Program-made: the position numbers and the translations under genes
Shown: positions 1 to 64,000 of the stretch, in pieces
Layout: every line of letters begins with the position of its first letter
Numbering within the stretch: the stretch's first letter is position 1
The notes under the pieces: model-generated
What the model saw: the letters and a program-made list of their open reading frames with translations, nothing else
The model's database searches: none
Told to the model about the DNA's origin: nothing
Source of the DNA: Labia minor
Taxonomy: Eukaryota > Arthropoda > Insecta > Dermaptera > Spongiphoridae
Assembly (NCBI GenBank): GCA_963082975.1
Contig: OY720344.1
Location: 92,820,538-92,884,537 of the forward strand
Direction: 5' to 3'
DNA length: 64,000 nt

Positions 1-487
1 TCCCCTTTCCTATCAGAGATTAATTGTCCCATTTCCAATTCAGTCGAGGGTTCTTTATCAGTTGCTATTGGTTGGGGAGGGGGTAGAGAATGACTGTCTC
101 GAGTGATATGGACTGTAGTTTTGGCCTTGTACTGTCTGGTATCGGATTTTTATTAGGATATATAGACATCCTCACGTACATAAAAAAACAACAAATTATA
201 TATATACATTTAATATAAATAATAATATTTGTTAAAAATATAGAAATGGACTAATATATATTTTTTTTAATTATAATTTAAATTGCAAAATATTGAATAG
301 ATAAATCATCTGCTGATTTCAAAGTTACAAACCGTATATTCAACAAGCATATACATAACTCAACTAATAGATCAGATCTGCTCACTCTGTGATTTATATT
401 ATTTTACTAATTCTCTAGAAACACTTAATTGCTTTATTTAATTAATATAAATTAATTTTAATTAACTATATCCAAAATTTTAACATA
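1..487. other. intergenic, no gene seen
   Basis: The first ~160 bases are less A+T-rich than the rest, then the sequence becomes A+T-rich and simple. I see no open frame, splice pattern or repeat match to other parts of the window. Confidence 0.6.
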
Positions 488-1085
488 TAAAACGAAGAAT
501 TTGAAAAGGTAGACAAATTTAAATACTTAGGTTCTGTAATCTCAAAGGATAATAATATTTGAGAAGAATTTAAATTGAGGTTGCAATCTGGTAACACCTG
601 TTATCATGTAGTAAAGGGGCTTATCTCGTCAAAATTATTATCAAAGGGAATCAAAATTAAAATATATATAACAATTATTTTATTGGTTGTATTATACGGG
701 TGTGAGACGTTGTGTATGACCTAGGTAGACGAGAATAGATTAAGATAATATAAAAATAAGTTTCTTCTAGGCATTTATGGGTCAGAAAAAGATGAGGTCA
801 CCGTGGAATGGCGGAAACTGCATAATGAGGAATTGTATGAGCTCTATGCATATCGAGACATAGTTATTGTATCAAAAGCGAGAAGTTTGTGATGGGTAGT
901 ACACGTGGCAAGAATGGGAGAAGAAAGAAACCGATTAGAACCGATTAGGAGACATTGAAAGGCCATAAGATAGATGTAAGAAAATAAGATTTGGATGGGT
1001 GTAGCTCAGGATAGGGGTACTTGGAGAAATGTTGTTGCTGCGGCCAATAACATTTGAGTTCGATAGAGGCGCAGACATAGATTAA
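488..1085 (+). mobile_element. non-LTR retrotransposon (LINE) reverse-transcriptase 3' relic
   Basis: Conceptual translation gives pieces typical of the C-terminal end of LINE reverse transcriptases: VDKFKYLGSVISKDNNI near 510-560, YGCET near 697, VDENRLR near 725, then WRKLHNEELYELYAYRDI near 810-860 and a VARMGEERNRL stretch near 905-940, corresponding to the usual 'RLRWAGHVARM' block and basic tail. The pieces are spread over more than one frame and contain several stops (for example after DNNI), so this is a dead 5'-truncated copy. The clade cannot be fixed from so little sequence. It is the only sizeable LINE coding fragment in the window. Confidence 0.8.
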
Positions 1086-3932
1086 ATTAAATTAAAAATA
1101 ATTTAATATATCATATATTAAATTAAAAAATATTTAAAATTAGTAAATAACATTGCAACATTTAAGTTAATTGCTTCTAAAAATTAAACATAATAATATA
1201 AATAAAATTCCCTTTCCCCAAGATGATAAAAAAACACTCAAAAGAGTTGATTATTTTTAAAATGTTATACTATGTAGCAGTTTTACTTCTCATGCTTAAA
1301 GATACAAGTCATTGTCCCATTGTGTTGCGAATTGCTTTTTTGCAGACCAGGGATTTTTTTATTAGTCCTCCACATAAAGTGATAAATGATCTATCGGAAG
1401 ATAATTTCATGACAGCTAATTCAGTCAAAAGTTTATATAAATAAGTCAAGGATTTTTGGAATTATCCTGTACTTGGATTTCATTAAGATTTATTTGACAT
1501 TAATTAAGAATACGAAGATTAATTGAATTGATCATTTAGAAGTAATTTATGTAACAATTCAAACTAAGAAACAAAAAATTTAAATGTAACGCACCTTCCC
1601 AACCGGTTGAGTGCTCGAAAACAACACCACCCCTGCGTTTACTATATTCCAGCAAAATTGAAATATATATATATTGTAATATATAAATATAAAAATGCTT
1701 TTTTTTGTATACATGTATTATGATACGGAAATATAGAAAGTTATTTGTTTGAGCACATGGCACAGTATATAAAATATAACTTTCTAGAATAATTGTTTTA
1801 AAAAAAACGCAGGGAAATACCCAGATGATATACCTCTTCGTTACCCCAAGAGGGAGAGAGGGGTGGACAATTTTGACAAGTGGCATAGGAGGGGATGATT
1901 GGCTTCGACATTTTTTTAGTCAGTCTTGATCAAGAATTGAGGAAGGAGACACGAACATTTTCCCTGGCTGGAAGGATATCATACACAACCCCTTTTTGAG
2001 AAAGGTTGCTTGCCCACTCGATGTTCCAAATAAAATCCGCCGGATGACACTCAAGACTCAAGTCTCCAGTGAATTCTCAATTCCTTAACTACACAATATA
2101 CCAACTGTGGTCGACCATTGGTAAATAATAATAATTTGCAATTGCGTAATATAAATTAAATTTCTTTTAATTTATATTTATATTTCTAAAACCAGTCAAT
2201 TTCATATAATCACTTCTTATCTATATTTTGTAATATTAATTCTTCTATAGTTTATTAAATAAATAATTTTAGTTATAATTTTATATAAGCATTTTAATTA
2301 AACCTATTCAATTTTATCATTTCCCATATCAACCTTCGCGGATTCAATAACCCTTTATTATTCTAAATTCAATCCAGAGTGCTACCAATTAATTAAACTT
2401 ATTTTTAACCCATTTATTATTATAAAATACCTTACTCTTTCCTCCCATATACGACAATATATATATAATTTCAACGCAAGTGACTTTTATCTTCAATCAT
2501 TTCAAGGTACATACATAGAGGGTTTTATTACGATATATAAACATCAACATTGATTGAAAAAGTAGTTAGGAGACTGACTCCTACTCCATTATACATTTAC
2601 TAATCAGCCAATATCATCATAAAACCACTTTCTAATATTTAGTATATTATATAATCTATAAAAGTCAATCCTTTTGTATGTGGATGAAAAGAAAGTTTAA
2701 GTTTGACGTATTAGTCAAAAATTGAAGTTATAATTGAATAATCATATTTTTTGAATGATCGATTTATTTTCCATCAAAAGGCGATGTCAATCTTTTTATT
2801 TTCTTTCTTTCTCTGATTTTTTTCTTTATTTTTGTCTAACAGTGAGATTAAATTATAAAATTAATGAGGTTTTCTATTTATCTTGATTTTGACTGGCTAG
2901 AATGTCTAGTATGTCCTTGAATGAAAGTAGCCAAGAGAGAGGATAATGTAAGTTGAATATTCGACTCACTGTTATTATATTACCTATATATTTCTTACTA
3001 GAGTAATATATTACTTATCTTCTTACTAGATTATACATGTATATTATATTTAAAAAAAAAAAAAAAATAATTTCAATTTTATATAGAACAAAAATTCATA
3101 ACATATATTATGAGAATTTTTTTGAGGATTATATAGAACTCTCCCCTCTCCATAAATATATACAATATATACATATTTATAGTATATATTATTTGTTATT
3201 CTGTTATTATAGACTTCAACTGACGGTAAAGTAACCAAAGAAAAAAATGGACTTGAAAAAGTAAGACTAATTTGTCATAATTCTTGTAAAAATAAAAATA
3301 TTTATTATTATTATTTATGAAAATGGCACTTTAGACCCTTATTAAACATAAATTTATCAGCAAAAGTTTTTAGCGGCATTTTATTATATTTGACATTTTT
3401 AAAAATTACACAATTATAATTAGTAAATGTAAATGTGATTTGATATTTTATTTCAATAATTTATTTTGGATCTTGCATGCAAAGAGAGTGGAAAATACAA
3501 TTATTTTTTATGTACAATATGTACCTAAACAAATTTTAATAATCAATTATATTTTATTGGGATATAAATTAACTTTAAAAGAGATCAGAAATTAATCTCT
3601 CTCTCTCTTTGTCTCTTTCTGTTGTTGTTTTAAACTCGAGTACCAAATGCATCATTCATATTAATCAAAACATTGCATTCGTATAGGAATGCATGTGTGT
3701 TGATGAGTGGCGACCGTATGAAAGGATCATTTTTGTTCCCAACATCAATCAACTTTTGATAACGGTTCTCCAAATAATATCCAACAAATATTAATGGATG
3801 AATTCAATTAATTTCTATGTTATCTTATTTTTTTTATTTTAATATTAAATAAGATTTTAATTCAATAGCACTGATTAAAATCGATTTTTCTTGTTGAAAC
3901 TAAAACATTCCATATCAAATATAAATATATAG
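1086..3932. other. A+T-rich intergenic, with one unexplained less A+T-rich island
   Basis: Mostly A+T-rich simple sequence. The segment at about 1800-2120 is clearly less A+T-rich and contains a stretch that could be an exon or conserved non-coding DNA, but no frame is open across it on either strand and I recognise no peptide. A CT-rich microsatellite lies near 3597-3616. The open frames at 1223-1444 and 1536-1886 look like chance: low-complexity residues and no family motif. Confidence 0.5.
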
Positions 3933-4012
3933 TACCGGGACCCCGAGCCTCGGCTCGGTACTTAAGTTAAAAAAAATGATTCATTATTATTGGGTTTGGC
4001 TGGTAATATTAA
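3933..4012 (-). repeat. family C 3' end, copy 1 (CCGAGC hairpin)
   Basis: On the minus strand this ends in CCGAGC-CGAG-GCTCGG followed by GGTCCCGGTA. The same ~65 bp, with the adjoining A-run and a TTCATTATTATTG block, recurs at 5448. It is the hairpin-bearing terminus of family C; the rest of the element is absent or replaced by the next copy. Confidence 0.65.
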
Positions 4013-4178
4013 TACCTGGGACACCGAGCTGTCGCTCGACCCTTTAAAAAATATTAATCTACAATTAATTATTTATTACAATTATTAAATGTTGCATCAT
4101 TGCATCAATCTGATTAAAATGAATTGAACTGGGGTCCTCAATAATACAAACAAACAATTTTAGCTAGCATAATAAGAT
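4013..4178 (-). repeat. family C, copy 2
   Basis: Begins (minus-strand 3' end) with the ACCTGGGACACCGAGC block also found at 4912 and, inverted, near 12384. The next ~90 bp resemble the copy at 4912. The hairpin stem CGAGC/GCTCG has a four-base loop. The right end is the 24-bp sequence beginning CAATTTTAGCTAGCATAAT, which recurs exactly at 6373-6396 and may be the 5' terminus of the family. Confidence 0.6.
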
Positions 4179-4702
4179 TAATCCAAGTAATATCGTCTAT
4201 TTCTATTCGACACTATTTTCAGTTATGAAATGAACAGTCAGTAGAGAGTAAAAAAATTGTAATTGAAGACCGTTGTTTTTAAAAATAATTAAATTATTTT
4301 ATAGATTATAAAATAAAAATTATTGTATTAACATTAAAAATATTGAAATAAAAAAATAATAGTTTGATTTAATAAACTAAAATATTATAAACATTTTTAA
4401 TGTGAATTTCTCAGGGAGGTAGGGAGCCCAATTCATTTAACCATCCATGTTGTATAAGGAATCTTAATTTCTTAACACTCCGTTTTTTCAAATTTAAAAT
4501 AGAGGGAGAGAAAGAGTTTCAATTATATTCGAATAGTCTATATATTCTATATATGAGTATTTTTTTTTTCTGAATTTAATACCAAGTTGATTTTCAAAAT
4601 TTTCTATTCTTTATGCATATGATTGATTACATGTGTTAAAATTTAAACAAATTCAAATATTCTAATTTATAAATTTATATAAAATTTAATATTATTTTTT
4701 CG
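4179..4702. other. A+T-rich spacer
   Basis: No gene, repeat or motif recognised. Confidence 0.5.
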
Positions 4703-4812
4703 AGACTAATGGCAAATACCGGTGGCCCTAGTCAGAGCAAGAGAAGACTCCTTTTGGTAGCGGCCCAGTCGATGATGTTATATGGATCGGAGATTTGGGC
4801 TTTACAACTATA
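4703..4812 (+). mobile_element. LINE reverse-transcriptase fragment (R1/I-type C-terminal block)
   Basis: Starting at 4706 one frame reads LMANTGGPSQSKRRLLLVAA followed by QSMMLYGSEIWAL. This matches the well-known LINE block 'RLMPNxxGPxxxxRRLLxxVVxSxLLYGAxIWA' that lies just after the reverse-transcriptase fingers/palm in R1-, I- and Jockey-like elements. About 35 residues survive without a stop. It is isolated among family C repeats, a lone scrap of an older insertion. Confidence 0.75.
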
Positions 4813-4911
4813 TTTTAAGTGAAAAAATGATTTCTTGGTTATATAAAAATTAAAATATGATTCTTTATATCTTTATTATACAGAAAAGTAGGCGTGTTAA
4901 TATAAAATATA

Positions 4912-5092
4912 TACCTGGGACACCGAACTATCACTCGACCCTTTAACCAATTTATACAATTTATTTTTATATACTTTAAAAATTTTACAATTTTTTAATT
5001 ATTTATTATAATTGTTAAATGGGATTTCTAAAAATGACCCATTAAAAATTTGTTTCCTAAAATGTTTCAAATTAATTAAAATAAATTGTATA
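4912..5092 (-). repeat. family C, copy 3
   Basis: Matches the inverted copy at 12206-12384 over its whole length: ACCTGGGACACCGA terminus, hairpin, then a shared A+T-rich body (TTTATACAATTTATT; AAATTTTACAATTTTTTAAT; TTATTATAATTGTTAAATGG). Together the two define about 180 bp of the 3' part of the family. Confidence 0.7.
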
Positions 5093-5447
5093 AATGTTCA
5101 TTTATAAAATCTATATATCTGTGAGTTTGTTTTTCGATTTTTTAAATTTTGATTTTGGATTCGATTAGAGCTTAAAATGTGTAAATGTAAAGTGGTCTTG
5201 GTTTTTTTAAAATTCGTTTGGGAACATGGTCAAATCGGCAGTCAAAGTTGAAAATTCCCCATATATTATAACTACTGTAATTAGTATTATTATAATGTAA
5301 AATTATAAAGAAAAAATGTTTAGACATTATTATAGACATTTTCATTCTGTAAATTAAATAATTTTATTTCATTTAAATAAATATCTATTTTTAAATATTT
5401 TTTTCTCTCTACATTATTTATCTAATTCTCACAATATATTAAGATCA
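5093..5447. other. A+T-rich spacer
   Basis: Possibly a continuation of the family C body, but there is no second copy to confirm it. No gene seen. Confidence 0.4.
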
Positions 5448-5554
5448 TACCGGGACCCCGAGCCTCGGCTCTGTAATTAAGTTAAAAAAAAAAAATTCAT
5501 TATTATTGATAAATATATATCGTAATTTATAATTATAAAATATTATTAAAATAT

Positions 5555-5686
5555 ATATTTTTAATTTTATTTCGAAATTAAATAAAAAATTTTAAAATAT
5601 TTTAAATATAAAAAAAATATATATTTTTAATTTTATTTCGAAATTAAATAAAAAATTTTAAAATATTTTAAATATAAAAAAAATAT
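5555..5686. repeat. 66-bp tandem duplication
   Basis: Two units of 66 bp (5555-5620 and 5621-5686) are identical or nearly so. Both contain TTTTATTTCGAAATTAAAT. Other family D copies have one unit, so this is a recent local duplication within the element. Confidence 0.85.
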
Positions 5687-5913
5687 TAATACAATATTCT
5701 TTAAAAAAAGGCGGGAGTCAAATTTCAATATAAATGTCATTTGTGATGTCATCAATATATAAATTAATAATAAATAATATTAATAAATATTAAATTTAAT
5801 AAAAGAACAATGAATAAATAAATATAAAATAGTAATTTATTAAAATGTAAACAATAGATAAAAAGAAAAAAAATAACAAATTCATTATTTTCATTTTCAT
5901 TTTTAAATAACGA

Positions 5914-5985
5914 TTCACCCGGCGAGTTTCGAACCGACGAAATCCACTCGTTAAAACATCTCTCTAGCCACTGTACTATATATGT
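5914..5985 (-). repeat. tRNA-like / SINE-head segment with A and B boxes
   Basis: On the minus strand an A-box-like AGTGGCTAGAGAG (5960-5972) is followed after ~25 bases by GGTTCGAAACTCG (5923-5935), a good match to the Pol III B box and TPsiC arm. The region is less A+T-rich than its surroundings. No clean cloverleaf or CCA-side acceptor stem pairing is evident, so I call a tRNA-derived SINE head or tRNA pseudogene rather than a tRNA gene. It differs from the SINE family at 18, 28 and 35 kb. Confidence 0.5.
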
Positions 5986-6396
5986 TTAGATAAAAAATTG
6001 TCATTTTTTTACTGTCTTAGCAGGCAGATTTGATGTTTTTTATTTTATTTTTTTTTTTTTTGAGAGAGATTAATAAATATCTATATATATTTTATTAAAA
6101 ATAAATATTTTTAATTTTATTTCGAAATTAAATAATAAATTTTAAAATATTTTAAATAAAAAAAAATATTAATACAAATAAAAATGGAGGCCAATTTTGA
6201 CGTTTTCCATATATAATTTTCAATTAAGAAATTAATAATGAAGCTGAATGTTTCAAGAGATATCATCAATAAAACTTAATTTTTCTTTATAAATACTATA
6301 TCTAGTGTGAATTTGAAAAAAATCGTTAGAGCGGTTTTTGAGAACCAATATATATAGATAGATAGATATATACAATTTTAGCTAGCATAATAAGAT

Positions 6397-8517
6397 AAGA
6401 TATATTTATATATATATATTATTTTTATAATATATTAATAATGTCTATATAAATTTAACGGTTCAATAAATACACAAATGTAAATTTACAACCAAACACC
6501 AATTCAATATCCAATAATTTCATCTCCCTACCCAAGAATATTATATTTTCAACAATTTCAATTTCATTATAATTATTATTATAGCGATGAAAGATAATAA
6601 TTAATTTGAATAAATATTCATACAGAAAAAAAGTAATTATCATTTTAATTAATATCTTTATTTATTTAGTTAACTTCCAATATTAACTAGACAAATTTAT
6701 ATCATAATATTGGGTATAATAAATGATAAAATACCACTAAATAAATTTTTTTTAATTTCGTCATTCTGCATATAAATTATATATGTATATCGTTTCCATA
6801 TTTTTTTTCTTCTATGTTTTCTCATGTCATCTTTTCATAAAAAAAATGAAAATATTTCTTCCTGTGGGGTAATGCTTGTTATTAATTTATTTGAAATTAA
6901 ATTCATTTATTATTCATTTATTTATTTATTTTTTTGTTTTTAAATTTAAGATTTAGAATAATTTCATATTAACTTTTTTTTTATATTGTCCAATATTGAT
7001 TATTTTAAATCAGAATAAATAAAAAAAACAAATTATAATAAATAAAAAAAATCTCGAAATAATCAGTGGATAAAAAATCACCAATTAATTAAAATGTAAA
7101 ACTTATACAAAACATGTAAATTGTATACTTCTCTTTTATACAATAAATTTTATTAAAAAACAAAGTAAAATTCAAAAAAAACTATTTTATATAATAATTA
7201 GTAGTTAGTTTCAGTGAATGTCTAATGAAAATGAGAATCGAAACAAGGGGAACATGAAACATAAAGTTATGTGAAAATTACAAAATTGCAATTCGGTTAT
7301 TTCTGCATGCACAATTTACAATATTTGATTCGACAAAAATTAAATAAGAATTTTGCATATCATTTGTTTGTTGATTAATCTATTTTATTAATCAGTTGTT
7401 AATGATACAATCCGCTAATATACCTTAAGGGATATAGTTTTTTTTTTGAGGTCATTCGCTTTTTTTAGTGGATGTCCGAATGTGTGTCTGTTCATGTTTG
7501 AATGTGTCGTCGTTTGCACATCATAACTTGAGAGCGAATTTCCTAAATCAACATTTCCCCCCCGAGGCGACTCGTACGAGTGATTAATCTATGGAATGCA
7601 CTCTTTCTAACGGTCTTATGGCGCCTTTAGGGGTCTTTGCATCCGTCAAACTCACAACTAAGAAGATACTTCACTTTTACTTCTTGCAAAAAAAGAAATA
7701 AGAATAAACAAAACACAAAAAACAACGATTAAATTCATAAGGTAGGTTAAGGAAAAAAAAGCAATGCTTCTGGCATTAGAGAAACGAGAATTTCTAATTA
7801 TATTTATTTTTCTCATCATTTCACCATTTATCACTTTTTAATATATATTTAATTGGTCTAACAGTATAAGTATATTGATGTAATGAGAATGAGTGAGTGA
7901 GAGGAAGAATGATGGGCATATATTAATTAAGGAGTTGATAAATTAATTAAAAGTTTTATGAAAACTGATCAATCAATTGTTTCTTCTGTTTAAAAAGATT
8001 AAAAGATTATGTTATTTTGTTTTATTTTAAATTATGAGAAAAAAAATTATCGTTATATAATAATTTTATTGTATATTCTTGTAGGAATTTTAAAAGAATT
8101 ATAATTTTTTTTAATATGCTATTATAAATATATGAATAAATAGAGATAAAATCATGGTGTTAACTAAATTTATAAATATTAAATAAATATTTTATTTGTT
8201 TTTTATTGTTATTTGATTATTTTAATTTATTAAATTCCCTTTCTATTAATTAAATTAATTTTTTTTCTATTTAGTTCGTTCAGATTCAATTTTTAAGAAA
8301 AGTACAATTTTATTGAGAAATAATTAAAATTGATGTAAACAAAAGTGAAAGATATTATCTATGAAGTAGATACGGTTGCATACATATAAGGCTGATTATT
8401 TTTAAAGAATATATTTATTTCTGCTCTCCGTAGAACTTAAATAAAATTTATAAATATTTCCCGAGTAATTTTATAATTATAAAATGTTAATAATTTTAAT
8501 ATAATATTAATATAAGT
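6397..8517. other. A+T-rich intergenic with one odd island
   Basis: Mostly low-complexity. The stretch 7440-7700 is richer in G+C, with GTGTCGTCGTTTGCACATCA and GGCGACTCGTACGAGTGA, and looks like a single copy of an unknown dispersed repeat or a conserved non-coding element. Neither strand is open across it. Confidence 0.45.
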
Positions 8518-8943
8518 TAATAGTTTCCAACCTTTCTGTATCGGCGCCCCCCTTTTTTTAAAAAAATTTCTTGTGCCCCCCCCTTAAGTTTTGTAATAAT
8601 CTAATTTCCTTTTTCAATAGTTTGAATAATGCCAGTATACCAAATTTCATTATTCTAGCTCAAACCGTTTTTGCGTAATCTTGTCTACATACACACACAC
8701 ACACACAGATATTTTTCTCAACCTTAGTGAAAATGACTCAGGGACCTTCAAAACGTATAAAAACATCAAAATCTCGATATCGAAAATTTTCATGATCGCA
8801 ATACTAATACTGGCGAGATAGTATAAAATTGAAAAATAAAATGGAAAATCTTCAAAAGTAAAGTTTGCGGGCACTTGAAATTGGATCTAATACCTTTGCG
8901 CCCCTCAGGGGGGGGGGCGCACCCCACAGGTTGGAAAACACTG
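8518..8943. mobile_element. hAT-like non-autonomous element with 8-bp target duplication
   Basis: The right end, read inward, is CAGTGTTTTCCAACCTGTGG followed by a GTGCGCCCCCC block. This is the common hAT-type terminus, and the left end TAATAGTTTCCAACC is its decayed partner. Flanking octamers ATATAAGT (8510-8517) and ATATAAAT (8944-8951) match at 7 of 8, the target size expected of hAT. Both subterminal regions hold C/G runs. No transposase is present. The centre is occupied by a piece of family B (8621-8823). Confidence 0.75.
8621..8823 (+). repeat. family B, copy 1 (3' part only), nested in hAT element
   Basis: Matches the last ~200 bp of the family B copies at 15, 23.7, 28 and 33.6 kb: ACCAAATTTCATTATTCTAG, GTTTTTGCGTAATCTTG, an (AC)n tract at 8691-8706, CTCAACCTTAGTGAAAATGA, and the terminal GGCGAGATAGTA. 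It is truncated on the 5' side, at the point where hAT-type sequence resumes. Confidence 0.85.
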
Positions 8944-10879
8944 ATATAAATACTCTTATCAATTTCCTCTACAATTTAATTTACTACTTTACCCTTACCA
9001 TTTAAAATAATATATATTCTATATATTTTTTGTTGAAAATTTACACAAATAAATTATATTAAAAATAATAACATTTGTTTATATACACTAATAGATTAAA
9101 TAGTTATTTAAATTTCTTAGGAACATAAATATTTTCTACTCATTTACATGTGTTGTTAGATATCTGTTTTATCGAATAACATGAAATCAATAAAGAAATA
9201 AAAATTGGACTCACCAGTTGTTTAACCCGGCGTTTCAATAAACAAAGCCTCGTTGGCATTTAACCTGAAGTCATCTATCCAGCATTCCACCCCAGGAATG
9301 CAATAGTCCAATGACAAGTAGGAAGGCCCAGAAAAATCCAGCCTTGAACACGAGAATCTGTCAAAAATTTGAGATTTTTCAAGAATTAATTTCAATTCTG
9401 AATTTGTATAAATTATAAATACTGTTAAGTCGATTTTAAGAAATAATTGGCATTCCTATACAAAAATGTTACATATACATTCTTAATTAAAATTAATTAA
9501 AGAAAGAGAAAGAAAAAGACGTAGATAGTATTATTTAAACAAAAATGCTGAAATTTAAGATTGCAGTGGTTGGTGTGGGGTTATGATGGAGGCCCGTTAG
9601 GGATGTAACAAAACCCATGAAATTATATATATATATATATATTTTTTTAATTCTTAAAGTGGTATATATTTTTAACATTTCAAATTAATAGAATCTATTA
9701 AAAGATCATTATATAAATTTATTTTTTTTGACTATCGTCCAAACATTGAATTTCATTAGAAAAAATTCTTCTATTTTATTTATCCATTTCGAATTAATTT
9801 ATTATTTTATTTAAATCATTCAAATTCAAAATGACTTTCTTCTCAATTAATTTAAAGTCTAATTCATACACAACTCCCCCCCACCTTCCAACTACTCTCT
9901 CATTCCATTCATCAATTCACTACCATTCCATTTATTCAACATTAATTTAAAAGAGCAATATATATTTTTTTCTTTTAAGATAAAGTAAATAACATTTTGT
10001 CGTTACTTATTTGATTAGGACGCGTCAAAAATTTTAACTAATTTTCATCCAACTGGAGAGTTAGTTAATGTATTTTGTAAGTCAAAATAGAACCTTTTTG
10101 TTTTAAAGTCATTCGCATTTACGCAAGTTACGCAATATTTGTTAATCAAGAAAATGAATTTGATCATCTCATCTCACTAAATCATTGTTTCAAAAACTAT
10201 GAGAAGTTAGTTATGCAATTTTTAGAATAATTTTTTTTGAATATCTTTTTTTTAAACATTATAAATTAAATGTTATTTGTAAAATGAATAAAAAAAAATA
10301 ATGATTTATTAATTTGCTCATATTTTGATTTAATAAAACATTTACCATTCTGACAATATAAATCAATCAAAACTTTAGATCTTATAATTATTATTTATTC
10401 TTTTCAAATGAATATTGATCAATATCAATTAGAATGGTGAAATAACATTTTAAAAATATTTTAAAGAATAGATTAAGTCTAAACATATTTATTTTTAAAT
10501 TAAGTTAAGATTGAATATTATAGAGACGTATATAATAATAATAATGAGAGAATATGGAAAGATGTTTGTTTATAACAACCAACATGTGGGTAGAAAATAG
10601 TCATGTTAGGATGACAATATAAAGAAGCTTGGATGTAAATGACAGGATAAGAACAGTTGTAGAAATGTATTTGTATTTTGACGTTCAATATTGTCATATT
10701 ACTCCTAAATTAATTTTGTTTTGCTGAAAAGATTTTGAATACATAATAATTATAATAAATAATATTCTTAGTGATGGGGAGAAAATAAATCTTATTTTAT
10801 TATATTAGAAAAAATTATATATATATATCTTTGTATATTTTTGAGATATTAAACCGCCTTAAAGATTTTATTGAAAAGT
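8944..10879. other. A+T-rich intergenic
   Basis: Apart from the candidate exon at 9215-9357, only A+T-rich and simple sequence, including a TA run near 9625-9641. No gene or repeat recognised. Confidence 0.5.
9215..9357 (-). other. candidate exon (UTR or terminal), minus strand
   Basis: A 143-bp block of balanced base composition is bounded on the minus strand by an acceptor (TTTTTGACAG then ATTCTCG) and a strong donor (CAACTG then GTGAGTCC). None of the three frames stays open through it. One reads LDYCIPGVECWIDDFRLNAN and stops nine bases before the donor; another begins FKAGFFWAFLLVIGLLHSWG, a membrane-like stretch, and then stops. It could therefore be a UTR exon, a lncRNA exon or a decayed coding exon. 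I do not recognise either peptide. The compositional contrast and paired splice sites are what make it worth listing. Confidence 0.25.
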
Positions 10880-11300
10880 CACACCAAAGAAAATATTTAT
10901 AATGAAAAATCGATCTGTATTGGTTTCAGCCTCGTGAAAAATCAACTTTATTTGTATTTTCTTAATTTAAAATAGTAAATTTAAATCACGTCACAAATTA
11001 CGTCATCTATACTGAAATTTTCCTCCCGCCATTCTTTTTTAATTGATAATGTATTAATATTTTTTTTATATTTAAAATATTTTAAAATTTTTTATTTAAT
11101 TTCAAAATACAATTAAAAATATTTATTTTAATAATATTTTAAAATCAAATTACGAATTACAAATTTATCATTCCACCACCCAAAAAAAAAAATATTCATG
11201 AAGTTAACATCATATAAATGAAGGAATTTCAAATAGATTATTGAATAAATTTGATCCAAGAATATTAAATAAATTATATTACATTAATTAAAATGTTTTT
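10880..11300 (+). repeat. family D, copy 1
   Basis: Starts with a diverged form of the 3' half of family A (TGTATTGGTTTCAGCCTCGT, then two CGTCA motifs near 10988-11003). It continues with CCTCCCGCC, the AAATATTTTAAAATTTTTTA block shared with 5555-5690, and then 200 bp that match 24970-25197 inverted almost base for base. It abuts the family A copy at 11301. D looks like an older relative of A rather than an independent family. Confidence 0.65.
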
Positions 11301-11925
11301 TACCGACCGACGATAGAAAGGGAGGTAATGTTTTCACTCCAAATTTCACATGTGGAGATTTTTACATATCTCTACGAATCATGCATTTTCTTAACAGAAA
11401 AAAGTATTTTTAGCATGATGTCTGTTCGTCCGTCCGTCCGTATAGATGTGTACAGCTTGAACGGCTCAACGAATTTTGATGAAATTTGGTATATTTACTT
11501 AATGCATCAGTATGATGAGTTGATCAACTTTTGGTGCAAATCCGGAAACTGGAAGTGGTAGTATTAGCGATCGACGAAAGGAGAAGGGAAGGGTTATTTT
11601 CACACCAACTTTCACATGAGGAGATTTTTTACCATCACCACAAATCATGCACTTTGTATTGGTTTTATCCTCGAGAAAAATCATCTTTATTAGTTTTTTC
11701 TTAATTTAATATTATATGACGTCATCCAGCCCTTAATGACGTCACAACCTGGTCTTACATATATATTATAAATAAAATAAAATTAAAAATATTTATGTTC
11801 TATCCATATCTGTTTTTTATTACATAAATAGATATATTAAAATTATTTGAAATTGTTTCTGTAGCTTGAAATTAATTTACTTCAAACCGTCGGTCGGTTC
11901 GGATCTGGCCACAGGTCAACTTATT
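11301..11925 (+). repeat. family A, copy 1 (HINE-like)
   Basis: Full-length copy, 625 bp. It runs from ACCGACCGACGATAG through a CCGT tetranucleotide tract, GGATTTGCACC region and paired TGACGTCA sites to CGTCGGTCGGTTCGGATCTG and the terminal hairpin region ending GTCAACTTATT. The first 11 bases (ACCGACCGACG) are a perfect inverted repeat of CGTCGGTCGGT near the 3' end. It holds two direct sub-repeats of ~85 bp (about 11305-11390 and 11566-11650). No coding capacity. Confidence 0.85.
11717..11744. promoter_or_regulatory. paired CRE/ATF palindromes in family A copy 1
   Basis: TGACGTCA at 11717-11724 and again at 11737-11744, starts exactly 20 bp apart. TGACGTCA is the full CREB/ATF site. Binding is inferred from sequence only. 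Confidence 0.4.
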
Positions 11926-12205
11926 TAGATTTAATTATAAATAATTTAATTTTGTTTAATATAAATAAAAAGAAAAAATATAACATCTTATTTAAAATAT
12001 AGACAAGTACAGGTGTCAATATAATTTCAGAATTTATATTATTATCAGTAATGATTCTTAAACGAAACAGTGTATAAGCAAGCTATTGTGCTACTTAGAA
12101 AAATATAAAACAAACTATTTAATTATAACAGCATATATATATAATATAGGATCAAATATTTTATCAAGTAAATTTGAATATATTTTTCATCTTGAAATGA
12201 AAATC

Positions 12206-12384
12206 AAGTTATTTTAATAAATTTATACCATTTTAGGAAAAAAATTTTTAATGGGTTATTTTTTTTTTTGAAAACCCATTTAGCAATTGTAATAAATAAT
12301 TAAAAAATTGTAAAATTTTCAAGTTTATAATAATAAATTGTATAAATTCTTTAAAGGGCCGAGCGATAGCTCGGTGTTCCAGGT
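12206..12384 (+). repeat. family C, copy 5 (plus orientation)
   Basis: Inverted match to 4912-5092. The 3' end is CCGAGC-GATA-GCTCGG, a perfect 6-bp stem with a 4-base loop, followed by TGTTCCAGGT. It is joined directly to a short family A fragment. Confidence 0.75.
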
Positions 12385-12420
12385 TTTTACCGACCGACGA
12401 TAGTAAGGGAGGTATTGTTT
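12385..12420 (+). repeat. family A 5'-end fragment
   Basis: Only the first ~32 bases of family A (ACCGACCGACGATAGTAAGG, then AGGTATTGTTT) are present, immediately after the end of family C copy 5. The rest is missing. Confidence 0.75.
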
Positions 12421-12703
12421 AATATAATATTTCATTTAAGATGATAGTAATTCATGGATTATTATTTAAGTAAAAGATAAGCTATAGCTATATATTTACC
12501 TTACTTTATAAAATATACCATTTATTTTACTATAAATGTAAATATTAATTTCAATAATTTTCTCTAAATAAGTTTTTAATGCATATTACTTTTTTTCGTT
12601 CAGCAATAATCCAACATTCATCTAAATAAGTAACAAAATTATTAACTCTTGTAATTTAAGTACCTCATTCCCTTAAAATGTCAACCGAGAAGAAACTAAA
12701 AAA

Positions 12704-12736
<33 letters not shown>

Positions 12737-13673
12737 TAGTTATTTATTTATTTTAATTTATTTTTTTTCAATTTTTCTTTATTTACTTTATTTTATTATA
12801 AATAATTAATTAAAAAAAAAAAATTTACTCAAATTATAGATAAGTAATTGAAAGACCAACATTGTAATTACACCAATCTTTGTATAATATCATGGATGTA
12901 AATAGATCGATAAAAGAAAAATAATAAAGAGAGCATGATCTCTTTGAACCTATTCAATCGAACTCGGGATGAATCGAATTGAATTGTAGTTAGACTCTCA
13001 TCAATTGCAAGTTTGTTCCAATTCTGGTCGAAAGTCAATTGCGTTGGAATTGAAGAGCCTTGACAGAGAGGTGAGTGTCAGTTTTTCGGCATCCCCAGCG
13101 GTCGCCCCATGGTCACGAGAGCTGCCCAATTGGCCCGGGCCGAAGCCAATTGCATATCATTGCGAAGTTGATTGCTAGTAGCTCTACTTGATGGACACCG
13201 CGGCTCTCAAATAGACAACCATTACCCTTGGACCAAATGCCAAGATCAAGGACGCTGCATGATAAAATACAACCAATTCTAGGAGCCGTTCAAATAGAAC
13301 GCAGCTTTTATAAAAGGGCTCTTCTAAAGAAATAATAAACAGGCTAAAATAACTGGTTGGCGGCAACTTTCTTTCTTTTCTTTTAAATGCCATTCTGCCA
13401 GCTAATTTGCAAAGAACTACCGTAAGGAAGTCTGAAAAGTGCCAATTTTAGACATTTAAAAATACCTCCTTAAATTACCTAACTATTTATTTGTTTGTTT
13501 ATTTTTTTTTTTTAATTTAATTGAATGAAATACACACCAATGGATTTGTTAGTAAATACCGAAAAGTTACTTATGAAATTTATTCAATGAAATTACGGAC
13601 CAGACTTAAATTAATTAAATTAAATATCCATTAAATATATGTTGGTTTAGATTTCCGTGAATTTTATTACTAT
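12421..13673. other. A+T-rich spacer followed by a unique less A+T-rich island (12950-13430)
   Basis: A TA-rich simple tract lies at about 12710-12740. From about 12950 to 13430 base composition is balanced, with repeated CAATTG motifs, a good splice donor (GAGAG then GTGAGTGT at about 13069) and a TATA-like box downstream. No frame is clearly coding on either strand. It could be a 5' exon/promoter region or conserved non-coding DNA. Confidence 0.35.
13309..13316 (+). promoter_or_regulatory. possible TATA box
   Basis: TATAAAAG followed by GGCTC inside the balanced-composition island. In a genome this A+T-rich TATA matches are common; only the TATAAAAGG form and the island context give it weight. 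Confidence 0.2.
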
Positions 13674-14142
13674 TATTATTGTCAGATTTATCCGGGTTTT
13701 TATCCCGTATTTTTGTGAGTTTGTTTTCTCGACGTTTCGGCGCTCAATTTGGCGCCATTTACAAGAGGTTATTTAGGTGGGAATTAGTCTGTGCGACCAA
13801 GAGTCGATATCGGGATTCCGAGTTGTTTTTTTTTGGTTCACTGCATTGCTGTGAAGTTCCGAAGAGTCCTGAGCACTGAAACTGACACTGACACACATCT
13901 GCACTTAACTTGACAACAGCCTGAAGTTGACTCTTTGGAACTTCACAGCAACGCAGTGAACAAAAAAACATCTCGGAATCCCGATATCGAAACTTGGTTG
14001 AACAGACTAAAAAACCTAGAACCCCAAAAATATTCCTAACTAAATAACCTCTTGAAAATGGCGCCAAAATTGACGCCGAAACGTCGAGAAAACAAACTCA
14101 CAAAAATACGGGATAAAAGCCTGGATAAATCTGACAATAATA
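13674..14142. mobile_element. foldback element with ~190-bp inverted arms
   Basis: The left arm starts TATTATTGTCAGATTTATCC and the right arm is its inverted copy ending GGATAAATCTGACAATAATA. The arms pair over most of their ~190 bp, including TTCTCGACGTTTCGGCG, GGCGCCATTT, GATATCGGGATTCCGA and CACTGCATTGCTGTGAAGTT. A ~90-bp spacer separates them. TA dinucleotides flank both ends. Each arm holds the CGAAACGTCG motif common in Penelope-like element termini. No coding capacity. It could be a TA-inserting MITE or a pair of inverted Penelope-like terminal repeats. Confidence 0.8.
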
Positions 14143-14962
14143 TATAGCACATATATGGTAAATCATTAATTTTCTTTCTTTAAAACTCTTTTTTAAAATC
14201 AATATATCGTACGTATTTTAATATTATATAATTAAAAATAAAGAAAAGTAAAATTGATATAATTTTGAGTAATTATAAATAGTTATAATTGTTAACTTTT
14301 GAATATTATTCGTTAATAAAAATAACAATGATTAAAAGTAATTTGAATCGTGATTTTTCACGGCATATGAAGATGAAAAAGAAATGAATTATTTAATAAG
14401 TACTTAAGTTGTAATAAATTAAATTGAAGTGATCTTGCTTATAAGGTTGGATGATTTTAATTAGTGCAATTTATATTATGACCTTGTTATTTAAAATTTT
14501 TATTTAGATCTTTAAAGTTAAGTAGATAATATATATGTTTGACCATGGATAGATAGATGAAAAGTATCATCAATCCCATTTCAATTTTTACCATTCTATT
14601 AAGTTGTTTCAATTGCTAATTATAATTACCTGAATAATTAAACTTCATGAAAAGGGAAAATCATAAAGACTAAATAAAAGTTAATACTTACAAATTAAAT
14701 ACGATAATATAAGGTCACTTCTGAAGTAGATAGTTATTTAAAGAGTTTAAGGTTAGAAAAAAATACTCTACCAGCTGTAAGTTTTATTATTAAATAAATA
14801 AAATAATTAATTTTATGAAAATAAAATTTTGTTTATATTATTATATTAATAATTTAAGAATAAAAAATAATAAGAATAAATTAATATTGAATTATATTTT
14901 CATTTTTCTTATATATAATTTTGGAAGGAAGCCAAGTTTATTCTTCACAAAAAATATATTAT
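14143..14962. other. A+T-rich spacer
   Basis: No gene or repeat recognised. The open frame from 14815 runs into the family A copy and has no family signature. Confidence 0.55.
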
Positions 14963-16196
14963 TACCGACCGACGATAGTAAGGGAGGTATTGTTTTCACA
15001 CCAAATTTCACATGTGGAGATTTTTACATATCTCCACGAATCATGCATTTTCTAAACAGAAATTAGCTGGAGTGTCTCCACTCGACTATCTCGCAATTTG
15101 AATTGGATTAAATAACATAATATATTATATTTAAATTAAATTTAATTAATTATAAATTATAAATAATAAATAATAAATATTAAACCAGCACATGTTTGGC
15201 TTTTTGTTGATGGCACCACGTCACGTGTTGGCGCGTGAGATTTGCAGTGTTAAAAAATTAATTCATTCTAGCTCAAGCTGAAATTCTATATATAGCAGTT
15301 TTATACAATTATTAATCATGTGAAAAATTATCAAACATATATCTTTATTTTTACGGTCACTTTAGAGGAAAAAAAATCAAAACGTTGTAGGTAATGACCC
15401 TCTTCCGGTTGAGCTACATTTCTCAAAAGTTGATAGAAAACTATGAATTTTGAATAATGTCCATGTACCAAATTTCATCATTCTAGCTCAAACCGTTTTT
15501 GCGTAATCTTGCCTACATACACACACACACACACACACAGACATTTTTCTCAACCTTAGTGAAAATGATTCAGGAACCTTCAAAACGTATAAAAACATCA
15601 AAATCTCAACATCGAAAATTTTCGTGATCGCAATACTATCTCTGACGAGATAGTAAAAAGTATTTTTAGCATGATGTCTGTCCGTCTGTCCGTCCGTCCG
15701 TCTGTCCGTCCGTATAGATGTGTACAGCCTGAACGGCTCAACCGATTTTGATGAAATTTGGTATATTTACTTAATGCATCAGTGGGATGAATTGATCAAC
15801 TTTTGGTGCAATTCCGGAAACCGGAAGTGGTAGTATTAGCGATCGACGATAGGAAGGAAAGGGTTATTTTCACACCAAAGGAGATTTTTTTATATATCAC
15901 CACGAATCATGCACTTTGTATTGGTTTTATCGTCGAGAAAAATCATATTTATTAGTTTTTTCTTGATTTAAAATTATTTTACGTCATTCAGCCATTCATG
16001 ACGTCACAGCCTGGTCTTGCATATATATTATAAATAAAATAAAATTAAAAATGTTTATATTTATTATTTATGTATCCATATCTGTTTTTTATTACATTAA
16101 TAGATATATTAAAATTATTTGAAATTGTTTCTGTAGCTGGAAATTAATTTATTTCAAACCGTCGGTCGGTTCGGACCTGGCCACAGGTCAACTTAT
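14963..16196 (+). repeat. family A, copy 2, split by family B copy 2
   Basis: Family A bases 1-100 (14963-15062) are separated from the rest (15656-16196) by family B. Without the insert the copy reads as a normal element, ending AAACCGTCGGTCGGTTCGGA and GGCCACAGGTC. It shares with copy 7 (37945) the loss of the TTTCACATGA segment after CACACCAAA, the phrases GTGCAATTCCGG and TTATCGTCGAG, and a longer CCGT tract, so the two form a subfamily. Confidence 0.85.
15063..15655 (+). repeat. family B, copy 2 (nearly full length), nested in family A
   Basis: Runs from CTGGAGTGTCTCCACTCGAC to GACGAGATAGTA. Features in order: subterminal ACTATCTCGC; a body with CACCACGTCACGTG and TATATATAGC; an (AC)n tract at about 15519-15538; CTCAACCTTAGTGAAAATGA; and the terminal hairpin ACTATCTC-4-GAGATAGT. 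The extra bases at the junction are only a few A residues, so no clear target duplication. No coding capacity. Confidence 0.85.
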
Positions 16197-17294
16197 TAAT
16201 TTTTGGTGAACTGTTATTTTACTGATTATTTTTTAAACACTATTTAATAAATTAATAGTCACTAATACATTAGAAAAGAATTTAACAATATATGTTCAAG
16301 TTAATTCATTCTTGAATTAATTGAAAACAAAAAATAAACATCAATTCAATACATTATTGTCTTTGTAACATGCAAATAAGAATAAATTGTTTCTCTCTAA
16401 ATGATCTAAAAAAAGAGGTTAACTGGTTGATCCTCTATTATTTGTTAACAATTTAAGTTTTTTTCTGTTTTTCAAAATGGAAAGTAATTTTATTTTTTGT
16501 ATTATATTAAATGAATACAAAAATAATTGAGAAAAATGAAAGTTTTGTTGTAAGTCAGTAAAATACAATTAAAATAAGTTATTGTAATTTGAAATGAATT
16601 TTCACTTCTAAAATTTATTTTTTCATTTTAGTAATTTAGTATTGTGAAAAAATTTAAACAAAAGTATTAGGTTCAATTTTGATAATTTCTTAGAAACTTT
16701 AAATCACTTAAATTAATTAAATTAATACTCTCTCAAATCTCAAAGGATCTCAATATATCAATATCTATAACATAAAAAAATAAAATTTCAACTCTGTTAA
16801 TTTTGCTTTAAACTGAACCCAGTTTGATGCAGACATGGTCACCTCACACATAATCTTTCTATTTTAATTATTTGTTAATTTATTTATTTCCTGAAAATTT
16901 TATTTGATCTATTAATATTATACTTAATAGTCTATAAAATTCAAATGTTCTATTCTCAAAAGCATCAACACAGTGCAAAAATTAGCATTATTTCTTTGAT
17001 TCTATTCTATCAAAAAAAGTCTAATTTATCGTGACTATGGAATTAGGGATATTTTTTCCCACGCATGGAATTTTCTCAGAAATCATTTTTAAGGTTCTTC
17101 TCTCGCATTAGAAAAGAATCACATCCACCTACACCAAAAGCGACAATCTCTTTGAAAAATAAAATGAAGCTTGAATATATAATATCAAAAATGAATTCAT
17201 TTAACATTCGAACTAATATCTCTAATCAAAATGCATGTCTTTTCATTTAACACTTTTGATATTTATGGAATACACAATCTGTAGATTCTATTCA

Positions 17295-17341
<47 letters not shown>

Positions 17342-17952
17342 GTATAAATAATTTAGATCTTCAATATAATGTTAGATGCATAAAATTTAAAAATTCATCT
17401 TAATGAATTGATTAAATTATCAGAATATTTATAAAATTTTTATAATAATAAAATATAATTTATTGATCTATATTTATGAGGTGCTAGTGAATTTGAAAGT
17501 TCTTAGCTGCAGGAATTGAAATCTTTTCTTCCATGTTCTAGTCTTTCTTTTCTTCGATTGCCTCTTATCTCTATCTATATTTTATATTGTTTGTCCACTC
17601 TGTCCTGTTCTTAGTCTCTTCACGTGGTATTAGCCAGCTAGCCTTTCGTCACTCAATCGGGCCACCAAAGAAACCTCCTCAATTTTATGACTATAACTAC
17701 AAGAATAATTTTCTAAGTAATAACCGTGTAGTAATAAAATAATAAGAAAATTATTTATTAACATCAATTTTTACAAAAAAATAAAATATGATTATTTTTT
17801 TACTTTTCTAAATAACCTCCACTACTACTAAACATTTGTTTATTTGAATATATTTGGGTTCAATTATAATTAATTAATATATTTAATAAACTCTTCAATT
17901 TTGATAATAATTTAGAACAACATTTTTAATTTTAACTATGAATTAATTAATT
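16197..17952. other. A+T-rich intergenic
   Basis: No gene. A less A+T-rich stretch at about 17480-17690 includes GAAAGTTCTTAGCTGCA, which echoes GAAAGTTCTTGGCTGCA near 20119, so part of it is probably an old dispersed repeat. Confidence 0.5.
17299..17338. repeat. (TA)20 microsatellite
   Basis: Uninterrupted TA dinucleotide run of 40 bp. Confidence 0.95.
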
Positions 17953-17967
17953 AAAATAGCTAAATAA

Positions 17968-18253
17968 AAAAAAAACCTTTGACTTTTGTACGTCCTACGC
18001 ATGGACAAAAGGCCTATCAAGTCGGTTATATCAATGAGGTGTCCTATATGATCAGTAGAACGAGTCCTATCAATCTTTTCCTTGATTTACTTGATCGGAG
18101 CCGCTAATTTTTATCAAGTAGCTCCCCAATGTTGATCCCGGAGGCTGAGTCCCATAGACCCCAGATAGAGAAATTCCCTTGCCAGGTCCGGGACTTGAAC
18201 CTTGGACCACGAGAATGTGAGTCAGCGACGCTAGCCTCTCACCCTGTAGAGCC
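17968..18253 (-). mobile_element. tRNA-derived SINE, copy 1
   Basis: On the minus strand: a tRNA-like head with an A-box region (GAGGCTAGCGTCGCTGAC) and the Pol III B box GGTTCAAGTCC (18191-18201); a body with AAGGGAATTTC and TCTGGGGTCTATGGGAC, then CTACTTGATAAAA; and an end in ACAAAAGTCAAAGG plus an oligo(T) run. Target duplications AAAATAGCTAAATAA flank it at 17953-17967 and 18257-18271 (15 of 15), so this is a fairly recent retroposition. The tail is oligo(T), not poly(A), in all three copies in the window. Confidence 0.9.
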
Positions 18254-18271
18254 TTCAAAATAGCTAAATAA

Positions 18272-19142
18272 TTATTTTAAAAAAATATTTATTTGAAATT
18301 TTTAACATGCATTAGTAATAGTAATAGTATTTCAGATAAATTTAAAAAAAATTCATCTAAATATTTCTAGGAAAATGAAATAATTTTATGATAGCGTATT
18401 AAAATTTTTAAAAATAATAAAAGTAATGTTATCTATTTGAAAATTCATAAAATTTAATTTAAAAAAAAACTACTCGATATTAAAATAGTATAATTAAAAT
18501 AACTTGAAAGATTAAAACGTAGGGGAGACTTTATTACACCTATATAAAACTAATTATATACGAGTGAGAATTTATTTCATTTTGTATCTGATCTTCGAAT
18601 AGAAATACTAATTATAATAGGTTGAATATTCATTTTATTCATCATTAATATAAATATAAATATGGAAATATAAATAAAAATAATAGTAATAAATGAAAGA
18701 CGTTGACAAATTGGATATGTGTGCAAATGAATTAGTGAACTTTAGGAAATTCAAATTGCCATACACAAATAATTCTTATAATTATATAATAATAATAATT
18801 TAATTTCATAATATCAGAAAATAAATTATATTACAGATGATATATATATTTAAATTTTCTTTTCTATCATGCTTATATATATTATTATAAAATGAATCCC
18901 CTTAAGCATCCTCCTTAATATATGTATACTTTCCAGATCAATTTATCATATTAAACATGAAAAGTGAAATGCTTTCTTTAAGTATATATGAGTAATATTT
19001 TATACAGGTACCCATATTATAAAATAATTTTTATAATTACATATAATTATTAGAAATGTAATTACTTATCAATAAACTAGATACTTTTTAAAGAATAAAT
19101 AATTAAATTTTTTTACTATTCCTTTCATTTCTTTATTTTTTT
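18272..19142. other. A+T-rich spacer
   Basis: No gene or repeat recognised. Confidence 0.55.
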
Positions 19143-19776
19143 TACCGACCGACGATAGTAAGGGAGGTATTGTTTTCACACCAAATTTCACATGTGGAGA
19201 TTTTTACATATCTCCACGAATCATGCATTTTCTTAACAGAAAAAAGTATTTTTAGCATGATGTCTGTCCGTCCGTCCGTATAGATGTGTACAGCCTGAAC
19301 GGCTCAACCGATTTTGATGAAATTTGGTATATTTACTTAATGCATCAGTGGGATGAATTGATCAACTTTTGGTGCGAATCCGGAAACCGGAAGTGGTAGT
19401 ATTAGCGATCGACGATAGGAAGGGAAGAGTTATTTTCACACCAAATTTCACATGAGGAGATTTTTTTACATATCACCTCGAATGTATTGGTTTTATCCTC
19501 GTGAAAAATCATCTTCATTATGTTTTTCTTAATTTAAAATTATATGACGTCACCCAGCCCTTCATGACGTCACAGCCTCGGGTAACGCCGGGTAACGCCG
19601 GCTACTCCAGCTATATATTATAAATAAAATAAAATTAAAAATATTTATGTTATATGCCTATATGTTTTTTATTACATTAATAGATATATTAAAATTATTT
19701 GAAATTGTTTCTGTAGCTGGAAATTAATTTACTTTAAACCGTCGGTCGGTTCGGACCTGGCCACAGGTCAACTTAT
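19143..19776 (+). repeat. family A, copy 3
   Basis: Full-length copy (634 bp) with intact 11-bp subterminal inverted repeats, CCGT tract, both sub-repeats and the terminal hairpin GACCTG-GCCA-CAGGTC. It carries an insertion absent from other copies at about 19578-19611: GGGTAACGCC twice in tandem followed by GGCTACTCCAGC. Confidence 0.85.
19545..19572. promoter_or_regulatory. paired CRE/ATF palindromes in family A copy 3
   Basis: TGACGTCA at 19545-19552 and 19565-19572, again exactly 20 bp between starts, as in copy 1. Confidence 0.4.
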
Positions 19777-19845
19777 TTAGAACAAGATAAAATAATTATA
19801 TTCATTTTTTGCTTAATTTATAAAACATATTTTATTTTTATCGAA

Positions 19846-20705
19846 TACTAGCTATTCAGACCGCCTTCGGCGTTCTTCGCACCTAGACAGGGGCTCTGCC
19901 CCTTGTACCCCCGAAGTAATAGATGTTATTTGGTTGAAAGTGTTTAGTATATGTAAAAGGTTATCATCCATTTTGTTTCAATCAGTATATTGCATAAAAC
20001 TTTCATTTGTTTTTGTGTTCTTATTTAAAATATATATTAATTTAATTAATAAATGAATTATATATTATTATTATATATGTTATATCTATCTACCTATCTC
20101 TGTGGCTTCTCAGTACTCGAAAGTTCTTGGCTGCAACAACCACATTTCTGCAAATGTCCTTATCCGGAGCTCCTACCCTGTCCCATCTCTTCACGTTCCT
20201 TCCTACATTGTCCACCCTTATTAAAAACTTACGTGAAAATCCAATTATGAGATCATAACTAAAATTATTTATTCATATAATCTTAAAAATTAAAAAAGGT
20301 AATATAGTCGAAATGTGAATGTTTTCAGTGTGTTAAATAAGTTAAAAAGAACAATATGATGAATTGAAATATTGTAAATATTAGAAAAATAAAAATATAA
20401 ATATTATAAAGATTCTTTGTATAGTATTCTTTTCGCTGCTGAATGGCAACATGTACATATGAAATTTTAAAAAAATAATTTCTGCAGTTATTAATCAGAT
20501 GTTAATAAAATTTATAGCCTATGTTCAAATAGAGATATGTAAGAAAATTGTGAGTAATTTCATCCAAATCGGTTCAGTCAATTTTGAGTCTATAACATTA
20601 GAATTTCCAGACCTGCAGACAGAATGACAGACATGAAAAATTCTAAAGTCACTTTTGGATTTTAGAGGTCACATAAAACGCGAAGAGATGCAAAAAATTT
20701 TAAAT
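19846..20705 (+). repeat. retroposon-like repeat, family E
   Basis: Begins TACTAGCTATTCAGACCGCC, then TTCGGCG and GGGGCTCTGCCCCTTG. It ends with a block typical of many arthropod RTE/SINE-type repeats: ATTTCATCCAAATCGGTTCA, a 'cagac' run and TTCTAAAGTCACTTTTGG. The middle contains GAAAGTTCTTGGCTGCA. I infer one old dispersed element of about 850 bp; only one copy is visible, so both ends are uncertain. No coding capacity seen. Confidence 0.45.
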
Positions 20706-23650
20706 TCTGAGCAATGTGCAGACAAAAACCTTTTTTTATATAAATATAGATAGATTAGTCTAATAATTATTGTATAATAATATACAACCGTGAAAATGAT
20801 TGTATTAACATTATCATTCATAATCATTCTAATATAATTAAGAGAAGGGACATTAAACAAAAGACCATTTTGATATGAACAATAAAAAATCTGATCAATT
20901 GTAGTCATAAACTGTTATTTAACGAACATAACATTCTGTAACAATATTTAAATTTAACAATCAAAAAAACTTATTTCTTCGAAACTATTTATGATTCTGA
21001 ATATTATTAATCGGGTTATAATATTGTATTATATCGATTTCTTGGAATAGTAAAAAAAAGTTAATAAAAATAATCAATAAATGTTGAAATGTTTGTCAAT
21101 TCATAAAACAAAATCAATATATAAGTTATTTATAAATATTTATAAACTAGGTTATGTATACAAAATAATTATTATATTTGTTACTATATTTTTACCTACC
21201 TAAAGAATAATTAGTGTCAGTCGAAACCTTTATTTTATTTTTTTTATCTGAATTTTTGCCCGACCTAAATTAGGAGAAACAGAATGAATGGTTTTGAAAG
21301 TTTTGACGATATGATTGTTTAGATGTTAATTTTCATCTCTGAATCATATTTACACGAATCCTTTGATGTCATAACTGTGATTTATCAAACCAGAGATGTT
21401 GTAGATAATATAGATTGCTGAACCCGTATTAGTATTATGCTACAACTCTGAGTGAAAGTGTCGACGACACTATTGTTTAAATGCCAATTAAAGACAATCA
21501 AATCAGATTCCATGCAATGTTTTAGTGTCATAGCTGTGAGTGTCTAATTAGGACAATTATTAGTAATAAATTGTTGAATCAAAAATTTAGAAAGTGAAGA
21601 ATACTAATCAATCGTAATATATTTTATCACAGTGATAATTTTATTATAATAATTTGAAAATTGGGAAGATATTAAAATTAAGAGTGGGAAATGAATTTAA
21701 TTTAACGAGGTTTATGTTTTGAAATAAATAAATCAATACAAATTCTAATCAAAATTTTATTCGATCCATTAAAATAAAATTTGATTTCATAAATTAGTAA
21801 ATTAAATTGATTAGTTGATTCTATCAATGAAATGTGATTTGTTTAATTTTTTATTTATTTTTCAGTTTCATGAATGAATCGAAGACAAAAATTGAATAAA
21901 TAGGGAGTAATGCCAAGATTTTAACGGTTTGAGGCCAATGACCCTCTGGCCAAGTAGAGGCGCGCGCGGGTAAACAAATGATAGATAATGTATTAGATGG
22001 ATGGAGTGACGTCAGAAAAGAAATAAAAAAAAAAAATTAAAAGAATAAAAAAAATAGGACAAAAAAATCATGAACGTTTCTTGCATATGGATTAATATAT
22101 TAGATATAAAGATATCCCGGAAGAGAATTGCAAATACGTAGTTAACATCCTGAAAAGTATATATTAATTGATAAAATTAACTAAAATTTAATTAAAATTA
22201 TACCTTATATTTTTGATCTTCTGTTGTTTTCAGATATTATTATCATCATTTATTTAGTGAGAGTAAAAAAAAAAAAACTAGAAGTAAAGATAAGAATGTT
22301 CTCTTTTTAATGAAAGAGTATAATTAAAATCAAGTATGAGTTTAATAATACCTACCGCCTAATTAAAAAGAAAATAATTCTTAATAAAATGATATGAATT
22401 TTACAATTTAATGAATGTAAAATAATTTTCTCATGTATTGTGACTATGAAATTAAAAAATAAAACACAATTAAAATGTGGGTTCTTGTTAATTATGGTAT
22501 TGCCATGAGAATGCGTCACGATTTATCGGTTGTTGAAGAGGGTGGAGGTGTTAGAATATTAGTATTAGATATATATAAACTAATATTAGCTGATTAGAAT
22601 ATAGAGCTAGTAAAAAGTGAAGGAAAGAAAAAAAATAACACTTATTATTGTTTTCACTAAATCAGCAACGTTTCGATTGCTAATCAGAACCTTCTTCAAG
22701 ACTAGTTGTTTTTTTGAAAATGATTCGTTGGTATTTTGATGAAAACGAAGTTAAGTGTTTTTTTTTTTATTTATTAACATCATTTTCTAATGCCTTTAAA
22801 ATAGTATATGAAAAAATCCAAAATTGTAAAATTCAATGCCCACGATTATACATTAACTAAGTGAAATATTACACTATATTATAAATACTATGCCTATAAA
22901 ACAAATTATTTAATTTAATCTAAATTTACTTATTTTTTGCTTAATATTGAGATGATTTCTATAATAGAAAACACTCTTTAAATTTACATTCAATATTTTG
23001 GTAGGCAAAAACGAATGATGAACGTTATTTAGGTAAGGATTGGCAATGAGATTATCTCAAATCCCGGGATTGATTTTAAAAGTTTTAAGACAGTTAAAAA
23101 TGAAACAGTGAAATGAAAATGCTTTGAAATTTGGAAGAAAAACAAATATTTTCCAGGAACAAATCAGTTTTCACAATCATACGCTAGACAATTGGTAACT
23201 AAGCTGGTTTCTTGCAAACCAGTGACATCACGATTTTTCTCATATTAGTAAGGTGATCCAGGAGGAAAAAAAGAATAATATATATATATATATAGAAGGA
23301 TATAAGAAATTCTCTCAATATTTAATTTTTTATTTTATCTGTCCAATATATGTATTATATATAATTGTATTTTTTTATTTCTTTCAAATATTACTTTGTT
23401 ATGATCTATTATACTGGTTATTGGTTTTGAAAAGGACAACCCCATCAATAAAAAATCTACCCTTTCTAATATCTTCTCATCAATCTTCATGATGGGGGAA
23501 ATACTAAAAACCCAAGTCATCAAAGAATATATTTATATCTTTGGTAATAAAATTGGAATATTCAAAAAAATATTAAAACAATGATATAATATTCAAGAGG
23601 GAAATCGTTTTTTTTTTTCAAGCAGCTTGAAAAAGAACCTGTAAACCTTT
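20706..23650. other. A+T-rich intergenic
   Basis: No gene. Two loosely similar stretches at about 21300-21395 and 21460-21540 (ATTGTTTARATG, then TGTCATARCTGTGA) may be an ancient duplication. A G+C-rich block with GCGCGCGCGGG lies near 21960. Confidence 0.4.
22645..22715 (-). mobile_element. Penelope-like element terminal scrap (fossil)
   Basis: The minus strand reads GAAGAAGGTTCTGATTAGCA followed by ATCGAAACGTTGCTGA. This resembles the conserved 'CTGATGA ... GAAACGTT' signature in the terminal repeats of Penelope-like elements, known to hold hammerhead ribozyme motifs. Only a short, decayed piece remains. Confidence 0.4.
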
Positions 23651-24200
23651 TTGAAGTGTCTCCATTCGAATTTCTCGCAATTTGAATTGGATTAAATAAC
23701 ATATATTATATTTAAATTAAATTTAATTAATTATAAATTATAAATCAAAATTAATAAATAATATTAATTAAACCAGCGCATGTTTGGCTCTTTGTTGATG
23801 GCACCACGTCACGTATGGGGCGTGATTTGGAATGTGTTAAAAAATTAATTCTGGTATTTTCAGCGAATAAATCAAGCTGAAATTTTATATATAGCTGTTT
23901 TATACCATGTGAAAAACTGTGTGAAAAACTATCAAACATATATCTTTATTTTTATGATCAGTTTAGAGGAAAAATTCTCAAAAGTTGATAGAAAACTACG
24001 AATATGAATAATACCCGTGTACCAAATTTCATTTCAATATTTTAGCTAAAACCGTTTTTGCGTAATCTTGTCAACATACACACAGACATTTTTCTCAACC
24101 TTAGTGAAAATGACTCAGGGACCTTCAAAACGTATAAAAAAATCAAAATGTCGACATCGAAAATTTTCGTGACCGCAATACTATCTCTGGCGAGATAGTA
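23651..24200 (+). repeat. family B, copy 3
   Basis: Close to full length (550 bp): GAAGTGTCTCCATTCGAA at the left, CACCACGTCACGTA in the body, a short AC tract, and the terminal ACTATCTC-TGGC-GAGATAGT hairpin (perfect 8-bp stem). The segment between the TATATATAGC block and AAAAGTTGATAGAAAACTA is shorter than in copy 2. Confidence 0.85.
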
Positions 24201-24395
24201 AATAAGAACAAAAAATGTTAATAAAGGGAACGAAAAAATCCTCAGCTAATCAATCATTTAAATTACTTATATAATTTTTAACATTTTTATCAAAAATATA
24301 AAACTTCTAAGAGGTTGAAACTTAAACCCGAACTCATTGAATTTTATTAAAATTTTAAATGAGAATAAACCCAATTATTACAATTAATAAATAAA

Positions 24396-24969
24396 ATAAG
24401 TTGACCTGTGGCCAGGTCCGAACCGACCTACGGTTTGAAAAAAATTAATTTCCAGCTACAGAAACAATTTCAAATAATTTTAATATATCTATTAATGTAA
24501 TAAAAAACAGATATGGATACATAAATAATAAATATAAACATTTTTAATTTTATTTTATTTATAATATATATGTAAGACCAGGCTTTGACATCATGAATGG
24601 CTGGATGACGTCATATAATTTTAAATTAAGAAAAACCTATAAAGATGATTTTTCTCGAGGATAAAACCAATACAAAGTGCATGATTCGTGGTGATATGTA
24701 AAAAATCTCCTCATGTGAAATTTGGTGTGAATATAACCCTTCCCTTCCTATCGTCGATCGCTAATACTACCACTTCCGGTTTCCGGATTTGCACCAAAAG
24801 TTGAGGAATTCATCTTACTGATGCATTAAGTAAATATACAAAATTGCTGTACACATCTATACGGACGGACGGACAGACATCATGATAAAAATACTATTTT
24901 CTGTTATGTAAAAACCTCCACATGTGAAATTTGGTGTGAAAACAATACCCTTACTATCGTCGGTCGGTA
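24396..24969 (-). repeat. family A, copy 4
   Basis: Minus-strand copy, 574 bp, from ACCGACCGACGATAG (right) to the hairpin GACCTG-GCCA-CAGGTC (left). It has internal deletions around the CCGT tract. One of the two TGACGTCA sites is intact (in GGATGACGTCATAT), the other decayed. Confidence 0.85.
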
Positions 24970-25197
24970 AAAAACATTTTAATTAATATAATATAATTTA
25001 TCAAATTTATTCAATAATCTATTTGAAATTCCTTCCTTTATATGATGTTAACTTCATGAAAATTTTTTTTTGGGTGGTGGAATGATAAATTTGTAATTCG
25101 TAATTTGATTTTAAAATATTATTAGAATAAATATTTTTAATTTTATTATGAAATTAAATAAAAAATTTTAAAATATTTTAAATATAAAAAAATATTA
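24970..25197 (-). repeat. family D, copy 2
   Basis: Inverted match to about 11045-11300, including the CCACCACCC tract, the AAGTTAACATCATATAAA block and the final TTAATTAAAATG before family A. It lacks about 15 bp (around CCAAGAATATTAAA) present in the other copy. Confidence 0.85.
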
Positions 25198-25398
25198 ATA
25201 GTAAATATACCAAATATCATCAAAATCCGTTGAGCCGTTCAAGCTGTACACATCTATACGGACGGACGGACGGACAGACATCATGCTAAAAATACTTTTT
25301 TCTGTTAAGAAAATGCATGATTCGTGGAGATATGTAAAATTCTCCACATGTGAAATTTGGTGTGAAAACAATACCTCCCTTACTAACGTTGGTCGGTA
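25198..25398 (-). repeat. family A, copy 5 (5' 200 bp only)
   Basis: Minus-strand piece covering the first ~200 bases of family A, up to TTTGGTATATTTAC, where family D begins. The terminal motif is slightly changed (ACCGACCAACG). Confidence 0.85.
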
Positions 25399-25983
25399 AA
25401 AATTGAATTAAACGATTACATGTTATTTTTCAATGGAAACTTAATTTCTAATGAGGCAAAAAATAACAAAAATAAAAATAAAATAATTCTTATCACGAGT
25501 ATATTTAATGCAAAGTGATATTAATTATCTCTCTACGACTTAAAACAAAAATATAGCACAAAACAAAACAAAAATATTTTATAATAAAATAAAACAATTC
25601 GCAATTGATAAAATTCAAAATATATTTTCATTTAAAAATAATTATTATATGTATAATTAATCGATATTAGAAACATTCCAATTATGTAACATTCAATTTA
25701 AAGAAAATAGTGGAAAATTTATCTTTCTCATAATGAAAACATTTTTCTCTTCTACTATAGATTAAAAATTAATCCATTTTGATAAAAATAAAATAAATAG
25801 AACTAAGATTACGATTATAAAAATATTTCGGGTATCTTATATATATATATATATATATAAACTAGTATTTTTACTTTCTTATATTATAATACGACGAATA
25901 TTTATAGGAAAAAATTATCTCTCTCTTTTCTATATTATATTTATTATCGTATATTTATATATATATATATATATATAAGTATA
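25399..25983. other. A+T-rich spacer
   Basis: Simple sequence with TA runs near 25838-25858 and 25955-25976. No gene. Confidence 0.6.
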
Positions 25984-26438
25984 CGAGGGTGGTGTGAAAA
26001 GTTTCCGGCCCGTCCAAGAAAAACGATGTTTTTAAATTTTTTTTTTTTTGCTATATTTTTCAACATAATCTCCATCAACTGATACATTTCTCATAACGGT
26101 GTTATAATTAATTTAATTAATTAATTAATTGATTAAATTTAATTTAACAGTTATAAATCGACGCAAAAATTCGTTTGGATTACGCCTACAGCGCCAAATT
26201 GTCGGTAGAAATGGCTTTTCGAAGCAGTTTTTGGTTTAACGTTAGCAAACGCGACACCCACGTTTCACACAGCTTTCCATATTCAAATGGTTGTGTAAAA
26301 TATTTTGTACGCGTTCAGCGCTGACATCGTGGAGGTCTCAGCTATGTTGATTGTTGAAAAATAAAGCAAAAAAAAAAATTTAAAAACATCTTTTTTCTTG
26401 GTCAGGCCGGAAACATTTCACCCCCCCCCCCCCCCTCT
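25984..26438 (-). mobile_element. internally deleted mariner element (455 bp)
   Basis: Flanked by TA (25982-25983 and 26439-26440). Inverted ends of about 90 bp: CGAGGGTGGTGTGAAAAGTT at the left and the same inverted at the right, where a C15 run has expanded. The minus strand keeps transposase pieces in more than one frame: VSAERVQNILHNHLNME (N-terminal helix-turn-helix region), LCETWVSRLLTLNQKLLRKA, RRNPNEFLRRFIT, then a jump to a C-terminal NVSVDGDYVEK. The catalytic DDD core is absent. The peptides resemble the mariner branch with 'RNPNEFLRRFVTVDETW'. Non-autonomous and dead. Confidence 0.85.
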
Positions 26439-27407
26439 TATATATCCATATTATGAAATATCAATTTATGAAATGTATTTTTAAATTAAATAAATTTTTT
26501 TTTTTTAATTTTTATTAATGGCTTTGGAAAAAAAACATAACCAATATTTATCATTTATTCTATTAATTGATATTTTGGCATACATTTTCAGAATACAGAT
26601 TTAGAAAAAAAGGAGAGAGATATATATTTAGTTATGAATTTTTATTTTCTACAAAAATATTGATGGCGGACAACTGTTAATGATTAATATTAAAGGGGAA
26701 ACATGCATTTATTTTACTCTTCGGTTTATTCTAAGAACGCCCATACATATTCACTGATAGCAAGTTATAAAGTATAAATTCATTATTATAAAAGCGGCAT
26801 TAGAGACATAATCCTATTGAATTACTCTATCTATTCTCTTTGGTTAAATTACTCATTGCAATTGTTAAAAAAAATGAAATTTGATCATTTGGTTTAAGAA
26901 TTAAATCATGGATTACAAAATAATGTATCTTACAATCTACAACTACACTAATAATAATACTCATGAATTGAATAAAAATTTTATATTTTCTAAATATGTA
27001 TATATAAATAATAAAATTACATAATTGTATAAATAATTATTTTACTTTTTTTTCATTACCACACGATTTTATAATCAACAGAATGGGATATAAATAAAAT
27101 AAAAGGTATATTGATGATACAATGTTTAACAAATCGAAAATGTCTATTTACATGAGATCAATTGATAACCAGGGTGCAGTGGTTAAATAAAGTTATCAAA
27201 TGATATAAACGACCAGCTGTCTGTCAATTTTGTATCAAATCCACAAATAAACATTGAAAAGCACCACCTTTATAAATTTAATATATGTATGTATTAGGTT
27301 ACAACAAAAGAGGTTCTGGGATTTGGTTTTGGGAGAATTTTATATATATATATATATATTATATTTAATCTTTCATTCAGAATCTTTTTTTATTGAAATT
27401 AGGAATA
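26439..27407. other. A+T-rich spacer
   Basis: No gene or repeat recognised. Confidence 0.6.
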
Positions 27408-27765
27408 AATAAGTTGACCTGTGGCCAGGCGCAGAACCGAACGACGGTTTGAAATAAATTAATTTCCAGCTACAGAAACAATTTCAAATAATTTAAATGA
27501 TCTATTAATTCAATAAAAAAACAGATATGCATATAACATAAATAGTTTTAATTTTATTTTATTTATAATATATAAGTTGAGCTGACCGTGACGTCATGAA
27601 GAGCTGTGTGTCGTCATATAATTTTAAATAAAGAAAAAACTAATGAAGATGATTTTCCCGAGGATAAACCAATACAAAGTGCATGATTCGTGGAAATATG
27701 TAAAAAATCTTCTCATGTGAAATTTGGTGTGAAAACAATACCTCCCTTACTATCGTCGGTCGGTA
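27408..27765 (-). repeat. family A, copy 6 (358 bp, internal deletion)
   Basis: Both ends are present (ACCGACCGACGATAG and the CCTGGCCACAGGTC region), but the ~260 bp between the two direct sub-repeats is gone, leaving one hybrid sub-repeat. This is the product expected from recombination or slippage between the sub-repeats. One TGACGTCA remains. Confidence 0.85.
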
Positions 27766-27879
27766 AAAATATAAGTATACAAAAAACATATCGTGTGATT
27801 GGAGAATCAAATTTTTATATTTTTTATACCCTTTCATTGATAATTTTCTATTTAACAAAAATAAATTACAATTAATTTT

Positions 27880-28753
27880 TACTATCTCGCTAGAGATATT
27901 ATTGGGATTACCAAAATTTTCGATGTCGAGATTTTGATGCTTTTATACGTTTAGAAGGTCCCTGAGTCATTTTCATTAAGGTTGAGAAAAATGTCTCTTT
28001 CTCTCTCTCTCTTTGCGTGTGTGTATGTAGACAAGATTACGCAAAAACGATTAGATCTAGAATAATGATATTTGGTACAGTGGTATTATTCAAAATTCGT
28101 AGTTTTCTAGCAACTTTTAGAAAAGTAGCTAGGTCTTTCGGAATAGGGTCATTAACTACCACGTTTTCATTTTTTTCCCTCTAAACTGATCGTAAAAATA
28201 ATGATATATGTTTGATAGTTTTTCACATGACTAAAAATTGTATAAAACTACTAGATATATATAGAATTTCAGCTTGATTGACGCGCAGCACGTGACGTGG
28301 AGCCATCAACAAATAGCCAAGCACGCGCTGGTTTAATAAATATTATTTATTAACTTTAATTTATAATTTAATTAATTAAATTTAATTTAAATATAATATT
28401 TGTTATAAGGCGCCATTGGATGTGTGGGTAGCGAACCTGCCTCACATTCACATAGCCCCGGGTTCAAGTCCCAGGCTTGGCAAGGGAATTTCCCTAGCTG
28501 GGGTCTATGGGAAGGAGTCAACCCAGCCTCCGGGAATAACATTGGGGAAAAGCTACTTGATAGCGCCTCCGATCAAGAAAATCAAGGTAAAGGTTGAGAG
28601 GATACGTTCTACTGACCATAGGACACCTCTTTGATATAATCGGCTTGATAGGCGTTGTCCTTGCGTAGGACGTACAAAGTCAGAGGTTTTTTTTAATATA
28701 TGTTATATTTAATCCAATTCAAATTGCGAGATAGTCGAGTGGAGACAATCCAG
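27880..28753 (-). repeat. family B, copy 4, split by SINE copy 2
   Basis: The minus-strand 5' end is at 28753 (CTGGATTGTCTCCACTCGAC) and the hairpin end at 27880. The element is interrupted at 28409-28694 by a SINE; removing it leaves a near full-length B. The microsatellite here is a mixed CT/GT tract near 27995-28026. Confidence 0.85.
28409..28694 (+). mobile_element. tRNA-derived SINE, copy 2, nested in family B
   Basis: Starts GGCGCCATTGGATG, has the B box GGTTCAAGTCC at 28461-28471 and the same body as the other copies, and ends GTCAGAGG plus T8. Target duplications AATATTTGTTATA (28395-28407) and AATATATGTTATA (28695-28707) agree at 12 of 13 and are family B sequence. The head differs from copies 1 and 3 between the start and the B box (GTGTGGGTAGCGAACCTGCC), suggesting a subfamily. 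Confidence 0.9.
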
Positions 28754-29413
28754 ATGTTTTTTTAATTATACTATTATAAAGAAATCTATAATATTTAAAT
28801 TTTATGATATTTTATATCTAAATATAGCTTTAGAATTTTTCATATCCTCCTGTTTGTTTCACTCCCTCTGTTTCTCTGACAGTCGGCTTATTGAAATAAT
28901 ATTATAATATTCATAAGATATATAGTAGATTGAAAATTTATATAAAATTTCTACCCAATAAATTTATATAAGTATTTACTTTTTATTTGGATATTACTTT
29001 TAGATTTTATCATTATCAATATTAATAAATTATGGAAGGCAAAAACGTTGATAATGAAAATTTAAAAGGTTTGGTTGTAATATCTTTATTAATGTATTTT
29101 TTAAATTTTTATTACTTATTTAAAACACGCAGATGAAAAGGGCTTAAAAATTAAAAATATCTTTTTTCTTTTTAAAAAATTTTTGTTTGATAATAAGAAA
29201 TTCGGATATAAACCTAAATTGGTTATTAAATATAAAATTCTATAAAACAAATCTAAACCAAGTCGGACGAAAATTGTATCTACCGCCGTTAATGTATAAA
29301 TTAAGTATAAATTTATAAGAATAAATAATCTTTCAAATTAAAATTTAAATTAAAAACTCTTTTAAATAAATAAATTATTAGATTAATATTTCATATGCTG
29401 TCTTATATATATA
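28754..29413. other. A+T-rich spacer
   Basis: No gene recognised. Confidence 0.55.
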
Positions 29414-29667
29414 TATGTGCCACTCAGAAGCCAAAGCGATTAACTCCACATTTAAAGAAACTAAGAAAATGAAGCCTAATGTTCACAGCTTGTAGAAAAT
29501 TCAGGTTTATTGATCACAGAAAAATCTATATATCATTCAAATATTAAGATTATCAAGTTCATTATTCACTTCATATTTTGCAGATTACCTTACCTTACAT
29601 TACATTACATTACTAGCAAAATTTTAACAATTGGGGTTATTCGGTTTGGCTTCTGAGTGACACATAT
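29414..29667. mobile_element. MITE with ~22-bp inverted ends
   Basis: The left end is TATGTGCCACTCAGAAGCCA and the right end inverted is TATGTGTCACTCAGAAGCCA. The interior (about 210 bp) is non-coding and includes a CCTTA/CATTA repeat tract near 29590-29612. Flanks are TA-rich, so the target duplication cannot be sized. Superfamily unknown. Only this copy is in the window. Confidence 0.7.
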
Positions 29668-30903
29668 AGTATTAATTTAAAAATAAAAATAAAATAATAG
29701 AAATTTAAGATTTTAATATAATCAATCACATTGAAATAAAATAATTGTAATGTGATAACTGATAACATAAGACTTTTAACAAAATAATAAATATCACTTG
29801 GTTGGTCCAGGGAATAGGATAACTGCTGATACATATAAAATCAATATTATTATTATAATTATTATTATTATGACCACTTTGATTATATCTGACATAATTG
29901 GAAAACATGTTGAATATGTGCCCGTGTTTTAAGTTTTTTCAAATCCAACACCCTCCCCCCTTTTAATTGATTTTATTATCTTCTTGAACAGCGTCGGCGT
30001 TCTTATAATCTTGTGAGGACGGTCATCCGTAAGATCTTGTATCCTTGTCGTTTTTCAAGGCAGTGTAATTAAGGGAGAATAATTTAACGTCCCTTTTAAA
30101 GGTCAGTGAACTTAAGGTTTGAAACGAAATTAATAGACCCACGAAAGGGAGGGGATTTTCAAACGAGAACCAAGAATTTTTTATATAGGATTTGAATCAC
30201 ATTTTTCAAGGTGGTAAATATACAAAGTTAACGACGTGGTTTTAATATTATTGGTAATATTTTTAATTAAAATGTAACAATATTAGAAATAAAATTTATT
30301 TTATTGTGTGTTTTATTATATACATTTAATATATTCATTATGATATGAAAATGAATCATTTGTTTTTGTGGTTTAAAATATAAAGTAATTATCTCTATAT
30401 AAAATTGATAAATAAATATAAAATTTTAATTTTGTGATTAAATTGGTATATAATAAGAATTGATTGAGTTTTTGATATATAAAGGTTATTTTCAATTATA
30501 TAATATAATAAAAATTAATATTTTTTCATTGTTTATTTGGTAATATAATTCAATTAATTAATGCATATAATTTAGTTTAATTTTTTAATGTTACAAAAAA
30601 AAACAACTATCTAATTAGTTTTATATTTTTTATGGAGAGAGATGTTTTTTCAAATATATATATATAATATATAATAATATATATATAATAATTTTCTTGA
30701 CGACTTTCTCCATCTTTTAACATTCACAGGTTTTTTTTATTATTTAATTTAAATTAATATTTTTTTTCTCCCCAGATGGTTAAACTTAATTTTTTCTCAT
30801 CACGAAAGAAAATCATCTAAGGAAAAAAAACACACGATGAAATAATATCCTCTCGTCTTTCTTCATAGAAATTATAGTTCTTTTGTATTTATCTAGCATA
30901 AAA

Positions 30904-30937
<34 letters not shown>

Positions 30938-33630
30938 GAATAGAGCGAGATTTTTTTTTTATTTTGGGAAATTTTTCATTTGAAAAGCAAATAAAGTTAG
31001 AGTTAGATGTGAGGGTGGTGGGAGATTCTGCTTGACGTGGTAAAACTTAAAGAAAAATAACAAATTTGTGTGCACATGGGATATCCTTGTGAGTTCCGAA
31101 TGCTTATCTTGGATCGTGTCAACGAACCCAATTGAAGTCAATAAGCACAAAGCCGCGCATGGCCGTTCCGTTGACGAATCCCTACTGAAGAGTCCATCCT
31201 TTTCGGACTAATTCAGTGGGCAGAGAGCGGGGGATGTCATGAGAGAGAGAGAAAAAAAAAATAAAATTCAAATAAACAAACAAAAACATTTTTGAAAAGA
31301 AAAAAAAAATTATCGTCATAAACATCATTTTATCAATAAAAAAAAAAAAAAAAATTAAAAATGTACTTACTATAGAACTTGGGTGTTTTAATATATGATA
31401 AAATGCTAATAAATTTTACTTTTCATTCACAAAAAATTTAAAGGACAATTCTTATTAATACACGTCAATAAAGAATGATCTTATATTGCATTAGTTTTCC
31501 GAGTCATTTCGTGAAAAACTTAAAACATATCGTTTAACAATCACCGTTTTCACCAGATCAAACACCCTTCAATTCATGACGATTCATTAAGCTTAAAAGA
31601 AGGCTCCAAGGCTACAAGGCCGAATTGAAGAAAAAGTATTGATGGCCATCCCAGTAAAAATATCTCTGATACAGATAGAATACTAAGATTGCAATAAAAT
31701 TAATTTATAATATTAGAGAAAATATTTTTTTTTTATTTTATAAATCAATTTAATTTTTCTTTGTTTACTGTGTAAAATTTTATTAGACGAATAAAATATA
31801 ATTATTTAAGAAAATTTAATGATATTTCTCATACATTTTGGATATAAAATAAAGATAAATAATTTTGGGTTTTATTTTTAACTAAATGATAAATATTATT
31901 ATATATTGATAAAAATTTATGAATTTATAGATTTCAATTGGCAAATAAATCACAATTATATTTAATTATCTTTATGAAATATGTGATATTAGATGACCTT
32001 GTTTTAACAACTATTTATTTAGAAAATATATTAAAAATAAATAAGAAAAATACTAGATCTAAATGATCTATATATAAAATGTACTCTACTAATTTATTTA
32101 ACAAATATTTTACAGCAGAATAATTCTTTGTCTCCTACTAATGATATAAGAACATGCCAACATTCTTTTTTTATAAGAAGTCACAATTTATTTAAAGTTT
32201 CAATTTTTTTATATACCTTGAAGATAAGTCAATTCTTTGTTGTTTTCTTTTAAGAAAATAATATCATTTTCTTGGAAATATTTTATGATGAAATGATTGC
32301 CAAAATGAAAGACATCCTCGTTATGATAAGGAAATCATTTTTTGTTTCTTCTAAATAAACCATCATTTATTAAATTCTTACTAACAATTTAAATTTCAAA
32401 CTTTTTTTAAAAAAAAAAAGTTTTCAAATAATAATCAACAATGATCGTTGAAAAGGAACAAGATTATTAATTGGGTATGTAAAGAAGTAAAGGGTATCCT
32501 TAAAACTTTTTAAAAGACGAAGAAGAGGATGTTTTAAGCAAAAAAAAAAATAAAAATAAAAAATAAAAAAAATTAAGCCAAGCGGAAAGATCAAACTCAT
32601 TACTGGATTTTTAGTGAAGTCATCAAAAATGAAACGGAAAGAGGGAAAAAAAACGAAATACGTTGTAACATTTAAAAAGAGTATTATAGAAAATGAAAGT
32701 AAAATGTTAAAATTAATAATTATAATAATTTATAATAATACTAAGAAAAATCTATTAATACAAATACAATCAAATTGGGTTTGAAATGAAATGAGTAATG
32801 AAAATATAAAATTTTAAATAAAATTGACATTCTCCCTATGTATATAAAACATGTTTACAAGTCAAAAATTCAATCACCTAGAAATTTTACTTTGATTTAT
32901 TCATATAGGTATAGATTGAATGATTTAAAATTGAGTGAAAGAAGGGAGAAAATGTAAAGCAAAATTGACATTCATTTTATGCCTTTTCTCATTTAGTCTT
33001 CATTTGGTCAGGAGTTTCATCCCCCTGTATCCCCTAAGTGATGCAATATATTTTTTTTAATTTAATCATTATATTAATCAAAGTTTAATTTATAATAGAA
33101 TACAATTACTCTTTAATATTTATTTTAAAATAATTTCGAATAATAATAATGGTTTAAATGAAATGTTATGATATCTAAAGAGAAGAGGATTTTTTTAATG
33201 TAATCATACTAAAAACAAACTATTTTAATGTTTTACAAATTTATAGTTAAACTCAAAAATAAACATTGAATAATGCTAATTTAAATAAATTGATTTATTT
33301 GTATGTTCTACCTTCATTTCGCTTCGACTAACACTAATTATATATTATATATATAAATAGATGGATTTTATATAAATAAAATATACAATTTAATTTTTTT
33401 GATTAAAATTATTTACCAAATTTTAATTTTTTAATAAATATTTATTATGTCAATTAAATTTGTGACAGTCCCCTTTTGACTATGCAACTACTTTTTTTTG
33501 ATCCAAGATTGATTTAATAAAGAAATATTGTTGCATAAACACCAGGGGCACATCCCGAGATCACTGTTTTATAAGGATAATGAAAAAAAAAATAGAAACA
33601 AACAAGAAGAAAGAGTATAATTATAAAAAT
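29668..33630. other. A+T-rich intergenic with unexplained islands
   Basis: Less A+T-rich islands lie at about 29940-30180 and 30960-31240. The second contains GTGTCAACGAACCCAATTGA and GCCGCGCATGGCCGTTCC. No frame is convincingly coding and no second copy is seen, so these are candidate regulatory or exon DNA. The rest is simple sequence, with long A-runs near 31250-31360 and 32540-32570. Confidence 0.45.
30914..30937. repeat. (GATA)6 microsatellite
   Basis: Six GATA units following a GAAA-rich stretch. Confidence 0.9.
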
Positions 33631-34057
33631 CTGGAGTGTCTCCACTTGACGATACAATCAAGCTGAAATTCTATATATAGCAGTTTTATACAATTTTTAA
33701 TCATGTGAAAAACTATCAAACATATATCTTTATTTTTACAGTTAGTTTAGAGGGAAAAAAAAATCAAAACGTGATAGGTAATGACCCTCTTCTGGACGAT
33801 CTACATTTCTCAAAAGTTGATAGAAAACTACGAATTTTGAATAATACCCGTGTACCAAATTTCATTTCATTATTCTAGCTCGAACCGTTTTTGCGTAATC
33901 TTGTCTCACTCACACACACACACACAGACAGACAGAGAGACAGACATTCTTCTCACCTTATTGAAAATGACTCATGGACCTTCAAAACGTATAACATCAT
34001 AAAAATCTCGACATCGAAAATTTTCGTGATCGCAATACTATCTCTGACGAGATAGTA
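33631..34057 (+). repeat. family B, copy 5 (internally deleted)
   Basis: Begins CTGGAGTGTCTCCACTTGAC, then jumps over ~230 bp to the CAAGCTGAAATTC block. The rest follows copy 2 to the terminal CTATCTCTGACGAGATAGTA. The microsatellite is a compound AC/AGAC tract at about 33910-33945. Confidence 0.85.
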
Positions 34058-35301
34058 AAAACTATTGATGCATATTATGTATGTATAATATTTCTCTCTT
34101 TATTTTTTCTTTGGTATTGACTAATAGGCCAACTAAATATCCCATTTATTTTTCTATTATTATTTACTCAAGAAAAAATAACTATTCTTTGGTAAAACTT
34201 GATGTCTGAGAGGCTACCCAATTTCTATTTATCTAATTAAAAAAAACCTTCAAGAGATGAAACGATAACTTTCTCTTTTTTTTAAAAGTAAATGAACGTC
34301 CCAAGACTTTTCCCCTACCTGGTTCTAAAAATATCTTAATGTATTTCATTTCGGCAGGAACCAGTTTAATTAGATGAGTCTGTGTTTATTTAAATTATTA
34401 TTTTTTTGGGTTAGGGTTATAGTTTTATGTATCAAATGGGTTATAGGGATTTAAAATAAAAAAAAAATGATTTTCAAAGATGACCTAATCTATTTATTTA
34501 TCATATACAACCGGAATTTTATTTAGGCTATATATATATATATATTTATATATCATAACATCAATTAATTAATTAAATAAATAAATTATCCTTTGTCATT
34601 TATGAAGTTCACATCAGAAGACAAACAATTATTTAAAATAATTAAAAATTAATCAAAAGATTATTTATTTGTAATTTCCTAAAAAAAATTAATTCTTTTT
34701 TTTAAATATTAAGTGAATTTGTATTTTTGTAATTTATATATAATCTTTTCTTAACTAGAGTAATCTAATGATAATAGGATAAGTTTAAATAAATGTACAG
34801 ATAAAATAATAATAATAATAATAAATTGAGCGATAAATATAAAAATAATATAATATTTTGTTGGTATTTTTATAAATTTAAATTTATTTATTCAAGAGTG
34901 AGTACGTGTCTTTTTATTATAACTCTTTTTTATAATAGAGATGGTAACATTTTATAACCAAGAAAGATATCAAAAAGAATACTTACATATTTACAAATAT
35001 TCATTCATTTTCACTTTTTTATAAATTTTATTCAAGTTTTCATTGGATGTTCCATTCACACTCCACCATACATACACTATCTAAATCCACTCATTGGTTA
35101 TAAATGTTATTAAATGAATAGAATGATATTCTGAGCTTTCCTTCTAAAACTTGGCAGATCTCACTACATTGTATATGTTAATGTCCTATTATAACATTTA
35201 TTCTTATGGGTTAAATAGAAACCATTAAAAATAAACATGATAAAAAGACAAGTGAAGCTTGAATATTTTGTAAAATTTTTCACAATTTATATTAAAAAAA
35301 A
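34058..35301. other. A+T-rich spacer
   Basis: No gene or repeat recognised. Confidence 0.55.
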
Positions 35302-35569
35302 GGCGCCACAGGGTGAGAGGCTAGCGTCGCTGTCTCGTGGTTCCGGGTTCAAGTCCCGGATCTGGCAAGGGAATTTCTCTAGCTGGGGTCTATGGGACGG
35401 AGTCAACCCAGCCTCTGGGATCAAAACTGGGAAGCTACTTGATAAAAAGTAGCGCCTCCGATCAAGAAAATCAAGGTAAAGGTTGATAGGACCCGTTCAA
35501 CTGATCATAGGACACCTAATTGATAGGCGTTGTCCTTGCTTAGGACTTACAAAGTCAGAGGTTTTTTTT
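35302..35569 (+). mobile_element. tRNA-derived SINE, copy 3
   Basis: Starts GGCGCCACAGGGTGAGAGG, A-box region GGCTAGCGTCGCTG (about 35319-35332), B box GGTTCAAGTCC (35346-35356), body as in the other copies, and ends GTCAGAGG plus T8. Flanks ATATTAAAAAAA and ATATTGAAAAATA suggest an imperfect target duplication. This copy has the cleanest head of the three. Confidence 0.9.
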
Positions 35570-37944
35570 CCATATTGAAAAATAATAATCAGTAAAAATC
35601 ATAGATTATGCTCAATTTTTATATTAATTTGTAAAAATGAGAATATATATTTTTTTAAATATATAAATAATATATATTTTAATTGTATTGCTAATTAATT
35701 GTACTATTATTATACATATACAATTGTGTAAAACAAATTTATTAACTAGTTCATTTTATTTCAGCTTCTAACCATTACCTTTTCGTAAATATTATCCTTT
35801 TTATCGTTTTTAATTATGCTGGCAATAAAAAAAAATTTCGTTCATTAGTTTAACACAGCCTCGGCGGATGAATAAAAAGACAATAAACAAACATTAGTCA
35901 ACCTACATTGAATTTGTTCATGGAAAATTGTAAGAAATAAATTTTTACATCATTTTTTTTTATTTATTTTCAATTTCTTACTTATAAATTTTTTTTTTTT
36001 TTAAACTATATTTTTTTGTTGGATACTGGATTCTTATAAAAAACAATTACTGAACTTTAAAAATACCTAATATTTTATTATTAATATCTATTCTTAATGA
36101 ATGAAAGAGTTTTAACAAAAAAAAATAAATAAATAAAAAAATTTTAAATTCTAATTTTGTACAAAGAAAACAAACAAAAAAAGAATAACTAGATTGAATT
36201 ATTGAAAACACCTAGAATATTTGTAATATTTCGAGCTGGCATACTGCGTAGAAGAATTTCTCTCGAAATTAATTTTTAATTTTTGGAGTGTGAATTCAAG
36301 AAGGATCCATTATCTTTCCTCATTTACAAGCATTTTATTCAATGGCATGCCAGAGTAAATTTGAGCAAAAAATGCAAAAAAGAGGAATTTCTACTCTTAA
36401 TAAAAATTAATAAGTATAATATATGATTATTATTGATTGATTTTTTTACAAAATATACAATTACCTATTAATAATACTTAAATAAAAAAGTTTTCTTAAA
36501 ATATGACTATTAATATAGGTAATATGGTTATAAAGAAATTGTTTAAATCATAATTTTAAGAAATTATTAAAATGAAAATTATTTATAATGAACTGAAAAT
36601 CGAAAATTTTTTATTATTCTCACTAAAATTGTTATTTTCACTAAAATTTAAGCGATTTGGTTTTTGATCAGGAGCCTTCTCAGCAAAAAATAACAATATT
36701 AGATCTTGAGAGTCTTTACAGTCTTGAAGAATATTCGTTTTCAACAAAATAACAACGTTTGAGTTCCTGATGAGGACTCTCTTCAGTGAAAAATAACAAT
36801 ATTAAGTCTTGGACTCACCGGGAGAGGCTTGATCATGCACAGAAACGTTGAAATTTTGATGAAAGTGAAAATAAAAGTATTATTTCTTTCTTTCCTTCAC
36901 TTCCTATTGGCTGCCTGCCTGTCGTCTTTCAATTCTTTATTCTAATCAATAGTATTCTAAAATTATTTATCTTTACCTTAAAGTGATGTAAGTTTATTTT
37001 ATTTTGTTAAATTTATTTTTCGTTAAATCAAAAAAAAAAAAAATTATTTCCCAAACGAAATTTAAAATATAAATATCTTTAATAATAAAAATCAAAAGAT
37101 GGGTCACTCAAGTAGAAAATTAAAAATATTGAATTGAAATGGAGTAGAAAGCTTTGGAAAATATTTTTAAGTTTCATTGATGAACATTAGGAAAAAGAAG
37201 TAAAAAATTTTCAAAGACGATCCGTTGCCTATTAAAGAATTCCATTCAAATTTTCAACCACCCTACAAAACAAGTTTTAGTTTTTTTTAACCATACCACT
37301 CAGACAAAAGAACGAAGCTAAAAATCAAATGCTATTCTTTTTTTATTTGAAAAAATTTATTCAGGGGAGAATTATATCAAAACACTTATGTCGTTTTAAA
37401 AGAAATGATACTTAAAAGTGAAGAGATAATAATTATAATATTTTCTAATACTTTCTCCAATATTTTCTTTTTATTTAAATATATTTTTTTTACTTCAGTA
37501 TCAAAAATAAAAATAACTGAATATATAGTTAGTCTAATTTAATATATATACTAATTATCAAATTTTTAAATTGATTTTCTCAAATATTAAATATTTTTTA
37601 TTGATGCTAATTAAATAAAATATTTATTATATTAATAGATTCCTTTATAAATATACAGATATTTATATAATAATTATTTTAATAAATATCAAATGGAGGA
37701 TAATAACAAATCTAGTTCATCTGCACTTGAGGAAATTTAATTTACAAGTGATGAATTGAATTGTTTATCAATTTTTCAATATATCTAATATAATAAGAGG
37801 ATTGGGGGATTTTCCAATTGATTATCTTTGCAAAACACTTCTTTAATTGTGTTAAAAATTTATTTATAAATTATACAAAACCGTGAATATTTACATATAT
37901 AATTTTATTTATTTCTGCTCTGTAATTATTATCTATATTCTTTT
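35570..37944. other. A+T-rich intergenic
   Basis: No gene. Contains the Penelope-like scrap listed separately. Confidence 0.5.
36650..36880 (+). mobile_element. Penelope-like terminal-repeat fossil, possibly duplicated
   Basis: Two related blocks: TTTTTGATCAGGAGCCTTCT with CAGCAAAAAATAACAATATT (about 36659-36702), and AGTTCCTGATGAGGACTCTC with TTCAGTGAAAAATAACAATA (about 36761-36812), followed by CACAGAAACGTTGAAATTTT near 36838. 'CTGATGAG ... GAAA' and 'GAAACGTT' are hallmarks of Penelope-like termini and their hammerhead motif, here only partly kept. No reverse transcriptase nearby. Confidence 0.4.
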
Positions 37945-38596
37945 TACCGACCGACGATAGTAAGGGAGGTATTGTTTTCACACCAAATTTCACATGTGGA
38001 GATTTTTACATATCTCCACGAATCATGCATTTTCTAAACAGAAAAAAGTATTTTTAGCATGATGTCTGTCCGTCCGTCCGTCTGTCCGTCTGTCCGTCCG
38101 TCCGTCCGTCCGTATAGATGTGTACAGCCTGAACGGCTCAACCGATTTTGATGAAATTTGGTATATTTACTTAATGCATCAGTGGGATGAATTGATCAAC
38201 TTTTGGTGCAATTCCGGAAACCGGAAGTGGTAGTATTAGCGATCGACGATAGGAAGGAAAGGGTTATTTTCACACCAAAGGAGATTTTTTTATATATCAC
38301 CACGAATCATGCACTTTGTATTGGTTTTATCGTCGAGAAAAATCATATTTATTAGTTTTTTCTTGATTTAAAATTATTTTACGTCATCCAGCCATTCATG
38401 ACGTCACAGCCTGGTCTTGCATATATATTATAAATAAAATAAAATTAAAAATGTTTATATTTATTATTTATGTATCCATATCTGTTTTTTATTACATTAA
38501 TAGATATATTAAAATTATTTGAAATTGTTTCTGTAGCTGGAAATTAATTTATTTCAAACCGTAGGTCGGTTCGGACCTGGCCACAGGTCAACTTAT
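37945..38596 (+). repeat. family A, copy 7 (652 bp)
   Basis: Full length, with the longest CCGT/CTGT tetranucleotide tract in the window (about 38062-38113). It is nearly identical to copy 2 outside that tract, sharing its deletion and substitutions. Subterminal repeat slightly changed on the 3' side (CCGTAGGTCGGT). One TGACGTCA intact. Confidence 0.9.
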
Positions 38597-40737
38597 TTTA
38601 ATCGTAACCAAATAAGATTGTCCAAAATAAATAATAATAATAATTCAATTTTATTATTATTATTCTCATCTATATAATAGTTTAATGAAATTTTATTATT
38701 GTTTTATTAAAGTTAACTTCTTTAACCCACTAATTAAAAGGAGAAACAATATTTGTAAAAAAATACCTATAATATTATTTCAACAAATTTTATTTTAAAT
38801 TGTATAAAAATAATTTCACTTTTGTTGAAACTATTGCCAGAAATAATCAAATATTTTATTTACAATTCTATAATAATTCTTTTTGGCATTCGGATTTTTA
38901 TGTAAACGGAAGAATATATATATATATATTTTATTATGCGGGAGATGTTCAATATAATTTATACGACAGAGAAAAAAAGAATAATGTGAATGGTTGGGGA
39001 GGGTAAATGGGTAGGGGGTTAGATTAATGAACTTGTTGGTAAACTTGACTAGGCCTATCGGATTGGTTCCCGAAGGGGCAAGAGTTCGGGTCGATATGTT
39101 CGCCTTCAGTTCAGGCCACCAGCACAGCCCGTTTTGAAACTGCATCGGCCGCATCCCTTGAACCGAGTGGTCAAGCTCCTTGGTGGACGGCCTCCAGATC
39201 CACATAGCCAGATCTAATGTATCTTATGAAGTTAGTCACACAGACAGCGACGCGGCGTGACCTTCGCCCTGCGATGACTTTGCTTCAAGGTCACGTCGCT
39301 GCCGCCAGGGTGGAAGAAAGTCAACGAACATCGAGGGAAGGTAGAGAGAGAGAGAAAAAAAAAATATCCACCTCTATGTCTGAAACTAGACAACTAGAAT
39401 CCTCTTCAGTGAACATCCCCTACATAAGAGAGGGGAGTAAAATTAGATGAACCCCCCACCCCTCTTTTGATATGCCGGGTATCAAAACCGATCAAAGAAA
39501 TAGAGAAGAAAATCCAGCTGCTTCGATCCAACTAATCTATTACGCAAGAGGCGTCAATAAGCACCGAAAATATAGGAGGATTATGTCATGCTTCCATGTG
39601 AGTGACTTTCATATTCGGTCACCGGAATGAACAAAAATCGGTTTACAATTTGACATCTGATCATTTTTAACCAGGAAGTAAAAAAAAAATTTACCTTATT
39701 TTAATTAAAACATTCTGAACATATATTTTTAATTATTATTTATATTTATTATTATCATTATTATATATTATTATTTTATAATTATTAAAATATCACAGTT
39801 ATAATTAATTTCTTTTTCAAATTCAAAAACAAAAAAAAAACAACATATAAATATATATAAATAAATATATGTTACTTAATATTTAATATTTACATGCTTG
39901 AATTAAAGTATGTGTTTGACGAAAAACACTTATATAAGATTCAATCACAAAAAAGACAAAATTAAAAAGTCTAGTATGCTTAATAAAAATACTTAATAAA
40001 TTTATTATCATTTGAAATTAATTATAATAATATTTAGACTAAGAATTAAAATAAAATTAAAACATTATAATTACATTAAATTTATAATTAATAATCATTC
40101 AAAAATTTATTTTTATATAATATATTACAATTAAAATAAATTTAAATATTAATGAAAAATTTTGCATTATAAGAATAAATTTAAAAAAGGTAGAATCCTA
40201 ATATCATATACAATAAGATGATTTAATAATTATATTTAAATAATTTATTAATTAAGAGTGATATGTAAAAATGAAAAAATTCAACGAAGACAAATTTATT
40301 TTTGTTATTATAAACAAAACACCGCCTATATCGGTAAACATATGTTTTCAAGGATAATGACAGGTACTTAACTTCATTTCGGCAATCAAAATAATGAACA
40401 ATTTAAATACAAAAATGAAATGAAAAATAAAAATCCAATATAAAATATGTCATATAAAATAAATAATTATTATAGATATAAGATACTCCCTATTCCGTGT
40501 GTATTAAATATATTAAATTTATTGTTATTATCAGAGTGATTGATAAAAAAATGAAATATTATATGAATGTATTATATTATCTTTTTAAATTAAATATTTT
40601 ATAATTAAAAAAATAAAATGGGTTTTTTTATTTTCCTTAAAATACTTTCGTTAAATTAGATTGATTTTTGTTTTTTTGGGTCATGTTTATATTGTTGTTG
40701 TTTATTTGAGGGATGAAATAACAAATGACATCGATTG
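38597..40737. other. A+T-rich intergenic with a balanced-composition island
   Basis: Apart from the island at 39005-39440, nothing recognisable. Confidence 0.5.
39005..39440. other. unique island, possible exon or regulatory DNA
   Basis: About 430 bp of balanced composition with no second copy in the window. On the minus strand an open frame runs through 39205-38831 beginning MWIWRPSTKELDHSVQGMRP; its first ~60 residues use mixed codons, but the rest is low-complexity and I recognise no family. GCGACGCGGCGTGACCTT and AAGGTCACGTCGCTGC form an imperfect inverted repeat (about 39247-39303). The right arm contains TCAAGGTCA, the extended half-site bound by FTZ-F1/ERR-type nuclear receptors. Function unproven. 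Confidence 0.3.
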
Positions 40738-41110
40738 GTTACATACCGTGATGTTTGCGTGTTGTCAGAGCATGCTTTCCTTGTCGAGGAGGTGAAATCC
40801 TTATTGGAAAATAAATACGGGAGGGTGACTTGTGTAGGTGGGCGTAGGTGTCAGTGCGAAACACGTGGCTATAACGGCGGCTGGTAACGAAATGTCACTT
40901 GGCGCTTGCTCCCTCGGTCAGCTGTGCTCGTCGGAGTCCCACAAGCGACTACTGACGGCTCACGAGAGGCCTGTTTCGGCTTTGACGTCGAGAGCCGGCC
41001 GGTCGTCGTCGCCGCGGCTGCCAACCTGACGGGCGCGGCATACCCCCTCGTCCCCGGGGCGCACGCGCTCCCGGGATTTATCAATGAATCGCGGCCCCTT
41101 CTATTTGTAC
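40738..41110. other. GC- and CpG-rich island; possible promoter or coding exon
   Basis: An abrupt island, mostly G+C between about 40850 and 41095, with dense CpG (GTCGTCGTCGCCGCGGC, CCCCGGGGCGCACGCGC). All three longest frames stay open, as expected in GC-rich DNA. The most protein-like is + strand through 41100 (residues such as ACFGFDVESRPVVVAAAANL and YPLVPGAHALPGFINESRP), with GC-rich third positions, ending near a possible donor CAG then GTCTAC. I recognise no family. It may be a CpG-rich promoter/first exon, an isolated coding exon, or foreign DNA. Confidence 0.35.
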
Positions 41111-41532
41111 AGGTCTACTTAACGAGTTCCCAAAACAAAAACAAATCCAAATCGAATCGCTTCCTTGTCCAAATTATTATTTGGATCTTATTTTGATGGA
41201 CCAATTTATAATCATCTGAACTTATATATTAAACTCCATCTCGGTGGGGGGGATGTTTTTCTTTCTCTGATAAAGAGGCAACAGGTTCTTTCACAGGTAA
41301 ATCAATTGATCTTGAATAATTGTAATTACTTGTAGAATAATTTGTAGTAACAAATGAGTACTGAGGTAATTTACAAGTTAATCAAAACAATAATTATAAA
41401 ATTAGTTTTAATTTTTGGAACCAAATCTTAGATAAATTAAATCGCTAATAATCACTTTTAATAGTAAAGTTTTAATATTCCAAATTAGCTTATATATAAG
41501 TAAAGAGAGATTAATAAAATTATATTATAAGA
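41111..41532. other. A+T-rich spacer
   Basis: No gene seen. Confidence 0.6.
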
Positions 41533-41724
41533 CAGTGATTCTCAACCTTTTTTTTACCGCGGCACATTTTTAACGGTTTAAAAAGAAAAAGATAAGTGTA
41601 AAAGTTTACCATATTGAAAAAAAGTGGTCCCAAAAACGGTTTATTGGAAAAATGTCTAAAATGTTTAAGAGCCTCATAACCTCGCGGCACACTAGTGTCG
41701 CGGCACAGTGGTTGAGAATCACTG
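41533..41724. mobile_element. hAT MITE, 192 bp, perfect target duplication
   Basis: Ends CAGTGATTCTCAACC and GGTTGAGAATCACTG are perfect 15-bp inverted repeats. The octamer TTATAAGA flanks both sides exactly (41525-41532 and 41725-41732). Subterminal CGCGGCACA motifs occur at both ends, as in many hAT MITEs. No coding capacity. Perfect ends and duplication indicate a comparatively young insertion. Confidence 0.92.
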
Positions 41725-41732
41725 TTATAAGA

Positions 41733-44700
41733 TAATATAGAAAACTTTATCTTAATTTAATACACAAACATTTGTTTTAATAATTGATTATAACAATTTT
41801 CTTTCTGTAATCAATAAATTGTCGAAAATAATTTCCATTACAAATTAAACCGAGAATCTAACTCTAATCTTCTATCCTTCCTATATAGATTGTACTTTTT
41901 CCACTCAAAACAGCGCAGAGTGATTTTAGTATCGAATTCATGTTTCTACCGGTTTCTCCAGAAATTCTATTTTGCGCATTCACGATACAAAAGTTACTCA
42001 GAATTATTATGTTATGTTAAAGAACTCTAGTAAATCATAAACTAATAATAATAAAAAAATATTATAATAAATAATAAAAAAATAAATAAATAAAATTATA
42101 CAAATAATTTAGAAACGAAGTCCAGGAGGGCATCTAAAACGTCAATCGAACTTAACAAAAATATCCAAGTTCTTGTAATTTATAATTTATTAAAAACAAT
42201 ATTAAATATATAAAATATTAAAATATAAAATACAAAAGATTGTAACTGACCCGAAAGTCAACAAAAACTTAAAGAGGGCACTATTTTAAAATGATTTGAA
42301 AATTCTCTTCTTCAATGTTATATGATGTGATGATTTTAAAATTACACCACCGAAATTCGTCTAAACTCAAACCCACTATATTCGATTCAAATAAGGAAAC
42401 TTTCCTAAATTATACAAGGTCGATCAAAACTCAAATATTTTTTTGTAGCATCTTAATAGATATGATTCCACAAACTAAAGAAATTTATCAAATATTATTT
42501 AAAAAAAAAAAATCTAAACTAGAAGGTTAAAAAGAGAAGAGATCTTCTAGTAAATACAACTTAACAAATCATATAGAATATATTTATTTTCTTATTTATA
42601 TTAAGAAAAAAGATTGCATAATAATCAGGAGAATTGTTATGTTAGGAAATGTTTTATGTTTAATTTAAATCACCCAACATTTTATTTATACTACTATATA
42701 TCAATCCAAACACATTCTAGAAAATGAAATTCCTCTTTCAGATTAGTCACCGTAAAAGAGAATTCCCCTTTTATTAAGGGCAAGGGTGTTTTAGATAGAA
42801 AGAGAGAGAGAGAGAGTGACGTATTTAATGATTCCTAGAACTAGATAAAAACCCCTTTTTATAGAATATATGTTTGAATGAAATTAAAAGAATATATAAC
42901 AATATATATTTATATATATATATTATATGAATGATAAATATACATCATTTTAGAACGGAAAAAATAAACTAATATAAATACTCTTATACATTTTATATTA
43001 TAAATATAAATTGGTTAATTTATGCTTTTATACACATATAGAGTTTTAAACTATAATAATATGAATATAAACAAAAATTATAAAAAAAATAACGTTCTTC
43101 TCATAGACTAAAAAGAATCAAATAAATTCTCTAAAGCCTGACAAAGTTTATGGATGAATTGCTTCATAATCAACGAAAATCGTTGGGCGCATTTGAAAAT
43201 TCAAATATTAAAACAATAAATCTATAATTACGTTAAAATTAATTAATTATAATTCACTTATATTTCTTCCATACCTTCTAGGAATCCATTAAAATATATA
43301 TAAAAATTTTAAAAAGTCTATCTCAATTTAAAGTTGTAGAAAAATCGATTTCAATTTGTGATAACAGCGAACAGACAGACAGACATGAAGCGAAAGTGAT
43401 AAAAATGTTATAAAAACGTTATAAAAATAAATAGATCATAAAAATTAGGATTTGAAAATGAAAACTTTTTTAAGTGGAGATTTTAAAAAGGAAGGGTGGG
43501 CAAATAATACATTCCATTAGTTTTCATTTGATTGTTTTTTTTTTAATTTTATTACAAAGACAGTTATCAAAAGATATATTGTAATGTTTTTTTTATTTTG
43601 AATAGAATAGGGTTACATTAAAAAAAATCTTATTATTGATTATTTATTAAAAAAAAAATATAAAATTCAAAATTATATTTAATTTATTAATATAGTTTTA
43701 ATGATATAATTTATGGGACTCGTATATATATTAGAGTCCCCAAAATGCCTTGGGGTGCGGTTCTATAAATTTAATATATATATACACACTCTGACCCTTC
43801 AGAATTAAAATAAATGCAAAATAGTTTTCAATTTTTTTCTAATTAATTATTTTAAATAATATTGCCTTGGAATCTTATATAAATATAATAAATCAGACCG
43901 AATTGTATTTTAAATATCAATTATTAATAATTATTAATTCTAATTTAATATCTACAACAAAATGACATAATATTTCACAATATTTGATAACTTGTTCCAA
44001 AAAAAAAACATTTCAACGCACTTGTTCCTTAAGTCATGTATACAACATTTCAAGGTCTTTGTTTTAATTCGTCTATCTTAGTAATTATATTTTAAAAGTT
44101 CATATAATAAAATAATAATAAATTATTAACATAAAAAATCAATGACAATTTAATATTGGAAAAATTAACTAATTAAAATTTATTAAAAATTTATTTTCTA
44201 TTTCATTATTAATTTTAATTATTTCACTTTTTTTATAAAATAAACATAATATCTTTACCTATTTATATAAAAAAATATTAACAAAATTGTATTCTTTAAA
44301 TATCCTATTTATACAATATTACAATTAGATTTTCGAAAGCGGCAAAATATTATATGACATAATAAAAGTTGAAGGTAAGATGAAATTTAGCCATGTTATC
44401 AGGCAAAGTAAATCTAAGGCTAAGTTGAAAAAGGAAACGAATAATTTGATGATGATGTCATTTGTCATCTAAAGGACCTCATATAATGACGATTCTTTAA
44501 TTTTGGACTTATCTTCTTTGCTTTCAAAAAGGAGATATCATTTTGTTTTGATTTTTCCACCAACACCTATTCTCACGTAATTATTAAAATATCATTAATA
44601 ATTTTAACTTTAAAAAAAAAAGGTTTTATTAATTTTTTATTAAAATAATTTAGAAAATAAAAATATATATAATTAATTATCTTTTTATATTTATAGTATG

Positions 44701-44949
44701 AATACAAAATAATTTACTTATTTATATTTATTTATTTATTTTATTAAATTGTACAGATCCATTACGTTCATTTCTTTTTTAATTATATTATTTTAATACA
44801 AATGGATTTGGATTTTGTTTATTTATTTATATTTGTTGTAATCATTTTGTATTTTGTTTTATGATTTATATAATATCATTCAATAATTATAAAAGATAAG
44901 TTTTTCGGTTGGATATGGTTGCCCAAAGTCTAGGCGCATATACTATTAA
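41733..44949. other. A+T-rich intergenic
   Basis: No gene. The stretch at about 43300-43400 ends in AACAGACAGACAGACATGAA and looks like the end of an old dispersed repeat of the family E type. The open frame at 42315-42530 has no recognisable motif. Confidence 0.5.
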
Positions 44950-45640
44950 GTTAATAATAGGCCGGGAAAAAAAGACTTTTCTGTGGCGTATATTGTGACT
45001 GACAATGAAAAAAGAATCTACTACGTTAATCCCAAGTGCAAAAAGTCATAGGTTAGTATGTGGAGAGCCATCCACATCGACACCGAAGAGGAATAGTCAT
45101 GACCATAACGTTTTGCTCAGCATATGGTGGGATCACCGAAAGATAGTATTACGAGCTGGTAATATCTAATTTTACTGCAACTGCAGATGTCTACCGACGT
45201 CAACTAAATAAATTGAACAGAATTTTGGTGCAAAAATACCAGAAATAGTGAGAGACAAACGCAAAGTCAATCTCTTACATGACATGCGTTTCAAGAGTTT
45301 TGAAGAATACACTGATGAACCTCGAATGAAGAGTTCTGGTGAGTACGGTGACACCCACCGTTCTCACCAGACATAGCGCCTTCTGATTACAACTTGTTCA
45401 AATGGCTTGGCTGGCACACAAATGCTGAAGAAGTGCAAAGATGGATCGATGTCTACCGACGCCAAACCAACACCGTTCTTTCGACATGGTATTGCTTTAA
45501 TTTTGTGATTCTTGTTGAACGATTTAGAATTTTCATCGGTGATTCGTCTGAATTTAAATATTATAGTAAGATTATAAATTCTCACAGTTTTTACTTAACT
45601 TGCTTCATCGATGTCAAAAAAAATTATGTTTAATTTTTAA
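44950..45640 (+). mobile_element. mariner transposase relic (mauritiana-like branch)
   Basis: Pieces in several frames match a mariner transposase in order: YIVTDNEKRIYY near 44988 (catalytic 'TGDE' block, altered), GEPSTSTPKRNSHDHNVLLS and IWWD near 45063-45135, YRRQLNKLNRILVQKYQK near 45190-45245, LLHDMRF near 45276 (usual 'LLHDNAR'), FSPDIAPSDYNLFKWLGWHT near 45362-45420 (the third catalytic Asp is kept), EEVQRWIDV, then FFRHGIAL near 45478. There are at least three frame changes and several stops. No clear inverted ends found. It belongs to a different mariner branch from the element at 46470. Confidence 0.85.
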
Positions 45641-46467
45641 ACTTTGAAATGACTAAAATAGCGAATTTTCAAAATGAATGTATCTAAAGTACTTTGAAAT
45701 TTTTTTTTTATTAATAATAACTAATGCTTATACATCATTTATAACAAGATGAATATGTAAAATCTATGATTGATATTGATAATAATTTTAATAATAAAAT
45801 GAAATGCTCGCATCAGATTTATCTATAATAAATCTGTTGAATTTTTTTAAATAATATGTTTTTGCTTCTCCCCTTTATTAATTATTTATACATTTACATT
45901 ACTATTATAATATACATTATTTTATTTTTATCTTAAATAATATTATAAATAAATATAAATTGTATTTTGTTTTAGGAAAGTGTCGAGCAAGTTTATACAT
46001 TTTTCACATTTGTGTTTTTTATATTTTTTTTTAGAATATACTGTCATGTTTTAAGTTATATATTTAGATATCTTGTACCATGGCGCTTGTAAGTAATATA
46101 CCAACAATGATTAAATCATCTTTTTTGTTTTATAAATGACTTTGATGGTAAAAGTGAAGTTTATTAACATTCTCTATAACAAAACAATTTGATACATTTT
46201 TAAAGATAGAAAGTTATTAATGATTAAATAAGAATGAAAAAGTAAAATATTATAAACATAAAATACATTAATTTAGATGTTAAATTAAACGAATTTCCAA
46301 TGTAAACGATACAAACTGTGTAAAATATTATGCAATGATTTAAAATTGTCAACTTGCAAATTGTTAATCATCCAATTAACAATTCCAACAAATTAAAATT
46401 TCTTAAACGGCCTGAATTCTTGAAACATAAAATAAATCTACCCAAAAGCAACTCAGAATGTTTATAA
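45641..46467. other. A+T-rich spacer
   Basis: No gene recognised. Confidence 0.6.
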
Positions 46468-46469
46468 TA

Positions 46470-47636
46470 GGTTGGGGAAAAAGTAATCCATTATTTTGCC
46501 GGTACATCGCGTTAGTGATTCACAGCTTCTGTTCTCTCGACTCTACAATCTTAAATTTTTGTTCATTGTCAGGTAAATAAAACACTTTACCTTATTTTGT
46601 TTGGTGCAATTAGCTGTTAGTTACAGAGGGCTAAAAATGGAGCTCAACAAACAGAAAATTAGGTACATTTTACAGTTTTTTTCGATAAAGGGGAGAATGC
46701 AAGCCAGCTGGCTGAAATTGTTAACAGTGTTTATGGTGAAGGCACTATAACAGCTAATCATGTTCAGTTCTTGCAGCTTAGGCAGGCCCGTCGTTGAAAA
46801 TGCCGACATCCAAATTGACCGGCATGTTAGGAGTTGAAGATCGACTACAAAACGGTTTTAAACTATTTGCACAAAGCTTAATTCAGAAAGAAGCTCGATG
46901 TTTGGGTTCCACACCAGCTAACCCTAAAAAACATCATGGATCGAATCATCTGCGAAGCCTTGATCAAACGTAATGAAATTCAGCCATTTCTCAAACGGAT
47001 GGTGACTGGTGATGAGAAATGGGTCACATACGACAATATAGTGAGAAAAAGATCGTGGTCAAAGCGCGGGGAAACAGCTCAACCTTCCTGGCCTTTAGAC
47101 CAAACCAGGTATTTGGTGGGACTGGAAGGGAATAATTCATTATGAGCTGCTCCCATATGAACAAAGACTGAATTCGGGTCTTTACTGCCAACAACTGGAC
47201 CGTTTGAAGCTAGCGATCGACCAGAAACGACCAGGATTGGCGAACAGAAGAGGTATTGTGTTCCTCCATGACAACGCCAGGCCACATACTTTAGTAGTGA
47301 TTCACCAGAAACTCAGGGAGCTTGGTTGGGAAGTCCTAATGCATCCACCTTACAGTCCGGACCTAGTACCAAGCGACTACCATCTTTTTCTTTCATTACA
47401 AAATTTCCTTAGCGAAAAAAATTAGGATCAAGACAAGATTGCGAAAATCGACTTTTAGAGTTTTTTGCCACTAAGAAACAAGACTTTTAGAGAGAGAGAG
47501 ATTATGAAGCTACCTCTAAAATGGCAAGAAATTGTTGAACAAAACGGTACTTATTTGACCTAAATCGGACAATCCAAACTATGTTAATTAAACTAATAAA
47601 TTCCATCCAAAAATAATGAATACTTTTTCCCCAACT
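46470..47636 (+). mobile_element. mariner element, 1167 bp, decayed
   Basis: TA target duplications at 46468-46469 and 47637-47638. Inverted ends GTTGGGGAAAAAGTA (left) and TACTTTTTCCCCAAC (right). The transposase starts at 46637 (MELNKQKIRYILQFF), with an N-terminal helix-turn-helix in shifted frame (ASQLAEIVNSVYGEGTITAN). Then comes a deletion, KKLDVWVPHQLT-type linker residues in broken form, an open block 46936-47145 with FLKRMVTGDEKWVTYDN (first catalytic Asp), and 47204-47425 with HDNARPH (second) and PPYSPDLVPSDYHLF (third); 34 residues separate the last two, the DD34D spacing of mariner. At least three frame breaks and about 150 bp missing compared with a ~1.3-kb element. Inactive. 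Confidence 0.93.
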
Positions 47637-49145
47637 TAATATTACACTTTTAAATGTAGAAAAATTAATTAGTGTAGAATAACGTAACTGCATTGACTGT
47701 CGTTTATGTCACCTATGATTTATTTTGCAAATATACATTGACTCGTAACTACATGCCCAATTCCCGCCTAATAGTTATGTTTATACTTTTATATTGTAAT
47801 AATTAATACTTAATATTAAATAAGATTTGATTGTGTTTGTTATTGTGTTGAGTATATATGTATATTATATATATGAGATTTTCGTATTAATAAGTATTAA
47901 TGAAGTCATAAGAAAATAATGATCGAGCGTCTTTCAGTGAATTTTAATTACTATTTTATTCTGCTTACTCGTCTGATTATCATGCCACTTTTGTAACGGT
48001 CCCATCTTCATTATTTCATTTGTTATACAAATGTTATAAAAAAAAACTGATCATTTTATTAATAAGTATATTTGTTATAAAACGTTCTATTCTTATTTAC
48101 TATTTTATTTTCTAATATTTATATTTGGGTATTCTAATAGAATCGCACCTAGAGAATGTGGTCCTTGTTCTGTTCTGATTGCTGAATCATCCAGGATGCC
48201 TTGAAGGTCTAAAAATTCACAATTTGGCTGGCCCTGGCCATGAAAGAGAGTGAGAGAGGTGATCGCACGTGTTTCCTACACCCTCCTCATTCATTGTCTC
48301 TGTATTTGTGGATTGATAACTAATTTTGATAAAACTAAATTGCAAGCTAATCACGAAGATAAACCCCTCTGGGTCATTATCGGATCCTATCATTACTCAT
48401 TCAATCAAAAGGATTGTCAGAAAGGTGAGAAAGGGAAATCCATTCAAAGGTACACGACATTTAGCTTTTTATTTCTTTTTTTTTTTTTGCTATTTAAATT
48501 AAATGGCCTTCCCTGCTTTCAAGACGGTGCGCAACTTTCAAGGCTGATTTCAAGTGTAATGAGCTTTAGATTATGCGCCAAGCGAAAATTTTAGAATTTC
48601 TTTGATTTTTCAATTCTAAAATTTGTTCACTAACACTTCAATAATATTTTATACATTAATAAATAATCAATTTCTCATAAGATTGTTTCTTAGAGTATAT
48701 ATAATATTATATAAAATAAATTAAGTAGGTATAATTTAACCAAATAGATTTTGATATTTGAAAAATATTTGAACTAATTTAACGTATAATATTTTATATC
48801 ACAAAACGGTATTTATTTTCTAGATTCTTAATTTCTTTTAAATTTTCAACTTCTCGTAGTACACTCAATGATCGACTTGCAAGATTAAATTTGAGGAATA
48901 GAAGCATGATTGGAGGATTTTGAGGATTTTGTGAATTGTGGGGGAAACAAATATACAGTCATTACAAAAAAATATATATAATTGAATTAAAAGTATTGAA
49001 TGGGCATGGCTCTCGATTGATTTAAAATGTTTAAATTGCTTTTAATTACAATCATTCAAAAAATATCTTTTAATTTTTTTTAATAAACCTTTTTTATTAT
49101 TTTTTTTTTAAATTCCATTTGAAATTTTAGAATTTTTGGATAGAT

Positions 49146-49153
<8 letters not shown>

Positions 49154-49193
<40 letters not shown>
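49154..49193. repeat. (TA)n microsatellite
   Basis: Uninterrupted TA run of about 40 bp. Confidence 0.95.
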
Positions 49194-49199
<6 letters not shown>

Positions 49200-52100
49200 T
49201 ATCATAGGCTATGTTTTTATTTACCCTAATTATATATCGGTATTCACATAGTACAATTAAAAATGGCATCTAAAAGTATACAAATTTGCTAAAAAAAAAT
49301 GATTTTTAAACTTTACCGGTTCCCCTGAAACTTATGCAACCGATCAAATACTTTTTTTTCAAAATTTAGAAATATTTTATTCAATATATAATCTCAATAA
49401 AATAATTAATAACAATAATACAATATTTATGTATTAAAATAAACGATGTTAATTATTTGTATAAGTGTTTCAATATTGAATATAATTTTTTATTTTGTTT
49501 ATTCTCCAATTATATACTTTAATTTTTTCTCCTTAGATAATATTATATAATTATACCATGTGACATTTATAAAATATAATTATTAATCAATTTGATTTAT
49601 GTTTTTTTTTGTTTTGTTTTGTTATGTTTTTTATGTTGGATAATAACATTCAATCGAATGATTTCTATTTTTGCGATAACGGATAATCTATGGAAATACA
49701 TTCTATTTTAAGAAATTGCACATGTCTTGAGTGAGCTCATTAATTTCTCCCCCAATCACAATTTTAAAATGTTTTTTATTTACAACTTACTCTTCTTAAT
49801 AAGAAAAGAGAAGGGGAGAGGATTTGTGACTGGATAGGATTTTAAGGGTAGGAGATGCATTCCCTCGGTATAAGAGTGAGAGAAAATACATGGGCTTGCG
49901 TAGGGCAGTGGTCGCCACTCACTGAGGCAGATCTATCTCCAATCGGAGAGTATCTACCCACTACCCAAAATAATATTTATAATAATTATAATAATTAAAT
50001 ATAATTACATATAATTATATTTATAATAATTATATTAATTAAATATAATTATATTTAAAATAATACTAATAATATTTACTACAAATATGTATAGTCTCTT
50101 AAGAAACCATGATACTTCAGATATTTATTTAAAAGGAGAGAGAGGTAATAGCCATGTCTATAAATTTAATATTTTTTTATTTTTAAAAATTTCAAGAGTT
50201 ATATATAATGACTTAATAAAGAGGTAGAATAAATATTTTTTTTTTCAATTGTAGAATCTTTGCTCATACCTTCCATACAGACAATAAGTAAATTTAAATC
50301 TTCATGTTTTTACTATTATAAATTTTAAATATAAAAATATTATTATAAATAATTTAAATATCATAATATTATAAATATATTCATTCGAGTATATAACAAA
50401 ATGATTCGATGACTTTACATTTTATTCTCAATAATAAATACATGAATATATTAAATTTATTTTTAAGTTAATGAACTATTATCAATTATAAAAATAAATG
50501 ATTAATCATATTAATGAAATGATCATCGAATGTTTGCTTTTGAATTTGAAAAAGTAATTGGAAAGGAATAAGAAAAGGTTTTTTTTCATATTATTGGAAA
50601 AAATTTATTTATTTATTTATGTATTGTAGTTTAATTATGCAGTTTTTAATATTTGAAATATTAAAATAAATCAAAAACATTTATTTAAAAATGAAAGAGA
50701 GTAAATTTTTACAAATTTGAGAATAATTATACTACATCATAATATTTTATTTGAATATTTAAAAATTATCATCATTTTATTGAGACTTCAATTATTAGTC
50801 ATTAAAATTCATAGTATTTTTATAGAAATTATAAAAAATTATTTATAAAAATAATTGTTAAAAATAAGTTAGGATTATAATAATAATAATAATAAAGCAT
50901 GTCAATTTGTGAAGATCAAAAATTATGAAAATCAAAAATCAAAAAAAAAAAAAGATTTTTTATAATCCTTTAATTTTATAAATATGACTCAATATTAACT
51001 TGATTTATCTTTAGTATAGTTTGGCGAGCGTGATCTTTTAAATCAGACTACATATGCGACTTCTGGGTTTAAAATAAAACTTTAAATTACTTCAGATTGT
51101 GTAAACAGACATTGAAAATTTCATAATTTTTAAATGGTACAATTTCAAATGTTCGTATATTATTTCCCTGTTAAATTATTTTATCTAAATGTTATATTAT
51201 TATATTTATTATATTTATTTTAGGACATAATGAATTCACACTATATTTTATTATTATTATTATAAGTACTTACTAGTCATTTAAAAATCAATTAAAATTT
51301 ACAACTCATAAAGTTCAAAGTTTGTAATTTATATAAAGGAAAAATTGTTTAAATTTTCTAAAACTATGTTAATTTAATTAAAAATAGATTTTAACTAAAC
51401 AAATTTTATTGTCAATATTTAGATTCAATTATATAATATTAGAATTATTAATTCGCGTTTCAAAAGACATTTTTGTTTTATATTTTAAATATTATTTTAC
51501 CATGAATACTAAATAATTTAAGAATAAGGGTATTTCAAAATTGACAGGGGTAATCGGCATAGAAATTGAAATGGAATTGATGTTTTTTTATGAATGTATA
51601 TGATAATCTAAATATGAAAAATTAACATTTTAAGCTTACGATCAAGTTTTGCATTCTTATCAGTAAATACAAACAAAATGAGATAGAATATGATAACTAC
51701 GTCACTGGAAGACCTTGTCCGTGACAATGGCCTCGCTGGCTATTATCGACCTTCAATTAAATAAAAGAGCCGTTCTGTACGTGTCAAAGAACTTGATCTT
51801 CAAGCGAAAACAAAAAGATCATTTTATTTATAAAATCTTATAAAAATATATATAATAAATAATTAAATTATAATTAATTTATTATAAATTCAAATAATAA
51901 ATCTGTATAAACTACTTATTATAATTCCCAAATATGGATTCTGAAAATAAAACTATTTTATCAAATGTAAAAGAAAAAGCAAAAACAATTAAAAAAACAA
52001 ATGGCCTTTGAAGATAAATTAATCAATGGCCCCTAAATATATACTTCACACATTAATATTTGAAAAGGTATCGGAGTGGTTGTCTAAGTAAAAGGCGTTG

Positions 52101-53227
52101 AGCTGGACAATATAATCATTTATGTATAATAAAAAATTTTAATCGACTGAGCGGGTTAATAAATGTCTCATTTACTTCCGCTGAGACCATCCTAAAATTT
52201 AAATGTATATATAATATGAACATTCGAAAAATACTGGAAATAATCATTGTTTTCATAAAGTCTGGTAGCAAATTTTTCCTTTTTTTATCGATTTCATTAA
52301 TCATTTTCATACATATTGAAGGATGAATAAAAATGTTAATTAACATTATTTATATTTATTTTCACATATTTTCAAATTATTTTAGATATTATCAAAATTA
52401 AGGATTTACTTTTTAAACATACCTATATGATGATGTACTCACAGTTACTCTATTTTCTAAAAAATATAACAATTGACTATTTATATTATAATAAAATAGT
52501 AAGTGATAAAGAGTTTATACGAAAAGTTATCCAATATTTTTTTTATAAAAATATATTTGCAAACATAATGATAAAGATAATATGTTAATCGTTTTTTAGC
52601 TAATTTTTTATAGTAGATTGTGCCTTTTAAAAGAAGCTTTTTTTCAGATTTCCCATTGTTAAGTTTAAATAAAAATGATTTTAGTTATTGTGATTGATTA
52701 AATTAGATTTTGTTGATGGAAGTAGATGAGTAAATTGAAAAATTAAATTTGAGTTATGATTATTAATGTGTCAACATTAATTACATAATTGTAAAAAAAA
52801 ACAACCAAATAATGGCAAATAATAATAATAATAATGTATAAACAAAATATCAGAAAGGAAGAAAATTAATTTGTTGTTGCTTATAACTAATTCAACGCAT
52901 GTAAACATTCAATAGACAATAAGGAGAGGAATTAAAATTAATAGAAATTAATGCAAAAAAAGAGAATTTCTTTTTTGAACATAAGGATGGTGAATTTAGT
53001 GCAGTTGAATCAAAAGATTCTAACAAATGTAATCTAATAGTGATTCAAATAACAAAAATACAAATAATAAAATAATAATAATAATATTAAAAGACAAGAT
53101 AAAAAATATATTTATCTTATTTGTTGGTTTACATAGTAGCCTACTTTAAATTTCCTTATCTATATTTCACTCATGTAATGATAGTTAATTGTTTTTAGTT
53201 TACTTTATCGAAAAACTTTGTAAGACA

Positions 53228-53231
<4 letters not shown>

Positions 53232-53264
<33 letters not shown>
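53232..53264. repeat. (TA)n microsatellite
   Basis: Uninterrupted TA run of 33 bp. Confidence 0.95.
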
Positions 53265-53267
<3 letters not shown>

Positions 53268-53592
53268 GTAGGTTCTTTACAAGATGAAAAGAATTAATAA
53301 TTAATTCGATAAAATAGATTAATAATTTAATAATAATTTAATAATATATATATATATACATTTATTATTTTAAAATTAAAATAACTTTGATCAAAAAATA
53401 CATTAAATTAAAATTTATTAAGAATTTTAGTAAAGAATTGAAGTATTTTATAGAAATATAAAGTACTTAGTAAATATAAGTGTAATTGTTGATTATCTAA
53501 ATTTTTTCTTAATTAATATATTTGATACAATTGATTAAATAAGCAAAAATATGTGAAAGAAGCGAGTAAATCCAACTTGGCTCGCTGTATAG

Positions 53593-53775
53593 CAGGGGTG
53601 TCAAACTCATAGGTACACTTCATGTTGTATGTATGGATGCTCTGTGGTACACTTGGGCCAATCAAACAAGGTTTAATTTTAGGCGTGCCGCAAAAAACAT
53701 TTTAACTTTTTTTTTTTAAGAGACAAATTGAAATTTTTTTAAAAAAAGTCGAAAGTGGTGGACGCGACACCCCTG
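53593..53775. mobile_element. hAT MITE, 183 bp
   Basis: The left end CAGGGGTGTCAAACTCATAG is a widespread hAT terminus; the right end is its short inverted partner CGACACCCCTG. Flanking octamers CTGTATAG (53585-53592) and CTATATAG (53776-53783) agree at 7 of 8. No coding capacity. Confidence 0.85.
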
Positions 53776-53783
53776 CTATATAG

Positions 53784-54788
53784 TATAGGAGCTTGTTTAT
53801 TGGATTTGAAATATTTCGTGAAAAAATAGAGTAAAACATTAAAACTAAATAATTTTTTAATATGATTTTCCTATATTTAAATTTAAAATTCTTTAAATAA
53901 GATAGTTTCATAATTTTAAATTTGCTCTATAAGTGACACAAATAAAAATCTATAATAATAATTTATCATAAATAAAATTATTATTTTAACATATATTTTT
54001 GAATTAAAAAAATAAATTGATTTATATTCTATATATATATCGATTTTTGTAAATTGATTATGATCGGAAGGAATATTAATATTAATCTTAATTAATATAT
54101 TTTTTTTATGTTTTCTTAAAATTAATTATGTAAATATTATTAATTTAAGAATTATAAAATAATTTATTAAATTGAATTCAAAATAACCGGGTTTTTGTTC
54201 AAATTCATACCACAATGGCAGCACTTTCATATAACGAACGGAGAAAAATCAATATATGTTATTTTGAATATTATTATATTTCATAACCAAAAATCAATAT
54301 TATAGTAGCATAAATTATATATTATAAAATTTTATTATTTACATAAATATTTTTTAAAACATTTATTTACAAGTGTATTTTATAAATTATTATATTTTTT
54401 AAAATAATCTTTAAAGACAATGTACTGTTTAAGTATTTATAATTTATGAAAATAATTATATATATATTAATTCACTATTAAGTCTATAATAGCACTATTA
54501 ATAGCAAATTTGTATTATATTTATTTTTTGTAATTATTAACAAATTTTCTTACAGGTGTTTTGAATTAGCTTGACGCTAATTTCTGACTTATGCAGGTGT
54601 TCTTGTTTGTGTATACTTTCATACTAGTTGAGCCAGTGGCCCTAACGATACACAATGCATCTACAAGTCAAGTGTCTATGATTCGCATCGACGCGAGTCT
54701 ATTAAGAAAAAAACTAGAAACATGAATTCAATCATACAATTGATATTTTTTTAATGTTTCAAAAGTTAAACTTCTCTTTGCTTATGTC
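53784..54788. other. upstream region of the NKAIN gene
   Basis: Mostly A+T-rich. The 54555-54720 part is less so (GACGCTAATTTCTGACTTAT, GATTCGCATCGACGCGAGTC) and begins after TTCTTACAG, so it may be a 5' untranslated exon joined to, or continuous with, the first coding exon. No promoter motif stands out. The first ATG before the start codon (54784) is out of frame. Confidence 0.4.
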
Positions 54789-61075
<6,287 letters not shown>

Positions 61076-61487
61076 GTAAGTCGATATTTTTCTATTTTAT
61101 TTTTTTTAGAACATTACCTTAAACTGAAATAAAACAGGTTCAACCCAATCGAATATCTCTAAGACTTCTATTAGGAATTCAATAAATCGAGATGTGATGT
61201 CTACGTCACATTTGTTACTGAAACCTGTTTCAGCAATTAAAATGATATTTCCTTTTCATGTTTTTACGAACTTACATGAAATAACCACTTTAGAATGCCG
61301 TTATTTATTTACCAAAATATATTTGTCTATTAGAACAATTATGACTAATGACTAATTGATCAATAATTAAACAAAAAAATTATAAAAAAATAATTTGCTA
61401 AAAATTTCTGGATTTTTTAGTTCGATTGATCATGTGTCAGGCAAAGCTTGAGATTTTTGGGTTTTTGTCATTTGACCATTATATGAA

Positions 61488-61645
61488 TAGTGACGGAAAA
61501 TAGTAAACCTCGAGGTAGCACTGTTGTCGGGCAATCAACCAGTTTAGAAGGCGCATTGCCAATGCCCGATAACAGCGCTACCAAGTCAATGTCATTGATT
61601 ACATGAAAAAAGCGTCGCCCTGGCGTTTACTTTTTTCTGTCACTG
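61488..61645. mobile_element. Tc1/mariner-like MITE, 158 bp, hairpin-forming
   Basis: The left end AGTGACGGAAAATAGTAAAC and the right end, inverted, AGTGACAGAAAAAAGTAAAC match at 18 of 20. The right end is followed by TA. Just inside, GGTAGCACTGTTGTCGGGCA and TGCCCGATAACAGCGCTACC are also inverted, so nearly the whole element can fold back. The CAGTG start and TA target fit Tc1/mariner. It lies in NKAIN intron 4. Confidence 0.8.
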
Positions 61646-61720
61646 TACCTATATTCCTTTTAATTTTTTTACATTTCTTAATTGCAAATTTATAACTTTT
61701 TTACTATCAACTATTACCAC

Positions 61721-62225
61721 TTGAGCAGGTTATCAAATGGCTCGAAATAGAGTTTTTGATAAATAATTCACGGAAGTTCCGATTTTAATTTTTTATATTT
61801 AGTGGTATTCGGTATTATCTTTTAAAAAAACAAAGATTTTTGTTCATTAAGCTACTTTGATGATTTTTAAGAATAAATATTTTTTTTAAATAAATTTTAT
61901 CATTTATATATATTATTCTATTATGTGGTTTATTAAATAATACAACAATAGCATTAAAAAAATATAATAAATATTAAAAAAAAACATATAAATAATAATT
62001 AAAGCATAATTTTATCTCTCTATAATTTCTTATTCTTTGTAATCATTTCAGCGGAAACAATCATCTTCCTTCTTTATTTGAAATTTTTTTCTATTTAATG
62101 GCTCCTTCTGTGCTTTTTGTGGTATCAACCCCTCCCACTTTAGCAAGGTCACCAAATGACACGAAAGAGTTTTGATAAATAATTCTCCCTTCAATGTAGA
62201 GGAACAGGGCTCCTATTTTAATTGG
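61721..62225. repeat. diverged direct repeat pair in NKAIN intron 4
   Basis: The block at 61721-61800 (GAGCAGGTTATCAAATGGCT, GAGTTTTTGATAAATAATTC) recurs in diverged form at 62141-62225 (AGCAAGGTCACCAAATGACA, GAGTTTTGATAAATAATTCT). They are probably two fragments of one old dispersed repeat. Confidence 0.55.
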
Positions 62226-64000
62226 CACTTCATTTGTTTTTACTTTTGAATTCTGATTGGTATAGGTATATTTTATGACAGGATATTCTGCTAAAAATAA
62301 TAGGACAAATAAAAAAAACAACAAAAAAGAGATAATCCATAAATGGTCATTGGGAAGACAAAGTTAAAATGAAAAAAAAAATGCAAATTTCAAAAATGAA
62401 AATGTCCACTTTAATTAACAAATCTACATTAAAAAAATATTATCAAGTGATTGATTAAAAAATATTTAGATAAAGAATTACTGCCAAATTAAATTTAAAC
62501 AACGGATTAAATTTTTTTTTATTTTTGCTGTAGATATATTGCCAAAATTATTTATGAATTTTACTGTTAAATTATTAAAATGTAAATCTAAATCATCTTA
62601 TTTAATATTTTTCTTAAATATGAGTAAACAAATTTTACGGATTTAATATACGGACTAATATTTGAAAATAGATTTTATTAAGCTTGCATATATATATTAT
62701 ATATATATATATTAAAAATATATATTTAAACTTTTAATATCTGATTTCATAAAAAATATAATTAAAACGAATACTTACAAATATATATTATTGATCTAAA
62801 TACATTTAAAGGCATTTTATTATAAATAATTTAGTTTCCGGACTCCAATTAATATCATTAAATAATATAAAATATAATGAAAAATCATTCGTATGGAAAA
62901 TGCATGATAAATAACTTTAAAACAAAAATGTTTTGGTAGGTCATTTCATGTTCTAATAAACTTCATTGATTCCTAATTTAATATTTTGATAGAGTTTAAT
63001 AGTTTACAAGTCTAATATTGAGAAAGTTTGATTGGGTTTTCTCCTCTTCTCTCTCTTTCCTCTATTTATCTTTATTTCGGTCTATTCAATCTATCTTGAT
63101 TTCCTTTATATATTATGAATCTTTATGTATGTATCAACGTTAAAATTTAATATTTCAAATCCATGCTGTCATATAAAATTAATTAAATACATAGTAATAG
63201 TATAAATAAAGAATGTTCATATCCTTCGAGTTTCTTTAAAATTATCAAATACTTTTCAAAAATTTTTTGAAGAGGGAAATAACTTTATAATAACAATTTC
63301 ATATTGATTGTAAAAAATTGAAAGAAATATATTATATTAAATATTCCCTAAAAATGGAGAGGACGAACAAGTCTAAATTTTTGGAGGTTTATACATTGCA
63401 ATTTATAAATAAAAAAATGAACTAAGAAATATTTTGATACTACGTATAAAAAAAATAATCGTTAGCTATTTTGAAGGGTTTTATAATAATTTTGAAGGAA
63501 AAAAGTTTGTTTTTAATCTGATGGACCTAAACATTTTTTCACGCCCTCTGGGTTTGGCAAATTCTTTAAACGCGAGGGGATTGTTAAATTGTGTTAAAAT
63601 ACATAAACGGTTATCTTGATTTTCCTTGAATCCATCCATCATCAAGTTCCCTGTACCCTCATCTCATACTCACATGGACTTTTTTATTAACTTACAAGTT
63701 GACGCAGAGAAACAGAAACTCTTGGAAAACAAATAAAAATACAAAACGTATAACAAAATATTTTACTGATAGTAGTAAAACGAAAACAACTTACATTTTA
63801 GAAAACAAAAATGCAAATTTTAGAAAATGACGATCTAAAGAAAAGATATCTTTACATATCCACAATAACTGTAAAAGATCGATTTACCTTGACATTTATA
63901 GTTTGTGAAATGATCCTCATTTATGATTATCATTGTTGATAGAATTGTAATTATTATGATTTTAATAATGATTCTTAATGTTGTTGAATTTTTGAAAATT

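Follow-up and report, generated by a model that had tools for sequence, protein, structure and literature searches.

A very abundant HINE-like element family in Labia minor and the recurrent 29-nt copies of its 5' end

The 64,000-nt stretch of Labia minor DNA analysed in this work (hereafter the window) holds several copies of a repeat, family A, and one copy of its first 29 bases only. What kind of element is family A, and how did so small a copy come about? The sequence-only reading had proposed a new family resembling the non-autonomous Helentrons (HINEs), such as DINE-1 of Drosophila. Family A is a new family of a known kind, and the micro-copies are its unusual part. As an element it is ordinary, one more HINE, but very abundant, and the copies of the first 29 bases give a hint at how copying starts and stops. 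To our knowledge, direct experiments on the start signal and the early stop exist only for the distant Helraiser system.

Copies and anatomy of family A

Family A was represented in the window by six copies that have both ends, a 5' fragment of 200 nt (25200-25397) and a 29-nt 5' stub (12389), which bore out the seven copies and the stub reported from the sequence alone. The features are listed below by window coordinates, with subTIR denoting a subterminal inverted repeat.

11302..11925, plus strand: family A, long form; 5' subTIR at 11302-11312, 3' subTIR at 11888-11898, hairpin at 11902-11917 with one mismatch
12389..12417, plus strand: family A stub of 29 nt (ACCG...TATTG), with T5 before and T3 after, behind the 3' end of a D-type repeat
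14964..16197, plus strand: family A, long form, split by family B; carries a 592-nt insertion of repeat B
15064..15655, minus strand: family B element (second HINE-like family), sitting in the ACTTTTTTCTG T-tract of the 14964 copy
19144..19777, plus strand: family A, long form
24395..24968, minus strand: family A, long form; a mosaic, closest to 11302/19144 in its 5' part and to 14964/37946 in its 3' part
24970..25199, minus strand: 230-nt segment separating the A fragment from the A copy, homologous to 11052-11300, the upstream flank of the 11302 copy
25200..25397, minus strand: family A fragment, about the first 200 nt, without the 3' part
27408..27764, minus strand: family A, short form, without the GTCY module
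37946..38597, plus strand: family A, long form; microsatellite at 38064-38113

The motif ACCGACCGACG with at most one mismatch was matched 14 times in the window against 0.04 expected from shuffles, and the 3' hairpin pattern with at most two mismatches six times against 0.09. Pairwise identity among the window copies was 83-97% for the 19 pairs listed, with gaps omitted and about 12 nt of flank counted in. By BLAST, family A covered 3,824 and family B 2,710 of the 64,000 window bases.

A copy extends from the T-run and ACCGACCGACG through CGTCGGTCGGTTCGGACCTGGCCACAGGTCAACTTATT, with single-base variants. In a wider sample, 37 complete copies of 351-652 nt were collected. The 11-bp 5' subTIR stands at the element end and was exact in 36 of these copies, and the 11-bp 3' subTIR is internal, about 27 nt inside the end and ahead of the hairpin, and was exact in 26 of the 37; the 3' hairpin was perfect in 31. 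The shared structure claimed for full copies was thus present in general but with exceptions in the window. The 3' subTIR was exact in three of the six copies and had one mismatch in the other three, the hairpin, 9 nt from the end, was imperfect in two (11302 and 27408), and the CCGT/GTCY module was missing from copy 27408. The complete copies carried 0-12 GTCY units each, within the 5' block, and 31 of the 37 carried 3 to 12. The folding of the 3' end beat all 200 shuffles in four of the six window copies and was reached by 6 and 8 shuffles in the other two, with z from -2.2 to -4.5 over the six. At the 5' end, the inverted repeat typical of DINE-1 was limited to 4 bp (TACC/GGTA) and the fold was no better than shuffles; in family B, a clear second inverted repeat is nested in the 5' subTIR.

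The short form of 351-381 nt accounted for five of the 37 complete copies. Within the long form, the 5' end recurs as a diverged duplicate (about 71-88% identity), and the two forms therefore differ by gain or loss of the intervening part. The median pairwise divergence among the 37 copies was 5.5% and that of the closest pair 0.5%, from which it follows that family A was recently active. Family A has no coding capacity: among the frames lying wholly within the window, no stop-to-stop frame exceeded 130 aa, and a Pfam search with nine of the 13 listed window frames matched a mariner-type piece and an NKAIN exon, and no Rep. The NKAIN exon lies at 60806 (PF05640, E 1.4e-14), and the G+C content of the window was 20-29%, both of which point to an arthropod host.

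One part of the window proved to be composite. On the minus strand, the fragment 25397-25200 leads directly into the 230-nt homologue of the 11302 upstream flank, and a complete A copy follows. The segment shared by the 11302 and 24395 copies terminates at the A 3' end, and the flanks beyond it gave no match. Because the upstream flank is common to both, the two copies are not independent insertions, and counting them as such was rejected. In the 24395 copy, the informative sites are at first of the 11302/19144 type and later of the 14964/37946 type, the change falling between alignment columns 461 and 558. Strand switching during copying, or local deletion together with gene conversion, would account for this mosaic.

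Abundance and insertion sites

The 24-nt 5' end of family A (one N) was matched 22,465 times in the source assembly of 604,477,936 bases, with 0 matches for the reversed control, and the exact 24-nt 3' end was matched 16,936 times; the ratio of the two counts is weak evidence, because both also depend on local mutation. Pattern scans of viral contigs and of other genome contigs, where near relatives may be left out, gave no match. For analysis of the insertion sites, 70 5' ends (at most four mismatches in 29) were taken from L009-L048 and the window, 333,540 nt together. This sample is enriched for 5' ends, perfect ones especially, since the regions were chosen for holding listed exact 5' ends.

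The T-run ahead of ACCG had a length of 2 at 10 of the 70 ends and of at least 5 at the remaining 60, and never of 0, 1, 3 or 4. In the control, a T-run of at least 5 preceded a random A in only 105 of 8,837 cases, and the absence of lengths 3-4 among the 70 ends has a probability of about 2e-13 under the control for runs of at least 2, if the ends are independent.

Empty sites were sought for 45 insertions (37 full copies and 8 stubs), of which nine passed the filter and eight were usable: seven full copies (two sites in L009, one each in L016, L017, L026, L030 and L032) and the stub in L044. The ninth (L028_65) was dropped for its position at a locus edge and its misplaced junction. At all eight usable sites, the joined flanks carried exactly two T beyond the best paralogue (95-99% identical); in L017, four of nine paralogues gave three T gained, and in L016 and L026 a short T-run stood on the left and a longer one on the right. 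The L042 and L036 sites were not counted, with identity below 85%, and the L014 site failed the filter, a T-to-A change being seen there by eye. The ACTTTTTTCTG T-tract inside family A was itself hit by A in L009, L014 and L030 and by B in the window; the window alone provided no empty site for family A. The T-rich flanks without target duplication that had been read from the sequence were upheld as far as the T-tract target and the absence of any duplication beyond TT at the eight usable sites are concerned. Each of these sites gained exactly two T, however, which may be a TT duplication or Ts owned by the element, and the two cannot be told apart here.

The 29-nt stubs and other shortened copies

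Eight of the 70 5' ends stopped after exactly ACCGACCGACGATAGTAAGGGAGGTATTG (L010, L027, L029, L037, L044, L046, L047 and window 12389). All eight were identical over 29 of 29 positions and ended before one internal T-tract, 30 nt from the start; the choice of loci by exact 5' ends accounts in part for the agreement over the first 24 nt, and the window stub was not chosen in this way. At least 5 T preceded all eight stubs and at least 2 T followed seven of them, and the sequence behind them differed each time. Three had repeats as hosts (B in L027, C in L044 and an unnamed one in L037), with the host sequence resuming right after the 29 nt and the Ts. The stubs are a real form that recurs and sits at T-tracts, and the reading of the window stub as a lone relic was therefore rejected.

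Their frequency was estimated in two ways. The stretch C1:247207-985807 was taken as a consecutive set; of its 32 listed ends, every one of which was examined, 5 were stubs and 27 ran on into A, 14 of these 27 with a 3' end within 1.4 kb by a strict pattern. When the 5' end was lengthened, the genome counts fell from 22,465 at 24 nt to 21,217 at 31 nt, 17,884 at 38 nt and 17,311 at 45 nt; the step across the T-tract lost 15.7%, compared with 5.6% and 3.2% for the neighbouring steps. The 38-mer missed six of the 32 ends of the consecutive set, and five of the six were stubs. The count excess, which ignores changes in T-tract length, suggests roughly 2,100-2,700 stubs genome-wide.

Another 18 shortened copies were viewed, nested hosts and inner deletions among them. 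Ends at or near the second internal tract, at about position 547, were observed in L039, in a repeat common to L016, L023 and L024, and in a fragment in L051, and the shortened copy in L034 ended in a T4 tract. Ends outside T-tracts were observed in L011, L015 (two), L035, L043 and at window 25200, and neither of the T5 tracts (near 58 and 106) was the end point of any copy viewed. A T-tract alone is therefore insufficient to explain the stop.

The stubs are probably early stops in copying, which is the reading that we prefer. Its main rival holds that full A insertions were shortened later, when the part from the internal GTTTT tract to the T-run following the 3' end was deleted. Such a deletion would have a T-run at each breakpoint, in an element rich in T-tracts, and the gain of T was not uniform among the stubs: of two sites that failed the filter, the one in L037 showed +5 T against a best paralogue of 87.8% identity, and that in L027 a gain of 0 or 2 T according to the B paralogue chosen, the T-tracts of B being of unequal length. 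Later deletion is nevertheless rather unlikely, given that one breakpoint is common to all eight stubs, that neither T5 tract (near 58 and 106) yielded a breakpoint in the copies examined, and that exactly two T were gained, as in the full copies, by the only stub whose empty site is clean.

It is also possible, and we put this forward tentatively, that the stubs arose by genuine insertion and rank, among eukaryotic elements, with the smallest transposition products found in nature; one end (the subTIR plus 18 nt) may then suffice to start copying and to join a T-tract, with neither the 3' hairpin nor the second inverted repeat needed, and one stub may serve as the template for another, as a micro-element in its own right. 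This was ranked below the early stop because it also claims the sufficiency of one end and leaves room for re-copying. If the stubs are insertion products, the start signal of the Helentron type would be narrowed to 29 nt and a preferred early stop would be demonstrated, and the abundance of stubs makes the question of start and stop directly testable. A limited literature search returned no report of the stub phenomenon.

Mechanism, partner and comparison with known systems

Anatomy and insertion sites together make a non-autonomous Helentron (a HINE, DINE-1-like) the most likely identity of family A, and we infer its mechanism of copying as follows. A Rep/helicase acting in trans would make the nick at the T-run/ACCGACCGACG end, and one strand would be peeled off 5' to 3' until the 3' hairpin, where peeling would stop and the copy would be joined into a T-tract. 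A premature stop would lead to the insertion of a 3'-shortened copy, and the commonest early stop would be at the T-tract 30 nt from the start, giving the 29-nt stubs.

The genome gave at least 104 matches to Rep (PF14214), of which some are parts of a single gene, and the 14 control genomes gave none. Several of the matches had open frames of 1,345-2,181 aa (several above 1,600 aa), and some scores were equal. No A or B 5' end, and hence no autonomous Helentron with A ends, was found in the 2.2, 1.8 and 2.1 kb upstream of three of the 104 matches (L049, L050 and L051); the upstream stretch of L051 held an A fragment without its 5' end. Other Rep matches, or 5' ends further out, could still belong to the partner of A. 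The proposal of a new HINE-like family was partly supported, the anatomy and insertion behaviour of A matching those of published HINEs and DINE-1. Family A works like a HINE, with most published features present, and is a candidate member pending the protein partner.

That family A is a MITE belonging to a DDE transposon and duplicates its TT target would agree with the exact gain of TT at all eight usable empty sites, formally a 2-bp duplication, and with inverted repeats near both ends. This is quite improbable, as the 3' inverted repeat is set back from the end by about 27 nt and precedes the hairpin, the left T-run is never 3 or 4 long, which is odd for a free TT target, and the 29-nt stubs have one of the two inverted repeats, while the one stub with a usable empty site (L044) also gained two T. 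Helentrons and HINEs share ends, so a different, long autonomous element could start with the same 29 nt, the stubs being its 5' end, but the sequence after the eight stubs differs each time and the hosts of three resume behind them, which makes this explanation very improbable. A canonical Helitron derivative, suggested by the 3' hairpin, the lack of a long target duplication and the Rep genes in the genome, is hardly credible for an element with a T-tract target and with no 5' TC, no 3' CTRR end and no insertion between A and T, the features of the definition given in the available portion of PMC4067079.

Compared with DINE-1/INE-1 of Drosophila, as described in the part of PMC2374699 at hand, the non-autonomous Helentron proposed here shares the subTIRs, the 3' one clearly internal, with a stem-loop a few nt behind it, a GTCY-type microsatellite in the 5' part ((CCGT)n(CTGT)n in DINE-1), the lack of an open reading frame, and insertion at TT with an ambiguous extra T, which in DINE-1 can be taken either for duplicated TT or for sequence of the element itself. 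Differently, the subTIR of A has 11 bp and other letters (13 bp in DINE-1), its 5' inverted repeat is weak, and the 29-nt stubs have no mention in that part of the text. The HINEs of mite, mosquito and others, in the sections of PMC4067079 consulted, likewise have subTIRs near both ends, a 3' palindrome and a T-rich target, with border Ts varying in number, and they insert without target modification, which is one of the two readings of the two T gained in A; the 3' subTIR lies about 27 nt from the end in A versus 38-60 in the mite, and the 5' subTIR of A is not palindromic. The lepidopteran (GTCY)n elements (Coates 2011, through excerpts of PMC4067079 and PMC9659126), which PMC4067079 counts as DINE-1-like, are also short with (GTCY)n, a likeness by description only. 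Helraiser, the Helitron rebuilt from bats, differs in being a canonical Helitron and in having no recurrent 29-nt product in the portion of PMC4778049 available; according to the same portion, its left end is indispensable, as is presumed for A, its hairpin is a stop signal, and its early stops yield 3'-shortened copies.

Family B and its possible stub

Family B is a second HINE-like family in the window, beside family A, and was found at the following positions.

15064-15655, family B
23652-24200, family B
27880-28399 with 28694-28753, family B
33658-34057, family B
8621-8823, family B

A T-run and a GT/CT microsatellite were carried by family B, and a hairpin, ACTATCTC-GTCA-GAGATAGT, was nested in its 5' subTIR (fold z -4.3 compared with shuffles). 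The 3' end contained CGAGATAGT and GGAGACACTCC, and the 3' hairpin folded no better than shuffles (z -1.1). The copy at 27880-28399/28694-28753 contained a SINE-like insert (28400-28690). At 3475(-) of L045, a locus fetched from the same genome, T5 was followed by the B 5' hairpin with one additional base and then by unrelated sequence, which may represent a B stub.

C and D repeats

The C and D repeats were located in the window as follows.

10783-11300, C or D repeat
6407-5450 (-), C or D repeat
5088-4911 (-), C or D repeat
4091-3965 (-), C or D repeat
12201-12383, C or D repeat

Their terminal palindromes, CCGAGCC-GA-GGCTCGG and CCGAGC-GATA-GCTCGG, were situated about 8-9 nt before the repeat ends, and an internal module was common to the C repeat and family A. 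The D repeat showed a good fold (z -3.6); no good fold was found in the stretch of the C repeat tested (z 0.4).

Other window features and Rep matches

A foldback repeat was also observed, with 111-nt arms (13674-13784 and 14032-14142) that were 92% complementary and separated by 247 nt. A mariner-type transposase fragment (47099-47425; PF01359, E 3.2e-13) was detected, and a frame at 45352-45633, with no Pfam match, resembled it by eye. An exon at 60806-61132 matched NKAIN (PF05640, E 1.4e-14).

Elsewhere in this genome, five Rep matches with equal scores lay on the same strand (C5:46740114-46771612 of G000), at intervals of 9,817, 9,817, 5,689 and 5,687 nt, as if arranged in tandem.
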